From Blastopirellula sediminis (GTDB lineage Bacteria; Planctomycetota; Planctomycetia; Pirellulales; Pirellulaceae): a stretch of DNA of 64,000 nt. Both the position numbers and the translations under genes were made by a program. The stretch covers positions 1,266,720 through 1,330,719 of the forward strand of contig NZ_JAJKFT010000010.1 of NCBI RefSeq assembly GCF_020966755.1, in the 5' to 3' direction. Every line of letters starts with the position of its first letter. The first letter of the stretch is position 1. Of this stretch, positions 1 through 64,000 are shown piece by piece. Under the pieces are notes generated by a model, which saw only the letters and a program-made list of their open reading frames with translations, was not told the origin of the DNA and did no database searches.

Positions 1-904
1 ACGCTTCGGCTTGTTTGCGTTTACCAGTCGAACTTAAGCGAATCGCATCGATCACCACCACGTCCAACTCGTGCTTTGTGATCCAATCACGGAGTTTTCC
101 CAAGGTCTCGGGATCGGCTGGATCGTCGGTGGTGAGCATCCACATCAGATTGTTTCGACTTGGCGCCGCTTGCCGAGCTTCGCCCCACCGCTGCGTAAGA
201 TCGGTCAGCGCTCGCTGTTGATGGCTACTGCACGCGAAGCCGACTCGCAGTGGTTTTTCCGCGGCGAAATGACCGAGGAATTTGCCGCCGCTGGCGAGCG
301 CCGCACAAAGATCTACCGCGAGCGAGCTCTTCAGTGTTTTGCTCGGGCCGACGAGGACCGCCGGTTCGTTACGCGTAAGAAAGTTGGCAATCAGCCACTC
401 GCGCGGCTTCTGTTCGGCGAAGAGTTCTTCCGTGGTCAGCGTGCGAAACGAACTGCCGCCGCCCAATTCGAGTCGCACGATTTCGCCATCGGGCGGCAAC
501 TCGACCGGCTCCGGCGTCAGTCGTTTTCGTAAGGCCGCTGCGTAGTCGGCAATGTTGTTCATGTCGCCGCCGGAATGTATCACCGCTTGAATTAGCGCCG
601 ACGCGGTCAGCTTGTCGTAGCCGTAGGTGAGGAGGTCGGCGAGCAGCTGCTGGTCGTCTCGATCTTCGTCGCCAGTGAGGTGCAGACCGAGGAGGGCCGA
701 GTAGATGTCGCGATGACATGGCACGCGAAAGACTTGCAGCGGGAGGGCGTCCTCGCTGAGCCGTTCGGGGTACATCATCATGCAGGCGAGCCATTGGGCT
801 TCGATGAGCTCTTCGTGGGCCGCGGTGCTATCGGCCTGTTTGCTTGTCTTCTTTTGCTTCGCGCGCAGCAGGGCGCCGAGGCGCCGAATTCGGGCCTTTC
901 GCAT
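1..904 (-). CDS. DnaB-N-like / AAA_25 ATPase, truncated by window edge
   Basis: The minus-strand frame from the ATG at 904 is open to the window edge, giving 301 residues with no stop. Residues about 30-130 contain a helical stretch (AQWLACMMMYPERLSED) that resembles the DnaB N-terminal domain. From about residue 155 a RecA-like ATPase begins: a Walker A-like loop LVGPSKTLKSSLAVDL, in which the usual GK is replaced by LK, and a Walker B-like DVVVIDAIRL. This combination is typical of RepA-like/AAA_25 helicase-type ATPases associated with replication or mobile elements. The substrate is unknown and the C-terminus is missing. A good promoter lies at 1048-1076. The start is supported by codon continuity rather than by a strong ribosome binding site. 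Confidence 0.72.
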   Translation of the reverse strand, partial: MRKARIRRLGALLRAKQKKTSKQADSTAAHEELIEAQWLACMMMYPERLSEDALPLQVFRVPCHRDIYSALLGLHLTGDEDRDDQQLLADLLTYGYDKLTASALIQAVIHSGGDMNNIADYAAALRKRLTPEPVELPPDGEIVRLELGGGSSFRTLTTEELFAEQKPREWLIANFLTRNEPAVLVGPSKTLKSSLAVDLCAALASGGKFLGHFAAEKPLRVGFACSSHQQRALTDLTQRWGEARQAAPSRNNLMWMLTTDDPADPETLGKLRDWITKHELDVVVIDAIRLSSTGKRKQAEA

Positions 905-1047
905 TTGGCGTTTTCCTCAAACAAGCGCGCACGGCCATCCCGGCGAGAGTTTCGCGCTTTGGAAAAAAGAGGCCTCGGTCCGATCTCGAGGCGGAGAGAA
1001 AAAGGGACGCTGGGCGGTTGATCAGACGCCCGCATCTTGAGGGGTGT

Positions 1048-1076
1048 AGTATACAAAACGCCAGTGCGTTTTGCAA
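1048..1076 (-). promoter_or_regulatory. Promoter of the truncated ATPase gene with inverted repeat in its spacer
   Basis: On the minus strand TTGCAA (1071-1076) and TATACT (1048-1053) are separated by 17 bp. A perfect inverted repeat, CAAAACGC-CAGT-GCGTTTTG at 1054-1073, fills the spacer and overlaps the -35 box, so a repressor bound there would block RNA polymerase. The promoter call is strong by pattern; the operator role is inference. Confidence 0.6.
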
Positions 1077-1098
1077 GTGAGAAAGTTGCTCTGGGTAG

Positions 1099-1116
1099 GG
1101 TGCGTCGGGACGCACC
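1099..1116. repeat. 18-bp palindrome, copy 1
   Basis: GGTGCGTC-GG-GACGCACC is a perfect palindrome with 8-bp arms. A second copy with a different 2-base centre occurs at 1221-1238. The pair looks like a small REP-type palindromic family. Confidence 0.6.
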
Positions 1117-1145
1117 AAGAGGCGCCGAACGATGTCGATTTGTCA

Positions 1146-1190
1146 TCGCGTGGTAACGCAACGGCGTCGCAGAGTTGCGTTGCCACGCGA
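1146..1190. repeat. Imperfect inverted repeat with 17-bp arms
   Basis: Arms at 1146-1162 and 1174-1190 pair with one mismatch around an 11-base centre (TCGCGTGGTAACGCAAC against GTTGCGTTGCCACGCGA). It sits between the two 18-bp palindromes and has no T-run, so it is not an obvious terminator. Confidence 0.55.
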
Positions 1191-1220
1191 GGTGCGAAAC
1201 CGGCGGTGCGGCAGGTTCGT

Positions 1221-1238
1221 GGTGCGTCCAGACGCACC
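1221..1238. repeat. 18-bp palindrome, copy 2
   Basis: GGTGCGTC-CA-GACGCACC has the same 8-bp arms as the copy at 1099-1116, with centre CA instead of GG. Confidence 0.6.
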
Positions 1239-1250
1239 CAACCTGGACTT

Positions 1251-1380
1251 GCGGCCGCATACCCTCGGCTTGCGCCTTGGGCTAGTGTTTTGCTTCTTGT
1301 CCGCTTTCGGCTCTCCGCTTTCCGCTGTTCTTTGCGGCCGCATTTCCCTCGCTTGCGCTTCGGGCTACTATTGGGCGCGG
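1251..1380. repeat. 130-bp dispersed repeat, copy A
   Basis: This segment aligns along its whole length with 13241-13370, with roughly 80% identity by eye and compensating one-base gaps. Each copy carries the word GCCGCAT ... GCTTGCGC ... GGGCTA twice, about 80 bp apart, so it is itself a degenerate tandem pair. A 34-base block ending in GGGCTACTATTG is identical in the two copies. Confidence 0.65.
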
Positions 1381-1401
1381 CGGGCTAGTGAAGCGTGTGG
1401 C

Positions 1402-2694
1402 TTAGCGGCGTTTCAGGTTGGTGACGTACTTGCCGGGGGCGACGTCGTCGCGGGTATAGCTAACGTCGTCGATGATCGTGCCTTGCGGGTCGACCAGGCG
1501 GAGTTCGTCGCCGCTGTTGCTGAGCCAGCTTTGGCCGGGGTTGTGAATCGTGATCACCGAGCAGGGAGGGATCTCGCCGGAAAGTTTGATTTCGCCTCCA
1601 TCGTCATCTAGCAGTTTCCAACCGTCGAGCGAGAGGGCGCGGGTCGAACTGCTGGCCAGCACGACCGCCTCTTTGCCGTCGTCTTGCGAGTAAGGATCGG
1701 GGAGAACGGCGAGGATCTGCAAGTCGGTCGACTTTTGGGGGCTGGGCCGCGGCATTTGCGGAGCGACCGACGCGGCCGGCGGAGCGCCTCCGTCGTCGTC
1801 ATCGGCGCCGACCAGGATCTGGAACGAAATCAGATAATGGTCCGAGAGTTTGCGCTCGTAGTCGCGACTATTCTTGGCGGTGTGAACGACCTCGCGCGAG
1901 TTGGCGAACTCTTTTTGATCTTTGGGAACGAAGACGCGATCAAACGGGGCGTCTTTGACGTGGGTGTTTTGATCTTCCGCGTTCAGATCGCGGAAGCCGG
2001 CCCCGACGAATTTCTTTTCTCCTTCTTCTTTGGCCGACAGCATGTTGGTGTCGCCGATCAGGATGATGTCGTCGTCGCCGAACGTCTTCTTAATTTTGGG
2101 AAGCTCGACGATCAGGGCGCTCGCTTCGGCGGCGCGATGTTTGGCCATCTCGCTGGTCGAAGAACCGTAGTTCGATTTCATGTGGAGCGGGATGATGACG
2201 AAGTCGGTCTTCCCTTCGCCGGCCGAGAACTTCGCCGCGTGCGGTTGCCGATCCCATGTGTAGTAGTTGTCGCCGAGCAGATCGACCGGCTCGATCCGCA
2301 TCGCGCCGCCGACCCGTTTGACGCGCGCTTCATTCCAAGCGACGCCGGTCAGTTGCGCTTCGGCGTAGACGTCCCGTTTGGGGAAGAGTTCGTACTTCCA
2401 ATCGTTCCCTTTGCGGCGATTCAAGAGGGCGACGACTTGATCGAGCGTCTTGTTGCCGAGCCGGTCATGCTCGGGGTAATCGTCACAAATCTCTTGAAGT
2501 GCTAGCACGTCGACGCCGGCAGTTTCGATCTCGGCGGCGAGGTCTTCCGGTTTCTGCGGCGGCGAATTGCGCATTTCCGGCTTGCCGAGCCATTCAATGT
2601 TCCAGGAGCCGACTTGAATAATATCGGCGGCGGCCGGCGTGCAAGCGCCAGTGCACAAAAGACTTAGGGCAATTAGCAGGGAACTGATCCGCAT
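1402..2694 (-). CDS. Secreted endonuclease/exonuclease/phosphatase-family protein with lamin-tail domain
   Basis: The protein has 430 residues. A signal peptide covers about residues 1-24, ending in CTPAAA. An EEP (DNase I/exonuclease III-like) domain follows: N32 in GSWNIEWLG, E68 in VLALQEIC, a histidine in IPLHMKSNYG, D and N in LIGDTNML, and the terminal SDH in KLSDHYLI. All expected catalytic positions are present. Residues about 320-425 form a lamin-tail (LTD) beta-sandwich, with LDGWKLLDDDGGEI and GDELRLVDPQG typical of that fold. The likely role is an extracellular nuclease or phosphodiesterase; the substrate cannot be told from sequence. The ATG is preceded by AAAGGA at 7-nt spacing, supporting this start. 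TACAAT at 2760-2765 (minus strand) is a possible -10 box. Confidence 0.85.
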   Translation of the reverse strand: MRISSLLIALSLLCTGACTPAAADIIQVGSWNIEWLGKPEMRNSPPQKPEDLAAEIETAGVDVLALQEICDDYPEHDRLGNKTLDQVVALLNRRKGNDWKYELFPKRDVYAEAQLTGVAWNEARVKRVGGAMRIEPVDLLGDNYYTWDRQPHAAKFSAGEGKTDFVIIPLHMKSNYGSSTSEMAKHRAAEASALIVELPKIKKTFGDDDIILIGDTNMLSAKEEGEKKFVGAGFRDLNAEDQNTHVKDAPFDRVFVPKDQKEFANSREVVHTAKNSRDYERKLSDHYLISFQILVGADDDDGGAPPAASVAPQMPRPSPQKSTDLQILAVLPDPYSQDDGKEAVVLASSSTRALSLDGWKLLDDDGGEIKLSGEIPPCSVITIHNPGQSWLSNSGDELRLVDPQGTIIDDVSYTRDDVAPGKYVTNLKRR

Positions 2695-2812
2695 TCGGCA
2701 TCCTTTGGCAGTTTTTTAAACCCGCAACTTAACGTAATAGGGATCGCACGATCTATTAGATTGTACGAAACTCTACCATTAAGCCTGGGTTAAATCCGAG
2801 TCATTGCATTTT

Positions 2813-2830
2813 CTACGGTTTTCTCCGTTG
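2813..2830. promoter_or_regulatory. Candidate BlaI-type operator, site 1
   Basis: CTACGG-N6-CCGTTG is a dyad with one mismatch against the perfect site at 2835-2852. The two sites are 22 bp apart centre to centre, about two helical turns. Known BlaI/MecI operators are similar short dyads with a TACA/TGTA core. Confidence 0.5.
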
Positions 2831-2855
2831 CGGCCTACGGTTTGACCCGTAGAAT
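2828..2855 (+). promoter_or_regulatory. Promoter of the blaI-M56 pair
   Basis: TTGCGG (2828-2833) and TAGAAT (2850-2855) are 16 bp apart, about 38 bp before the start codon. The two candidate operator dyads overlap the -35 and -10 elements, as expected for a repressor that controls its own operon. Confidence 0.5.
2835..2852. promoter_or_regulatory. Candidate BlaI-type operator, site 2
   Basis: CTACGG-TTTGAC-CCGTAG is a perfect 6-bp-arm dyad overlapping the -10 box of the promoter. It is the best candidate for the primary binding site of the repressor encoded immediately downstream. Confidence 0.55.
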
Positions 2856-2892
2856 AAATGGGCCATTGGACTAAGTGAGGGGCAAGCACGAT

Positions 2893-3297
2893 ATGCCAAG
2901 ACCAAAGCAGACGACGCCTACAGCGGGTGAGCTGGAGGTGCTGAAGATTCTCTGGGATCGCGGACCGTCTACCGTTCGGGACGTGATGAACGAACTGAAT
3001 CAAACTCGACCGCGGGCTTACACGTCGGTCATGAGTTTGATGAACGTGATGGCCGACAAAGGTCTGCTGTTACGCAAGCCGGAAGGGCGCGCATTTATCT
3101 ACGAGGCGAAGCGGACTCGTGATAAAACGTTGGGAGGCATTCTGCACGACGTGCTCGGTCGTGCGTTCGGCGGATCGGCCAGCAGCCTGGTCGCCCACTT
3201 GTTGGAAGAATCGAAACCTTCGAGTGAAGAGCTGGACGCGATTCGACGCACCTTGGAGCAGTACGAAGATACCGACCAGGCGCCAGGAGATGGTTAA
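2893..3297 (+). CDS. blaI: BlaI/MecI/CopY-family transcriptional repressor
   Basis: The protein has 134 residues, close to the usual family length of 120-130. It opens with the winged-helix signature PTAGELEVLKILWDRGPSTV and continues with a recognition-helix region (TRPRAYTSVMSLMNVMADKG) and the family's RKPEGRAFIYEA wing. A C-terminal helical region would mediate dimerisation. Family members are inactivated when a partner M56 membrane protease triggers their cleavage. The ATG at 2893 is preferred over an in-frame GTG at 2875 because GAGGGG lies about 10 nt before it and the family alignment starts there. The stop overlaps the next start by one base (TAATG), indicating translational coupling. 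Two dyads at 2813-2852 probably mediate autoregulation. Confidence 0.88.
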   Translation: MPRPKQTTPTAGELEVLKILWDRGPSTVRDVMNELNQTRPRAYTSVMSLMNVMADKGLLLRKPEGRAFIYEAKRTRDKTLGGILHDVLGRAFGGSASSLVAHLLEESKPSSEELDAIRRTLEQYEDTDQAPGDG

Positions 3298-5162
3298 TGT
3301 TTTGGGAGCCTCTCTCCAACCCGATTTATTTTCAGCTGACGATGGCGCTGGTTCACTTTGTGTGGCAAGGGGCGCTCATCTGGCTGGTCTGGGTCGCGGT
3401 AATGCGATTTTCGACCCGGCCCGAGACGCGCTATAACGCCGGGGTCGCCGCCCTGGCGGTGATGCTCGCATGTCCCTTTGTGACCGCGTGCGTCTCTCCG
3501 CAGCAATCGCCGGCCGTCAGCGAAGAACCGGCCGTCGCCGAAGTGGCCGAAGTGATTGACGAGACCGGTCTGCTCACCGCTGCGGCGGTCGAAGAGGTCG
3601 CGACGACGGTCGAGGCCGATTCGTCGCTGGGAGTCGATCTGATCTACCAGTTTCAGCCGATCCTGCTGTTCGTCTGGCTGTTGGGAATCGTCCTGTTCGG
3701 CGGACGCTTGCTGGTCGCGTATGCGGCGACCGTTTGGCTGCGGAGCGAAGGCTCGCGGCTGGAGCGTTCGATTCAAAACATCGCCGATCAGATCAGTCGC
3801 CGCATGGAATTCATCGTTACGCCGGCGATCGGCGTCAGCTCGCGAATTGGCGAAGCGATGACGGTCGGCGTGCTGCAGCCGATGATCCTGTTGCCGACCG
3901 CGTGGCTGACCGAGCTGTCGCCGGACGTGTTGGAAGCGGTGATCGCGCATGAGCTGGCGCATGTTCGCCGCGGCGATCTGTGGGTCAACGCAGCGCAGCG
4001 CGTGATCGAAACGTTGTTCTTCTATCATCCGGCGGTTTGGTATATCTCGCGGCAAGTTCGCGTCGAACGCGAATTCTGCTGCGATGAGCTGGCGATCCTC
4101 GCCACCGGCCGCCGCGTGCAATACGCCCAATCATTAGAACTTGTCGCACGTCGGCAATTTGAACCCGCCGCCGCCGTGCTCGCCGCCCCATTCTTAGGAG
4201 ATCGCACGATGAATCTGTTGAAGCGCGTTCGGCATGCGCTGGGCATTCCGCTCGGCCGTGAATCAGGCCGATTGCTGCCGGTCGGTTTGGCTTTGTTGGT
4301 CGTCCCGGTCGGCCTGTGGGTCGCCGTTGCGATGCTCTCTTCTCCTCGCGTGATGGCCGAAGACGAAGCGGCCGCGCCCCGCGAAGGAGAACGTCCTCGT
4401 GATGGAGGCGAATTTGGTTTTGGACCTCCCGCCCATGGCGATCGCGACTTCGTTCGTCCGCCGCGCCGCGAAGGAGATCGAGATTTCTACACCGGCGCGC
4501 CGCGTCGTGAAGGAGAGGCTGGAATGCCGCCGCGTCGGGAAGGAGACTTTGGTCCCCCGCCGCGCCGTGAAGGCGATTTCGGACCGCCGCCGCGTCGCGA
4601 AGGAGAGGGAGACCGTCCCGCTCGTCGTGAAGGCGATATGGCGCCCCGATCGCAGCAAGAGATGATTCATCTGCTGCGGGAAGAGATGCAGATGCTTCGC
4701 GTTCACATGGAACGTCTGCAACGTCGCATCAACGAACTGGAAGGGGTTCCGATGCGTGAAGGGGATCGTCCCCGTCCAGAAGGTCTGCGCGGCGGCGATC
4801 GCCCACGTCCGGAAGGCATGCGTGAAGGAGATCGCCCGCGTCCGGAAGGTGCGCGTGAAGGGGATCGCCCGCGTCCGGAAGGTGCGCGTGACGGAGATCG
4901 CCCGCGTCCGGAAGGTGCGCGTGATGGCGACCGTCCGCGTCCGGAAGGTGCGCGTGAAGGGGATCGCCCGCGTCCGGAAGGTGCGCGTGACGGAGATCGT
5001 CCGCGTCCGGAAGGTGCGCGTGAAGGGGATCGCCCGCGTCCGGAAGGTGCGCGTGAAGGGGATCGTCCGCGTCCGGAAGGTGCGCGTGACAGTGATCGTC
5101 CGCGTCCGGAAGGTCCTCGTGAAGGGGATGCGGCGCCGGCCCCACGGTTGGACGCTGAGTAA
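3297..5162 (+). CDS. M56-family (BlaR1/MecR1-like) membrane metalloprotease with long repeat tail
   Basis: The protein has 621 residues. The first 150 carry hydrophobic segments typical of M56 proteins. The zinc motif HELAH is at 218-222, and the third ligand region FCCDEL follows with E264. A further membrane segment lies at about 325-345 (LLPVGLALLVVPVGLWVAVA). The canonical C-terminal penicillin-binding sensor domain is absent. Instead there is an Arg/Glu/Gly-rich tail (PPRREGDFG repeats), a short coiled coil (about 460-485, with heptad-like LLREEMQMLRVHMERLQ), and eleven 11-residue units REGDRPRPEGA. By family logic it senses an envelope signal and leads to cleavage of the BlaI partner encoded just upstream. 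The ligand is unknown; a beta-lactam sensor is not supported. Confidence 0.82.
   Translation: MFWEPLSNPIYFQLTMALVHFVWQGALIWLVWVAVMRFSTRPETRYNAGVAALAVMLACPFVTACVSPQQSPAVSEEPAVAEVAEVIDETGLLTAAAVEEVATTVEADSSLGVDLIYQFQPILLFVWLLGIVLFGGRLLVAYAATVWLRSEGSRLERSIQNIADQISRRMEFIVTPAIGVSSRIGEAMTVGVLQPMILLPTAWLTELSPDVLEAVIAHELAHVRRGDLWVNAAQRVIETLFFYHPAVWYISRQVRVEREFCCDELAILATGRRVQYAQSLELVARRQFEPAAAVLAAPFLGDRTMNLLKRVRHALGIPLGRESGRLLPVGLALLVVPVGLWVAVAMLSSPRVMAEDEAAAPREGERPRDGGEFGFGPPAHGDRDFVRPPRREGDRDFYTGAPRREGEAGMPPRREGDFGPPPRREGDFGPPPRREGEGDRPARREGDMAPRSQQEMIHLLREEMQMLRVHMERLQRRINELEGVPMREGDRPRPEGLRGGDRPRPEGMREGDRPRPEGAREGDRPRPEGARDGDRPRPEGARDGDRPRPEGAREGDRPRPEGARDGDRPRPEGAREGDRPRPEGAREGDRPRPEGARDSDRPRPEGPREGDAAPAPRLDAE
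4752..5114 (+). repeat. 33-bp coding minisatellite, 11 units
   Basis: Eleven consecutive in-frame 33-bp units encode variants of REGDRPRPEGA. They differ mostly at the second residue (E, D or G) and the last residue (A, L, M or P). A partial twelfth unit follows. Such tandem repeats commonly vary in copy number between strains. Confidence 0.9.
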
Positions 5163-5484
5163 ATCGTCGTCCATGAAGACGATGGAAATTCACCGTAGCC
5201 GAGTGCAGTTTGCCTCGGCTTTTTTCGTGCGCTGATTAGTGGCGACGAAAGCTTGATAGCAATCGATTCTAAAGAGAAATTAAGGACGATACGCAACTCT
5301 CTTCGCGAAACTTTCTCGGCCGCGCCTGGTTAGATCGATTACAAGGCGGATATCTACGGAAGAGGAAGGAGCCCTGGCGATCGCTCGATTGTCGCCACGA
5401 TGCGGCTCCCGCTTACCGGTCCGCGCGAAGCGTTTTTGAACCTGGTTGCGCGGTTCAAGATTTATCACTGGAGTTGAGTTAGTT
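5163..5484. other. Intergenic spacer, terminator then leader
   Basis: The spacer holds a terminator at 5198-5225 and the upstream region of the Gly/His/Met-rich protein gene. No RNA gene or convincing small ORF is seen. Confidence 0.5.
5198..5225 (+). terminator. Intrinsic terminator after the blaI-M56 operon
   Basis: GCCGAG and CTCGGC form a 6-bp stem around a 10-base loop, followed by TTTTT. It lies 36 bp after the M56 stop codon. Confidence 0.65.
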
Positions 5485-6942
5485 ATGGATTGGTACGTGC
5501 GAATCGCCCCTCTGTCGCGTCATGCGATCGCCGCTGGGGCCTGTCTGTTCGGCACGCTTGGTTTGTCGTCTTTGGCGCTGGCCGATGAAGCCCCCGTCGC
5601 TCCGCTGACGGCCGAAGAGCTGATGCTGCAAGACTATCAAGTCGACTTCAAGCCGCCGGCTCGCGGCGAGAAGGAACATGGGGACAAAGAGAAAGGTGAA
5701 CATCGCGGTCACGGCAAGCCCGGCGATCGCGGCCCGCGCAGCGAACATGGCGACAAGGGCAAAGACAAAGACAAAGCGGAGCATCGCGGCGGCCCAGGCG
5801 GTCATGGCATGCATGGCCCGCGCGGCGAACATGGCGATAAAGCGAAAGGCCATGGCGAACATCGTGGTCCCGGTCGCGGCGGCATGGCGACGCATCGCGG
5901 CTTCGGCCCGATGAAGGGTGGCCCGGCTTGGGGCGGTCATGGACGCGGCCATGGCATGGCGATGGGTCGCGGTTTCGGCCCGATGCACGGCGGCCCAATG
6001 CATGGTCGTCAAATGCACGGCGGTCCGGGACGTGGCGGCTTTGGCCCTGGTCACGGCATGGCGATGCACCGCGGCTTTGGCCCGATGAAAGGTGGCCCGG
6101 CTTGGGGCGGTCATGGCATGGCGATGGGTCGCGGTTTCGGCCCGATGCATGGCGGCCAGATGCACGGTCGTCAAATGCACGGCGGTCCGGGACGGGGCGG
6201 CTTTGGCCCTGGTCACGGCATGGCGATGCACCGCGGCTTTGGCCCGATGCATGGTGGACCGGGACGCGGCGGTTTCGGCCCGGGTCATGGCAAGCCGGAA
6301 ATGAAGAAGTCGGACGAAGCGAAGAAACCGGAACGCGCTGTGCCGGAAATGCCGGAAGGTATTAAGGAACCGGCCGTGGCGATCCGTCGCTTGATGGCGG
6401 AGAACGCTTCGCTGAAGCAAAAGGTCGCTCGCCTCGAAAACGCGCTGAAGTCGGACAAGAAGCCGGAAGCGAAAAAGGAAGAGCCGAAGAAAGACGAACC
6501 GAAGAAGGATGGCCCCGGTCGTCCCGACTTCACCGGTCCTCGCGGTCCGATGATGCGAGGCGGTTTCGGCGGCGGCTTCCCAGGTCGCGGCTTTGAAGGA
6601 ATGGATGGCCAGCGTGGCCCGATCGCTCGTGGTCCTCGCGACGGCGAACGTCCGGAAGCTGGTCCCCGTGGCCCGCGTGACGGCGAACGCCCGGAAGCTG
6701 GTCCTCGTGGTCCGCGTGACGGCGAACGTCCGGAAGCTGGTCCTCGTGGCCCGCGTGACGGCGAACGTCCGGAAGCTGGCCCTCGTGGCCCGCGTGACGG
6801 CGAAGGTCGTCAGCGTGGCGGAGAACGTCGCACCGAAGTCGAAGGTCAAACCCGCGAAGGTTTCGTCCTCGACACCAACGGCGACGGCATCAACGACGCT
6901 CCGGCCGCCGAGCCGCAAATCGCCGCGGTCGACGCCGAATAG
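5485..6942 (+). CDS. Secreted Gly/His/Met-rich repeat protein, function unknown
   Basis: The protein has 485 residues. An N-terminal signal peptide covers about residues 1-34 (hydrophobic AAGACLFGTLGLSSLALA). Residues about 55-275 are built of repeats rich in Gly, His, Met and Arg, such as HGMAMHRGFGPM and GRQMHGGPGRGG. A Leu-heptad segment follows at about 305-325 (RRLMAENASLKQKVARLENA), then Lys/Glu-rich and Arg/Gly-rich parts with four or five 13-residue units GPRDGERPEAGPR. The C-terminus ends with LDTNGDGINDAPA, a calcium-loop-like DxNxDGxxD motif. His/Met density suggests metal binding, which is inference only. The ATG at 5485 is chosen over an in-frame upstream ATG because GGAG lies upstream and the signal peptide begins there. 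It directly follows the blaI-M56 operon and shares its coiled-coil-plus-repeat layout. Confidence 0.78.
   Translation: MDWYVRIAPLSRHAIAAGACLFGTLGLSSLALADEAPVAPLTAEELMLQDYQVDFKPPARGEKEHGDKEKGEHRGHGKPGDRGPRSEHGDKGKDKDKAEHRGGPGGHGMHGPRGEHGDKAKGHGEHRGPGRGGMATHRGFGPMKGGPAWGGHGRGHGMAMGRGFGPMHGGPMHGRQMHGGPGRGGFGPGHGMAMHRGFGPMKGGPAWGGHGMAMGRGFGPMHGGQMHGRQMHGGPGRGGFGPGHGMAMHRGFGPMHGGPGRGGFGPGHGKPEMKKSDEAKKPERAVPEMPEGIKEPAVAIRRLMAENASLKQKVARLENALKSDKKPEAKKEEPKKDEPKKDGPGRPDFTGPRGPMMRGGFGGGFPGRGFEGMDGQRGPIARGPRDGERPEAGPRGPRDGERPEAGPRGPRDGERPEAGPRGPRDGERPEAGPRGPRDGEGRQRGGERRTEVEGQTREGFVLDTNGDGINDAPAAEPQIAAVDAE
5890..6290 (+). repeat. Coding tandem repeats (Gly/His/Met-rich block)
   Basis: Imperfect units of about 25-65 residues (GFGPMxGG, GHGMAM, QMHGGPGRGG) are repeated at least three times with near-identical DNA, for example the same HGMAMHRGFGPM coding segment at about 6050 and 6215. 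Confidence 0.75.
6628..6800 (+). repeat. 39-bp coding tandem repeat
   Basis: Four to five 13-residue units GPRDGERPEAGPR are encoded by near-identical 39-bp repeats. Confidence 0.75.
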
Positions 6943-6990
6943 TCGCTGACCTGCGAACAGAAAAACTGTCCTGGCCCGTGATGGGATCCG

Positions 6991-7024
6991 ACGAAGCCGA
7001 GCGACGCGTTGCTCGGCTTCGTTT
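6991..7024 (+). terminator. Intrinsic terminator after the Gly/His/Met-rich protein gene
   Basis: ACGAAGCCGAGC (6991-7002) pairs perfectly with GCTCGGCTTCGT (7011-7022) around an 8-base loop, followed by TT. The stem ends 9 bp before the stop of the convergent gene. Confidence 0.75.
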
Positions 7025-7032
7025 ATTTCTTG

Positions 7033-10000
7033 CTACTCGTTTTCGTCCTCTTCCAACTCTTCCTCGTCGTCGTCGGAAGCGGTCAGCGAGGTTTGCCACG
7101 GATCGATCTGATCGTGGAGATGTTCGATGTCGAGCGTCTTTTGCGGAATGAAGAGGGCTTCCTGCTCTTCGTCGTCGCCGCCGAAGTGCCGACGTCGTTC
7201 GATCTTCATCACTTCCGCTTCCAGCGCGACCAGCCACGCCGGAACGTCGAGACCGACGCCGCTCGGCTCTTCGACCAGGACGTCCGCTTCTTTGCGGAGC
7301 AGTTCAAACGCGGTGTGGGAATCGCCGCCCGCTTCTTCCATCGCCTGTTCGACCAGCGAGCAGACCCGATCGACCGCCAACGGCTGCAAAAAGCGTTGAT
7401 GGATGCGGTCGGCGATCGTCGGCATTCGCATCGAGTACTTCTGTTGCAGTTCGCCGAGCTGAGCGACGAACTTGTTCGCTTCGTCCCCAATCCGTTCGGC
7501 GAGCGCGCGACGCCAGAGCTGGGCCGCTTCGGCATGTCCGCGGCGAACGAGAATCTCATGCGCCAAGACGACCGGCTTCAGGTTCCACTCAATCCGCTCG
7601 TACATCGTTTGCAGGCGGAGGAAGTCGAGGAACATGTACAGGAGTTCGCCGCGATCGCTTTGCGTAGTGGTGCTGTTGTAGTCGCGGTATTCGGGGTAGT
7701 TCTCCAGCACCGCTTCCAGCGTCATCGTGATGCATTCGACGGCGCGGCGATGATCGCGTTCGTCTTGGATCGCCGTGACGAAGGCGGGCCATTCTTCCTC
7801 CGGCATTTCGCTCCGGATCCGTTCGATCCAGACGTTGACCCCTTGGTGCAGGATCGAGCGAATGTTGCCGCGGTTGAAGAAGTACTGCGTGAAGAGATCG
7901 CCGCCGTAGTTCTCGATAAACGTTTTGATCTGCGTCCAGCGCGGTTCGTCTTGGAACTTCTCGACCGCCGATAGCCGCAACGTCCGGCTATGGTGGAGCC
8001 AGACGATCAGCATGTGTTGCGTGATCTGCTCCAGGCACTCGACCAGTTCGGTCTCGACGGTCCGCGTCTTCTTTTCGCTCTTGGAGCCTGCCTTCCATTG
8101 CTTCGACGAGTCGGAAAGGGCGCTCACCAGCGACGTGTAGGCGGTTTCAAACAGCGAATCGAACTCGGTCACGGCGCTCGGGCCGACCGGGTTGTCCCGT
8201 TCCATCGCTCGGGCCGTTTCGAGCAGTTGTCGCGAGCGCTCGAACAAGCCGAGTCGCGGCAGCCAGGCGAGCAGTTCCCGAATGGCGCCTTGGCGAACGC
8301 GAGCGGCGACGATCTGTCCCGGCGCTCCCCCTTTGCCGATCGGGATGTAGAGGAGCGGCTTGGAGGTGAGGGCTTCGATGAATTCGTACCAGGGGTCGCC
8401 GTTCTCGCCAACGCGGTCGGCCAACAGCGACGTCAGGACGAGCACTCCTTGGCGATGTTCGTCGGCCAGTTCCGGCGGCAATTGCTGCCCGAAGGTAATC
8501 TCGGCTTGCGACGTTCCTTCCATGCTCCGCATGGCGGCCGCTTCCAGCAGTCGCGCGGAGGAGGCGGCGGCGGCGGCGGTGATGATCGTCCGTTCCAGCA
8601 CGAACTCTTTGATCGCCCGCTGACGGTCGAAGTCGACCATCGATTGATGATCGCCGGCAGGGCGGGGGAGTTGGTATTTGTGGACCGACGCGAGCAATTG
8701 CAACAGGCCGCCCAGATTCGAGACGGACCGCTCGCGCATTTCGATCAGGCGTTCGCCAACTTGCTGGCTCGGCGGTTGCGACGCCGCTTCCATCGCGGTC
8801 AGGCGCCAAAGCCGCGCGATGCATTCCAGGAAGAGGAGCCGCAAATTGACGCGGCGCGATTCGGCGTGCAGCTCTTCTTTGCTTTCCTGGGCGGCCGAGT
8901 CGCCCCCTTGGACGTCTCCCTCGACTCCATCGTCGGTGCTGTCGACGTAGGTCACTTCTTCGTAGGCGGCGCCGTACAGATCTTCGTCATCGCCATGCGG
9001 TTCGGCGAAGAGAGCGGCCAGGTCGTTGCCGTTGCCGTTCTGCTTGCCGGAGAGCCACGACGGCGGACTCCAATAGGCGCCGGCGTTCGCTTCCAGGAAG
9101 TCGAGCATGCGGCAAGCGAGCGCCCACCGCTTCTCCGGCGAAGTCTCGGTGCCGCGCATCCGCCGCATCCACTCGCGGGCCAGCGGAAAGAAGGAGGCCT
9201 CGCCGAGTTGCAGCGGGACGTGATCGGCTCGTTCGAGCCAGTGAATCAGCAGCGAAAGAGCCGCGACAAAGTCGTTTCGCTCCAGCAGCGCTTCGATCAC
9301 CAGCGCGTACGCTTTCGGCGAGTCGAACATCGCCGCGTGGGGCGCCCAGAAACCGACGTCGCCGGTCGCGGCGCCACCTTGGTGCCAAAGTCGCAAGGCC
9401 GACGCGACGTGCTGAGCGGCGTCGAACGCTTCGGCGGCGTTGATCGCTTCGACCGCCGAAACTTCGTGCGCGGCGAATTTTCCCCACCACTCCGAAAAGG
9501 TCGAGAACCGCTTCTCGATCTGGGCGGCGGCGTCGGCGTCGTTGATCGCCGCCGCTTCGCTCCAGATGCGAGACATCAGGTTCATGATGATTTCGATCAT
9601 CTGCAACAGGTCGTCGACGCGATGATCGCGGACGCTGTTTTCGATCGATGGGAAGAGGCTGAACTGCGCCTCGAAGCCGAGGATGTTCCACGGATCGACC
9701 AAAGCGCCGCAGGCGATGCCGCGATGAAGTCGGTCGATGATCTTGTCGACGTATTCAATCGCCGGCGCGAGTTCGCGGCGATCGACCGCTTGATTCGAGA
9801 GGGTGACGAAACAGACGATCCGGCAGCTCATGCGGGCCGAAGCGGTCGGTACGACGTCGACCTGGTTGCCGGCCTCTTCGGGATAACCCATCCGCGCGAA
9901 GAGTTGGGCCAGGTGGACGTGCGCCAGTTGGCGAGCGCGGCGTTGGCTGAGGACGCCGTTGAGATGTTGGCGGGCGGCGCCGAACGGTTGCCGGCGAACG

Positions 10001-11040
10001 ATCGCCTCTTGCTGGAGACGCTCGCCATGTTCGCCGGGGATCTTGTTGACCAGTTCGGCATAGAACCGATCACGGTAGCTGGCGATCTGCGGCAACAACT
10101 TGGCGAGGGTGATGTCGGAAGCGTACGAATCGGGTCCGCGGCCCGAGATCCCGGCGCCCATCAGGATTACGCCGGCCAAGACGGCGGCCGCTTCGACTTC
10201 CAACTCTTCGAGCGGGGCTTCCTGACCTTCTTCGACCCGTCGCATGAGGGCGTCGAGCGTCACTTGCTGCACGATGAAGCGGCGGTAGCGTCCCGAGGTG
10301 TCGATGTGGTCGGGATCCCATTGGCCGAACTGGTAGTTCGGTCGTTTGTTGACCGGATGGTCGAAGTCGTAGGCGCGAGGATCGAACGCCAGCTCTTCCA
10401 ACATGTCGGGATCGAAGCAGGCGTCCTGCAGAATGTCGGGGCTGGTCGCTTGGATCAGCTCGAGCGCCTTGGTCGTCACGCGGTAATAGCGACCGATCGA
10501 GACGCCGGCGCCGGCCAGGAAGATCGGGACCGGGCGACAATACTCATGATCGTAAGGACGCATCCGCCGCGATTGGAGAGCGGCGATCGGACGGTGGCCG
10601 ATGTAGTCGTTCAGTTGGTTGATCGCGCCAGCGCGAACGCGTTCCACTTCGTCCCACGGTCCCCCTTGCTGCAAGGTCGCCTCGGCGGCGCGGACCAGGA
10701 AGAAGGGGAGGAAGATCGCTTCGTCGACCTGGTGGAACAGGAGGTCGCGATGGAACTCGAGGTAGCCCGGTAAAACGTTGCCAAATAAGCAATTAAGAAC
10801 GCCGGACGCCTGTTCGGCGTCGGCGAAAGCGGGAGAATTGCCGGCTAGACGGGACAGTTCTTCCCGCAACAGATCGCCCAAGCGAGCCCAAGTGGGGCGC
10901 GAGCGAGGTTCTCCTGGCGCCACGGCGGCGAACAACTCGTTCAGCGCGGCAGCGAATTTCGGATCGTAGGCGCCGGAAGAGAAGTTGAGATAGCCCAGCG
11001 TTTTTTCGATTTGAGTCGAGAATTGGCTCAACGAGGGCAT
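7033..11040 (-). CDS. Large conserved hypothetical protein (1335 residues)
   Basis: I do not recognise this protein. The ATG at 11040 (MPSLSQFSTQIEK) is chosen over the upstream in-frame position at 11124, whose first 28 residues are Arg/Pro-rich and look like noncoding sequence. No signal peptide or membrane segment is seen. The sequence reads as mostly alpha-helical with many Ala/Leu/Glu-rich stretches, as in helical-repeat scaffold proteins. It has a motif-like aromatic region around residues 235-270 (RPNYQFGQWDPDHIDTSGRY) and an acidic C-terminus (ASDDDEEELEEDENE). It is most likely cytoplasmic. Its size and coherent composition support it over the long antisense frame at 7990-10773. Neighbours give no functional hint. 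Confidence 0.75.
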   Translation of the reverse strand: MPSLSQFSTQIEKTLGYLNFSSGAYDPKFAAALNELFAAVAPGEPRSRPTWARLGDLLREELSRLAGNSPAFADAEQASGVLNCLFGNVLPGYLEFHRDLLFHQVDEAIFLPFFLVRAAEATLQQGGPWDEVERVRAGAINQLNDYIGHRPIAALQSRRMRPYDHEYCRPVPIFLAGAGVSIGRYYRVTTKALELIQATSPDILQDACFDPDMLEELAFDPRAYDFDHPVNKRPNYQFGQWDPDHIDTSGRYRRFIVQQVTLDALMRRVEEGQEAPLEELEVEAAAVLAGVILMGAGISGRGPDSYASDITLAKLLPQIASYRDRFYAELVNKIPGEHGERLQQEAIVRRQPFGAARQHLNGVLSQRRARQLAHVHLAQLFARMGYPEEAGNQVDVVPTASARMSCRIVCFVTLSNQAVDRRELAPAIEYVDKIIDRLHRGIACGALVDPWNILGFEAQFSLFPSIENSVRDHRVDDLLQMIEIIMNLMSRIWSEAAAINDADAAAQIEKRFSTFSEWWGKFAAHEVSAVEAINAAEAFDAAQHVASALRLWHQGGAATGDVGFWAPHAAMFDSPKAYALVIEALLERNDFVAALSLLIHWLERADHVPLQLGEASFFPLAREWMRRMRGTETSPEKRWALACRMLDFLEANAGAYWSPPSWLSGKQNGNGNDLAALFAEPHGDDEDLYGAAYEEVTYVDSTDDGVEGDVQGGDSAAQESKEELHAESRRVNLRLLFLECIARLWRLTAMEAASQPPSQQVGERLIEMRERSVSNLGGLLQLLASVHKYQLPRPAGDHQSMVDFDRQRAIKEFVLERTIITAAAAASSARLLEAAAMRSMEGTSQAEITFGQQLPPELADEHRQGVLVLTSLLADRVGENGDPWYEFIEALTSKPLLYIPIGKGGAPGQIVAARVRQGAIRELLAWLPRLGLFERSRQLLETARAMERDNPVGPSAVTEFDSLFETAYTSLVSALSDSSKQWKAGSKSEKKTRTVETELVECLEQITQHMLIVWLHHSRTLRLSAVEKFQDEPRWTQIKTFIENYGGDLFTQYFFNRGNIRSILHQGVNVWIERIRSEMPEEEWPAFVTAIQDERDHRRAVECITMTLEAVLENYPEYRDYNSTTTQSDRGELLYMFLDFLRLQTMYERIEWNLKPVVLAHEILVRRGHAEAAQLWRRALAERIGDEANKFVAQLGELQQKYSMRMPTIADRIHQRFLQPLAVDRVCSLVEQAMEEAGGDSHTAFELLRKEADVLVEEPSGVGLDVPAWLVALEAEVMKIERRRHFGGDDEEQEALFIPQKTLDIEHLHDQIDPWQTSLTASDDDEEELEEDENE

Positions 11041-11421
11041 GAGGTTCCGTTCTGGTCTGGACCGGCGTACAAGGCTATTTCGTGCGGGGAATCGCACAGG
11101 AGGTGGGCGCCCAATTGGCGCCAAAACGGCTTTTCGAGCCGTAAACCCTTCATCCTAGGAAGACCCAGGCAGATGGTCTAGGCGACAGACAATCCGCGTA
11201 GGCGGGGCGGCAGTTCGTAACTGCTTGAAAATTCAGGACTTGTAGGCGTTTCGCCCACCTCCCACTCTAGAGAACGAGGTGAAAAGTTGGCTCCTTTTCC
11301 GTGACTTAACTACCCTATATTTCACACTTTATCCGCGCTTCGCCTGGGAGCGTTGACTATGATAGAGACTGCTTTTCCCAACTCTCGATCTGACGTTCTC
11401 GACTCACTTCTGAGGATTTCG
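11041..11421. other. Divergent intergenic region
   Basis: This 381-bp spacer lies between divergently transcribed genes. TATGAT at about 11358 is a possible -10 for the propeller protein gene, but no good -35 partner is visible. No gene or RNA is supported. Confidence 0.4.
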
Positions 11422-12984
11422 ATGACGCTCCGTTTTTCCCGCAATATCGCCGTTCTCCTTCTGATGCTGACGATCTCGTCCGCCGCGCTGGCCCAAGGTC
11501 GCGCCGTGCTCGACGACGCTCGACTCCAGCAATTGGGGCTGCAAAAGACCTGGTCGACGCAACTGCCGATCGGGGCCCAAGGCGCCAAGCTCAGTTCGCT
11601 CTCTCAGGCGATCAGCCCGGACGACATGCAGACCATCTTCGAGGTGGTCTATCAGGGGCGTTCGACGATGTTCTCGTCACGCGATCTGAATCCATTCGGC
11701 AAGCCGCTCGGCGACGAAGGCGCCAAAGCGAAGGCCGATCAATTCATCGCGCGGTTGGATCAGACGAAGGAAAAGCCGGAACTGATCGAACACCATGTTC
11801 CGCAGGTCCTGTTTCTCGCTCAAAGCACTTCCGGCGTGCTGACCGCGCTGGATGGTCAGACGGGACGCAAGCTCTGGTCGCAGTTGCCGGGTCAGCCGTT
11901 CTATCCGTCGCAGAAAGCTTCGGCCGACGCGAAGTACGTTGCGACGGTCAATGGACTGACGCTGTACGTGCTGCATCGTGAAAACGGCGAGCTCTACTGG
12001 AAACGTAATCTGAGCAGCGCTCCGACCACCGGCGCCGTGATCGGCGAAGGTCACATCTACGCGCCGCTGATGAACGGCATCGTCGAAATCTTCGACCTGA
12101 ACGACGCGACGAAGCCGGTCGGCCGCTTCCAGTCGTACGGCCAGATTTTCGCCAACCCGACGATCACCGAAGCGACGGTCATGTGGCCGACCAATCGTGG
12201 TTTCGTCTATGCCGGCAATTCGTTTGACGACAAGTTCCGCTACCGGATCGAAGCGACCGGCGAAGTGATCGCGTCGACGACCCATCTGGCGCCGAGCCTG
12301 AACTTCTTCGCCACGACCAGCGGCTACGTCTACTGCATCTATCAACGGGACGGCCGCATCGAATGGCGTCGTTCGTTCGGCGAGCCGATCATCGATTCGG
12401 TCCCGGCCATTGATAAAACGGCTTTCATCATTTTGCAACGCGGCGGCATGCATGCGGTCGACGCCTATACCGGCGAAGAAAAATGGTACGTCCCCGGCGT
12501 GCGTCAGTTCCTGTCGGCCAGCTCCGAATACATTTACGTGCTCGACAACAATCAGCGTCTACTCAAGCTGGAACTCGCGACCGGGGCCTTGATGGGGCAG
12601 TTGAGCGTCCGCGAATTCAATTACTTCTACAGCAATCTGGAAACCGATCGCATCATTCTCGGCACCTTGTCAGGCGTCCTCTACGTCTTGCAGGAGACCG
12701 GCAAGGAATTCCCGGCCGTTCATATCCCGATGAAGACCGGCGAAGAAGAAGCGGCCCAACCGGAAGACGAAGAGAAGAAGCCGGAGAAGCCGATGGAAGA
12801 AACGACCAAGCCGGCCGACAGCGATCCCTTTGGGGGCGGAGCCGATCCGTTTGGCGGCGGCAATCCGTTCGGCGGCGGAGCCGGTGGAAACAACGATTCC
12901 AACGATGCCGGCGGAAGCGATCCGTTTGGCGGCGGCGGGAGCAATCCGTTCGGCGGCGCGATGGATAACCCGTTCGGAAACTAA
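11422..12984 (+). CDS. Secreted PQQ-like beta-propeller protein
   Basis: The protein has 520 residues. A signal peptide covers residues 1-24 (hydrophobic core IAVLLLMLTISSAALA, then QG). The body to about residue 425 carries PQQ-like propeller blades, recognised by motifs such as LTALDGQTGRKLWSQ, LYVLHRENGELYWKR and MHAVDAYTGEEKWYV. Such proteins act in the periplasm or at the surface, as assembly scaffolds (BamB-like) or as unassigned repeat proteins; no quinone-binding or catalytic residues are visible. The C-terminal 90 residues are Glu/Lys-rich, then carry several copies of DPFGGG or NPFGGG, a low-complexity tail I know from planctomycete proteins. The ATG at 11422 is preferred because TGAGGA lies 5 nt upstream and the signal peptide starts there. 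Confidence 0.85.
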   Translation: MTLRFSRNIAVLLLMLTISSAALAQGRAVLDDARLQQLGLQKTWSTQLPIGAQGAKLSSLSQAISPDDMQTIFEVVYQGRSTMFSSRDLNPFGKPLGDEGAKAKADQFIARLDQTKEKPELIEHHVPQVLFLAQSTSGVLTALDGQTGRKLWSQLPGQPFYPSQKASADAKYVATVNGLTLYVLHRENGELYWKRNLSSAPTTGAVIGEGHIYAPLMNGIVEIFDLNDATKPVGRFQSYGQIFANPTITEATVMWPTNRGFVYAGNSFDDKFRYRIEATGEVIASTTHLAPSLNFFATTSGYVYCIYQRDGRIEWRRSFGEPIIDSVPAIDKTAFIILQRGGMHAVDAYTGEEKWYVPGVRQFLSASSEYIYVLDNNQRLLKLELATGALMGQLSVREFNYFYSNLETDRIILGTLSGVLYVLQETGKEFPAVHIPMKTGEEEAAQPEDEEKKPEKPMEETTKPADSDPFGGGADPFGGGNPFGGGAGGNNDSNDAGGSDPFGGGGSNPFGGAMDNPFGN

Positions 12985-13048
12985 CGCACAACTTTGGGGC
13001 GGCGCGAAGCGACAGCCATGTTGCGACGAGCTGCCCCAATCGGACAGA

Positions 13049-13075
13049 AACGCCGGCCAGCATGCCGGCGTTTTT
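13049..13075 (+). terminator. Intrinsic terminator after the propeller protein gene
   Basis: ACGCCGGC and GCCGGCGT form an 8-bp stem around CAGCAT, followed by TTTTT. Confidence 0.75.
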
Positions 13076-13101
13076 CGTTTCTTGACCGCTTAGGAAATAG
13101 T

Positions 13102-13421
13102 ACACGGAGGCCACGGCAGGAGCCGCGGATGAACGCGGTAAGAAAGGGGAACGGTTCAGCATAGCGCTTCCGCTTGAGCCATGACTGGCGAGGGGGCGAA
13201 ATGCTCGTTCATTTTTCTCTTTTTCCAGCGTTCCCTTCTTTCGGCCGCATTCCCTTGCTTGCGCTGCGGGCTAGTGATTTGCTTCTTGGCCGCTTTTGGT
13301 TTTCCGCCATTCGCCTTTCTTCCTGCCGCATTTCCCTCGCTTGCGCTTCGGGCTACTATTGCGCGCCGCGCTCTCTTTCTCTTACCGTGTTCATCCGCGG
13401 TTCTTGCCGTGGCGTCCGTGT
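13102..13421. mobile_element. 320-bp MITE-like element with 42-bp inverted termini
   Basis: The termini at 13102-13143 and 13380-13421 are inverted copies of one another with four mismatches in 42 bp (CACGGCAGGAGCCGCGGATG against CACGGCAAGAACCGCGGATG after reverse-complementing). The interior holds copy B of the 130-bp dispersed repeat. There is no transposase and no coding capacity, so it would be non-autonomous. No target-site duplication was established. It could instead be two inserted REP-like units in opposite orientation. Confidence 0.5.
13241..13370. repeat. 130-bp dispersed repeat, copy B
   Basis: It has the same length and order of blocks as the copy at 1251-1380. It includes two GCCGCAT...GCTTGCGC...GGGCTA units and the identical 34-base block at its right side. 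Confidence 0.65.
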
Positions 13422-13543
13422 TCCATTCTCCTCGAATCGCATCCCGATTTTCGCCAATCTCGACGCCTGGCCGGCGAATACCCATTTGTAGCAATACGAA
13501 GCGGAGAGCCTCTTTCTTGTTGCTGATGCGAAAGGAGCCGCCG

Positions 13544-13960
13544 GTGCGAAATCAGATGATCTGTCTCGCAAGTCTCGTCATCCTGTCAGGCGTCGTCGGG
13601 ACGACGGCGGCCAAGAACGTGACGCTACGCCCGCGAGTGAGCCAACCGCGGCGGCTGCCGCTCTACTGCAACTGCAATCCTGGCCGCGATGCGGCGGCGA
13701 TCGACATTTTCACTCCTTGTCGGTCGGCCCAGCCGATCGATCAGCCCAACCGGAAGCAATTGGCGATCAAGGCGAAGCGGGAACTGCTGAAGGTGGCGAT
13801 CTCGTTTGAGCGATATCGGATCGCGCAGCGCAAGTTTCCGCTGAAGCTGCATGACCAGGTCGAGATGCTCGCGATCCGCTCATCGGACGCGACCTGGAGC
13901 ATCCGCGACGTCGACTATTCGAAGTGGCTCACTTCGGCGGTCGACGACTGTCGCGTTTGA
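13544..13960 (+). CDS. Small secreted hypothetical protein
   Basis: The reading is 138 residues from a GTG at 13544, six bases after a strong AAAGGAG. An N-terminal signal peptide is visible (MICLASLVILSGVVGTTAAK). The mature part has a Cys pair in YCNCNPGRD, another Cys in FTPCRSA and a further CRV at the end, with a predicted helix around residues 70-95 (KQLAIKAKRELLKVAISFER). I do not recognise a family. The same frame is open much further upstream, through the repeat element, but that part is repeat sequence and should not be read as protein. Confidence 0.55.
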   Translation: MRNQMICLASLVILSGVVGTTAAKNVTLRPRVSQPRRLPLYCNCNPGRDAAAIDIFTPCRSAQPIDQPNRKQLAIKAKRELLKVAISFERYRIAQRKFPLKLHDQVEMLAIRSSDATWSIRDVDYSKWLTSAVDDCRV

Positions 13961-14445
13961 CGCGCGAAGACGACGTCGATCTCGGCGAGCTTCCGCTTCG
14001 GCTTGGATCGCGGCGTCTGGTTCCGGCGCCAAAGCGACTGCAACACGGAGAACCGGCTCTGCTTCTTGCGATGGATTTCTTTTAATGTCGTGACCAGGCG
14101 AGAGATACGCGAGGAGGCTGGCTGAATCTCGCGGAATTCAATGAATTGGCGGGACAAGGGGAAGAGTTCCTTCGGCGAGATGGATGAGAGGAGGAAGTTC
14201 TTATTTAAGCGTCAAATCTGCCAACGACTATCCCCGAAACGGGCGATATTCGAGAACCCGCCAAAAAATCGAGGAATGCAGTTTGCTAGCGATAGGATAA
14301 GTCGCGTTCGATGGAATGTTCGCTGTGAAAGTAATTGCCAAGTCGCTCAGCAAAACGAACGGACGCTTCGCGCGCCATTGCCGCCGAACTCCGCGCCGGA
14401 CCGCCGCTGTTTCTTCGGAAAGAGGGGTGGTCCTCTCTTCTTGGA
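13961..14445. other. Intergenic spacer without supported features
   Basis: This 485-bp spacer lies between convergent genes. Only short, overlapping frames without good starts are present, and I see no terminator, repeat or RNA. Confidence 0.4.
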
Positions 14446-16242
14446 CTACTCGTCCGGAGTCGCGGTCTCTTCCGCCGATTCGACTGGCGCTTCGGGGGTG
14501 GAGGCTTCTTTTAAGGTCGTCGCATCTTCCTCGCTGAGTGGTTCTTCTTCAACGGGCGCGGTCGCATCGCCGTCAGCGTCGGCTGGTTGATTCAAGGGGA
14601 AGAAATCGGCGAGCGATTTTTTCGGCATGGGGATGCGAATGACGAAATCCCCTTTCTTCCAATCGCTGACCGGGGATCCGGTGATCCACTCGCCGGCGAC
14701 GATTTCTCCATCATGCGAGTTCCCGCCGTTGTCGATCCGATCGCGGGAGACGCTATAGACCAAGAATCCTGGCGGACGCTTTTGGTAACGCAACTGCGCT
14801 GGGGAATAGGGATCCTTGAGGAGCGCCGGATCGATCCGATTTTCGAGCGGCGCCAGGGTATCAGGATAGTCGCCCTTTTCCAGCTTGTACTTTTCCAGGG
14901 CGACCGCTACGCGGGTCATCTGCATCTGCAAGTTGAGCCGCTCTTCGGCCCAGACCGCCTGGGTGACGGCCGGCAGCAGCAGTCCGGCCAAGACCTGAGC
15001 GATCAGTTCGCCGCGGGCCGTTTGATTGAAGATGGCGCCGGCGATGTTGCCGGCGGTGACGGCGCCTTGCGTTTCGGCCTGGAGATCGATTTCCAATTGC
15101 TCCATCGCCTTTTGGCGTTCCTCGAGATCGTCGATCTCGGCGGTCGCGGCGATGCGATCGTACCAGACGTTGAGTCGAGCGAGCATCGCGTTGCGATCGA
15201 AGGGGGCGTAAGTTAGCGTGCCAACCGCAGCGTCGTTGCCTCCTCCCAGCATTTCTTGGGCGTCGACCTTATGCGTGCTGAAGGCGATCGCCGCGTCGAG
15301 CCCCGCGATGCGCTCCATTGTGTCGATCGACGGCGCCATTTCGTCATACGGCTGGAGACCGGCGAGGTATTTTTCAATCTCATCCAACAGCGCCGCGTCG
15401 CACTCTTCGCTGCTGAGCAAAACCATCAATTGTTGAATCGCCATCCCGCGGATCGCGTTGCAAACGAGCAGTTCGATCAAGAAGCCGGGCTGCGAGTAAC
15501 AGTTGCTGAGCCGGAACGAGGTCTTAATGTCTTCCCAAGCGTCGTACGGACGATTTTCGCCGATCGCCAACATCGCGCGGACCGAAAGCGAGCGAGCCGC
15601 GTCCCGCTGATGCTGGACCGTCGGCAAGAGGGAGGCGAACAGATAATCGTTTTTGTGATCAAGCAGGCTGGGAGAAGGGAGATAGAACTTCGGGCGATCG
15701 TTCATCTCGTGCAGCTTGGCGAAGTGGGGCTGCTGCTCATCGAGCCAATCGGCGACCGCCGGCAGTTGATCGCGGGTCCAGGGAGTGTTGTGGGCCGCGG
15801 AAATGATTTCGTGGACTTCCGGCTGCGCGAGCGGTTGCGGCGGTGCAGTCCCCGTCTGCGGCGCCATCTTGCCAAGTTGTTCGCCGACGAGCGAGCGTAG
15901 CTGTTCGTTGTAGAGCGATTTCATCCCGTCGACCGGCGGCATCGGCATTTGCAATTCGTCGCAGACAAGCGGCTGGTGTTCGGGGGAAAGCTCGCACGGC
16001 CAGGTCGCTTGCAGGAACGGAATCGCGGCGTTCTCCTCTGGCGAGACGTTCTTGCCCTGCATGTTGAGAATCGCCTGCGGGTAGTCCACCAGACCGTCGG
16101 ATCGGAGCGGTTCGGTTAAAAACGTCGTCTGCTTCGAGACGATGATCGGTCCCGATGGTCCCACGACGATCCAGACCAGCAACAAGACGACCAGCAGCGC
16201 GACGACGCCAAAGATCCAAAAGTAAATCGTCGACTTTTTCAT
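14446..16242 (-). CDS. Membrane-anchored paralogous protein 1, unknown function
   Basis: The protein has 598 residues. MKKSTIYFW is followed by a single membrane segment (about 8-28, GVVALLVVLLLVWIVVG), so most of the protein is probably exported and anchored. It shares two landmarks with the next two genes: an N-terminal block (TTFLTEPLRSDGLVDY, then PEENAAIPFLQATWP) and a C-terminal block of pseudopilin-like character (ALEKYKLEKGDYPDTLAPL, then LKDPYSPAQLRY and a YSVSRDRIDNGG-type end). The C-terminal block resembles the type II secretion pseudopilin C-terminal region often found in planctomycete proteins. The tail is Glu/Ala-rich. The ATG at 16242 gives the same MKK start as its paralogue. 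A promoter lies at 16288-16317. Confidence 0.78.
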   Translation of the reverse strand: MKKSTIYFWIFGVVALLVVLLLVWIVVGPSGPIIVSKQTTFLTEPLRSDGLVDYPQAILNMQGKNVSPEENAAIPFLQATWPCELSPEHQPLVCDELQMPMPPVDGMKSLYNEQLRSLVGEQLGKMAPQTGTAPPQPLAQPEVHEIISAAHNTPWTRDQLPAVADWLDEQQPHFAKLHEMNDRPKFYLPSPSLLDHKNDYLFASLLPTVQHQRDAARSLSVRAMLAIGENRPYDAWEDIKTSFRLSNCYSQPGFLIELLVCNAIRGMAIQQLMVLLSSEECDAALLDEIEKYLAGLQPYDEMAPSIDTMERIAGLDAAIAFSTHKVDAQEMLGGGNDAAVGTLTYAPFDRNAMLARLNVWYDRIAATAEIDDLEERQKAMEQLEIDLQAETQGAVTAGNIAGAIFNQTARGELIAQVLAGLLLPAVTQAVWAEERLNLQMQMTRVAVALEKYKLEKGDYPDTLAPLENRIDPALLKDPYSPAQLRYQKRPPGFLVYSVSRDRIDNGGNSHDGEIVAGEWITGSPVSDWKKGDFVIRIPMPKKSLADFFPLNQPADADGDATAPVEEEPLSEEDATTLKEASTPEAPVESAEETATPDE

Positions 16243-16287
16243 GAGGGCACGCGGTGGGGAAGAGAGGGGCACGAGGGGTCTAGCGCG

Positions 16288-16317
16288 ATTCTAACAGCGC
16301 AGCGGCGAGCGGGCCAA
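16288..16317 (-). promoter_or_regulatory. Promoter of paralogue 1
   Basis: On the minus strand TTGGCC and TAGAAT are separated by 18 bp, 46 bp before the ATG. The same TTAGAATCGCGC word and spacing occur before paralogue 2. Confidence 0.55.
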
Positions 16318-16337
16318 CGTTTGGCGACGACTGCGGG

Positions 16338-18017
16338 CTATTGGTTCTCGTCCGCAAGATCCGCGTTGAATTTTTCGAGGAGCTCAAGAATCGACTTTTT
16401 GGGGAGCGGAAACCGCAGCACCAGATCGCCGTCCGGATAAGAGGCGGGGCCGTCTTCCGAGAGCCATTCCCCACCGACGATATCGCCGTAGGCGGAAGTG
16501 CCGCCGTCGTCGACGCGATCGATGAACAGCGTGTAGAGCAGATAGCCAGGCGCACGCCGCTCGTAGCGAAGTTGGGCGGCGGCGTAAGGATCTTTCAAAA
16601 GCGCTCGATTGACCGAGTCGGCCAGCTCGTCGAGCGACTCCGGATAGTCGCCGCTTTGGAGCTTCCACTTTTCTAACTCCACCGCGACGCGCAGCAACTG
16701 GACTCGGACGTTGACCCGTTCTTCTGGGGTTCCGACTAGCATGACGGCCGGCATCAGCAACGCGCACAAGAGCTGCGAGATCGCTTCGCCGCGCGCTTTC
16801 TGGCTGAAGATGGCGCCGGCCAGGTTGCCGGGCGTTTTGAAATTCTCGGCCATCGTTTCGAGATCTTGTTGGACCTGATCGGTCGCTTTTTTTCGTTCTT
16901 CCAGATCTTCGATGGCGAGCGCGGCGGTCATGCGGTCGTACAACTCGTTGATGCGAATCAGCATGATGTTGCGATCAAAGGGAACCTTGGCGAGCGACGC
17001 CATGGCGCCATCATCATTGATGAGCTCACTGGCCGCTCCGGCATCGGTGCTGATCATGATCGCCGCGTCGAGTCCCATGTATCGCTCGGTCGTGTCCAGC
17101 GCACGGGCCATATCGTTCATCGGCGGAAGCTTGGCGAGGTAGTCGTCAATTTCGTCGAGCAGTTGGGAGTCGCACTGGCCGCTGTCGAGGAGCTCGGCCA
17201 GCGCGCTACACGCGACTTCGCGCAGCGCGATGCTGACGAGGAGTTCCACGATCATCCCGGGCCGGTTGTGCCGATCGCTGAGAGTGAAGGCCGTTTTGAT
17301 GTCGTCCCACGCCTCGCGCGGTTGGTTTTCGCCGATCCGCAACTTCGCCCTGGCGATCAAAACCCGTTGTGCGTCACGCTGCGACTGGACCGTATCAAGG
17401 GATAGCATCAACAGCAGCCCCTGCTTCGGCTGCAACAACGAAGGAGAGGGGAGAAAGTACTTGGGGCGATCGTTCATCTCGTGCAGCTTGGCGAGATGAG
17501 GAGCCTGTTCGTCGAGCCAATCGGCGAGCGGCGGAAGTTGTTCGCGCGTCCAGGGATGAGAGTAGGCCTGGGTGATGACGTCCAGCGCATTTTCGTTGGC
17601 GAAAGGCTCGATCGTGCCGGCTTTGATTTCGGCGGCGAATTGCTGATTGAGCCACGTGACGATCCGCTCTTGACTGGCGTCCCCATAGATCGAGGACATC
17701 CCAAAAGACTCTGGCATCGGCATCTGCACCGCGTCGCAAACAATCGGTTGGTCCTCGGGAGCGAGCCCGGCTGGCCAAGTCGCCTGAAGATACGGAATCG
17801 CGGCGTTCTCTTCCGGGGTAACCCCTTTCCCCTGCATCTCGACGAGCGCTTGTTCGTAGTCGACCAGTCCATTGGATCGGAGCGGCTCGGTCAGATGGGT
17901 CGTTTGCTTGGAAACGACAATCGGACCGGAAGGCCCGGCGATGAACCAGACCAGCACGCAGATCACTACCAAAACGGTACCGCCGATGATCGACAGATAG
18001 AGCGTCGTCTTTTTCAT
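16338..18017 (-). CDS. Membrane-anchored paralogous protein 2, unknown function
   Basis: The protein has 559 residues and starts MKKTTLYLS, followed by one membrane segment (about 9-30, IIGGTVLVVICVLVWFIAG). It is closely related to paralogue 1 along its length: TTHLTEPLRSNGLVDY, PEENAAIPYLQATWP, HEMNDRPKYFLPSPSLL, and the C-terminal ELEKWKLQSGDYPESLDEL...LKDPYAAAQLRYERR block ending IDRVDDGG. It lacks the acidic extension of paralogue 1. Function is unknown; a role at the envelope is inferred from the anchor. The gene has its own promoter at 18061-18090, so co-transcription with neighbours is possible but not required. Confidence 0.78.
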   Translation of the reverse strand: MKKTTLYLSIIGGTVLVVICVLVWFIAGPSGPIVVSKQTTHLTEPLRSNGLVDYEQALVEMQGKGVTPEENAAIPYLQATWPAGLAPEDQPIVCDAVQMPMPESFGMSSIYGDASQERIVTWLNQQFAAEIKAGTIEPFANENALDVITQAYSHPWTREQLPPLADWLDEQAPHLAKLHEMNDRPKYFLPSPSLLQPKQGLLLMLSLDTVQSQRDAQRVLIARAKLRIGENQPREAWDDIKTAFTLSDRHNRPGMIVELLVSIALREVACSALAELLDSGQCDSQLLDEIDDYLAKLPPMNDMARALDTTERYMGLDAAIMISTDAGAASELINDDGAMASLAKVPFDRNIMLIRINELYDRMTAALAIEDLEERKKATDQVQQDLETMAENFKTPGNLAGAIFSQKARGEAISQLLCALLMPAVMLVGTPEERVNVRVQLLRVAVELEKWKLQSGDYPESLDELADSVNRALLKDPYAAAQLRYERRAPGYLLYTLFIDRVDDGGTSAYGDIVGGEWLSEDGPASYPDGDLVLRFPLPKKSILELLEKFNADLADENQ

Positions 18018-18060
18018 GCGATGCAAATGAGAAGGAGACCGAGAAAAGGCGTTCAGCGCG

Positions 18061-18090
18061 ATTCTAAACGGCGAGTCGCCGGCACGGCAA
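18061..18090 (-). promoter_or_regulatory. Promoter of paralogue 2
   Basis: On the minus strand TTGCCG and TAGAAT are separated by 18 bp, 44 bp before the ATG. It matches the promoter before paralogue 1 in -10 sequence, spacer length and distance. Confidence 0.55.
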
Positions 18091-18130
18091 CGTTTTGCCC
18101 AAGAAGATCGCCAAAAAACTGGGGGAGTCC

Positions 18131-19735
18131 TTACGGCCACATTTCCCGCAGTTCCGCTTCCAGCTGCGACTTGAAGTTCGAAGTCGGAGTCGCCAGGTAG
18201 ATGTCCAGGTTCGGCGTCGTTTGTCGCGGCGGCATGAACGACAGGGGTTCTTCCGGCCGTTCGCCGTGCAGATCGTCGGTCTGGTTTTCAAACAGACTAT
18301 ACAGCAGATAGCCGTTGGCGAAGCGATGATAGCGGAGCGAATCGTCGGTGAACGGATCGCCGGTCAGTTGCGGATCGATCGCCGGATGGAGCGCCGGCGG
18401 ATAGTCTCCGTGTTGCAGACGATGTCGCTGGAGCCGGATCGCGACGCGGAGCAACTGGAGACTCGTGTTGGCGCGCGATTCGCCGATGCACAACTGCATG
18501 ATCGACGGCAGCAGGACGTAGGTCGCGTTGTCGGCCGCGCGTTTTCCTTCCGCGGAAAACTGCACCGTGCTCATCAGATCGCCGACCAACGTGCGAGGCC
18601 CCGTGGCGGAGGAAAGTTCGTCGTACATTTCTTTCAGCGCCGCATGGCGCTGGGTCGTACTGGAATGCGACAGGATCTCGGTTATCCGATCGAAGTTTTT
18701 GTTCAGACGTACCGCCAGGGCGGTCGAATCGACCGACGGGATGTCGACTTCGCCGCTGGGCGAGTCGGCGCCGCTGCGCAGCGCCGTATCGAGCGATACC
18801 AAACGTTCGTAATTCGAGACCGCATCGGCGATCAAATCGAACGGCGCCATTTCATCGAGGCTCGTTTCGATCTCATTCAACAGCGCGGCGTCGCATTGGC
18901 CGCTGGCGAGTAGCGCGTGCGTCACGGAAATCGCTCGCTCAAAGACGGTGAACGAAGCGTTGAGTTCAATCAGCGACGGCATCTCCGGGTGAATGCGACC
19001 GAGCTCAAAAATAATGGAGGCGTCGCGCCACGCCGCTTCCGGCTGATCATGCCCTACATGGTACATTGCCCGGATCGAAAGGGCTTCGGCCGCGATTCGC
19101 AGCTGTTGACTGGCCGGGATCCGAGTCGACGCCAATTCGATCCGCGGATAGTCGATCATCAGGACCATCGGGAAATAGAAGCTCGTCTTGCCGCGAATCT
19201 CATGCAACCGATCGATATGGGGCGATTGCTCTTCGACCCAAGCGGCGAGGGGAGGAAACTGCTCGTCACGCCACGGCGCGTCGGCGGCGACCATCGTCAG
19301 ATTGCGGATGCGCATCGTGAAAGGGATGTTGGACGCATCCTCGGCGATCATCTTATCGATGATCCACTGTCGAAACGGTTGCTCGCATTCGGCGTGGTAC
19401 GGCATCCGCAGCCCGTTCGCGTCCGGCATGTCGAACTCCATTTCGCGACAAATGGAATTCCATTGATTGGGGGGCATGTCGCAAGGCCAGGTCGCTTGCA
19501 GAAAGGGAATCGCCGCGTTGTTTTCCGGCGTCACCAACTCTTTGCGCTTCAGCAAGACCGCCAGCGCGTAGTTGACGCGACCGTCAGGGAGGAGCGGTTC
19601 GGTCAGAAAGGTCGTCTCGCGCGAAACTGGAACCTGGGCGCCCGATTTCCAACCAAACCAGCTAGCCAACCCAATCGCCGTTACGGCGACAAGCCCATAG
19701 ATAAAGCAGGGTGGAGATGGTGATCTTGCGTTCAT
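18131..19735 (-). CDS. Membrane-anchored paralogous protein 3, unknown function
   Basis: The protein has 534 residues and is the most divergent of the three. A membrane segment covers about residues 10-28 (FIYGLVAVTAIGLASWFG). It keeps the family landmarks TTFLTEPLLPDGRVNYA, PENNAAIPFLQATWP and HEIRGKTSFYFP, and a shortened C-terminal block (AIRLQRHRLQHGDYPPALHP, then LTGDPFTDDSLRYHRF). The C-terminal acidic tail of paralogue 1 and the DNGG end are absent. Gene order and orientation indicate successive tandem duplication. Confidence 0.75.
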   Translation of the reverse strand: MNARSPSPPCFIYGLVAVTAIGLASWFGWKSGAQVPVSRETTFLTEPLLPDGRVNYALAVLLKRKELVTPENNAAIPFLQATWPCDMPPNQWNSICREMEFDMPDANGLRMPYHAECEQPFRQWIIDKMIAEDASNIPFTMRIRNLTMVAADAPWRDEQFPPLAAWVEEQSPHIDRLHEIRGKTSFYFPMVLMIDYPRIELASTRIPASQQLRIAAEALSIRAMYHVGHDQPEAAWRDASIIFELGRIHPEMPSLIELNASFTVFERAISVTHALLASGQCDAALLNEIETSLDEMAPFDLIADAVSNYERLVSLDTALRSGADSPSGEVDIPSVDSTALAVRLNKNFDRITEILSHSSTTQRHAALKEMYDELSSATGPRTLVGDLMSTVQFSAEGKRAADNATYVLLPSIMQLCIGESRANTSLQLLRVAIRLQRHRLQHGDYPPALHPAIDPQLTGDPFTDDSLRYHRFANGYLLYSLFENQTDDLHGERPEEPLSFMPPRQTTPNLDIYLATPTSNFKSQLEAELREMWP

Positions 19736-20043
19736 TCATCGATTCCTCTGGTTCCGAGAAGCGAAGAAGAGACGTCTTGGATCATCGCCAACGAGCTGGC
19801 GTAAATCGCTTGGATCTCGTCAACAAGACGCGATCAACGCGAAGGTTGTTCGCCGCTGTCATCATGTTCTTGTCCCCGATTCCACAGAATTTGACAAGCG
19901 ACCGGTCAAAACATGTTCGCTATTGATGAGACGATGCTTAAGCGAGGGGGGATTCGAAGAGGGGTAAGAAACGTGTCGAACCATACTGCTGCGCTAGTAA
20001 CCGCAGCGGTGCACTAGAGAATTGCTGCGGTAAATGGGCGTTC
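19736..20043. other. Intergenic spacer upstream of the paralogue cluster
   Basis: The spacer contains the dyad TTTGAC-N9-GTCAAA near 19889-19910, which also includes a minus-strand TTGACC that could serve as a -35 box for paralogue 3. No convincing -10 partner or gene is seen. Confidence 0.35.
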
Positions 20044-21639
20044 CTAATCTCTAGCTTGCGGCGTTAGCTCGATCCGTCGAGAGATTTCGATGGAACGAAG
20101 AAACGATTCGTCATGACTGACTACAAGCAGTGCGCCGTCGTACGCGCGCAAACCGGCCTCGATCGCAGCGATGGATTCGAGATCCAAATGATTGGTCGGC
20201 TCGTCCAGAATCAGCAGCGGCACAGGAGCGGCGCCGCCAAGCACGCAGGCCAGCGCGGCTCGTAAAAGTTGCCCGCCGCTAAGCGTGCCGGCGATCTGCA
20301 GAGCGGCATCCGCGCGAAATTGAAACTTGGCGAGCGCCGCACGGCTTTCGTTTTCCGTCGCCTGTGGATTAATCCGTAGAAAATTGTCACGGATCGAGAG
20401 CGTGCGATCGAGAAGGCTCCCATGTTGATCGAGCGTCGCCGCTGGCGTCATTCGTCGTACGGCGCCTTGTTGCGGTTCCACTGTTCCTGCGATTAACGCC
20501 AGCAACGTCGTTTTGCCGCAGCCATTGGGACCGGTCACGGCGACTCGCTCGGGGCCAATGATCTCGAAGGTCAAGTCGCGGATCACGGGAGGGTTGGTTT
20601 CGTAAGCGAAAGAGACTCGCTCGACCTTCAGAACGAGTTTGGCGGAGGGAAGCTGAGTTGACGCGAGATTGACTTGAAGCGTCTGCAATCGTTCGATCTG
20701 CTGACTTGCGACTGCGGCCGCCGTTTCGGCTTCTTCCTTGCGCTGTTGATGAATTCGAGCGCTAGTGCCGCTGGTCTTTTCGCTCTGGTCCTTTCTGGCG
20801 CCAAGCAATATCCGCGGAACGCCCCCTTGCGCAGCGGAACGTTTGCCGGCGCTATTGCGTCGCGCTTGGCGCTCGGCGGAGGCCTGCTCTCGTTTGGCGA
20901 TGTCCGCGGCTTGCTTTTCGGCATGGGCCAGATCTTGTTCGGCGGCGGCAAGCTCTTGCGATTTTCGCTCGCGATAGAAACTCCACGGGCCGCCATAGCG
21001 CGCAGCGCCCAACGCAGTCAGCTCGACGATCGCATCCATCGTCTCCAGCAACTCGCGATCATGACTAACGACGATCGCGCCGCCGCGCCAATCGGATAGT
21101 AGTTGGCTAACGGCGGCGCGACCGTCGCGATCCAAATTGTTGGTCGGTTCGTCCAGCAGCAGAAAGTCAGGCTCGGCGAAGATCAGGGCGGCGAGTCTCG
21201 CCCGCGTTTGTTGTCCGCCAGAGAGAGAAGTGAGCGTCGTCTCGGCGGGAACGTCGAGGCCGACGCGCTGAAGGGCGACGTCGATCTGCGTCAGCAACAT
21301 CCAGTCAGCGTTCGCCAGGTCCGATTCGGAGCCGGCGCCTTGTTCAATCCGGATCAGCGCCGCGAGTTCAGCGGCAATCCCAAATAGATCGGCGATCGTT
21401 TCGCCTGGCGTCGGACTGACCGCTTGGCGCAGCATACGAATGCGGCCGGAAGCCGCGACATTGCCCGCAGTCGGTGCAAGTTCGCCAGCGATTAGTTTCA
21501 GCAGCGTCGTTTTGCCGACGCCGTTACGCCCAACCAGGCCAACTTTTTCTGGGCCGAAATGGAAGTTGAGATTGGCGAACAGCGAGCGGCTATCAGGCGT
21601 CGACCACGCGAGATCGTGGAGCGAGATGGAAGCGGGCAT
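20044..21639 (-). CDS. ABC-F family ATP-binding protein
   Basis: The protein has 531 residues with two ABC cassettes and no membrane segments, the hallmark of the ABC-F translation factors (Uup/YheS/EttA and antibiotic-resistance ABC-F proteins). The first cassette has Walker A VGLVGRNGVGKTTLLK near residue 35, signature LSGGQQTRARL and Walker B FLLLDEPTNNLD. The second has GPNGCGKTTLL, LSGGQLLRAAL and LLILDEPTNHLDLES. The linker between them (about 235-335) is helical, Glu/Ala/Gln-rich, and would reach toward the ribosomal peptidyl-transferase centre. The specific role (ribosome rescue or resistance) cannot be assigned. AGGA lies 7 nt before the ATG. A short upstream ORF overlaps this start. 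Confidence 0.88.
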   Translation of the reverse strand: MPASISLHDLAWSTPDSRSLFANLNFHFGPEKVGLVGRNGVGKTTLLKLIAGELAPTAGNVAASGRIRMLRQAVSPTPGETIADLFGIAAELAALIRIEQGAGSESDLANADWMLLTQIDVALQRVGLDVPAETTLTSLSGGQQTRARLAALIFAEPDFLLLDEPTNNLDRDGRAAVSQLLSDWRGGAIVVSHDRELLETMDAIVELTALGAARYGGPWSFYRERKSQELAAAEQDLAHAEKQAADIAKREQASAERQARRNSAGKRSAAQGGVPRILLGARKDQSEKTSGTSARIHQQRKEEAETAAAVASQQIERLQTLQVNLASTQLPSAKLVLKVERVSFAYETNPPVIRDLTFEIIGPERVAVTGPNGCGKTTLLALIAGTVEPQQGAVRRMTPAATLDQHGSLLDRTLSIRDNFLRINPQATENESRAALAKFQFRADAALQIAGTLSGGQLLRAALACVLGGAAPVPLLILDEPTNHLDLESIAAIEAGLRAYDGALLVVSHDESFLRSIEISRRIELTPQARD

Positions 21640-21706
21640 GCGGAAATCCTGCGGCGGAATATGCGTTGACGGTCATCGCGATGAACAATTCCGACAGCAG
21701 GTACAT
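21593..21706 (-). CDS. Possible 37-codon leader peptide of the ABC-F gene
   Basis: A minus-strand ORF starts at an ATG at 21706, eight bases after AAGGA, and begins MYLLSELFIAMTVNAYS. It ends with TGA 47 bases inside the ABC-F gene in a different frame, so its translation would cross the ABC-F start codon. Leader peptides before ABC-F resistance genes are known to control them by ribosome stalling or attenuation. Whether this one is translated is not established. Confidence 0.35.
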   Translation of the reverse strand: MYLLSELFIAMTVNAYSAAGFPHARFHLAPRSRVVDA

Positions 21707-21832
21707 GTCTGATTCCTTGAGTTGGGGATTCGATGGACGCTAGGACAAGCGGAGCGTTATAGAGGTTCGCGCTGATTTGGACGAACGTTGACGGGGGCGC
21801 CATGGCCACGGCGCCCATTAATTGCCCCAACG

Positions 21833-21867
21833 AAAAAGGCCCTCCTAGCCGAAGCTAGCAGGGCCTT
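21833..21867 (-). terminator. Intrinsic terminator of carB
   Basis: Read on the minus strand, AAGGCCCTGCTAGC and GCTAGGAGGGCCTT form a 14-bp stem with one mismatch, closed by a TTCG tetraloop and followed by TTT. It ends 25 bp after the carB stop codon. Confidence 0.85.
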
Positions 21868-21891
21868 GTTTTCAATTTTGAAAATGATCGC

Positions 21892-25158
<3,267 letters not shown>

Positions 25159-25495
25159 CGTCGTCCCAGTTCTGTTGAAAAAGACAAAGTGGGAAAGATC
25201 GCTCCACCCTCTGGGGGCGGTAGTTTGGGAGTAAAATCCCTCCAATTTAAACCCAGGAAAGAGCCGGGTACAAGCGGGAGGAGGAGGGGAATCTGTCGGG
25301 AATTCCCGCGAAGCGAAACTTCGCCTCCCAGCGACTCGCGCCGCTTGATCGAGCAAAGCGGAGTTAAGTTGGTTCTAGAAGCCATTGCGTGCGCGTAACG
25401 GTTTGCGGCGGCGAACATCAGAGGTTGCGACGCGGCGCGTGCGGAATACGTACCAAACGCCAAAAACGCCTGAGATTTTCCGGAAGGTCGAGTCT
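25159..25495. other. Divergent spacer between carB and tag
   Basis: This 337-bp spacer must hold promoters for both divergent genes. I see no convincing -35/-10 pair, attenuator or riboswitch in it. Confidence 0.35.
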
Positions 25496-26074
25496 GTGCC
25501 GAAACGATGCCAATGGGCCGAGAGCCATCCACTGCTCAGCGCGTATCACGACCAAGAATGGGGCGTCCCGGAATATGACAGCCGAGCTCTCTGGGAAAAA
25601 CTGTCGCTCGACGGCTTTCAGGCGGGACTTTCGTGGCTGACGATCTTAAGCAAACGAGATGCGTTTCGCGCCGCGTTCGCCGGCTTCGATCCCGAAAAAG
25701 TGGCCCGTTTCGGCAAGCGAGACGTCAATCGACTTCTGGCCGACGCCGGGATCGTCCGTTCGCGCGCCAAGATTGAAGCGACGATCCAGGGAGCTCGCAT
25801 CTATCTAGAGATGCAAGAAGTAGGGGAGAACTTCTCCGATTTCGTCTGGGATCTGGCCGGAGGGAAGCCGATTCGCAACACCAGCGGCGTCGTACCGGCG
25901 AAGACGCCGCTCTCGGAAAAGATCTCCAAGGCGCTCAAGCAACGCGGGTTCAAATTCGTCGGACCAGTGATCGTTTATGCCTGGATGCAGGCGACCGGCA
26001 TGGTCAATGATCACGCGGCCGATTGCTTTCGCCGGAAAGGGGTCGGGAAGGGATCGGATCGGCGTGGGGCGTAA
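25496..26074 (+). CDS. tag: DNA-3-methyladenine glycosylase I
   Basis: The protein has 192 residues, the usual Tag length (187 in E. coli). It excises 3-methyladenine from alkylated DNA in base-excision repair. The zinc snap is complete: C5 (KRCQW), H18 (SAYHDQEWG), H173 and C177 (NDHAADC). The substrate-pocket region SLDGFQAGLSWLTILSKRD is highly conserved. The GTG at 25496 follows GGAAGG with 8-nt spacing and places the zinc Cys at residue 5, as in the family. The longer in-frame start at 25385 would add a basic extension not found in Tag proteins. Confidence 0.93.
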   Translation: MPKRCQWAESHPLLSAYHDQEWGVPEYDSRALWEKLSLDGFQAGLSWLTILSKRDAFRAAFAGFDPEKVARFGKRDVNRLLADAGIVRSRAKIEATIQGARIYLEMQEVGENFSDFVWDLAGGKPIRNTSGVVPAKTPLSEKISKALKQRGFKFVGPVIVYAWMQATGMVNDHAADCFRRKGVGKGSDRRGA

Positions 26075-26491
26075 AATGGCGCCTGGCGAATGGTGTTTTC
26101 TCGCCGTGGGGGTGAATTTTGTATGCGAAATTTGCTCCCAAGTTGTTCCTTCCCAACACGTTTCTTGCTGGTAGTCTGGTGGAAATACGTGATCTATTTG
26201 GGGGCGGGATTTGGTGAAATTCACCAGAAAAAGCTGCTTAAGTGACGCATTTGTCCCAGTTTTGGAGGTGAGCACCATTAGGCTGCCTCGAAGGGCGTAG
26301 TTGTAAGAATTTCAAGAATAATGATACCCGACCGTTTTAATCCCCCCACGTTGTACTTATAACGGAATGAATGGTCACAGGATGAGGGCAAGCGCGGGCC
26401 ACAGACCTCCCTGAAACCTCCCACCTCGGCGTACGGATGGAACACCGGCGCCTCAGGCAAACCACCTCAATTTCGGGCAAGCAATATCGCC
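26075..26491. other. Intergenic spacer upstream of the small dockerin protein
   Basis: This 417-bp spacer has no supported gene. TATAAC at 26358-26363 is a possible -10 element 134 bp before the next start, giving a long leader like those of the giant dockerin genes. Confidence 0.4.
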
Positions 26492-27916
26492 ATGCGGCGA
26501 CTTCAAGGCGGACATACTCTGCGTCTTCGGCGTCTCTACGTACGTCGCGAGGCTTCTGTTGAGTCGCTCGAAACTCGGGCGATGCTCGCCGCCGATCTGT
26601 TGCCGGAAGCGGAATTTGGTCCGCTGGAGGAGTCGAACGATTCATTGGCGCCCGCCCCGCGCCCTGCATATCAGCCTGGCTCGTTTTTGCTCGAAGGAGA
26701 ACAGGTCGACCCGCCGCCGGTTTTGCTTCACTTCGCCATCGTTACGAACCCGACCGAGTTTTCCGATCCTAATCTGGGAAGCGTAGAGCAGTTGCCCGAA
26801 AGCATGCTCCATACGCACGAGTGGGATCGTTACTACGTTGAAGTTTGGGTAGAAGCGGGCGATCAAGTCCGCGATCTGTCGGTCGACGTCAATTATCAGA
26901 CCCAAATCGCGACGCCGCGCAACGTGATGTTCGGTCCCGCATTCGCCGATGGTCACTTCTCGCTGGACGACGATCTGGGTCAGCTGCGCGACTTGGCGGC
27001 CCATGCCGAACCGCCGGCTCCGGTTGAAGGGGCGGAACCTCCGACCGGTCTCGTGCTGTTCGCGCGGATTGAATTTGGCGCCGACGGACCCCGCGACAAC
27101 GTCAGATTGGACTTTGCCAGCGGAACGGTCGGTCCTCATTCGCTCGAACTCGACATGATTCGTAGCGCCGGCATGACGGCCGAAGGAAATACGCTCGACG
27201 TCCACGCCGCCGAAAAACCCGAATTCGGCCTGGTACCGGTGATCTACGATTTGAACGACGATCAGTCGATTTCGCTGGTCGACTTGACGATGATGATTCG
27301 TTCGCTCGGCAGCGACGCCAGCGCTCCGAACGGTCAGGCGAGTTGGTACGCCGACGTCAACAAAGATTACGCCGTGTCGTTGATCGACATGAGCTACATG
27401 CTGCGGAACATCGGCAGCAACTACAGCAACGAAAAGATCGAGTTCCCCGCGAACTATCCCGAAGCCTGGATTCCCAAATCCGATGAAGGGGGCGGTAGCG
27501 GCGGAGTGGGTGGAACCGGCGGCAACGGTGGAGATGGTGGAGACGGTGGAGCGGAGGATCCGCCGCTACGTTTCGTGCCGATCGACGTCGGCGGCAACGC
27601 GCTCGCGCCTGATCCGGCGATGATTCTCGCGCTGCAAGCGCTGTTACAGATCGAAATCGTCTTCCCGGTTGGCTTCGACTTCACGTTGCTCCAGGGGAAC
27701 GTCTCCTATTCGGATAGCGACGGCGACGGCGACAAAGAGACGATGCTCGAGATCGAAGTCGACGATCAGCTCTTTGAGACCGAAATCGAAATTGAGATCA
27801 TGACCGAACTGATCGACACCGATCAGTTATGGGCCGATTGGTCTGGCGCCATCAGCAGCTACTTCGGCGAAGTGATCGCCGACCTCAAGGACCTGTTCCT
27901 CAACGAAGAGGAATAG
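26492..27916 (+). CDS. LEPR-XLL-type secreted protein with EWD domain and dockerin
   Basis: The protein has 474 residues. Near the N-terminus ESLETRAMLAADLL matches the LEPR-XLL motif, a planctomycete N-terminal signal. An LLEGE motif follows near residue 70. Residues about 95-235 form a beta-rich domain opened by EWDRYYVEVWVEAGD, equivalent to the EWD...VWV domain of the giant proteins at 43003-64000. Residues about 250-313 are a dockerin pair (DLNDDQSISLVDLTMMI and DVNKDYAVSLIDMSYML). A Gly-rich linker (about 331-352) leads to a C-terminal region with a DSDGDGD calcium-like loop and an acidic amphipathic end (SSYFGEVIADLKDLFLNEEE). It is the minimal member of the family; the shared SLAIQ...CWE tail of the giants is not present. 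Role unknown. Confidence 0.82.
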   Translation: MRRLQGGHTLRLRRLYVRREASVESLETRAMLAADLLPEAEFGPLEESNDSLAPAPRPAYQPGSFLLEGEQVDPPPVLLHFAIVTNPTEFSDPNLGSVEQLPESMLHTHEWDRYYVEVWVEAGDQVRDLSVDVNYQTQIATPRNVMFGPAFADGHFSLDDDLGQLRDLAAHAEPPAPVEGAEPPTGLVLFARIEFGADGPRDNVRLDFASGTVGPHSLELDMIRSAGMTAEGNTLDVHAAEKPEFGLVPVIYDLNDDQSISLVDLTMMIRSLGSDASAPNGQASWYADVNKDYAVSLIDMSYMLRNIGSNYSNEKIEFPANYPEAWIPKSDEGGGSGGVGGTGGNGGDGGDGGAEDPPLRFVPIDVGGNALAPDPAMILALQALLQIEIVFPVGFDFTLLQGNVSYSDSDGDGDKETMLEIEVDDQLFETEIEIEIMTELIDTDQLWADWSGAISSYFGEVIADLKDLFLNEEE

Positions 27917-28092
27917 CGTCGCCGGCGGCGAAGTCGCTTTCGCCGCGGCGAATCTCTCTCTGCGGCGTCGCTTTTTCCGTCATTGCGGGTCGCTGCATTT
28001 ATCCCACTTTTGGGATTCTACGCTTCGTGAAATCGGTTGCGGGAGATAGACTTCGGCAATCCAGGGTTTCACACCGCGAAGGTATTGATCTG

Positions 28093-29730
28093 ATGGAAGA
28101 GTCCGAAGAACTTCGGCGTTTGCGCCGTTCGGATACGATCGTACGTACGACGATTCAGCAGCTTGGCGATCAGTCGGGGTTTCCTTATCTGCAAACGCTC
28201 GTCAATTCGCTGGGAGCCGGCATCGGTTGCAAGTTGTCGATGGTTGGCCGGATGCTGCGGCATGACGCGACGAAAGTGCGGATCTCGGCCCACTGGGAAC
28301 GGGGTGAACGGGAGATTCCTGACAATCTGATCTACGGTCTCAAAGATACGCCATGCGAGCAGATCGCGCGCAACTGTCTGGCGATTTTCCCCCACGCGCT
28401 CCAAGAGCAATTTCCCAAAGACCTGATGCTGCAAGAGTTGGGATACGTCAGCTACGCTGGGGCGCCGCTGACCGACTCGCAGGGAAAAGTGATCGGCTTG
28501 ATCGCGCTGTTGGACGACAAGCCGATGCAAGAGGAGGAGATGATTGCGTCGTTGCTGACGCTATTCGCCTCGGGCGCCGGCAAAGAGTTGGAACGGCAAT
28601 CGGCCGAGTCGGAACTGGAGGAGAACGAACGTCGCCTGCAAATGTTGGTCGACTTGTCGAGCGACGTCGTCTGGGATTGGGACATCGTCACCGACCGGCT
28701 ATCGCTTTCCGACCGGCTATACGAAATCTTGGGCTATGGTCCCGGCGCGTTCGCGTCGACCCGCGATGCGATTCATACGCTGATGCATCCCGAGGATCTG
28801 GCGAACCATGGCGTCTGGCTAAGGGAATATCTGGCGAATGGGCAAGGGAGCTATTCGCACGAATGGCGTTTGCTGGCCAATGACGGCCGCTACAAATGGT
28901 TTCGTTCGTCTGGGACCATCATTCGCACGTCGCAGGGAGAACCGATTCGCATGATCGGCGTAATCACCGACGTTTCGGACGCGAAAGCGGCGGAAGAGGA
29001 GCGGGAACGGCTGATCAGCGAACTGGAGCAAAAGAACGCCGAACTGGAACGCTTCACCTACACCGTCTCTCACGAACTGCGCAGTCCGCTGGTGACGCTC
29101 AGCGGTTTCGTCGGCGTGCTGGAAGAAGATATCCAAGCAGGGGACGCCGATGCGGTTGCCGCCGACTGCCATGAGATCATGTTGGCGGTCCGCAAAATGG
29201 GGACGCTGCTCGACAATCTGTTAGAGCTCTCCCGTCTCGATCGCGTTTCGCATCCGCACGAAGATGTGCCGCTGCTGGAATTGGTGGATGAATCGTTGTC
29301 GCTGTTGCAGTCGCGCATCGAAAGCGCCGGAATTGAGATCGCAATCAACGGCAACTTACCGATCATCGGCGGCGATCGCGTGCGCTGGCAACAGGTGATT
29401 CAAAACCTGCTGGAGAACGCGGTCAAATATCGGAGCCCTGAGAACCCGCGGATCGAAATCGGCGCAATCACCGACAAAGACCGCCCGCCGACCATCTACG
29501 TGCAAGACAACGGAATCGGCATCGAACCGAAGTTTCAGCAGCGCGTGTTCGGGCTGTTTGAAAAGCTCGATCCTCGTTCGGAAGGGACCGGCGTCGGGCT
29601 GGCGCTGGTGCAGCGCATCGTGCAGCTGCAGGGAGGTCGCATCTGGCTCGATTCGCTCGGTAAAGGATATGGGTCGACCTTCTACATCGAACTTCCGGTC
29701 GTCGACGAGACGCCGGTCGAAGCGGAATAG
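28093..29730 (+). CDS. GAF/PAS sensor histidine kinase
   Basis: The protein has 545 residues and no membrane segment, so it is a cytoplasmic sensor kinase. Residues about 30-185 are a GAF-like domain (LGYVSYAGAPLTDSQGKVIGL). About 185-310 is a PAS fold of the PAS_3 type (DVVWDWDIVTDRLSLSDRLY, ending MIGVITDVSDAKAAEE). The HisKA helix carries the phospho-acceptor H327 (YTVSHELRSPL). The ATPase domain has the N box NLLENAVKY, G1 DNGIGIE, the F box FGLFEKLD and G2 GTGVGLALV. All catalytic motifs are intact. The in-frame extension upstream of 28093 is noncoding in character. No response regulator is adjacent; the nearest is at 38373. The ligand is unknown. Confidence 0.9.
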   Translation: MEESEELRRLRRSDTIVRTTIQQLGDQSGFPYLQTLVNSLGAGIGCKLSMVGRMLRHDATKVRISAHWERGEREIPDNLIYGLKDTPCEQIARNCLAIFPHALQEQFPKDLMLQELGYVSYAGAPLTDSQGKVIGLIALLDDKPMQEEEMIASLLTLFASGAGKELERQSAESELEENERRLQMLVDLSSDVVWDWDIVTDRLSLSDRLYEILGYGPGAFASTRDAIHTLMHPEDLANHGVWLREYLANGQGSYSHEWRLLANDGRYKWFRSSGTIIRTSQGEPIRMIGVITDVSDAKAAEEERERLISELEQKNAELERFTYTVSHELRSPLVTLSGFVGVLEEDIQAGDADAVAADCHEIMLAVRKMGTLLDNLLELSRLDRVSHPHEDVPLLELVDESLSLLQSRIESAGIEIAINGNLPIIGGDRVRWQQVIQNLLENAVKYRSPENPRIEIGAITDKDRPPTIYVQDNGIGIEPKFQQRVFGLFEKLDPRSEGTGVGLALVQRIVQLQGGRIWLDSLGKGYGSTFYIELPVVDETPVEAE

Positions 29731-29743
29731 CCGACGGCTGCGA

Positions 29744-30760
29744 CTACGCACGTTTCGTGAACGCTTCAACGTTCAGCAGGCGATTGTTCGATTCGCGGAC
29801 TTTCGGTTCGGGATAGCCGTCGAACTTTTCGTTTAAGAATCTCGCCGCACACATCGGGAGCGGTCCCCAGAAACGGTGATCGGCGTTCGCTTGGGCCGCC
29901 GTCTGCACGATCTTCACCAAGAGGGTCTCAACGTTGCGATTGGCCGGAGCGATCTCGCATCCCTTTTCGAGCGCTTCGTAAGCGACGACGGCGTGGGAAA
30001 GCTCTTCCCGTTTGCGACCGACCTGGGTGAATTCGTACTTCTTGGCCCACTTCAGCGCGAGCTGCAGCGCCGGCAAGGCGCTCGCTTCCCCCAACTCCGC
30101 AAGTTGCTCTCCATATTCGCTGACGGTGAGATAGAGATACTCTGGGGGCGGTTGTTGCGCGAGCTGATCGAGCGCGCCAATCCAAAGTTCGATTTGTTTC
30201 TTCTTGCTTAGTTTCTTCGCCTTCTGCTGCAGAGCGGCGAACTGCAGTTCTTCTGAGGACTTCGGCTCATCCTCTTGATCGCTGCGCCAACCGAAGGCGC
30301 CGTCAAAGTCTTCGACCGTCAGCAGACAAGAATCGGAAAGTGGAAGCGACTTGAAGAGCCCGCGCTCCACTGCCGAACAAAGCGTATCGCGGAGAAACGC
30401 GCCAAGCGTCTCGACGAAGTCTTCGGCGGTCGAAACGGTTTTGGCGGCGCGGCCGGGGATCTGGAACTTCACCTTTTGGCCGTCGCAACAAGCGGAGTGC
30501 GCCTTGCGCCAGTTGGGGAGCGAGAGGATGTTCTCTTCGCGGAACCAACGGGTCCACTCGCCGTCGCACTTCGCGCTTTTGCGAGTATCGAAGACGACGA
30601 TCAGATTGCTTTCCTGCTCGACGGCGAAACCGAAGGTGATCTGCGTGATCGGATCTTCGTCGTGACCAGGTCCAGAATTGATATAGACCGGATAGTCTTT
30701 GACGCGCTCGCGGAGGTAGGCGTCAATTCGCTTTTGGTCAGCCGACAGATTCAGTTGCAT
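29744..30760 (-). CDS. Conserved hypothetical protein downstream of slyX
   Basis: The protein has 338 residues with no signal peptide or membrane segment. I do not recognise a family. It opens MQLNLSADQKRIDAYLRER, has a Trp-containing region with WTRWFREENILSLPNW, and a helical second half (residues 185-300) rich in Ala, Leu, Lys and Gln. It starts 12 bp after the slyX stop, with GGATCACCGGG in between, so it is probably co-transcribed with slyX. It converges with the histidine kinase gene with a 13-bp gap. Confidence 0.75.
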   Translation of the reverse strand: MQLNLSADQKRIDAYLRERVKDYPVYINSGPGHDEDPITQITFGFAVEQESNLIVVFDTRKSAKCDGEWTRWFREENILSLPNWRKAHSACCDGQKVKFQIPGRAAKTVSTAEDFVETLGAFLRDTLCSAVERGLFKSLPLSDSCLLTVEDFDGAFGWRSDQEDEPKSSEELQFAALQQKAKKLSKKKQIELWIGALDQLAQQPPPEYLYLTVSEYGEQLAELGEASALPALQLALKWAKKYEFTQVGRKREELSHAVVAYEALEKGCEIAPANRNVETLLVKIVQTAAQANADHRFWGPLPMCAARFLNEKFDGYPEPKVRESNNRLLNVEAFTKRA

Positions 30761-30772
30761 CCCGGTGATCCA

Positions 30773-30979
30773 TTAGTAGTGGGGCGGGCGTTCTTCGTCT
30801 GGATTACGCTTTTCCGTAAGCTGATCGCGGACGTCTCGCAGTTCGGAAGAGAATTGGTGGATGTGTTTCGTGATTCTATCGAGTTGGTTGGCCTGTTCAA
30901 CAACGACGTCGTTGAGGACGCGCAATGTTTCTTCGAGGTAGGTGACCAACTCTTCGAGGCGTTCGATACGTTGTTCCAT
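30773..30979 (-). CDS. slyX: SlyX family protein
   Basis: The protein has 68 residues, close to E. coli SlyX (72). It is a short coiled coil (MEQRIERLEELVTYLEETLR onward) ending in ERPPHY, matching the PPHY terminus of SlyX. The family is widespread and its biochemical role is not settled. The following gene starts 12 bp downstream. Confidence 0.85.
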   Translation of the reverse strand: MEQRIERLEELVTYLEETLRVLNDVVVEQANQLDRITKHIHQFSSELRDVRDQLTEKRNPDEERPPHY

Positions 30980-31286
30980 AGGATCGGCTCGGTGGGTGGA
31001 ATGTTTTCAAATTCGCGCGCGAATAATACGTATTGGCCCCAAAAATAGTGGCTCGCTCGCTCCGGTACAAAGGGGCGGGAAGTTAAAACTCCGTTTTTGC
31101 TGCCATTAAGGTCTAAAGAAAGCCTTCTTTTGGCGGGTTCGGCATCGTTGACGCTTTGCTTTCAAGCTCGGTACAATGGCCGGTTTGCGAAAGGACTGCG
31201 TTATTGTGCGCTCCTTTCGCTACCGCGTCCGCAATCATTCAGGGCGGTCGCTTCTTATTTTACTGTTACGCGAGAATTGAAGCCGA
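30980..31286. other. Divergent spacer between slyX and tkt
   Basis: This 307-bp spacer contains the transketolase promoter at 31148-31177. No gene or structured RNA is seen. Confidence 0.5.
31148..31177 (+). promoter_or_regulatory. Promoter of the transketolase gene
   Basis: TTGACG (31148-31153) and TACAAT (31172-31177) are 18 bp apart and 110 bp before the start codon, giving a leader of about 100 nt. Confidence 0.6.
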
Positions 31287-33329
31287 ATGTCCGTTTCTAC
31301 GACCAGCATCGAACAGCTTACGATCAACGCCATCCGCACTTTGTCGATGGACGCCGTGCAGGCCGCCAACAGCGGTCACCCGGGCACGCCGATGGCCCTG
31401 GCTCCGGTCGCCTACACGTTGTGGTCGAACCATTTGAACTACGATCCCAACTATCCGCGTTGGGCGGGTCGGGATCGCTTCGTCTTGTCGTGCGGTCACG
31501 CGTCGATGCTCATCTACTCGCTGCTGCATCTGGCCGGCGTGAAGAAGGCCGACGGCAGCGACGAACTGTCGGTCAAGATCGACGACATCAAGAAGTTCCG
31601 TCAGTTGCACAGCCCGTGCGCCGGTCACCCGGAAAGCTACGAAGTCACCGGCGTCGAAACGACGACCGGTCCGCTGGGCCAAGGGGTCGCCAACAGCGTC
31701 GGGATGGCGATGGCCGGCGAGTTTGAACGGACTCGCTACAACCGTCCCGGCCACGAAGTCTTCGGCTACGACGTTTACGCTCTCTGCAGCGACGGCGACT
31801 TGATGGAAGGGGTCGCTTGCGAAGCGGCTTCGATCGCCGGTCACTTGAAGCTGTCGAACCTCTGCTGGATCTACGACGACAACCACATCACGATCGAAGG
31901 GGACACCGACCTGGCGTTCAGCGAAGACGTTGCGACGAAGTTCGAAGGTCTCGGCTGGCACGTCGTAAAGGTTTCGGACGCTAACAACCTGGGTCTCTTG
32001 AACGCGGCGTACGATTCGTTCAAAGCGACCGAAGACAAGCCGACCTTGATCATCGTCCGCAGCATCATCGCTTGGGGCGCTCCGACGATGGCCAACACGC
32101 ACGGCGCTCACGGCGCTCCGCTGGGCGAAGCCGAAATCACCGCGACCAAAGAAGTTTACGGCTGGAGCTACGACAAGTTCGTCGTCCCGACCGAAACGAC
32201 CGATCACTTCGCCGAAACGCTGGGCGACCGCGGCGAAGCGGCTCGCACCGAGTGGGAAAAGAAATTCGCCGCCTACGAAAAAGCGTTCCCGGCCGAAGCG
32301 AAGGAATGGAAGCAGATCATGTCGGGCAAGCTGCCGACCAGCTGGGACGCCGATCTGCCGACCTTTGAAACCAATCCGAAGGGAGTCGCTTCCCGCGCTT
32401 CCGGCGGTCAGGTTCTGAACGCGATCGCCAAGAGCGTGCCGAGCATGCTGGGCGGTTCGGCCGACTTGGAACCGTCGACCAAAACCGGTCTGAAGTTCCC
32501 CGGCGCCGGCAGCTTCCTGGCTGACGACCACAGCGGTCGCAACATGCACTTCGGCATTCGCGAACATGCGATGGCCTCGATCGCCAACGGCTTGTGCCTG
32601 TCGGGCTATCGTCCGTTCGTCTCGACCTTCTTCGTCTTCAGCGACTACCTCCGTCCGGCGCTTCGTTTGTCGGCGATCATGCAGTTGCCGGTGATGTACA
32701 TCTTCACGCACGACTCGATCGGCGTCGGCGAAGACGGCCCGACCCACCAGCCGGTTGAGCACCTGTCGGCCCTGCGCGCGATTCCGAACGTTGCGATCTT
32801 CCGTCCCGGCGACGCGAACGAAGTTTCGCAGTCGTACAAAGCGGCGATGGAACTGACCGATCGCCCGTCGATCATGGTCCTGACCCGTCAGAACCTGCCG
32901 ACCTTGGATCGCGAAAAGTACGCTTGTGCGACCGGCACGGCCCGCGGCGGTTACGTCTTGGCCGATTGCAGCGGCACGCCGGAAGTGATCCTGATGGCGA
33001 CCGGCAGCGAACTGTCGCTGGCGGTGGAAGCATACGAAAAGCTGACCGCCGACGGCGTGAAGGCTCGTTTGGTCAGCATGCCGTGCGTCGAGCTGTTCGA
33101 ACTGCAGGATGCCGAATATAAGGAAAGCGTTTTGCCGAGCAGCGTCGCCGGCCGCGTTGCGGTCGAAGCGGGCGTGCAGCAGTCGTGGGATCGTTACCTC
33201 GGTTTCCGCGGCAAGTTCGTCGGCATGAAGGGCTTCGGCGCCAGCGCTCCGGCCGAAGAGCTATTCCCGTACTTCGGAATTACGGCCGACAAGGTCGTCG
33301 AAGCGGCGAAGGCTTCGATCGCCGGCTAA
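31287..33329 (+). CDS. tkt: Transketolase
   Basis: The protein has 680 residues, the normal length. It transfers a two-carbon ketol unit between sugar phosphates in the pentose phosphate and Calvin-type pathways using thiamine diphosphate. Conserved motifs are present in order: GHPGTPMALAP, the SCGHASMLIYSLLHL region, GPLGQGVANSVGMAM, the cofactor motif SDGDLMEGVACEAAS with DDNHITIEGDTDLAF, and the C-terminal GVGEDGPTHQPVEHL. A pyrimidine-domain segment REHAMASIANGL is also intact. A promoter at 31148-31177 and a terminator at 33361-33390 mark it as a single-gene unit. Confidence 0.96.
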   Translation: MSVSTTSIEQLTINAIRTLSMDAVQAANSGHPGTPMALAPVAYTLWSNHLNYDPNYPRWAGRDRFVLSCGHASMLIYSLLHLAGVKKADGSDELSVKIDDIKKFRQLHSPCAGHPESYEVTGVETTTGPLGQGVANSVGMAMAGEFERTRYNRPGHEVFGYDVYALCSDGDLMEGVACEAASIAGHLKLSNLCWIYDDNHITIEGDTDLAFSEDVATKFEGLGWHVVKVSDANNLGLLNAAYDSFKATEDKPTLIIVRSIIAWGAPTMANTHGAHGAPLGEAEITATKEVYGWSYDKFVVPTETTDHFAETLGDRGEAARTEWEKKFAAYEKAFPAEAKEWKQIMSGKLPTSWDADLPTFETNPKGVASRASGGQVLNAIAKSVPSMLGGSADLEPSTKTGLKFPGAGSFLADDHSGRNMHFGIREHAMASIANGLCLSGYRPFVSTFFVFSDYLRPALRLSAIMQLPVMYIFTHDSIGVGEDGPTHQPVEHLSALRAIPNVAIFRPGDANEVSQSYKAAMELTDRPSIMVLTRQNLPTLDREKYACATGTARGGYVLADCSGTPEVILMATGSELSLAVEAYEKLTADGVKARLVSMPCVELFELQDAEYKESVLPSSVAGRVAVEAGVQQSWDRYLGFRGKFVGMKGFGASAPAEELFPYFGITADKVVEAAKASIAG

Positions 33330-33360
33330 GCCCTGCTGGAGCAATCGTTAAAAACCTAAG

Positions 33361-33390
33361 AATCCTCGGCGAACGCCGAGGATTTTTTTT
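33361..33390 (+). terminator. Intrinsic terminator after tkt
   Basis: AATCCTCGGC and GCCGAGGATT form a perfect 10-bp stem with a GAAC loop, followed by a run of T residues. Confidence 0.9.
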
Positions 33391-33506
33391 CGCGCATTTC
33401 GCAAGCAGTTTTCGCCCGGCGCAAAATCGGCGGCTAAATTCAAGGTATCGGTTGTAGGAAACAGTCAAACAATTTCCCCCTCATTGTTGCCGGGAGTACG
33501 CGTACC

Positions 33507-34091
33507 ATGTCCGATCCAACTACTAATTTGCCGTCTGAAATTCGCCACGAACTGCATGAACTCCGCAAGGATTGGTGGTGGTTCCTGTTGCTCGGTATTG
33601 GCCTGATCGTTTTGGGTTTGGTCGCCTTGGGCTCGTGTTTCGTCACTTCGCTGGCGGTCGTCGTCTTCTTCGGCCTCTTGCTGGTGATCGGCGGCGCCGT
33701 TCAAGTCGCGAGCGCTTTTTGGGCGGGTCGTTGGAGCGGCATGCTGCTGTCGCTGCTCTTGGGCATTTTCTACATCGTCACCGGCGTGTTGATGATCGAC
33801 GCTCCGATCGAAGCGATGCAGGCGATCGTCCTGTTGATTGCGGCCTTTTTGATCGTCGGCGGTCTGTTCCGCATCGTCGCCGCTTTGGCCGTTCGTTTCC
33901 CCGCTTGGGGTTGGCAGTTGCTCTCCGGCGCCGTCAGCGTCTTGCTGGGCTTGATGATCAACAAGGGCTGGCCCGATAACTCGGTTTTCATCATCGGTTT
34001 GTTCCTGGGGATCGAGTTGATCTTCAGCGGCTGGTACTGGGTGATGTTGTCGATCGGGGTCCGCAGCCTGCCGGCCGGTTCCGATTCGTAA
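33507..34091 (+). CDS. HdeD-like (DUF308) membrane protein
   Basis: The protein has 194 residues and six hydrophobic segments in three hairpins, the HdeD/DUF308 layout. Examples are WWWFLLLGIGLIVLGLVALG, SLAVVVFFGLLLVIGGAV, and a late segment FIIGLFLGIELIFSGWYWV. HdeD is linked to acid resistance in E. coli, but homologues are widely distributed and their role is not defined. The N-terminal 30 residues are soluble (HELHELRKD). It has no obvious operon partner. Confidence 0.85.
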   Translation: MSDPTTNLPSEIRHELHELRKDWWWFLLLGIGLIVLGLVALGSCFVTSLAVVVFFGLLLVIGGAVQVASAFWAGRWSGMLLSLLLGIFYIVTGVLMIDAPIEAMQAIVLLIAAFLIVGGLFRIVAALAVRFPAWGWQLLSGAVSVLLGLMINKGWPDNSVFIIGLFLGIELIFSGWYWVMLSIGVRSLPAGSDS

Positions 34092-34135
34092 TCCATTTGC
34101 AACGGCTTATTTAAAGGGCCGTTTGTAGCGATCAT

Positions 34136-34165
34136 AACGGCGTCGTCAGTTGGCGACGCCGTTTT
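34136..34165 (+). terminator. Intrinsic terminator after the HdeD-like gene
   Basis: AACGGCGTCG and CGACGCCGTT form a perfect 10-bp stem around an 8-base loop, followed by TT. Confidence 0.75.
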
Positions 34166-34332
34166 GCTGCGCGTGCGGGTCTCCGTTGTTGCCGGAAATC
34201 ATCAGTATCGAAACCGCACGCATGCGAATGACGACCTAACCTATAGAAGCGTAGACGAATTTGCGCATTGAGACTCGAGGCGGTCGCTTCCTGGGCCGAA
34301 GCGCCGAGTCACCCGAATCCTGTCGTGGAATC

Positions 34333-36579
34333 ATGGAAGACGTAAATCCCCAAGTAAGTAACTCTCCCCTCGATGACCTGGCGACTGCCATTGGTCGTCA
34401 GCGGGATCGTGCGCGAACGGTATTGGCCGAACGACGTCAGTCGCTCGAGCAGATCGAGAGCCGCATTCTGCAGCAATTGAAGACGGTCACCGACGGTCTT
34501 CAGCTCAAAGAGCATTCGCTCGTCGGCGAACAGGGAGAGCTCTCGCAGTCCGCCCAGAAACTGCAAAGCGATTCCGCCGAACTCTCCGCTTCCGTCGACG
34601 CGTTCCGCCAAGAGCAAGCCGATTGGCAGGCCGAATGCCAACGGCGTGAGCAAGAGCAGCAGAACCGCCAGGAAGAGCTCAGCGAACTGGCGACCCAACT
34701 CACCGAACGTGAGCAGTCGCTGCAGCAAAGACAACAACAGTTTACCGAGCAGTGCGGCGAGTCGGGCGAGTTGCAGAAGTCGCTCGCCGAAGCGAACAGC
34801 CGCGCCGACGATCTCCAGGCGAAGCTCCACCAGGCCGAACATGAAATCGGTCGCATCAAGGTCGACGCCGAGAGCCGCTCAGAGAGTCTCCAGACCAAAC
34901 TGCATCAGGTAGAGCAGGAAGTCGCCCGCATCAATCAAGAGGCGGATGGCCTCCGCGGCGATCGAGACGCGCAAATCGCCCAGCGCGACCGTCTGACGGC
35001 CGATTGCAACTCGCTCCGTACCGAGCTGGAAGTTGCCCGCAATACCGCGACCCAAGCCGAAACCAAACAAGCCGAACTCACCGCTCTTCGCGATCAGCTG
35101 CAAGCGGAAGCTCAGTCGCTCCGGGGCGAACTTGAAACTGCGCAAAAGACGCTGAAAGATCGAGACGCCGACGTCGCTCAGCTTTCGAATGAGTCGGACT
35201 CGATTCGCGCGGAACTCGAAACCTTGCGGCAAGCGTCGACCGCCGAAGCGCAGCAAGCGGGCGATTTGGCGGCCAAGCTGTCGGCCGCCGAAAAGTCGCT
35301 GGCCGACAAAACCGCGGAAGCGGGAAGCCTGTCGGAGCAGCTCGCTTCGCAAAAGCAACAGCAAGCCGCCGCATCTGCCGCCCAGAAACAAGCCGAAGAT
35401 TCGCTCGCTGCGAAAGAGAAAGAGCTGGCGACGCTCGCCGAGCAACTGAAGCTGGCCCAATCGGATACGTCGGCCCACGACGAACTGGCGGCGAAATTGC
35501 ACGCCGTCGAAGTGGAGCGGGACGAACTGCGTCAGCAAGTGGAGAGTCGCGATAGCGAACGAACCGGTCTGAACGACGAAGCCGACAAGCTGCGAATCGA
35601 GAACGAAAATCTTCACCGCCAGGTGAAGGAAATCCAGGAAGACCTGAAGAGCCAGCTTGACGCATCGCAGGTGGCGCTCTTCCAGGCCCGCGGCGATTCC
35701 GAACAAATCCGCGAACAGGTCGGCTCGCTCCGCCGACAGTTGGAAGCGGAACAAGAGAAGTGCGCCGAGCTGGCGAAAGAGAACGAACAACTCCAATCGC
35801 AAGCGGGCGACGGCGAATCGAGCGAACAGCTGACCGAACTGCGTCACGAACGAGAGGCGCTGCTCGAAAAGATCGGCGATCTGCAACTGCAATTGCAGGA
35901 AGGTGGCGCCGGCGGCGCTGACGCGGAAGAGGTCGACGGCCTCCGTCGCCGTCTGCAAATGACGCTGGACGACCTGAAGGAAGCGAAGGCCAAGTGCACC
36001 GATCTGGAAGCGAAGCTGAAGAAAGCCGGCTCCAGCAACCAGGCGGCCGCCAACGACGACGGCATGGACTGGGAAGCGACGAAACGCCGTATGCTGGCTC
36101 AGCTCGAAGCGGACTACAACGAAGAGCTCGACGAAGACGAGCGTCGTGAGAAGATGAAGATCGAAGATGCGATCGCCAGCACCGATAAAGCGATTCAGGT
36201 CCGCGAGGAAGAGCTGGCCGAACTTCGCAAAAAGCTGGAAGAGGCGCAGCAATCAGGCGGCGCCGGCGGCCTGGCGATGGGCGCCCATGCGATCGCCGAA
36301 ATGCTCGATCAAGACGAATTGGTCAAGCAGGAACGAGACAACCTGAAGAATCTGCAATCGCAGTGGAAAGACAAGTTGCGGAAAGCGGAAGTCGACATCT
36401 CGGTCGAACGAGCCAAGATCGCGCGCGAACGCGCCGAGTTGGAAGAAAAGCTGCAACGTCTAGAAGCCGAACGGGAAAAGCTCAACAAGCTGAAGCCTCC
36501 CAGCCCCGGCAAGGGAGACGAAAAGCAAGCGAAAGGGAATTGGCTGTCGCGACTGGGGCTGAAGGACGGCGACGGTTAA
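34333..36579 (+). CDS. Long coiled-coil protein, unknown function
   Basis: The protein has 748 residues. Nearly the whole length (about 25-690) is heptad-rich and dominated by Glu, Gln, Ala, Leu, Lys and Arg, predicting a very long coiled coil. The only breaks are a Gly-rich stretch at about 545-552 (GGAGGADAEE) and another near 660 (SGGAGGLAMGAH). No ATP-binding motif is present, so it is not an SMC protein. No signal peptide or membrane segment is visible. The C-terminus is Lys-rich (GKGDEKQAKGNWLSRLGLK). A structural cytoplasmic or polar scaffold is possible but not supported beyond shape. The ATG at 34333 is chosen over an in-frame upstream start because the coiled-coil protein begins cleanly there. 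Confidence 0.75.
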   Translation: MEDVNPQVSNSPLDDLATAIGRQRDRARTVLAERRQSLEQIESRILQQLKTVTDGLQLKEHSLVGEQGELSQSAQKLQSDSAELSASVDAFRQEQADWQAECQRREQEQQNRQEELSELATQLTEREQSLQQRQQQFTEQCGESGELQKSLAEANSRADDLQAKLHQAEHEIGRIKVDAESRSESLQTKLHQVEQEVARINQEADGLRGDRDAQIAQRDRLTADCNSLRTELEVARNTATQAETKQAELTALRDQLQAEAQSLRGELETAQKTLKDRDADVAQLSNESDSIRAELETLRQASTAEAQQAGDLAAKLSAAEKSLADKTAEAGSLSEQLASQKQQQAAASAAQKQAEDSLAAKEKELATLAEQLKLAQSDTSAHDELAAKLHAVEVERDELRQQVESRDSERTGLNDEADKLRIENENLHRQVKEIQEDLKSQLDASQVALFQARGDSEQIREQVGSLRRQLEAEQEKCAELAKENEQLQSQAGDGESSEQLTELRHEREALLEKIGDLQLQLQEGGAGGADAEEVDGLRRRLQMTLDDLKEAKAKCTDLEAKLKKAGSSNQAAANDDGMDWEATKRRMLAQLEADYNEELDEDERREKMKIEDAIASTDKAIQVREEELAELRKKLEEAQQSGGAGGLAMGAHAIAEMLDQDELVKQERDNLKNLQSQWKDKLRKAEVDISVERAKIARERAELEEKLQRLEAEREKLNKLKPPSPGKGDEKQAKGNWLSRLGLKDGDG

Positions 36580-36681
36580 GGCGACGAGATTTTGGGTGAA
36601 AGCCGGGGAGGAACCTGATAGCATTTCGCTGTCTGGATTCGTTTCGTTTCTCGTCCCGTCGCTCGCCTTGGTGAATCGCCT

Positions 36682-38289
36682 GTGCTTGTCTTTTTACTTC
36701 TGATCGCGCCTGTCCTTTTGTCGATGGTGGCGATCCAAGTTTTCTCGTATCGCGCCGCTTTTGGACTGCTCCGATTCGAGAAAGGATCGTGGCTGACGGC
36801 GCTCGAAGTCGCTTTGGTCGCGCTGATCGTGTCGCTGGGGTCGGAAGTAGCTCTGCACGTTTGCCGTCAAGCGGGAGTGGACGTGCCGAATGGGGCGTAC
36901 ATCTTGGTTCCCTTGGCGGTGCTGGCCTTCATCGCCATCTATATTCGCTGGCGCCTGGCGACGGAAGCGCGATGGGCGATCGCGGCGATGTTGATCGGCA
37001 TTTCGATCGGCGTCATTCCGGCGCTTTCGACCGCCTATTTGCTGCGGGCCGTTTGGGTGAACGCCTACATGACGTCGAGCAGTTCGATGGCGCCGACGTT
37101 GTATCCGAGACGTTACGAATTGACTTGCGAGAATGGATCGCAAATCGCTGTTGCGGAGCGAAACGCAAACATCTTTTTGGATAGTGGAACGGAAGTGACG
37201 CTTCGCTGTCCGTGCGATGAAACGAAAGTAGTATTGCAGCCGGGCCGGGTCGATTTACCGACGATATCCGCCGATCGATTCGTGGCCGAGAAAATAGGGC
37301 TGTCGCAGCGACGTTGGGATATGGTCGTCTATCGAAATCCTGATGAGCCGGAAGTCGAATACGTTTCTCGTCTGATCGGCATGCCTGGGGAGAAAATCTC
37401 TCTCCGGGCCGGGGACGTTTGGCTCGACGATCAAATGCTCGTCAAACCTCGGGCGATGGAAGACGAGTTGTGGTTTCCGGTCTATCTGGTTGACCGCGAT
37501 CTCCCTGAGGAAGAGTTTGACAGTTGGCTTCATACGACCGCGAGCGGCGGGAGCGTCTGGGGGCAGCGAGCCTGGACGATCAGCGAGGATGACGCAGGTC
37601 TCGAAATGCGCGGTCCGGTATGCGATCGTTGGTCCTATATGCCTATCGCGAGAGATGCGAACCACGCGGATGGCGAGAAGCCTACGCAAGCCGTCGCGGA
37701 TATGCGAATCGACTTCACGATGTCGGATATCGGGGAAAAGCCGCTGGAAGTCGCCGTTGACTATTATGCTCGCTCGATCATTTGGCGCTTCGCGAAAGAG
37801 AAGAAGATCGAAGTCGCGATCGGCGCGGCGGACGATGACGAGCCTGTTGCGAAGGAGTCGGAAGGGCCCGTCGTCCAACCAGGAGATCGCATCCGTCTGG
37901 TCATGCGTGACGGAACGCTCAGCGTCTGGCAAAACGGAACGACGGTTCTGGAGTTGCCGGCGATTGCGGCGCCTCCAGTTGATTGGGACTCGGCCGCAGT
38001 CGACCGACAATTGACCTGGAAGGGGAACGCCGGATGGCGGATCGCCGACATCCAGCTCTATCGCGACATTTACTATCTCAGCGGTGACGAGCTGGCGAAT
38101 AGATTCCGGGTCCGTCGTACTTTTCAGGGCTCGTGGGATCTGGGCGTCGACGAGTTGGTCATATTAGGGGACAACAGCGGCGGCTCCCTCGATTCGCGGA
38201 CGTACGAGAAGCGGTTGAAGACCAGTGACGTCGTCGGCCGCGTCGTCGCTCGCTACTGGCCGCCGTCACGCTGGCGGATCTTCCCGTAG
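36682..38289 (+). CDS. Signal peptidase I-like (S26) membrane protein with inserted domain
   Basis: The protein is read as 535 residues from a GTG. Four hydrophobic segments precede the catalytic region, more than the one or two of typical SPase I. Box B is intact with S135 (SSSSMAPTL). Box C (WDMVVYRNP) and box E (ILGDNSGGSLDSRTY, near residue 497) are also clear. In box D, EYVSRLIGMPGE has S229 where SPase I has its catalytic lysine. About 250 residues lie between boxes D and E, including a beta-rich segment reminiscent of a LamG/concanavalin-like fold (WSYMPIARDANHA to GTLSVWQNGTTVLELPA). It is probably membrane-bound; whether it is an active peptidase is uncertain. Confidence 0.78.
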   Translation: MLVFLLLIAPVLLSMVAIQVFSYRAAFGLLRFEKGSWLTALEVALVALIVSLGSEVALHVCRQAGVDVPNGAYILVPLAVLAFIAIYIRWRLATEARWAIAAMLIGISIGVIPALSTAYLLRAVWVNAYMTSSSSMAPTLYPRRYELTCENGSQIAVAERNANIFLDSGTEVTLRCPCDETKVVLQPGRVDLPTISADRFVAEKIGLSQRRWDMVVYRNPDEPEVEYVSRLIGMPGEKISLRAGDVWLDDQMLVKPRAMEDELWFPVYLVDRDLPEEEFDSWLHTTASGGSVWGQRAWTISEDDAGLEMRGPVCDRWSYMPIARDANHADGEKPTQAVADMRIDFTMSDIGEKPLEVAVDYYARSIIWRFAKEKKIEVAIGAADDDEPVAKESEGPVVQPGDRIRLVMRDGTLSVWQNGTTVLELPAIAAPPVDWDSAAVDRQLTWKGNAGWRIADIQLYRDIYYLSGDELANRFRVRRTFQGSWDLGVDELVILGDNSGGSLDSRTYEKRLKTSDVVGRVVARYWPPSRWRIFP

Positions 38290-38305
38290 CTGCGCAATAC
38301 AAGAA

Positions 38306-38345
38306 ATAAAAAACGCAGGCGACGCCCCAGTCGCCTGCGTCTTTT
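38306..38345. terminator. Bidirectional terminator
   Basis: ACGCAGGCGAC and GTCGCCTGCGT form a perfect 11-bp stem around GCCCCA. A-rich sequence to the left and CTTTT to the right give U-runs on both strands, serving the convergent signal-peptidase-like and receiver genes. Confidence 0.8.
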
Positions 38346-38372
38346 GAATCGCCCAGTCTGCCCCTGGAGCGA

Positions 38373-38840
38373 TCAAGTGCTTTGCGTCGCGAGTTCGTAG
38401 GCCCCTTGGAGCGGCCGTCTTGCCGAGCGACGCGTCTGCGTCTGATCGACGAACTCACGAAGTTGTTTTGGCGTGTACGGTTTCCCTAAAAAGTCGCTGC
38501 ATCCGGCGGTGCGCCAATCGTCAATCAGCTCGGCCTCGGACCAGGCGCTGACCGCGAAGATCGGCTTTTGGAAACCGAGATTTCGCAGTCGAGCAGTCGT
38601 CTCAATGCCGCTAATCGTCGGCAGCTCGTAGTCGACCAGGACGACGTCAAACGTCTCGTCGGACGCGACGCGCTGGATCGCTTCCAGCCCGTCTCCGACA
38701 TACTCGACGGCGTATCCGCTTTTGCGCAACACGGTCGTCGCCAGAAGTTGATCGAGCGGATTATCTTCAACGAGTAAAACGCGTCTGTCCAAAATCGAAT
38801 CGCTGCTGGTTTGCTTTTCGGGTCGCCCGCAACAATACAC
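38373..38840 (-). CDS. Single-domain response regulator (CheY-like)
   Basis: The protein has 155 residues consisting of one receiver domain and short extensions, with no output domain. The acidic pair is in LLVEDNPLD (E25, D26), the phospho-acceptor is D70 (VLVDYELP), and the conserved lysine is K120 (LGKPYTPKQL). The T/S switch position falls in FAVSAW. A phosphorelay or kinase-signalling role is expected, with the partner kinase unknown; the orphan kinase at 28093 is a possible but unproven partner. Confidence 0.85.
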   Translation of the reverse strand: MYCCGRPEKQTSSDSILDRRVLLVEDNPLDQLLATTVLRKSGYAVEYVGDGLEAIQRVASDETFDVVLVDYELPTISGIETTARLRNLGFQKPIFAVSAWSEAELIDDWRTAGCSDFLGKPYTPKQLREFVDQTQTRRSARRPLQGAYELATQST

Positions 38841-39035
38841 GATGTATCGTGCTTGGTTACCGCAAACCTAGAATGTTTTGCTTTGCACTTACCAGTAAAC
38901 GCAGGGAATTGCGGAGAACCGTGAAGAGGGGGGGCGGGTTTCCCGCGAGATTCCCCGAGTTTTGCCTTTGCAGCGGGTAAAAATGGCGGGAGCTAACTAG
39001 CTGTTCGCGCCGGTTTTGCAGCGGCCGCCGCTGCG

Positions 39036-39629
39036 CTAAAACGCATCTTCGCCGTCAACCGAGTGGCGGAGAACGAGCGGGTGCTCCAGGAAAGGAGCCT
39101 TCGCGCCGGCCAACTGAAAGACGCCGCTCGAATGGCTCGTCGCTTTGAAATGTTCGCCGCAGAGAATCAGGCCGACGATCCCGGCAAGGAACAGAAACAA
39201 ACAAAGGAGTCCCAGTACGCCGCTTTCCCAGGCCAGCGCCCAAATCATGCATCCCAGCAGCGCCAGCCAGATGAGCGAAACGGCGGCGAGCCTGATCTTG
39301 CGGCGGCCGTTGCACGCTTGGCAAAGGGCGTAGTCGATCTTCAGCGGCTTACGGACCAGCATCGAGCCGATGATCACAAAAATCGGCCCGGCTAGCAGCA
39401 GCAGGAAGATCCAGGGAGGAGTCCAATAAATCGTCCGGGCAAAGCTTCGCCCCTGGTTCGCGTCTTCGCCGCAGTGGATGCAGACCTTGGGCAACTGAAC
39501 CGGCGTGCGAGCCTCCAGCTTGTTTCCTTGGATGCGATATCCTGACTCTTGGGTCCCGACGCCGGAGTCGGCCATTGGCGAAGCGAAAGGATTGATCTCA
39601 GGCACGATGTACGTTTCGTCGCTGTCCAT
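39036..39629 (-). CDS. Membrane protein with zinc-ribbon-like cysteine pairs
   Basis: The protein has 197 residues from an ATG at 39629. It opens with INPFASP, a segment often found at the start of small planctomycete membrane proteins. Two Cys pairs, CIHCGE and CQAC, could form a zinc ribbon split by the first hydrophobic hairpin (WIFLLLLAGPIFVIIGSML). A second hydrophobic hairpin (IWLALLGCMIWALA and LGLLCLFLFLAGIVGLIL) follows. Function is unknown. An in-frame start 12 codons upstream is less likely. Confidence 0.7.
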   Translation of the reverse strand: MDSDETYIVPEINPFASPMADSGVGTQESGYRIQGNKLEARTPVQLPKVCIHCGEDANQGRSFARTIYWTPPWIFLLLLAGPIFVIIGSMLVRKPLKIDYALCQACNGRRKIRLAAVSLIWLALLGCMIWALAWESGVLGLLCLFLFLAGIVGLILCGEHFKATSHSSGVFQLAGAKAPFLEHPLVLRHSVDGEDAF

Positions 39630-39735
39630 CGACTCGCTCGATTGGGCTCGGTGAAGGAAAAGCATCGGATTGACTTTCAGAATAGCCTGCCGGAGCAGCG
39701 AAATTCAACTCTCTCCTCCAGCGGTAGAAGTTCGC

Positions 39736-40500
39736 TCAGGGAGCGACTCCCTGAATCGTCAGCATCCACGCGGCGAGATTCTCGAACCGCGCTCGATCGT
39801 AGTTCGACTCCTTGGTCGAGTTCATCCCTTTGAGCAACTGTCGCATGCCGGGCCCGATCACCGCGTTGACGCAGCGCTCCTGCAACGTCTCGACCAGGGT
39901 GCGAAAATTGGTTTCGCGACTTGGGACGACCGGGATGCCGGCTTTGCGAAACGCAAACGCGTTGCGGTCGATCCGCATTCGAATCAGCGGATCGCGGCAG
40001 AGGAGTTCGAGATAGACGGTCAGCGACGTGCGGGCCGCCGGCTGGATGCGGGTCTGGTCGGTGTTCGCTTCGGCGAGCAGTTGCGACTCGTGCGGGTCGA
40101 GCTGCATCGAGCCGGTCTTGCGGACGAACTCCGGTACGATGTCGATCAGGAAGAACTTGTCCCACGGAATCCGCCCGGTCCAGCGGGGAACGTCGACCAC
40201 AAAGGCGTCGTCGGCCAGGACGGCGCTCTTCAGCGGATAGCGGGGAGGCGCTGGGACTTCGACCATGTCCGACTCGGCGACGACCTGAACCGGAATGTCG
40301 GCTCGGCCCAAGGCGGCGGCGGCGTCGAGCGCGTCTTTCTCGGTAAGGTCGCGGAGCAGCACGCCGGGGCGGCGGTGGAGCGTTTGCAGGAACTCGGCCG
40401 GGATTACGCCGGCGAAGGGCGCCAGAATCGGAGCGGCGTCCTGAACCGAGAAGGGAGCGGTTGGATCTCGCAATAAGGCGAATTTTGATTCGTCGTTCAT
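39736..40500 (-). CDS. Conserved hypothetical protein
   Basis: The protein has 254 residues from the ATG at 40500 (MNDESKFALLRDPTAP). It is soluble, with no signal peptide. It has a mixed alpha/beta character (DDAFVVDVPRWTGRIPWDKF, later FRTLVETLQERCVNAVIG). I do not recognise a family. It is divergent from the membrane protein gene at 40630. Confidence 0.65.
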   Translation of the reverse strand: MNDESKFALLRDPTAPFSVQDAAPILAPFAGVIPAEFLQTLHRRPGVLLRDLTEKDALDAAAALGRADIPVQVVAESDMVEVPAPPRYPLKSAVLADDAFVVDVPRWTGRIPWDKFFLIDIVPEFVRKTGSMQLDPHESQLLAEANTDQTRIQPAARTSLTVYLELLCRDPLIRMRIDRNAFAFRKAGIPVVPSRETNFRTLVETLQERCVNAVIGPGMRQLLKGMNSTKESNYDRARFENLAAWMLTIQGVAP

Positions 40501-40629
40501 GCCAACCTCTGCGCTAGCGGAAACTCCTTTTGGTTGTAACACAATTTCTCCCGATCAGCGCACGTAAAGTAAGTGAATTACCCCACCGTTTCGTATACTA
40601 AATTGGGTAACGACGCCCAGGATCTTCCG

Positions 40630-41478
40630 ATGGACGAAATCGCGTATGATGCGGCGACCGCGCCAGCTGCTGAGAAACGGGGGGATGTTCCCTGGAGAGC
40701 GTTGGCTTTTACGGGAGCGTATGGCGCCGCGATCCTCGCCGTGGTCGTTACGCTCTCACATTGGCCCGACGTTTATAGTTGGCTGATTTGCATCCCGGCG
40801 ATGGGCGCGGGGTTGGCGATGAGCGTTTACCTGTTGACGATGTCGCCGCGGCGATTCGCCGGGATCGCGATTCTCTTGCTCGGCTTGACGGCGGCGATCG
40901 TCGGCATGTGTTATCTCGACCTGTCGAGTCGTGATCTGGCGCTGGCGAAGATCCAGTTCTCGTACCTGAGGTTCTATGGGGCGTCGGTCGGCTGCGTTGC
41001 GGCGGCGCTGGCCTATTGGAGTCGCCGGCGATATTGGCGGATTCAACCGGTCGACGGCGAAGGACCCGAATCGCCGAAACGGATTTCGATTCCGATGAGC
41101 GTGTGGGATTACGTCTATCTGGCGACGTGCGTCGGAGCGCTGATTCTGTTTCACAGAACGACCGAGTCAGTCCCGATCAGCGTGATCGTCGTCGGCCTGT
41201 TGCATTTGTTTGTGCGCGTCGGTCTGGCTCCGGCGACTCGCGGATTTTCGCCGCCGGCGTTGATCGTCACGGGACTGGTTTGCCTGGCCGCGCTCTTCCA
41301 GGCCGTCTGGCTGTTTTACCCCGTACAGAGTCCTATTTTGATCGCGTTGGTCGGGATCCCGTCCTTGTTGTGGGGCGGAATTTTGCTGTCGCTGCGGGGG
41401 GATGGCTACCGCCGCGTGCAAGACTTTTCCGCCTATGCCGAAAATGTCCCCATCGCCGAGCCAGATCCGCTAGCATGA
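40630..41478 (+). CDS. Multi-spanning membrane protein, unknown function
   Basis: The protein has 282 residues and about eight hydrophobic segments in the body, for example AYGAAILAVVVTLSHWP and GLVCLAALFQAVWLFYP. The N-terminus is soluble and the C-terminus is short and polar. The ATG at 40630 is preferred over an in-frame GTG at 40573 because AGGA lies just upstream and a TATACT -10-like element sits at 40594-40599, between the two candidates. No family was recognised. Confidence 0.65.
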   Translation: MDEIAYDAATAPAAEKRGDVPWRALAFTGAYGAAILAVVVTLSHWPDVYSWLICIPAMGAGLAMSVYLLTMSPRRFAGIAILLLGLTAAIVGMCYLDLSSRDLALAKIQFSYLRFYGASVGCVAAALAYWSRRRYWRIQPVDGEGPESPKRISIPMSVWDYVYLATCVGALILFHRTTESVPISVIVVGLLHLFVRVGLAPATRGFSPPALIVTGLVCLAALFQAVWLFYPVQSPILIALVGIPSLLWGGILLSLRGDGYRRVQDFSAYAENVPIAEPDPLA

Positions 41479-41569
41479 TGGGTGCTAGTCGCCCTTTACA
41501 GCGGCATTTTCCTTTGCCACATTTGGTAGGTTCGTTCGTCTGACGCCTCGTTTCTCGGAGAGACCAAAC

Positions 41570-41839
41570 ATGTCTCAGAACTTCTCGAAGCACCAACAAA
41601 ACATCATTCGCAACTACTACGAGAACCGGGACTCGATCGCGATCCAAAAGTTGCAAGAGAACATCACCGAACTTTTCCTGGCCGAAGGAAAGAAGCGGGC
41701 GACCGTCTGGAAGCGAATCATCGGTCACTTGGAAAAGCTGAAGGTTCCCAAGGCCCAGATCGACCACCTGGTCGCGAAGGATGACGCGGCGCTGGTCGCG
41801 AGTTACTTGGAAAAACTGATGGCCAAGCAGGAGGGTTAG
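41570..41839 (+). CDS. Small conserved hypothetical protein upstream of Fe-ADH
   Basis: The protein has 89 residues, basic and helical, with a Lys-rich centre (ELFLAEGKKRATVWKRIIGH) and no Cys. GGAGA precedes the ATG. It lies 8 bp upstream of the iron-containing alcohol dehydrogenase, so the two are probably one transcription unit. Function is unknown. Confidence 0.75.
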   Translation: MSQNFSKHQQNIIRNYYENRDSIAIQKLQENITELFLAEGKKRATVWKRIIGHLEKLKVPKAQIDHLVAKDDAALVASYLEKLMAKQEG

Positions 41840-41847
41840 TCCCTGCC

Positions 41848-43032
41848 ATGGCTGACGCTTGGAGCTTCTACTCGGCTGGCGAGCTGACCTTTGGCGTCGG
41901 CGCGAGCCAGCAAGTTGGTAAGTTGTCGGCACGTCGCGGTTGGTCGCGCGTGCTGATCGTTACTGACCCGACGCTTGTTCGCCTGGGGCTGGTCGACAAA
42001 GTGCGCCGGCCGCTGGTCGAAGCGGGCGCAACGGTCGAAGTCTTCGATGGTAGTTGTGCTGAGCCTGACCTGAGCGTCGCGATTGACGCCGGCGCCGCGG
42101 CGAAGAAGTTCGCTCCTGACGCCATCTGCGGAGTCGGCGGCGGCAGCAACATCGACCTGGCGAAGATCGTCGCCATTCTGCACGCCCATGGCGGAGTTCC
42201 GGCCGACTACTTCAGCTGGGACAACGTCCCTGGTCCGGTGACGCCGCTGATCGCACTGCCGACGACTGCCGGAACCGGCAGCGAAGTTTCGCAGTCGGCG
42301 GTGCTGACCGATTCCGCCAACGCGATGAAGGTCAGTACGCTCAGCCAATATTTGCGGCCGACGGTGGCGATCGTCGATCCGCTCCTCAGTTCGACTTGTC
42401 CGCCGCAGGTGACCGCCGACAGCGGCATCGATGCGCTGACCCATGCGGTCGAAGCGTACACGTCGACCACGTTCGACATGCTGGAGCAAGATGGCGACGG
42501 TCCGGCGCCTTACAGTGGATCGCATCTGCTGGTCGATGCGCTGGCCGAGAAAGCGATCGAGCTGGTCGGCAAGCACCTGGTGCAAGCGGTTCGCCAGGGA
42601 GACGACTTAGAGGCGCGAACCGGAATGGCGCTGGCCGCGACGTTGGCCGGGCTCGCGTTTTCCAACGCTGGAGTCGCCGTGGTGCATGCCCTTGAATATC
42701 CGATCGGCGGCGCTGTGCATTGCAGTCACGGCGGCGGCAACGGGCTGCTGCTTCCCTACGTGATGCGCTTCAATCTGCCGGAGCGGCAGGAGAAGTTCGC
42801 CAAAATCGCGCAGCTATTGGGCGGCGATGCGACCGCCGAAGGGGCGATCGCCCAGGTCGAGCGATTGAAAAAAGCGATCGGCATCCCCGAGCGACTGCGC
42901 GAGTATGGCGTGACGCCGGAGATGCTCCCCGGCTTCGCCGCCAAATCAATCACGATCACGCGGTTGATGCGAACCAATCCGCGTCGCCCGAGCGAACAGG
43001 ATCTACTGCAGATTCTGGAGTCGGCTCTTTAG
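41848..43032 (+). CDS. Iron-containing alcohol dehydrogenase
   Basis: The protein has 394 residues, typical of the Fe-ADH family (type III, NAD(P)-dependent). The Rossmann GGGS loop is at VGGGSNIDLAK, and the TTAGTGSEVS region follows. The metal ligands are in DSGIDALTHAVEAY (Asp and His), HALEYPIGG and HSHGGGNG-type CSHGGG. It reversibly oxidises an alcohol or hydroxyacid; the natural substrate is unknown. AGGAGG at the end of the preceding gene serves as its ribosome binding site. Its 3' end overlaps that of the giant gene at 43003 by 30 bp. Confidence 0.9.
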   Translation: MADAWSFYSAGELTFGVGASQQVGKLSARRGWSRVLIVTDPTLVRLGLVDKVRRPLVEAGATVEVFDGSCAEPDLSVAIDAGAAAKKFAPDAICGVGGGSNIDLAKIVAILHAHGGVPADYFSWDNVPGPVTPLIALPTTAGTGSEVSQSAVLTDSANAMKVSTLSQYLRPTVAIVDPLLSSTCPPQVTADSGIDALTHAVEAYTSTTFDMLEQDGDGPAPYSGSHLLVDALAEKAIELVGKHLVQAVRQGDDLEARTGMALAATLAGLAFSNAGVAVVHALEYPIGGAVHCSHGGGNGLLLPYVMRFNLPERQEKFAKIAQLLGGDATAEGAIAQVERLKKAIGIPERLREYGVTPEMLPGFAAKSITITRLMRTNPRRPSEQDLLQILESAL

Positions 43033-46000
43033 CCGATTGATCGCCTGCCCGAATCGCGGGTGCTCTTCTTCCAAATCGTCGAGAATCGAGAGCGCCTTTT
43101 CGACGACGCAGTCGACGATCGTCGAAGCCTGCAGCGCCCAATCAGGCAATTGCTCCGGCTGCCAATGGTGAGCCGGGAAGGAGAACGCCGTTTCGACTTC
43201 TTCCTCTTCCTCCTCCTCGGTCGGCGCCTCCCAGCATTCTTCAAGCAAGCTGAGATTGCCGAAGGCGGCGTCGAAGTTATTCTCTTCAGGCGTGGGAAGC
43301 GGCAGCGGAATCGCTTCCCCTTCCAACAGCACGCTGGCGGAAGTTTGAATCGCCAGCGATTCGGTTTCGACCAGCGGATTCGGCGGGACGAAAATCGTGG
43401 GGAAGCTGATCGGGGCGTCGTTGTCGCGTGTCGTACCAACGTTTCGAATCATGTAGACCAGGTCAATCAGCGAAATGTTGCCGTCTTGGTCGAAATCGTA
43501 CGGGTACAACGCGGGATTTGACGCGACCGGCGTCCCCAACTTGCTAATCAGCTTGGACAAATCGATCAGGCCAATCACGCCGTCGTCGTCCAGATCATAG
43601 GGAACGACCTGCATGGTCGTTTCCGGAGATTCCGTCGGCAGCCCGAACTGGTCGGTCACTTCGTCGGTGCTGAGGAGGATGTTAGAAAGTGAGAATTGCG
43701 AATCGAGCGGAGTCGGATAGGCGCCGAAGAGGTTATTGGCAACGCCGCCGTGCGGGTTGGGGCGGAAGTGGAAACTGCCGACCAGCAAATAGGCGTCGAG
43801 CGCCGCGTCGTCGAAGGTGAACTGACTGGCGTCGATCTTTAGCGTGTCGCCGACGTTGTTGATCTGCAACTGGCCGACGCCGCTCCCGGCGACGAAGCTT
43901 TCCAGTAGGTACCACAAGTTGCTGAAATGGAGGTCGAGCGTGACGTTGGTCAACGAACCGCCGATGCGAGCCGGGCGGCGGATCCAGACGTTCGCCGTCA
44001 ACGAGTCCCATTCGTCAATCCGCGCGAAGCTCGGCGGCAACGTCGCAACTTGTCCCTGGCCGTCGGTGACGGGATTACCGGCGTTGAGCGTCAGGGCCGC
44101 TTCCGGGATCGCCAACACGTCAAGCGTGAAAGTCGTATGCACGACGCCCCCAGCGCCGTTGTCGGCGGTAATCGTCGCTTCATGCTGACCGACTTCGTTG
44201 AGGCTCGGCGTGTAGCTCCAACTCCAAGTTCCGTCGCCGTTGTTGATGACCATGCCGAGCGAGGTGGAGAGAGCGACCTGATCGTCGCCGAAGTCGGCAT
44301 ACCTGCCGACGTTCTGCGCTAACCGCGTGGGCTCTTGGGCGACGAGAGAATGGTCGACCGTCAGATTCAAGACATTCAGGGTAAAGCTCGCTTCCGTCAT
44401 GTTGACGCCGTCGGTCAGAGAGATCGTAACCAGTTGGCTCTCCAGCGGATTGTTGACGGCGTCGTAGCTCCAACTCCACGTACCGTCGCCGTTGACGACG
44501 ACGTCGCCGATCGAAGCGGTCGCGCGAATGATCCCTTCCATCAGGTATTGGTACGTTCCGCCGGCGCTGGCGATGTTCCCTGCGGGAGTCGTCACGATCG
44601 GCTGATCGGCGGCGGCCGTAGGGTCGGCGATCTCGATGAACCATGTATCGAGAATCTCGGGGGAGTCGTTGACGTTATAGACGCGAGTCGTCACCCGATT
44701 TCCGAGCAACTTGAAGTCGAAGACGGCGTCCGCGTTCTGTAAGACCTGATCGTTATCGGGCACGATTTCGGTCAGACGCTCCGTTCCCGCCGGCGTGCCG
44801 TCGGTTCGCCACAGTTCCATGCCGTACGTCGCGTCGTAGGCGCGGAAGTAGAGGAACTCGCCGACTTCCAGGGTCGAATATCGGAAACTATACGGGCCGA
44901 CGTCAGCCAGATAGACGGAGTTTCCCGTCGTCGCATCAAGCTTCCAGACTTCTAAGGTTTTCTTCTCCGAGCTGTAAGAAGTGAAGTAGATTTCTCCGTG
45001 GAAGATGGTCACCAGATCACTGATACGTCGACCGGTGGGGAGGTTGAGCGGAATGGTGGTGGAGCCGTTCGGCGTGCCGTCGGTGCGTCGCAGTTCGAAA
45101 TAGTAGTCGTTGGCGACGTAGTAGACGTATTGGCCATCCGTAAGTCGCTTCGTGGAGAACGTGACGTACTCCGAGGTCTGGCCGTGAGCCGGTTTCGTAC
45201 CTTCGGCGGTTCCGTCCGTTTTCCAAAACTGTTGAGCGGCGACGTCGGTCTGGGCAGTGAAATAAACTTCGCCATTGAGTTCGACGAACCGAGTCCCTCC
45301 CCAGACGCCGCTTTCCGGTCCGTCGTAAATGTCTTTGATCAGCATCGTGCCGTCGACGGTACCGTCCGACTTCCACATTTCCAGCCCGGTCTCTTCGGTC
45401 GTCGCGAGAAAGTAGAGCGTTCCGTCGCTGGCCTGAAAGGAATGATCGTTGCCGATTGATCGTTCCGAACCTTCGTTGACGTCAATGAAAACCTTGGTTC
45501 CGTCCGTCGTTAGATCGGACGTGAAGGGCTCGTAGCCATGCTCTAGATCATCGGCGAAGAAGAGCAGCGTCCCGTTTACGTCGTGGAAGGAGTTTGCGAT
45601 GACGCGGATGTTGCGGATCCTCTGGGTCCCGGCGACAGTCCCGTCCGATTTGTAGAGGGAAGACGCGGTCGAAATGACGAGCGTTCCCTGGTAGTCGAAC
45701 AAGCTTTGGACGTTCGACGATGCGGGAAGCAAGCGGATGGTCCCTGCCGCGGTTCCGTCGGTTCGCCAGAGCGAACGTTCCGAAATGAAGTAGTACAAGT
45801 CGCCGACGAGAAGGTAGTCGGAGATCGGCGCGTTGATGGCGAACGGCGCGGCCGAACCAAGTCGCGTCGCTTGCGGATCCCAGCGATCGATGGTGAAGGT
45901 CGTTTCCGCTTGCTCGTCGCCGTCATCCGCCGTGATGGTGACGCTGGCGGGGATCTCTTCCAGCGTGCTGTCGAGCGACCAGCTCCAAGTGCCGTCGCCG

Positions 46001-48333
46001 TTGTTGATCACCTGACCGGCCGAAGCGGATAGCACGACCGCGTCTTCGCCGGGATCGCTCAGCGTGCCGCTGTTCTCGGCGACCTGACCCACTTCGGCGA
46101 TGAGGTAATCCAGATCTGCCGCGACGGTTGGCGCCACGTTGTCGATGATCAGATCAAACTCGACTTGCTCCGCCATGTTTTGGCTATCGGTGGCGGTAAT
46201 GATCACGTTTTGCGCAGCGACCGGACCATTTGGTGCGAGGAAACTCCAGCTCCACGACCCATCTTGATTGTCGACGACGGTACCGAGCGATGCGGTGAGC
46301 GTGAAAGAGCCCAGGGGAAGCGTTCCGGAGTTTACGGCAACAGCGCCTTCGTCGACGGTCACCGTCTTGTCATTTACGTCGAGCGTGCGAGGATAGTCCG
46401 CCTGAATCGTCGACACGGCGTACGTGGCGGCGCCTTCTTTGTCGGTGACGCGCAGGCCAATCCGCTTCAGGCCAGGCGTTTCGATCGGCAGCGAGAGTAT
46501 CAATCCGCTGGCGTCGCCATAGTCGCCGTCGCCGTCGACGTCCCACTCGAACGTCAGGTCTTGTTGCGCATCGATGGTATCGAACGTGGCGCCGGCGTCC
46601 AGCTGCAAGACGTCTCCGACCAGACCATTGCTCGGGGCGCTGATGTCGACGGTCGGACCAGTTTGAAAGGTGTAGATTTCGTCGCCGTATTCCGCCGAAA
46701 CGCTGAGCCCCATGATCAGTCGTTGGCCGACCGACTGGAATTCTCGAATCGGAATACTGTTGTGAGAGGGCTTCCACTCCGTGGTCGGATAGGTCCCGGC
46801 GACCGTTCCGTCAGTGGTCCAAAGCTCATAGCCGTTGACGGCGTCAGCGATGAGCATGAAAAAACCAACGTCGGTCGCGTAATAGCCGTGAACGTAGAAG
46901 TCGGTCAGCTCGCTCTCGCCGATCAGACGGAACGTCCCTGCGGGCGTGCCGTCGGTTCGCCACAGGTTTTGATCGTATACCTTGGTGGTCCCCGGAACCG
47001 TTTCCCGAACGTAGAGGAGCCCGTCGTAGGTGCTGACCGAGCTAACTAGATTGAACCCCAAGTCGATGAGGTTCGCCACCAGCTCCATTTCTTCGGTCGT
47101 TTCATTCCAGCTCCAAACGTCTCCCGTCTTGCCTTGTCGATTCATCGCAAACAGCAAATGATCTCCGCCGGTACGCAGGCCGCCGAACCAATTGGTCTCT
47201 ACCGTCGGCGTCGTCTGCAAGATGCGGGAGACCCCGGACGCATCAATGCGCCACACCGAGCTGGTCGCTCCATCGTTTGTGACGAAGAAGATCGAGTCGT
47301 CATATTGCGTAAATTTCGTAACGTAGACGCCTGGGGTCGATTCGACTTTATACGTTCCCTCGGCGGTACCGTCGCTGCGCCAGAGCGGGCCGTCGCCATC
47401 GTTGGCGAAGAAGTAAACGACGTCGCCGACGCTGACCATCCGACTGCTGGTGAAATAGGGGGAGCCAGGCGTGACGTCGGCGACCTTGTCGAATTGACCC
47501 GTTTCGACATTCACCTTCCAGAGTTCGACGACGTCGGACGGCTGCAGATTTCGAAGGTAAATGTAGCCGCCGGCGTAGGCCATGCTCCTGAATACGAAAC
47601 TCGAAGCGTCCCCCCAAGGGAGATCGGCGATCTTTTCGGTTTGTCCGGGAGTACCGTCGGTCTTCCAAAGGCCGACCGTTCCTCCCGAAGACCGCGCGAG
47701 GTAGTAGAGCGTGTCGCCGACGACGACCAGCTTCGACGCGTTATAGCTGTAATCGTCACCGGGAAGGTCTGAGATTTGCTTCGGCGCCGAGACGCCGTCG
47801 GTTCGAAACAGTTGACGAGGAGAGTTCAGCGGAATTCCGGTGAAATAGACGTAGTCCCCCTTGGTTACGAATTCAACCGAATTCACTCCATCTTCGCCGG
47901 TGTGGACGTCGAACAACTGCAGCCCATAATTGTGCACCGTCAGCGAAAAGGTTGTCGTCGCTTCGTTGGCCAGCGCATCGGCGGCGGTGATCCTCACGTC
48001 GTACGTGCCGACGTTGGTTAGACGCGTATCGAAACTCCACGACCAGGTTCCGTCGCCGTTGTCGACAACTTCTCCCAGCGATGCGGAAAGAGTGGCGACG
48101 TCGCCGGCGTAGACGCCGCTGTTGTTCGCTGCGGTTCCACTTTGTCGTGCTACCAGCTTGGCGTCGGCATCGACCGTCGGCAGGACCGCTTCCCCTTCGA
48201 CTAAATCGGCGAGCGGCGACAGGTCGGCCGCCAATAGTTGACGGACTTCCAATTGTTCGGCGTGGAGCGAGGCGTGTCGGCGACGTTTATGCGAGGCGAG
48301 GGCGCGATCATTGCGCACGGGCTTCTGGCTCAT
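43003..48333 (-). CDS. Giant LEPR-XLL/ELWxxDGT/dockerin protein A
   Basis: The protein has 1776 residues. N-terminal EQLEVRQLLAADL is a LEPR-XLL motif, followed by LVEGEAVLP. Then come five copies of a roughly 55-residue module marked by NGDGTWSWS, two blocks of ELWxxDGT-type repeats (about 15 in all, such as LWRTDGTPAGTERL), and a PKD-like segment (TFEWDVDGDGDYGD). Near residue 1440 the EWDSLTANVWIRR domain begins. The dockerin pair (about 1578-1640: DLDDDGVIGLIDL, DFDQDGNISLIDL) follows, and the SLAIQ...LLEGEA...CWE...DWALQ...EKALSILDDL tail closes the protein (about 1650-1776). It is a candidate extracellular or cell-surface protein. The ATG at 48333 gives the MSQKPVR start parallel to protein B. 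Its -10 candidate is at 48450. Confidence 0.85.
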   Translation of the reverse strand: MSQKPVRNDRALASHKRRRHASLHAEQLEVRQLLAADLSPLADLVEGEAVLPTVDADAKLVARQSGTAANNSGVYAGDVATLSASLGEVVDNGDGTWSWSFDTRLTNVGTYDVRITAADALANEATTTFSLTVHNYGLQLFDVHTGEDGVNSVEFVTKGDYVYFTGIPLNSPRQLFRTDGVSAPKQISDLPGDDYSYNASKLVVVGDTLYYLARSSGGTVGLWKTDGTPGQTEKIADLPWGDASSFVFRSMAYAGGYIYLRNLQPSDVVELWKVNVETGQFDKVADVTPGSPYFTSSRMVSVGDVVYFFANDGDGPLWRSDGTAEGTYKVESTPGVYVTKFTQYDDSIFFVTNDGATSSVWRIDASGVSRILQTTPTVETNWFGGLRTGGDHLLFAMNRQGKTGDVWSWNETTEEMELVANLIDLGFNLVSSVSTYDGLLYVRETVPGTTKVYDQNLWRTDGTPAGTFRLIGESELTDFYVHGYYATDVGFFMLIADAVNGYELWTTDGTVAGTYPTTEWKPSHNSIPIREFQSVGQRLIMGLSVSAEYGDEIYTFQTGPTVDISAPSNGLVGDVLQLDAGATFDTIDAQQDLTFEWDVDGDGDYGDASGLILSLPIETPGLKRIGLRVTDKEGAATYAVSTIQADYPRTLDVNDKTVTVDEGAVAVNSGTLPLGSFTLTASLGTVVDNQDGSWSWSFLAPNGPVAAQNVIITATDSQNMAEQVEFDLIIDNVAPTVAADLDYLIAEVGQVAENSGTLSDPGEDAVVLSASAGQVINNGDGTWSWSLDSTLEEIPASVTITADDGDEQAETTFTIDRWDPQATRLGSAAPFAINAPISDYLLVGDLYYFISERSLWRTDGTAAGTIRLLPASSNVQSLFDYQGTLVISTASSLYKSDGTVAGTQRIRNIRVIANSFHDVNGTLLFFADDLEHGYEPFTSDLTTDGTKVFIDVNEGSERSIGNDHSFQASDGTLYFLATTEETGLEMWKSDGTVDGTMLIKDIYDGPESGVWGGTRFVELNGEVYFTAQTDVAAQQFWKTDGTAEGTKPAHGQTSEYVTFSTKRLTDGQYVYYVANDYYFELRRTDGTPNGSTTIPLNLPTGRRISDLVTIFHGEIYFTSYSSEKKTLEVWKLDATTGNSVYLADVGPYSFRYSTLEVGEFLYFRAYDATYGMELWRTDGTPAGTERLTEIVPDNDQVLQNADAVFDFKLLGNRVTTRVYNVNDSPEILDTWFIEIADPTAAADQPIVTTPAGNIASAGGTYQYLMEGIIRATASIGDVVVNGDGTWSWSYDAVNNPLESQLVTISLTDGVNMTEASFTLNVLNLTVDHSLVAQEPTRLAQNVGRYADFGDDQVALSTSLGMVINNGDGTWSWSYTPSLNEVGQHEATITADNGAGGVVHTTFTLDVLAIPEAALTLNAGNPVTDGQGQVATLPPSFARIDEWDSLTANVWIRRPARIGGSLTNVTLDLHFSNLWYLLESFVAGSGVGQLQINNVGDTLKIDASQFTFDDAALDAYLLVGSFHFRPNPHGGVANNLFGAYPTPLDSQFSLSNILLSTDEVTDQFGLPTESPETTMQVVPYDLDDDGVIGLIDLSKLISKLGTPVASNPALYPYDFDQDGNISLIDLVYMIRNVGTTRDNDAPISFPTIFVPPNPLVETESLAIQTSASVLLEGEAIPLPLPTPEENNFDAAFGNLSLLEECWEAPTEEEEEEEVETAFSFPAHHWQPEQLPDWALQASTIVDCVVEKALSILDDLEEEHPRFGQAINRLKSRLQNLQ

Positions 48334-48449
48334 AGAGAAACGGCAGTCCTGCGGTGGCGTATGAATCAGGGGAGTGGAATCAGGCACGCGTCGGAAGCTA
48401 CTTCAGATGGGAATTCGCTCCCCTCTGCAGCATTAGTAAAGATGGGTCG

Positions 48450-48455
48450 ATTGTA
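48450..48455 (-). promoter_or_regulatory. -10 element of giant gene A
   Basis: Minus-strand TACAAT lies 117 bp before the start. The same element is at 114 and 115 bp before giants B and C. No clear -35 is visible, so this is a candidate from conservation. Confidence 0.45.
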
Positions 48456-48518
48456 GCGGTTGCGACTGGCGGATACACGCGAGATTGGGGGGTAATGCCA
48501 GCTTTTCTCTGAAAATTC

Positions 48519-48528
48519 AACGCCCGCC
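48519..48528 (-). promoter_or_regulatory. GGCGGGCGTT element upstream of giant gene A
   Basis: Minus-strand GGCGGGCGTT, followed by a short A/T-rich tract, lies about 70 bp upstream of the -10 element. The same word at the same distance is found upstream of giant gene B (54672-54681). Confidence 0.35.
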
Positions 48529-48591
48529 AGAATCGGCCGGTTTCCGCTCCGGCGCAAACTGCAGCCGGAGGCTGGGAAAGGACGAAATCGC

Positions 48592-51500
48592 CTAGAAATC
48601 TTCGAGCCGGTTCTTCAGCCAACGAGCGGCCCGCTCAAGCCGCGGGTGCTCTTCTTCCAGTTCTTCCAACACGTCGATCGCCTTCTCGGCGAAGCATTCG
48701 ACGATCGAGGAAGCCTGCAGCGCCCAATCGGGAAGCTGCTCCGGCTGCCATGAACCGGTGGAGAAGGAAGCGGCCGCTTCGACCAGCTCTTCCTCCTCTG
48801 CGCCATCGGACGGAAACTCCCAACACTCTTCCAGCAAGCTGAGATTGCCGAACGCCGCGTCAACGTTGTGCTCGTCCGAGCTGGGAAGCGACAGCGGAAT
48901 CGCTTCTCCTTCCAACAGCACGCTGGCGGAAGTTTGAATCGCCAGCGATTCCGTTTCGACCAGCGGATTCGCCGGCGGAGAGGTTGGCGGCAACTGAATC
49001 GGAGTGCCGTTCGCCTGCGACGCGCCGATGTTCCGAATCAAATAGATCAAGTCGACGAGCGAAACGTAGCCGTCCCGATCGAAGTCATACTTGTACGCCC
49101 CAGGCACGTCGGCGACCGGATCGCCAATCTTGCCGATCAAGTAGGTCAAGTCCGTCAGACCGATCACGCCATCGTCATCGACGTCGTAGGGGACGACTTG
49201 CAGCTGGGTGGTTGGAGCGCCGACTTGTTGGCCAGGGACTACGCCGAACCAATTGGTCGTGATTTCAACGTCGGTTAGCGAGAACGACAGGGCAATCGGC
49301 TGAGGATAGTCGCCGGAAATATTGTTGGCAATCTGGGAGTTGGTATCGGGTTTGAATCGAAAGCTGCCGATGTGCAACAGTTCGCCAAGTTCGAAATCGG
49401 AGTTGTCGAAACCGCTGGCGTCGATTGCGATGATGTCGCCGCTAGTGTTGACGTCCAAGCTGGCGACGCCCCTGCTCGGAGAAAAATCCTCCAACCGAAA
49501 CTGCTCGTTATTAAAGTGGAGATTCATCGAGACGTTAGTTAATTGATCGATTCGCGGTTCATCACGACGCACCCAAACGTTGACAGTAAAGGAATCCCAT
49601 TCGGTAACGATTTCGAGGTCGGCGGGAAGCGCGTCGACCTCGCCGAATTGGTTGGTTTCGGGGCTAGACCCGTTGATGGTTAGATAGGCCTCCGCAGAAG
49701 GGATCGTTTGAATTGATATCGAATAGACGCCGCGTGCGCCATCGGAGTCGATCGCTGTGATTCTGGAGGCTATATCTCGTCTGGCGCCTTCCAGAATCGT
49801 ATAACTCCAATCCCAAGTGCCATCGCCGTGATCAATCAATTCTCCCAGCGATGCGGTGAGGGAGACAACGTCGGCGGATGTATCCGAATAGAAGCCGGAT
49901 GTCGTTACGGTGTCGCCAATTTTGGCGAAAAACTTGGCATTCTCCATTTGAACGACTGGCGGCGGATTCGTTACTTCCAGGATGAACGAAACTTGTCGCT
50001 GGTGCAATCCGTCGCTCGCCGTGATGACTACTTCGTGGTTCGTTGAAGGGCCAGTTGCCGGAGCGGCGTAGCTCCAGCGCCAGGTTCCGTCGCCATTGTC
50101 GATGATTTCGCCAAGCGAAGCGGAAAGGGAAACCGTTTCTCCCTTTAAGTCGCCAAACTCACCTCCGTTGACGGCGGTCTCTGAGAGATCAATCGTGCGT
50201 TCTACCAAGTCGACCGTAACGTACGGCGTTTGCGTGTCGATGTTACGCGAAGCGGTGGCGATCACGTTACGAGTATTTGTCACTTGCACGCTGATCGCCC
50301 AATCGTCCGGTAGCTCCAACTCGGAAAGGGGCAGCATGACATTCATCCCTACCGCATCATCGTACATCCCGTCGCCATCCAAATCCCAGGCGAATTGAAG
50401 ATCGGACACCGGATCTTGAAAATCGAACGATCCGTACGCGCTGAGGAGAAGGCTTTGCCCATCAGGGGATTGGCGTGGGTCGGCGATGCGAGCGACGGGG
50501 CCAGCAGTAAACTCAAGACGATGCGGTTCATAATTGGCGTCGCCGGTCTCGGTTCTGAAGATCAGTTGGTCGCCAAGTTGGGTGATCCACGTAAAGTTTG
50601 GACCGCCAGGGACGTCGGTTACACGAACGGTGCCTTCCGCGGTTCCATCGGTTAGCCACAATTGGAAACCATGATCTCGATCGAATCCGCGAAAGTAGGC
50701 TTTCCCGCTCACATCGACGAGTAGATCGAATATCGTCGAGGAGGTTGTCTCCGCTAGTCGCAGGACTTTGCTCGCGCCGTCAGGCTCACCGTTGGTTTTC
50801 CAAAGCTCCCACGGTTGATCGGTCCGGTAATAAAGCGCGTCGGCATAAGAGACGGTGAAGTAGACATCTCCTTGGAAACCGGCTTTTGGCTCGATCCTTG
50901 CGCGTTCGGTGAGGGTGATATCAGTCAGGCGAACGGCAAGGCCTGTGGCGGGATCAAACTTCCAGAGCTGGTCGCCATGTTCGGCGGTAGTCGCTTGGAA
51001 GTAGAGGGCGCCATCGATTGCGACAATTGCGTAGGGATCGGAAGACGCCTCTCCTGGGGCGATGTTCGCAACCAAGAACGTTCCTTCCACCGTACCATCG
51101 CTTCGCCAAAGTTCTCGTCCATTCGTGCCGTCACTCGCTGCGAAGTACAGGACGCCGTTCACTTCGGAAAGCGACCTGGGCCTTTCCGGAAGATCGGTTA
51201 ACGGGATTGTTCCGGTGGGAGTGCCGTCCGATTTCCAAAGCTGATAATCGTGGACCCCATCAGTTGCAGTAAAAAAGAGGGCGCCATTCGACGCGACAAG
51301 ATTCATGGGGATGGATGCGCCGAGCGGATTGATGTCGGCCACCATCGCAGTTCCGACGCTGGTACCGTCGCTTCGCCAAAGCTCTTCGCCCAAGAGACCA
51401 TCGCTGGCGTTAAAGAATACGGCGCCATTCAGTTCAGTTAGACTTTGAATCCTAGACGGAAGGCTGACGATCGGAACTGTTCCATCGGTCGTTCCATCCG

Positions 51501-54489
51501 ATGTCCAGAGCGTTCCAATCGAGTTTTGATATGTGGAGAAAAAAAGTGTTCCCTCAACGTTCAGGATGACGGTAAACAGAGGTCCGGTCTCTTTGATAAG
51601 AGCGGTTCCTTGCAGCGTACCGTCGGTTCGCCACAGTCCGAATCCAAAGTCGTCCGACGGCGCATTGAAATAGATATAGGCACCCAGTCGGATGAAGCCG
51701 GCGGGGTTCGAGCTATATGACGAGATAAGATCCGCGATCAAATCGACCTGCGGTTGGGGTACGACCGCCAGGGAAAACTCCGTTGTGCTGACGACGCCAT
51801 CCCCATCGCTCGCAGTAATTGTGACCGTCTGAGCGTCAGCGACCTGCACGTCGCCCAGCGACCAGAACCAGGTTCCATCGCCGTTGTCGACGACGGTTCC
51901 GACCGAGGCGCTTAGCGTGACGGGAACGCCGTCCTGATTGAGGAGGGCGCCTGAGTTGGACGCCGTCGATCCGGTGACGAAGTTCACCGAAGTAGCGTCA
52001 ACTTCCAACGCAGGCGGTGCAGGCTCGACTTTCAAATGAAATGCAGCACCAAAAAAAGCGCCAAGCTCATCGTAGACGTAGATCACGACCGTTTTGCTTC
52101 CGAGTGGAGCTTGCGAGGTGTCGTAGCTCCAGGTCCATGTCCCATCATCGCGGACAATAATTTCGCCGACCGAAGCGGTTCCGTGCACGACGTCAGCAGG
52201 AACGTCGCTATACGTTCCGCTATTGACTGCGAGCATACCATGGGACACGGTGACGCTGGTCTCCGCGACTGTTGGAACAGGGCCAACGTTGTTAACGCGC
52301 AGCTGAAAGCTGACGCTTGCGCTATGTTCGTCGGAACTGGCGGTGATGGTGACGGCTTGAGAATCGTCGGGACCATCTTCGGTCTGATAGCGCCAAGTCC
52401 ACGTACCGTCGCCATTGTCGACGACTTCGCCGATTGATGCGGAAAGCTGAATCTCGTTCCCGAGAATGTGGACCAGTCGTCCTGAGTAGACGGCGACTTC
52501 ACCTTCATTCACGCTTATGCCGTCATCGTCGTTGACGGAAATAAGCGGAACGTTCGGATCGATGACGAATGATCGGGTCGCGATGTTTCCATCCGTATCA
52601 ATGACGCGGAGCGAAATATTGGCCATACCAATCGTCGCCAGGTCGGCGATTGAAATTGATGCGTTCAATCCGCTGGCGTCGTCATAATTGCCATCGCCAT
52701 TAAGGTCCCAGTCGAACTGCAACTCACTTAAAGCGTCAAGAAAGTCAAACGTGCCAAGCGCACTGAGAATCACATTTTGCACGTCAGCGCTGATCTGAAT
52801 CGGCTGTAGACGGATTACTGGCGGCGTGTCGAGTTGAACGAAGAATGATTCACGACCAACCTGTTCAGTTTCTCCCTTGAAGAATAACGTACCGTTCGGA
52901 CCTGCGCTCGGCAGCCCCTCAATCGTTCCGGATTGAGTTACAAAACTGGTAATGCGCGTCGTTCCCTCGGGCGTACCGTCGGTGCGCCATCTTTGAAAAC
53001 CGTATGTGTCATCGTAGCCGCGAAAATAGACGGCGCCTTCTACGACGAGTAGCGGCAATGGGTAACTCTCGATCGTCGTTGGCGGGAATGAGGCTAATAG
53101 AATTTCCTCGCCAGTTGATTCGTCTAGTTTCCAAAGTTCGTCCGAAACGGGACCATAATAGGAATCTTTAATGAAATAGAGATCGTCGCCGATCCTCGCT
53201 TGGGCGACGAGTTGACTGCCGAAAACGCCAATCGCGCTAGTGATTGGTTGAGTACCGGATAGAGTTCCATCGCTGGTCCAAAGTTGGTTCGCAAAACTAA
53301 AGTAGAACTGACCGTCGACGACACGCAGACCGCCCGCGTCGGCTATGGGAAGAGCTCCTGCCGGCGTATTCACGTAGAGCTGCGTCGTTTCGCCGACGGT
53401 TCCGTTGGCCTTCCAAATGGTGTCGTCCGGCCCGAGAAAATAGACGACATTGCCGACGGCGGTTGGAAAGTACGGTCTTTGCGTCGATTCAGATGAGTAT
53501 AAGTCCGTGACCATCAGCGTTCCTTCCGCAGTGCCGTCAGTCCTCCACAACTCATTCCCATGAATGCCGTCATTGGCGACGAAAAACAATAAGTCATCGG
53601 TCGCTGTTAAGTCTCGGATTTCGGTTCCGGTCGAACCTGGAATAATATCGGCGACAAGATGAGTTCCCTCCGTCGTTCCATCGGAGACCCAAAGTTCTTG
53701 TCCGTGAATTCCGTCGTCCACGTTGAAATAGAGCAAGTTCCCTGCAACCGCGGACGCTACAGCGGAACCGGGGCGAAGGTTCGTTGTAAAATCGTAGATC
53801 AGAATCGCTTGGTCCGTCGTTTCGTCGTATTTCCAAAGATCGTAGCTTTGGTCGTCAAAGTAGTTTCTGCGCCTTAGAAAATAGAGTTCATCATTAAAAT
53901 CGACTAGTTCCACGATACCAGTGAACGTTGATTCGATGATCGTCGTCCCATCCGGGGTTCCATCCGTCTTCCAGAGCGTAACGGGAAAACTACTTGGATA
54001 GGTCGTGAAATAGCCCACCTCTCCAATCCAGACAATTGGCGAGATGTAATTGAAAACGTTCCCCGGTTCCGTATCCTTCAACAACTGAAACTCAACGCTC
54101 TCGACCGTCAGCTCAAACGTCGTCTCTACCGACGCGCCAGCGCCGTCATCCGCGGTGATCGTTACCGTTTGCGTGTCGCCTACCTGTACGTCTCCCAGCG
54201 TCCAGGTCCACGTGCCGTCGCCGTTGTCGACGACGGCGCCGACCGAGGCCGAGAGGTTGACCGCGTTGGCGAACGTGCCGCTGTTGGTGGCGGTGGAGCC
54301 AACCGCGTAGACCAGCGCGCTCGCGTCGGCGGCGATGGTTGGCGTCGGTTCTCCTTCCAGCAGGTCGGCTTGCGGCAGCAGGTCGGCGGCCAGCAGGTCG
54401 CGGACTTCCAGTTGTTCGGCTTGCAGAATGTAGGGGCGTCGACTGGGTCGAGCGTGGGCGCGATCACTGCGCACCGGATTCTTGCTCAT
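48592..54489 (-). CDS. Giant LEPR-XLL/ELWxxDGT/dockerin protein B
   Basis: The protein has 1965 residues. Its layout parallels protein A: EQLEVRDLLAADL near residue 25, LLEGEPTPT, six NGDGTW-type modules, ELWxxDGT repeat blocks (such as LWRSDGTVEGTFLV and LWKTDGTPDGTTII), and PKD-like segments. The EWDSFTVNVWVRR domain starts near residue 1628. The dockerin pair is at about 1765-1830 (DVDDDGVIGLTDL, DFDRDGYVSLVDL), then comes the shared tail (about 1840-1965). The start region MSKNPVRSDRA parallels A, and the 5' untranslated regions of A and B are also similar (TGCCGTTTC shortly before the ATG). The coding patch for SLAIQ...LLEGEA matches that of A at 78 of 80 bases. Confidence 0.85.
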   Translation of the reverse strand: MSKNPVRSDRAHARPSRRPYILQAEQLEVRDLLAADLLPQADLLEGEPTPTIAADASALVYAVGSTATNSGTFANAVNLSASVGAVVDNGDGTWTWTLGDVQVGDTQTVTITADDGAGASVETTFELTVESVEFQLLKDTEPGNVFNYISPIVWIGEVGYFTTYPSSFPVTLWKTDGTPDGTTIIESTFTGIVELVDFNDELYFLRRRNYFDDQSYDLWKYDETTDQAILIYDFTTNLRPGSAVASAVAGNLLYFNVDDGIHGQELWVSDGTTEGTHLVADIIPGSTGTEIRDLTATDDLLFFVANDGIHGNELWRTDGTAEGTLMVTDLYSSESTQRPYFPTAVGNVVYFLGPDDTIWKANGTVGETTQLYVNTPAGALPIADAGGLRVVDGQFYFSFANQLWTSDGTLSGTQPITSAIGVFGSQLVAQARIGDDLYFIKDSYYGPVSDELWKLDESTGEEILLASFPPTTIESYPLPLLVVEGAVYFRGYDDTYGFQRWRTDGTPEGTTRITSFVTQSGTIEGLPSAGPNGTLFFKGETEQVGRESFFVQLDTPPVIRLQPIQISADVQNVILSALGTFDFLDALSELQFDWDLNGDGNYDDASGLNASISIADLATIGMANISLRVIDTDGNIATRSFVIDPNVPLISVNDDDGISVNEGEVAVYSGRLVHILGNEIQLSASIGEVVDNGDGTWTWRYQTEDGPDDSQAVTITASSDEHSASVSFQLRVNNVGPVPTVAETSVTVSHGMLAVNSGTYSDVPADVVHGTASVGEIIVRDDGTWTWSYDTSQAPLGSKTVVIYVYDELGAFFGAAFHLKVEPAPPALEVDATSVNFVTGSTASNSGALLNQDGVPVTLSASVGTVVDNGDGTWFWSLGDVQVADAQTVTITASDGDGVVSTTEFSLAVVPQPQVDLIADLISSYSSNPAGFIRLGAYIYFNAPSDDFGFGLWRTDGTLQGTALIKETGPLFTVILNVEGTLFFSTYQNSIGTLWTSDGTTDGTVPIVSLPSRIQSLTELNGAVFFNASDGLLGEELWRSDGTSVGTAMVADINPLGASIPMNLVASNGALFFTATDGVHDYQLWKSDGTPTGTIPLTDLPERPRSLSEVNGVLYFAASDGTNGRELWRSDGTVEGTFLVANIAPGEASSDPYAIVAIDGALYFQATTAEHGDQLWKFDPATGLAVRLTDITLTERARIEPKAGFQGDVYFTVSYADALYYRTDQPWELWKTNGEPDGASKVLRLAETTSSTIFDLLVDVSGKAYFRGFDRDHGFQLWLTDGTAEGTVRVTDVPGGPNFTWITQLGDQLIFRTETGDANYEPHRLEFTAGPVARIADPRQSPDGQSLLLSAYGSFDFQDPVSDLQFAWDLDGDGMYDDAVGMNVMLPLSELELPDDWAISVQVTNTRNVIATASRNIDTQTPYVTVDLVERTIDLSETAVNGGEFGDLKGETVSLSASLGEIIDNGDGTWRWSYAAPATGPSTNHEVVITASDGLHQRQVSFILEVTNPPPVVQMENAKFFAKIGDTVTTSGFYSDTSADVVSLTASLGELIDHGDGTWDWSYTILEGARRDIASRITAIDSDGARGVYSISIQTIPSAEAYLTINGSSPETNQFGEVDALPADLEIVTEWDSFTVNVWVRRDEPRIDQLTNVSMNLHFNNEQFRLEDFSPSRGVASLDVNTSGDIIAIDASGFDNSDFELGELLHIGSFRFKPDTNSQIANNISGDYPQPIALSFSLTDVEITTNWFGVVPGQQVGAPTTQLQVVPYDVDDDGVIGLTDLTYLIGKIGDPVADVPGAYKYDFDRDGYVSLVDLIYLIRNIGASQANGTPIQLPPTSPPANPLVETESLAIQTSASVLLEGEAIPLSLPSSDEHNVDAAFGNLSLLEECWEFPSDGAEEEELVEAAASFSTGSWQPEQLPDWALQASSIVECFAEKAIDVLEELEEEHPRLERAARWLKNRLEDF

Positions 54490-54602
54490 GACGAAACGGC
54501 ATTCCGGCGGGGGAGACTAGGAACGGAGGAGTCGAATTAAGCTCGGAAATCAGCCGCCGGAGACGGGAAACGCATCCCTCTGTGGGGCCAGTGGATGGCC
54601 TG

Positions 54603-54608
54603 ATTGTA
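54603..54608 (-). promoter_or_regulatory. -10 element of giant gene B
   Basis: Minus-strand TACAAT lies 114 bp before the start, matching the position in giants A and C. Confidence 0.45.
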
Positions 54609-54671
54609 ATGCCTGGGAGGGATAGCGAAACGCAAGAATGCAGGCCCCCGGCCCCATTTCGGCAAAAAATT

Positions 54672-54681
54672 AACGCCCGCC
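54672..54681 (-). promoter_or_regulatory. GGCGGGCGTT element upstream of giant gene B
   Basis: Minus-strand GGCGGGCGTT precedes a run of A/T bases and lies about 70 bp upstream of the -10 element, as in gene A. Confidence 0.35.
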
Positions 54682-54755
54682 CTGTTCGCAAGAGGTGGGC
54701 GGGCGCATTTCGGGTGAGAAATCGCCATCGATTGGCGAGATTTTGACGGGAACGA

Positions 54756-57700
54756 CTAGAAGTTCCCGAAGTGGTGCTTCAGCCAATCGGCGGCGCGGCC
54801 CAGTTGCGGGTGCTCTTCTTCCAGGTCTTCGAGCAGCGAAATCGCCTTGTCGATCACGCATTCGACGATCGACGACGCTTCGATCGCCCACTCCGAGTCG
54901 AAGTCAGGCTGCCACGGGAAATCAGGAAGGGCGAATTCCGCTTCGATGTCGACTTCTTCTTCGTCGTCCGACGGCGACTCCCAACACTCTTGGAACAAGT
55001 TGAGATTGCCGAACGCGGCGTCGATGTTGTGCTCTTCGGAAACGGGGAGCGACAGCGGAAGCGCTTCTCCTTCCAAGAGAGAACTTGAGGTTGACTGGAT
55101 CGCCAGCGGTTCGGCTTCCAGCGAAGAGGAAATCGTTGGGAACTGAATCGGAACGCCGTTTCCTTGCGTTGCGCCGATGTTGCGAATCAAGTAGACCAGG
55201 TCGATCAACGAGACGAAGCCGTCGCGATCAAAGTCAAACGGGTACGACGCCGGCGTGGTGGCGACCGGATCTCCAATCTTGCCAATCAAGTAGGTCAAGT
55301 CGACCAGTCCAATCGCGCCGTCATCATCGATGTCGTACGGAATGACTTCAACTTGGGTGGTCGGCGAGCTGGACTGCACGCCGGGGATGTCGGTGTAGAG
55401 GAGCGTCGTCTGTTTCAGGTCAATGATCGAAAAGCCGAGATCGACCGGGTCGGCGTAAGCGCCTTGCGTCGTATTCGGCACGCCGCCATTGGGATTGGGG
55501 ATAAAGCGGAAGCTGCCGATCAAAAGGAAGTCGCCGTTGCCGCCGTTGAGGTCGGCGAAATTGCTCGCCGAAACTTCGATTTGGCCGCCAACATCGTTCA
55601 CCGTCATTTGACTGAAGCCGGCGCCGGACGCGGAACTGTCAAGCTGGAACCAGGCGTCATTGTAGCCAAGCGTATAGTCGATCGTTTGCAGCAGCGAACT
55701 GGTGGTCGGGTTGCGCTCGATCCAGACGTTGACGGTGAAGGGATCCCACTCGTTGATGGCGCCCAAATCGTCGGGCAACGTCGTGACGACGCCTGTTGCG
55801 TTGGTCGTCGCCGCCGCATCGTTAATCGTCAAATGGACCTGGACCGGGTAAACGGTGAAGAGCGATTCGTACAAGGTCATCGAATTGCCATTCACGTCGG
55901 TGATCGTAATGTCGACCGACTGGTAATCGTCTTCATTGATGCTGGTCTGATAGCTCCAGCTCCAAGTTCCGTCGCCGTTGTCGGTGATGTCGCCGAGCGT
56001 CGCCGTGATCGAAAGGATGTCGGCCGAACCGACCGTGTACGTGCCGAACTTCGTCGCAAGTTCCCCTTTCAAGGCGAACTCCGGCGATTGCGGGTCGGTC
56101 TCGATTACCGGATCGGCGTAGAGGACGGTCAGATCAAACGAGAGCTGCGACACTTGCACGCCGTTGTCGAAGTCGATCGTGACGGCGGTCGTGCCGATAT
56201 CGTCCGCATCGGGAACGTAGTTCCAAGTCCAGGTTCCGTCTCCATTGTCGATCACGTCGCCAAGCGACGGGGTGAAGACGATCGTGCGACCGAAGGCGTC
56301 AAAGTATTTGCCGCCGTTAACCGCGAGATCTCCATCGGACACGGTGAGGGCGGCGTCGTCGAGCGTCAGATTGACTTCGTCGGCGCTGAACGTCATCGTT
56401 GCGAAGCTGGAGTTTGCGTCGAGGTCGGTGACCTTCACGCTGACGTCCCAAGAGCTGATGAAGGTCTGATCAGCCAACAAGACGGTGGGATTGAAGCCGG
56501 CGGCGTCGTCGTATTGTCCGTCCCCATCCAGATCCCACTCGAAGGTCAAATCGGCGACGGCGTCTTTGAAGTCGTACGAGCCGAGGGCGCTTAGCTCAAT
56601 CGAGAGGCCGCTATTGGTCGTTTTCGGCAACTGAATCATCGCGATCGGCGCGGCGTCGATATTCAGCACGCGCGGCTCGAACCCGCTGGTCGTATCCTTG
56701 GCGATGAAGAGCAGGTTATCGCCAAGAAACGTCAGGCCGAAAGGAAACGAGTCCCCTTCCATCGGCGTCAGATCAGTGATGCGCACCGTGCCTTCCGCCG
56801 TGCCGTCGGTCTTCCAAAGTTCGAGACCGTGGTCGACATCGTAGCCGGTGAAGAAGAGGGCGTCGCCGTAGACCGCATACGGCAAGTCTTGGAACGTGAA
56901 CAAGAGGGGGCTGAGCCCTGTTACCAGTTCAGGACTGGAGTTGACGTCGGTCGCTTTCCAAAGCTCGAACAGGTCGCCGTTATAGAGGCTGAAGTAGATG
57001 TCCCCTTGAAAGACGAGCAGCGGCTCGGTGGCGCCGATGCCAAAGTTTTCCGCCGTGATCGCGACGGTTCCGCCCAGGGTTCCGTCCGACTTCCAGATAT
57101 CGCCGGTGGTGTTGGAAAAATAGAGCGTGCCGTCGATGTTGCGCAGGCCGTTGTAGTCGGCGCCATTTACGCCGGGGACCAGTTCAAAGGCGAGCGTCGT
57201 CCCCATCTCGGTACCGTCGGTCATCCAGAGCTCTTCGCCATGCATGGCGTCACTGGCAGAGAAGTAGAGCGCTCCGCCGAAGTCGGTCAGATAGGAGGGG
57301 TCTGCCAGGCCTGTCCCGATCCGAAATGTTCCCTCGTCCGTTCCGTCGGTTCTCCACAGCTGCACGCTGGAAAGCTGCTGATCGTAAAGCTGGAAGTAAA
57401 GGAGATTGCCGGAGGGGGTCAGTTCGGCGATCAACGGGGAAGTCTCGACCGTCGTTAAATCTTTGACCAGCATCGTTCCCTGAGCGGTCCCGTCGGTCTT
57501 CCAGATTTCGGTCGAGGAAAAGCCGTCGCCGCTCGTGAAGTAGACTGTATTGCCGACGGCGACCGGATCGAACGAAACCAAGTCGAAGAAGTTCTGAAAG
57601 CTGGTCAGCTGGACTGTCCCTTGAGCCGTACCATCGGTCGCGTAGAGTTCGTAACTAGATCCGTTCAAGCTACCTTCGAAGTAGAGGAGATTGCCGAACG

Positions 57701-58067
57701 TTTGCAGCGAGCGAATATCGGCGAATGCCGGAAAGCCGACCACCTGTTCGGTGCCGGCCGTGGTGCCGTCGGTCTGCCACAGGCTATAGAAATTGGAGTC
57801 GTCGATACCGGCGAAGTAGGCGACGCCGTTCAGTTCGGCGTAGCCCAAAGATATGAACGAGAAGATGTCGCTGGGATCGCTGCCGGGGTAGACGTCGACC
57901 AGCAGATAATCGGCGACCGCCGGCTCGGCTTCGAGGAGACTTGACTCGATCATCAGATCGGAAGCCAGCGGGGTGCGTATCTCGAGTAGTTCGGTGCAGC
58001 AGGTTCGCAGGCGACGGCGACGAGAGGAGGAAGGAGCGAGGTCAAGGCGCAGTGACTTAGTGCTCAT
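54756..58067 (-). CDS. Giant LEPR-XLL/ELWxxDGT/dockerin protein C
   Basis: The protein has 1103 residues and is the shortest of the four giants. The N-terminal motif is a weaker LEPR-XLL variant (ELLEIRTPLASDL), followed by SSLLEAEPAV. One large ELWxxDGT block (LWRTDGTDEGTFRI, LWMTDGTEMGTTLA and others) precedes a PKD-like segment and two NGDGTWxW modules. The EWDPFTVNVWIER domain starts near residue 772. The dockerin pair is at about 909-970 (DIDDDGAIGLVDL, DFDRDGFVSLIDL). The shared tail follows, with a long acidic patch (SPSDDEEEVDIEAEF). The ATG at 58067 gives MSTKSLRLDL; the longer in-frame start at 58151 adds sequence not shared with A or B. Confidence 0.82.
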   Translation of the reverse strand: MSTKSLRLDLAPSSSRRRRLRTCCTELLEIRTPLASDLMIESSLLEAEPAVADYLLVDVYPGSDPSDIFSFISLGYAELNGVAYFAGIDDSNFYSLWQTDGTTAGTEQVVGFPAFADIRSLQTFGNLLYFEGSLNGSSYELYATDGTAQGTVQLTSFQNFFDLVSFDPVAVGNTVYFTSGDGFSSTEIWKTDGTAQGTMLVKDLTTVETSPLIAELTPSGNLLYFQLYDQQLSSVQLWRTDGTDEGTFRIGTGLADPSYLTDFGGALYFSASDAMHGEELWMTDGTEMGTTLAFELVPGVNGADYNGLRNIDGTLYFSNTTGDIWKSDGTLGGTVAITAENFGIGATEPLLVFQGDIYFSLYNGDLFELWKATDVNSSPELVTGLSPLLFTFQDLPYAVYGDALFFTGYDVDHGLELWKTDGTAEGTVRITDLTPMEGDSFPFGLTFLGDNLLFIAKDTTSGFEPRVLNIDAAPIAMIQLPKTTNSGLSIELSALGSYDFKDAVADLTFEWDLDGDGQYDDAAGFNPTVLLADQTFISSWDVSVKVTDLDANSSFATMTFSADEVNLTLDDAALTVSDGDLAVNGGKYFDAFGRTIVFTPSLGDVIDNGDGTWTWNYVPDADDIGTTAVTIDFDNGVQVSQLSFDLTVLYADPVIETDPQSPEFALKGELATKFGTYTVGSADILSITATLGDITDNGDGTWSWSYQTSINEDDYQSVDITITDVNGNSMTLYESLFTVYPVQVHLTINDAAATTNATGVVTTLPDDLGAINEWDPFTVNVWIERNPTTSSLLQTIDYTLGYNDAWFQLDSSASGAGFSQMTVNDVGGQIEVSASNFADLNGGNGDFLLIGSFRFIPNPNGGVPNTTQGAYADPVDLGFSIIDLKQTTLLYTDIPGVQSSSPTTQVEVIPYDIDDDGAIGLVDLTYLIGKIGDPVATTPASYPFDFDRDGFVSLIDLVYLIRNIGATQGNGVPIQFPTISSSLEAEPLAIQSTSSSLLEGEALPLSLPVSEEHNIDAAFGNLNLFQECWESPSDDEEEVDIEAEFALPDFPWQPDFDSEWAIEASSIVECVIDKAISLLEDLEEEHPQLGRAADWLKHHFGNF

Positions 58068-58181
58068 GTCGATTCGGCGTGTTTTGGGTTGATTGGCGAG
58101 GGGGAGAAGATCAAACCAGCCCGCGTGCAAACTGCCGTGATCGGGGAGCAAGATCGTCGGCAGTATCGATAAGGTGGCGCG

Positions 58182-58187
58182 ATTGTA
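58182..58187 (-). promoter_or_regulatory. -10 element of giant gene C
   Basis: Minus-strand TACAAT is embedded in TTACAATCGCGC, 115 bp before the start. The GCGC context is also seen after the -10 elements of paralogues 1 and 2. Confidence 0.45.
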
Positions 58188-58269
58188 ACGCGCGTCGCCG
58201 AGCGAAGGGACAGCAGAAACGGAGGGTTTCCGACATTTCCCGGAAAAGCAAGAACGCGCGGCTCGACTG

Positions 58270-58284
58270 TTTCACGCCGTGAAA
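58270..58284. repeat. 15-bp inverted repeat between giants C and D
   Basis: TTTCAC-GCC-GTGAAA is a perfect 6-bp-arm palindrome in the spacer between two genes. It has no T-run, so it may be an operator-like site rather than a terminator. Confidence 0.35.
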
Positions 58285-58337
58285 CGCCGTCTAAGAGCGG
58301 ATTCGCCTCTAGCCAGATAGGGGGCTCGCGTGCCGTA

Positions 58338-61300
58338 CTAGTCGGCGTCTGGCCACTGGTCGAGCCAATGGATCAGCCGACCAATGCGCGGACAATCGTC
58401 TTCCACTTCTTCCAGGAGCGAAATCGCTTTTTCTACGACCGACGCATACTTCGCCGACTCTTGCAGCGCCCAATCGGGAAGGTGCGGCGAACTCCAAGCG
58501 GCGAGTTCCGAGGAGATCCGCTCCAGCAGCGGTTGCTCCACGTCGTCGTCAGTCGGCAACTCCCAGCACTCGGCCTCGAGTGCGAGATTGCCGAACGCCG
58601 CGTCGATGTTGCCGGCGTCATCCGACTGCGGGAGCGCAGGCGGGGGAAGAATCGCTTCGCCTTCCAGCAGGGTCGACGTCGATTGGATCGCAAGCGATTC
58701 GCTTTCTAGCGGAGCCGGAGGCGGTGGCGGCGGCAGAACTACGCCATCTCCATTGCTGGCGTTGCCGCCGATGTTGCGAACGAAATAGGCCAGATCGATC
58801 AGCGTCACAAAGCCGTCGTGATCGAAGTCGTAGCGATAGACGCTAGGGTTGGAATCGACGCTATTCCCAATTCCGCGAAGGAAATAGGTCAGATCGATCA
58901 AGGTGATGTAGCTGTCGTCGTCGACGTCGTAGGGGACGACTTGCATCTGGGTTGTGGGGAAGCCTGCCTGAATGCCGGGAACGTCGCCATAGACGTCAAA
59001 CGACAATTCGAAGTCGGTGGCGGTGAACTCGAGATCGGAGACAGGCTCGGGATAAGAGCCGTCGGCGTTATTGGAAAGACCGCCTTGGGGATTCGGTTGG
59101 AATCGAAAACTACCGACCAGGAAGTACGCCTCTTTTCCGACGACGCCCGACGCCAATTGAGCGGCGGTGATCGCCAACGCGTCGCCGTTGTTCTGAACGG
59201 TCAATACTCCGACGCCGCTGCTCGCCGAGTAGTCAGCCAACTGAAACCAAGTGCTGTTGAAGTTCAGGTTCAGCGAGACTCCCGTAACGTCATGAACGTA
59301 CTGCTCGTCGTAGCGAACCCAGACGTCGACGGTAAAGTCTTCCCATTCGTGAATCGATTCCAAGTCGTCTGGAAGAACGTCGACTTCGCCGGCCGCGTCA
59401 GTGACGGCCCCGTTATCGCTTGTCGTCAAAAAAGTCTCGATTTCTGGCAAAACGGTCAGCGTGAACGTCACTTCGTCCGATCCTCCGTTACCATCTTCGG
59501 CCCGGATCAAGACTTCCCGACTGCCAGTAGGCTGAACGCCGGCCAGCGACCAGGTCCATGTGCCGTCGAGATTGTCGACGACGGTTCCTTCCGACGCCGT
59601 GAAGGCAAGGATGTCGTTGCCGGGATCATGATAAGTGCCGGTGACTTTGGCGGTTGATCCGAGCGAAGCGTACGGCGTCGAGTGATCGGCCGCAATCGTC
59701 GGCGGCAGGTTGTTGATCGTCAGCTCAATGGTGACGGTCGACTCGCCGCCGTCGGGATCGGTGGCGGTGATCGTGACCGTTTGCGGGCCGGCCAAGCCGT
59801 CGATCGCATCGTAGGTCCATAACCACTTGCCCGTCGCCTCGTATTGCGCGATCGTGCCGATGTTGGCGACTAACGTAACCACATCGTCGCCGGGGTCTCG
59901 GAACGTGCCGCCAATGGAGACAAATCCACCTTGGTCGACGGTAAGCGTCGTCGCATTTGCATGGACGACCGGGGCCAGGTTTTCGACGACAATCGTCTGA
60001 CGAACTTCCCGCGTCATCCCAACTTCCGCACTGGCGGTCAGTACGATTTCGTAGCTGCCTTCGTCTGCAGGAGTAAATTGAAGGTCGAACAGTTCGCTAT
60101 CTTCGATGCGGATTAGCGGCGTCGAATCGCCGTCTTTGAAAACGAAGTAGCGGAAGGTGAAGGGATCGGCAGGGTTGACCGACTCGGTCGTGCCGCTCAT
60201 CACTTCGATCGGGGTTCCTTCCTGTCGCGGAACGCTGATCGATTCGAGGATCGGCGTTGGCGCCGCGGTGATCATGCGGACCGTCGTCGCCGCATCGCGG
60301 AAGAACCCGAAGTTGTCGGTCAGGCGAACGAAAATCTCGTACGTATTGCGGGGAGCGAGCCCAAGGTCGGCGAGGGTTTGTGCTGTGATTGTCGGCGACA
60401 TGCCGGTCGCGTCGTCAAACTGGCCGTCGCCATCCAAGTCCCAGGTATAGCTGACGATCGTGTCTCCCTCGGCAGGAGGCGCAGCCATCAGGGGAAGATC
60501 GCTTTCGTCGTCGATCACGTAAGGACCGCCGGCGTCGGAGAAGAAGCGGAATCGCTGTGAGTAGATCCCCTGGCCATTTCCGTCTTGGTCGTGACTGGTC
60601 CAAACGACGACGACGTTTCCGGCTTCGTCGAGCGCGACTTCGGGAAATTCCTGCGTCCCGGGAACGTAGGTATTGATCTGAAATTCGCCGCCGATCTTCG
60701 TGCCGTCCGCGGCGTAGCGCTGACCGAAGATGCCGTAGCCGTCGCCGTCTTGATTTTCGCTTTGCCAAACGATGACGAAGTTGCCTGCGTTGTCGATCGA
60801 GACGGAAGGGTAGGATTGGTTATCCAAAATGCGGGTACTTACGTGGAACTCGTCCCCAACCGGCGTTCCGTCGGCGGCGTATCGCCTGGCATAAATTCCG
60901 CTGAGATGGCCATCTTGCCCAACGCTAAGCCAGGTGACGACGTACGATCCGTCCGCCGCCATCGCGACGGATGGTACTGCTTGAGGGTCATCGAGGTATG
61001 TGTTGACATGGAATTCGTCGCCAATCGTTGAACCGTCGGCGGCGAACAGTTGACCGTAAACCCCAGAGAATTTGGCGTTGGGTTCGTAACCGGTCCAGGT
61101 GATGACAAAGTTGCCCGGGGCATTCATCGTTGCGCTGGGGGAGACTTGACTACCGAAAGTCGACGTATGGACGCGGAATTCTCCGCCGAGCTTAGAACCG
61201 TCGGCGGCGAAACGTTGGGCGTAAACTCCGTTATTATTACCATCTTGTTCATAGCTATCCCAAGCGATCACGAAGGCGCCGCTGGCGTCCATGGCGATCG

Positions 61301-64000
61301 TCGGGCGCTGCTGCGAGTGGCTTGTATAGGTATTGACCAGGAATTCCTCGCCAAGCGCGATCCCGTCCGCCGAAAAACGTCGCGCGTAGACGTTACTCGA
61401 ACGGTACCAGGCGACTGCGAAGTTTCCCGCGGCGTCAAACGCGATGGTCGGAGTCAGTTGGTAACCCGTGGTATACGAGTTGACTTGAATCTCTCCGCCG
61501 ATCTTCGTCCCATCCGCGGCGAATCGTTGTGCGTAGATCCCTTCCGCGGAGCCGTCTTGTAGGTCGCTGGCCCAGACGACGATGTATTCTCCCGAGTCTT
61601 TGATCGCGATCGCCGGCGTATTTTGGTCATGTTGAGTCGTCGTATTAACGATAGATTCTTCGCCGAGAAAGCGGGGGATATCGACTGAGAAGTGGAAGAC
61701 GAAATCTCCGCCGTCGAGCCCGTCTTGGTCGCCGTCCAGGCGGCGTCCCGCCAAATCGGTAGCGCTGTCGAAGAGGGTAAGCGTGAACTGGCCGTAGTTG
61801 ACCAGTCCGTCCAGCAGCAATTCGACGATCGTGCCTCGGCTGTTGGAATCGGTCGTGATCTGGATTACCCGCGAAGTGACGTCGACGCCGTCGAGTTCGA
61901 GACGCCAGTGAGCGAAGTCCGTGATGGCGGCATAGCCGCTGGTCGCCAATATTTCGCTGAACTGAAGCGATATCCGATCGACGCGATCGCTGACCGCGCC
62001 ATGATCGGCGATTGATTCTTCCCCGGCGTAAACCGAGACGACCTGCGGCGGCGAAGTTGAGAAACGCTGGGCGAAGATATATTCCAACTCGGTGAAGGGG
62101 TCGCTGCTAACCCAGCCGATGACAAAGCTTCCCTGATCGTTGATCGCCACCGCCGGATCAAACTGTTCGTAGACGGTGGTCGTGTTTACGAAGAATTCGT
62201 CGCCATCCTTCGTCCCATCCGCGGCGAAACGCTGCGCGAAAATGCCGGAACCGCTGCCATCTTGCATGTCGCTGCCCCAAGTGACGACGAATCGACCATC
62301 TCCGGTCATCGAAACGTTGGGGGCCGTTTGATCGGATGTTGCGTACGAGCTGACGACGAAAGCGTCGCCAATCGGAACTCCCGCCGCCGAGTATCGTTGT
62401 CCGAAGATATCGTTGGCGTAGGTATCTGGCGTGTCTTCAGCCCAGACGAGGACGTAGTTCCCCTCGTCATCCAAGGCGACGGACGGTTCGTCGCTTACCG
62501 TATAGGTACTGAAGAGCACCGCATCTCCAGCTGGAGTTCCATCAGCGGCGAATCGACGAACGTAGAGGCCGACGCTGTTTGCGTAATAGACGTCAAATTC
62601 GCCTTGGTTATTGAGCGCGATTGTCATTACCTGCGTCGATGTTGTAGTAGCGATGGCGATCGGATCGCCAATCGCTACGCCATCGGACGAAAATCGCTGC
62701 GCAAATACTCCTCGCTCTTGGTAGCTCTTGCCATAGCCGCTCCAGGCGATGACAAAATTACCAGCGTCATCCATCGCCGCGACAGGTTTGATATTGTTTG
62801 TGGTGACGTATGGATTGACCGAAATCTTGTCTCCAATTTTCTCGCCATCTGCGTTGTAGCGTTGAGCAAAGGGCGCCCCGCCGAGCCCGATCCGCCAGAC
62901 AATCACATAATTTCCGTCGCTGTTGATCGCCACCGACGGTTCAAACTGTCCCATCTCGGCAGGATCGACCTGGAACTCACTTCCCGCCCACGTGATCAAA
63001 TCAACCACAATCGTCTGGCGAACTTCATCGCTCCCGCCATCTTCGTCGCTGACCGTCAGCACGACGTCATAGAAACCGATTTCGGTCGGCGTGAACTGGA
63101 ATGTGGTTAGATCGACGCCCGATCCGCTGAACTCTGGGGTCGCCTCCCCGTGTTTGTAGATGGCGTAGTTGTAGGTCAACGTATCGAGCGACCCGGCCGG
63201 ATCGCTCGCGCTGGCGGAGAGGTCGATTGGGCGGTCGACGGGATAGGCGTAATCGAGCGGATCAAGCGTCGCGGTCGGATCGACGTTGTTGACGACCAGC
63301 TCAAACGTGAACGTTGAGATCGCGCCGAAGGAATCTTGGGCGGTAATCGTCACGATGGTTCCGGCGCTCGGACCGTCCGCCACGGGGTACGTCCAGCTCC
63401 ATGTGCCGGCTTGCACGTTCTGCATGATCTGACCGATGTCGGCAGACAACGTCACTTCGTTTCCTTCGGGATCGCTGAACGAGCCGCTATTGGCGGCGGT
63501 CGACCCTTCGTCAGCGGTGACGACTGCGCTGTCGATCGTCACGTCGGGGGGGAGATTGTCGATCGAGACAGACGCGACGCCGTACGAGATGGCGCCTGCC
63601 TGGTTGGTGACCTTCAGTCCGATTTGCAGTTCCTGTGGAGTGTTGAGCGTTAGCGTCGGCATAACGCCGACCGCATCGTCGTATTGGCCGTCCCCGTCCA
63701 GGTCCCATTCGAACGTCAGATCGCCAATCACGTCGACGTCGTCAGTCGTTCCGCTGGCGTCCAGTTGAATGGTTGTGCCAGGCGTCGCAGCGTAGGGGCC
63801 CCCGGCGTCGACATTCGGCCCAGATCGCAGCGCATACAGGCCGCGCGGATTGCCGCTAACCGAGGCGGCGAAGACGACGCCATTGGATAGGGATGCGAGC
63901 CCGACTGGAGTCCCAATGGTTTGAAAGGTGCTGGTCTGTATTTGAAACGTGCCGCTGGCCGTTCCATCGGTCGTCCAAAGCGAGTTGCCTCCTGAAAAGA
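58338..64000 (-). CDS. Giant dockerin protein D with IYAQRF-type repeats, truncated at window end
   Basis: The minus-strand frame is open to the right edge, giving at least 1886 residues; the N-terminus lies outside. The visible part starts with an ELWxxDGT unit (LWTTDGTASGTFQI) and a PKD-like segment (DLTFEWDLDGDGQYDDA). Residues about 336-1150 hold about 13 repeats of roughly 50 residues, such as IYAQRFAADGTKIGGE and GNFVIVWQSENQDGDG. Three NGDGTW-like modules follow. The domain with EWEDFTVDVWVRY starts near 1549, the dockerin pair is at about 1688-1750 (DVDDDSYITLIDL, DFDHDGFVTLIDL) and the shared tail is at about 1763-1886. It differs from A-C in the repeat block and in a Pro-rich LPPPPPP linker before the tail. 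Confidence 0.82.
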   Translation of the reverse strand, partial: FSGGNSLWTTDGTASGTFQIQTSTFQTIGTPVGLASLSNGVVFAASVSGNPRGLYALRSGPNVDAGGPYAATPGTTIQLDASGTTDDVDVIGDLTFEWDLDGDGQYDDAVGVMPTLTLNTPQELQIGLKVTNQAGAISYGVASVSIDNLPPDVTIDSAVVTADEGSTAANSGSFSDPEGNEVTLSADIGQIMQNVQAGTWSWTYPVADGPSAGTIVTITAQDSFGAISTFTFELVVNNVDPTATLDPLDYAYPVDRPIDLSASASDPAGSLDTLTYNYAIYKHGEATPEFSGSGVDLTTFQFTPTEIGFYDVVLTVSDEDGGSDEVRQTIVVDLITWAGSEFQVDPAEMGQFEPSVAINSDGNYVIVWRIGLGGAPFAQRYNADGEKIGDKISVNPYVTTNNIKPVAAMDDAGNFVIAWSGYGKSYQERGVFAQRFSSDGVAIGDPIAIATTTSTQVMTIALNNQGEFDVYYANSVGLYVRRFAADGTPAGDAVLFSTYTVSDEPSVALDDEGNYVLVWAEDTPDTYANDIFGQRYSAAGVPIGDAFVVSSYATSDQTAPNVSMTGDGRFVVTWGSDMQDGSGSGIFAQRFAADGTKDGDEFFVNTTTVYEQFDPAVAINDQGSFVIGWVSSDPFTELEYIFAQRFSTSPPQVVSVYAGEESIADHGAVSDRVDRISLQFSEILATSGYAAITDFAHWRLELDGVDVTSRVIQITTDSNSRGTIVELLLDGLVNYGQFTLTLFDSATDLAGRRLDGDQDGLDGGDFVFHFSVDIPRFLGEESIVNTTTQHDQNTPAIAIKDSGEYIVVWASDLQDGSAEGIYAQRFAADGTKIGGEIQVNSYTTGYQLTPTIAFDAAGNFAVAWYRSSNVYARRFSADGIALGEEFLVNTYTSHSQQRPTIAMDASGAFVIAWDSYEQDGNNNGVYAQRFAADGSKLGGEFRVHTSTFGSQVSPSATMNAPGNFVITWTGYEPNAKFSGVYGQLFAADGSTIGDEFHVNTYLDDPQAVPSVAMAADGSYVVTWLSVGQDGHLSGIYARRYAADGTPVGDEFHVSTRILDNQSYPSVSIDNAGNFVIVWQSENQDGDGYGIFGQRYAADGTKIGGEFQINTYVPGTQEFPEVALDEAGNVVVVWTSHDQDGNGQGIYSQRFRFFSDAGGPYVIDDESDLPLMAAPPAEGDTIVSYTWDLDGDGQFDDATGMSPTITAQTLADLGLAPRNTYEIFVRLTDNFGFFRDAATTVRMITAAPTPILESISVPRQEGTPIEVMSGTTESVNPADPFTFRYFVFKDGDSTPLIRIEDSELFDLQFTPADEGSYEIVLTASAEVGMTREVRQTIVVENLAPVVHANATTLTVDQGGFVSIGGTFRDPGDDVVTLVANIGTIAQYEATGKWLWTYDAIDGLAGPQTVTITATDPDGGESTVTIELTINNLPPTIAADHSTPYASLGSTAKVTGTYHDPGNDILAFTASEGTVVDNLDGTWTWSLAGVQPTGSREVLIRAEDGNGGSDEVTFTLTVLPEIETFLTTSDNGAVTDAAGEVDVLPDDLESIHEWEDFTVDVWVRYDEQYVHDVTGVSLNLNFNSTWFQLADYSASSGVGVLTVQNNGDALAITAAQLASGVVGKEAYFLVGSFRFQPNPQGGLSNNADGSYPEPVSDLEFTATDFELSFDVYGDVPGIQAGFPTTQMQVVPYDVDDDSYITLIDLTYFLRGIGNSVDSNPSVYRYDFDHDGFVTLIDLAYFVRNIGGNASNGDGVVLPPPPPPAPLESESLAIQSTSTLLEGEAILPPPALPQSDDAGNIDAAFGNLALEAECWELPTDDDVEQPLLERISSELAAWSSPHLPDWALQESAKYASVVEKAISLLEEVEDDCPRIGRLIHWLDQWPDAD

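Follow-up and report, generated by a model that had tools for sequence, protein, structure and literature searches.

A cohesin-like domain joined to a dockerin as a putative docking tail of large exported proteins in Planctomycetota

Five proteins encoded in a 64,000-nucleotide stretch of the Blastopirellula sediminis genome (the window) share a domain with a conserved EWD motif, each time followed by a dockerin. On the strength of its predicted fold, of matches to the Pfam model Cohesin and of comparisons between cohesin profiles, the assignment of this unnamed EWD domain to the cohesin superfamily as a divergent branch is well supported. The domain is hardly ever found without a dockerin. 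The divergent cohesin, fixed to its dockerin, probably forms a rigid, calcium-dependent docking tail with one partner per species, by which adhesin-like cargo would be attached to the cell surface or matrix.

Results

Four of the five window genes, A to D, lie in tandem on the minus strand; the fifth, at 26492..27916, is on the plus strand. The positions of the domain and dockerin dyads are as follows, with PF00404 scores given for the whole protein and for the genome search.

26723..27235, plus strand: EWD cohesin-like domain of the 26492..27916 protein (residues 78-248 of 474)
27245..27409, plus strand: dockerin pair of the 26492 protein (residues 252-306; PF00404 29.9 and 34.4 bits)
43003..63998, minus strand: tandem array of the four genes A-D, each dyad near the C-terminus
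43603..44103, minus strand: EWD domain of protein A (43003..48387), residues 1429-1595
43438..43599, minus strand: dockerin pair of protein A (PF00404 22.2 and 27.6 bits)
49192..49692, minus strand: EWD domain of protein B (48592..54489), residues 1600-1766, structure predicted
49027..49188, minus strand: dockerin pair of protein B (PF00404 18.7 and 23.7 bits), folded jointly with the EWD domain
55341..55841, minus strand: EWD domain of protein C (54756..58151), residues 771-937, matched by a planctomycete cohesin profile at E 0.0066
55176..55337, minus strand: dockerin pair of protein C (PF00404 18.2 and 23.5 bits)
58935..59438, minus strand: EWD domain of protein D (58338 to beyond the window end)
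58785..58931, minus strand: dockerin pair of protein D (PF00404 17.5 and 24.2 bits)

The complete open frame of protein D, which crosses the window edge, is 2386 aa. ELWxxDGT repeats occur in A-C and cadherin/Big-type repeats in A-D, while modules of a cellulosome scaffoldin (several cohesins, a carbohydrate-binding module, an anchoring module) were found in none of the five window proteins; in both scans D is represented by its in-window part. The array is a local expansion: next to the same genes there are four copies here, two in genome G001, one in G003, and in G002 a single short frame that retains one dockerin half. On a Blastopirellula marina scaffold (loci L018 and L220) the array gene is reduced to an open frame of 343 aa that includes one half of the dockerin; the copy seems to be decaying. 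Orthologues of the 26492 protein, 69-71% identical to it, are present in G001, G002 and G003.

Several further features of these proteins were observed. Behind the dockerin, A-D have in common an acidic, helical-looking C-terminal tail (...NxDAAFGNLxLxxECWE...LPDWALQxS...; approximate positions 43003-43330, 48592-48920, 54756-55080 and 58338-58670), and similar tails follow other copies of the domain in the genus. A short LLEGE-like motif, possibly a processing or attachment signal, recurs near the N-terminus of dyad proteins, just behind their dockerin, or at both places. It occurs nine times in six of eight dyad proteins checked out of the ten in the genome (those of the window and others, including the 657-aa protein at L096:13173-15146), against an expectation of 0.007-0.05 per protein after shuffling; the motif was picked after it had been noticed. 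Near the array, 36682-38289 encodes a 535-aa protein that we take to be a signal peptidase I with extra sequence; it is present here and in G001 and had no match in the examined stretches of G002 and G003.

An earlier note on this DNA had described a motif common to the five proteins, and all five instances are indeed present at the named genes. Run literally, as LP-x(5-11)-EW[DE]-x(3-4)-V-x-VW[VI], the pattern matches four of them; protein A departs by one residue, with Ala for the first Val (EWDSLTANVWI). The length of about 140 residues proposed for the domain fits the distance from EW to the dockerin but falls short of the 167-171 residues between the first strand and the dockerin. The dockerin pair was rightly placed straight after the domain in all five proteins: PF00404 scores above its cut-off in every one of them in the genome search, and in the whole-protein hmmscan for the 26492 protein alone (29.9 against 22.9 bits; A-D 17.5-22.2).

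Homology among the copies of the domain is far beyond chance. Searching the genome with the profile returns A-D, its own seeds, at E-values from 2.0e-84 to 7.5e-81, and two further proteins that were not seeds at 5.0e-65 and 6.0e-63. Identity to the domain of B is 38-45% for the domains of A, C and D and 19% for the 26492 domain. Since the latter has pairwise matches at E<=1e-3 to 17 of the 32 other family members, and a profile of A-D matches its N-terminal part (E=4.9e-5), it is a divergent member of the same family.

The beta-sandwich with a cohesin-like character that the earlier note had read into the sequence is upheld by the predicted fold and by similarity at the profile level. AlphaFold2, given the five window sequences, predicts with good confidence nine strands of at least eight residues; the dockerin is unresolved in that model. 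Comparison with the PDB by Foldseek (probability 1.00, E 8.3e-7) returns cohesins or cohesin-bearing scaffoldin chains, classed by title and chain length, in the first 26 rows, at 5-13% identity. A strong hit to an already named domain would, by the same note, count against its reading, and on this point the outcome is mixed. The domain regions of the window copies match no Pfam or NCBIfam model at E<=1, whereas the family as a whole resembles a divergent branch of Cohesin (PF00963). Six of 33 family members match PF00963 at E<=1, the best at 6.1e-6; individual members among the 33 are also hit by a few unrelated models, one of them at 5.7e-5. The PF00963 cut-off of 24.1 bits is exceeded by two members when the genomes are searched (24.3 and 26.8 bits), and the same two stay below it in the whole-protein hmmscan (18.8 and 21.7). 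The sole PF00963 match above cut-off in the B. sediminis genome is one of its ten EWD domains, and there is none at E<=0.01 in the three other genomes of the genus. A relaxed search of the B. sediminis genome for a separate receptor yielded two weak matches (E 0.195 and 0.523).

Profile comparisons agree with this placement. In a single hhalign comparison, the 33 EWD domains match an alignment of 11 planctomycete cohesins, independent in that none of them is among the EWD hits of the 60 relatives, at 92.6% probability and E 4.6e-7. Used as a profile, this cohesin alignment, built without the EWD family, ranks EWD domains, protein C included, as the seven best of 12 matches in the four genomes of the genus. 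Two sequence profiles run against PDB chains gave weak matches, with no cohesin and no X-module among them. The Glu-Trp pair is invariant in 158 of 158 dyads, a figure open to some bias as the members were gathered with a profile containing it. It sits in a 27-residue stretch between strands 1 and 2, which is longer than is typical of known cohesins.

The association of the domain with the dockerin is nearly complete. A total of 180 distinct hits remained after removal of exact duplicates, of which 162 were kept (E<1e-10, at least 95 model positions) and 18 weaker or shorter ones dropped. A strict EF-type loop pair stands directly behind the domain in 142 of the 162; another 15 have a loop pair with altered loop residues, recognised by eye, which brings the dockerin pair to 157 of 159 uncut members. 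The others comprise one half-dockerin (B. marina), one stop ten residues on at a contig edge, and three cut sequences. The junction is strict as well: the first loop Asp lies at an identical distance in all 120 alignments that run through to the model's last position, and among the 22 others of the 142, which stop early, offsets run from -3 to +8, ten of them having the common value. Across the 157 of 158 dyads in which both halves could be aligned, Asp occupies EF-loop positions 1 and 12 of the first half in 157/157 cases each, and of the second half in 100% and 97%. Hundreds of residues may come after the dyad.

A joint structure model of the protein B dyad, with 35 dyads as the alignment, has three dockerin helices and reaches a pLDDT of 92.0 and a pTM of 0.89. 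These values argue for one defined arrangement of the two modules, and the model points to domain and dockerin packing without a linker as a unit, in the manner of XDoc dyads. The domain has the cohesin fold in this prediction as well. Over their whole length the two modules are best matched by 3kcp and 4fl4, X-module structures of Clostridium thermocellum CipA; the module order is alike, but the arrangement is not (rmsd 21-24 A), and the leading module of the EWD dyad has a predicted cohesin fold. In a coupling analysis of 158 dyads, the strongest pairs (z up to 13.7) link positions that correspond between one half of the dockerin and the other. For pairs that join the cohesin-like domain to the part that follows it, z does not exceed 5.3 and no clear face emerges, and we draw no support for an interface from it.

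The dockerins of the dyads differ from the common type, since a model made from 20 ordinary planctomycete dockerins of genera lacking the EWD domain recognises only 8 of 117 stretches that follow an EWD domain at E<=1 (five of the 117 are cut by the locus end). As a separate observation, a second cohesin-like domain with the signature GS[TS]YxVE[VI]W is present at loci L053, L057-L060, L062, L071, L080 and L081, and also at L065. It lies mostly upstream of the dyad (downstream in L058) and matches the EWD family profile weakly.

In both dockerin halves, each lineage has its own set of similar residues near loop position 10 and in the helix after it, and these sets differ from one lineage to the next. 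The commonest strings are SL[IV]DL in Blastopirellula, N[FY][RK]DL in Gimesia, DFGD[FL] in SKKK-type genomes, G[LI]ADF in genus g58, GLTDL in G022 and GF[GS]DL in G047; a few loops are misplaced in this tally and lineages were assigned by hand, and identities taken from model columns lead to the same outcome. In cellulosomal dockerins, positions 10-11 and 17-18 serve in recognition. The similarity does not follow that of the neighbouring domains: among dyads whose cohesin-like domains are less than 30% identical, the dockerin faces are 0.41-0.69 identical within lineages against 0.22-0.26 across them, in five of the five lineages that have such pairs.

Blastopirellula: dockerin identity 0.46 within, 0.23 across (79 pairs within)
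g58: 0.47 within, 0.25 across (119 pairs within)
Gimesia: 0.46 within, 0.22 across (8 pairs within)
G022: 0.41 within, 0.26 across (5 pairs within)
G047: 0.69 within, 0.26 across (2 pairs within)

The comparison covers 93 dyads under 70% identity, the pairs are not independent of one another, and the SKKK group has no pairs below 30%. The two halves of one dockerin obey the same pattern: first and second half are 0.578 identical within one protein, 0.458 between proteins of a lineage and 0.241 across lineages. Because proteins with such dissimilar cohesin-like domains share a dockerin code, a common partner is suggested, and one shared partner per lineage is the simplest reading of these sequences. 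The code could alternatively have arisen by recombination among dockerins.

The B. sediminis genome (7.05 Mb) contains ten copies of the domain by family profiles: besides the five of the window, contig C2 has two, in open frames 8262 and 3881 aa long, and a further three lie at C10:3.79-3.82 Mb. Nine of its 14 PF00404 matches lie directly behind EWD domains, and the dockerin of the tenth EWD domain falls below the PF00404 threshold. The other five dockerins have no EWD domain; four are of the ordinary type and one is of the dyad type (C4:690118, in a 3625-aa frame). Dockerins occur in 45 of 60 relatives in Planctomycetota and the EWD domain in seven of the 60. Among 392 sampled genomes of the phylum, with at most nine candidates per genome scored, at least 16 genomes from three genera have the domain. 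In named records, 41 of 42 pattern matches were confirmed with a relative-centred profile, all in Planctomycetota lineages that include Gimesia and Blastopirellula. A pattern scan of genome contigs with the four window domains alone gave 22 stretches, none of them confirmed, and plasmid records contained no match to the protein B dyad.

A cluster at C10:3.785-3.842 Mb holds three dyad proteins and dockerin-only proteins around a set of secretion genes (for short SecA, GAF-HlyD and PqqD-M50-HlyD proteins), together with two beta-barrel porin-like proteins.

G000:C10:3804612-3812233 (L096): short SecA, GAF-HlyD and PqqD-M50-HlyD genes, flanked by genes for dyad and dockerin-only proteins

The locus possibly exports the proteins that flank it. 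One of its dyad proteins has a distinctive pair of properties. In Blastopirellula the three copies that score highest with the independent cohesin profile (25.4, 22.5 and 18.6 bits, ranks 1-3 of 24) are, by place and length, orthologues of one protein, and no other dockerins of the lineage conform to its code as poorly as theirs (0.18-0.26; all others 0.42-0.58). The G022 orthologue ranks first of four at 37.6 bits, with a code fit of 0.18 against 0.57-0.61. The four g58 orthologues rank 1, 4, 5 and 12 of 21, with code fits of 0.33-0.45 against 0.43-0.56 for the others; ranks 2 and 3 there, above three of the four orthologues, are proteins with normal dockerins. A cyclophilin domain is found in all six orthologues scanned out of nine, and a thioredoxin match below cut-off in five of the six, with none listed for the G022 one. 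A matrixin match at or just below cut-off lies at the C-terminus of the G022 orthologue and of three from g58. In Pfam searches the dockerins of the orthologues are above cut-off in G022 and B. marina, below it in B. sediminis and unlisted at E<=0.1 in three of three from g58. By analogy with scaffoldins, this pattern is suggestive of the cyclophilin protein (C10:3800386-3803919 in B. sediminis) as the best candidate receptor, carrying a different plug of its own. The pattern is absent in Gimesia: there, the domains that score high as cohesins are followed by normal dockerins. A general rule by which a more cohesin-like domain has a worse dockerin was rejected: over 158 dyads, some with misplaced loops, the correlation is weakly positive (Spearman 0.17), and a high cohesin score with an off-code dockerin is limited to orthologues of one protein in three lineages.

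Discussion

The docking-tail reading supposes that a cohesin-like domain was turned into the fixed partner module of a dockerin, so that the dyad would act as one rigid docking tail, placed at the C-terminus or close to it in large exported proteins of some Planctomycetota. Stiffened by the cohesin-like module in the manner of XDoc, the dockerin may plug with calcium into a partner common to the dyad proteins of a species. Cargo of adhesin-like character, with cadherin-type repeats and ELWxxDGT arrays, would thereby be attached to the cell surface or matrix. No cohesin outside the EWD family rises above chance level in the four genomes of the genus, and an X-module role therefore needs a member of the EWD family as receptor. 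The partner would most likely be a cohesin-like domain of this family, with the cyclophilin protein beside the secondary SecA/HlyD locus as the best candidate. A same-code dockerin without the domain in the B. sediminis genome (C4:690118) speaks against the docking tail, as do the A-D dockerin scores under the Pfam cut-off in the whole-protein scan, the varying junction offsets of the 22 alignments that stop early, and the candidate-receptor pattern, missing in Gimesia and imperfect in g58.

That the EWD domains are the only cohesin-like domains above chance in the genus would equally suit a self-assembling system, in which each domain is an active cohesin that binds the dockerins of its neighbours, and head-to-tail polymers build a surface mesh. 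The predicted fold matches cohesins that bind dockerins, and the dockerins keep their calcium loops and near-symmetric halves. We nevertheless regard such polymers as unlikely. Within the B. sediminis genome, identity to the domain of B drops to 15-23% (the 26492 protein and the three at C10:3.79-3.82 Mb), yet most dockerins share one code. Strands 3, 5, 6 and 8, numbered by their order in the model and presumably equivalent to the dockerin-binding sheet of known cohesins, moreover belong to the more variable strands (entropy 2.43-3.02); variability is lowest in strands 2 and 7 (1.61).

A more elaborate form of the docking tail, which we hold to be quite doubtful, would be a surface assembly system specific to planctomycetes. 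The exported thioredoxin-cyclophilin protein encoded next to the secondary SecA/HlyD locus would be its receptor, taking up the coded dockerins of the other dyad proteins in its cohesin-like domain and coupling help in the folding of giant adhesins with their attachment at the export exit under a lineage-private code.

The neighbourhood of the secretion genes could also mean that the dyad is an export or anchoring signal for the secondary SecA/HlyD/M50 machinery, with no docking plug. Three EWD genes surround the SecA/HlyD locus in eight of eight genomes of the genus and g58, as placed by the coordinates of the SecA gene in G000-G003 and of the PqqD-M50-HlyD gene in four g58 genomes, and on the SecA contig of G022 one copy is clear and a second is weak. 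A tie between domain and locus throughout the phylum is rejected by their distributions. The short SecA protein is matched in 60 of 60 relatives, the weaker matches (frames of about 1230-1300 aa) looking like housekeeping SecA, against seven of 60 for the domain; the PqqD-M50-HlyD protein is found in 98 of 392 genomes, against at least 16 of 392. Among the genes listed for Gimesia, no domain gene lies within 200 kb of a PqqD-M50-HlyD gene. With hundreds of residues able to follow the dyad as a further objection, a sorting signal is very unlikely.

Most improbable of all is a calcium-stabilised structural end of long repeat proteins that has no partner: the modelled packing of domain and dockerin into one unit, the failure to find a partner and the existence of dockerin-only and code-deviant copies agree with it, but such a cap would need no lineage-specific surface that recurs in each half of the dockerin and is common to unrelated cargo.

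The docking tail has parallels in known systems. Like Cohesin, including the non-cellulosomal representatives of Archaeoglobus fulgidus (2xdh) and Clostridium perfringens (2jh2), the EWD domain is predicted to be a nine-stranded sandwich, with cohesins as its top Foldseek matches and similarity at the profile level. It differs in the lack of a PF00963 match to the window copies at E<=1, in the Glu-Trp-bearing stretch between strands 1 and 2 and in the dockerin that follows without a linker. The XDoc dyads of Ruminococcus flavefaciens CttA and ScaB, as presented in the accessible part of PMC5934362, likewise have a beta module directly before the dockerin, and the EWD dyad is one unit by prediction.

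The earlier note had seen the presence of both modules in one chain as a departure from the cellulosome pattern. It is not one, as primary and adaptor scaffoldins carry both cohesin and dockerin, according to the accessible text of PMC11557425. A planctomycete adaptor with cohesin and dockerin was proposed in 2019 as part of a hypothetical 'planctosome' (PMC6461901, accessible text). Both have cohesin and dockerin in one exported chain, as here, and the planctosome is also planctomycete and without a link to cellulose. In that portion of the source, however, it is a model for peptidases of Nemodlikiaceae in which a hyaline repeat domain separates the dockerin from the cohesin, whereas the EWD domain forms a fixed dyad on adhesin-like giants of other lineages. 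Cohesin and dockerin in one chain are thus already known from scaffoldins; an unnamed cohesin branch as a fixed dyad with a dockerin is probably new. The accessible portions of PMC6461901, PMC5934362, PMC9012536 and PMC11557425 contain no description of the EWD domain that we could find, and prior notice by Peer et al. (2009; non-cellulosomal cohesins) is possible.

A secondary SecA/HlyD-type secretion gene set of Planctomycetes is known from PMC4452313, and the same kinds of gene (SecA_DEAD, HlyD, M50), as given in the accessible part of that work, stand among three EWD genes of the B. sediminis genome. Dockerins and cohesins, unlike here, have zero occurrences in its main text, and the broader biological role of the locus is, in the words of its describers there, 'completely unknown'.

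A new profile would label the EWD domain, which the Pfam and NCBIfam models do not find in the window copies. Should the docking view be true, it suggests cargo for the secretion locus described in the accessible part of PMC4452313. For the partners of non-cellulosomal dockerins in Planctomycetota, the lineage code and one candidate receptor reduce the question to a few pull-downs.
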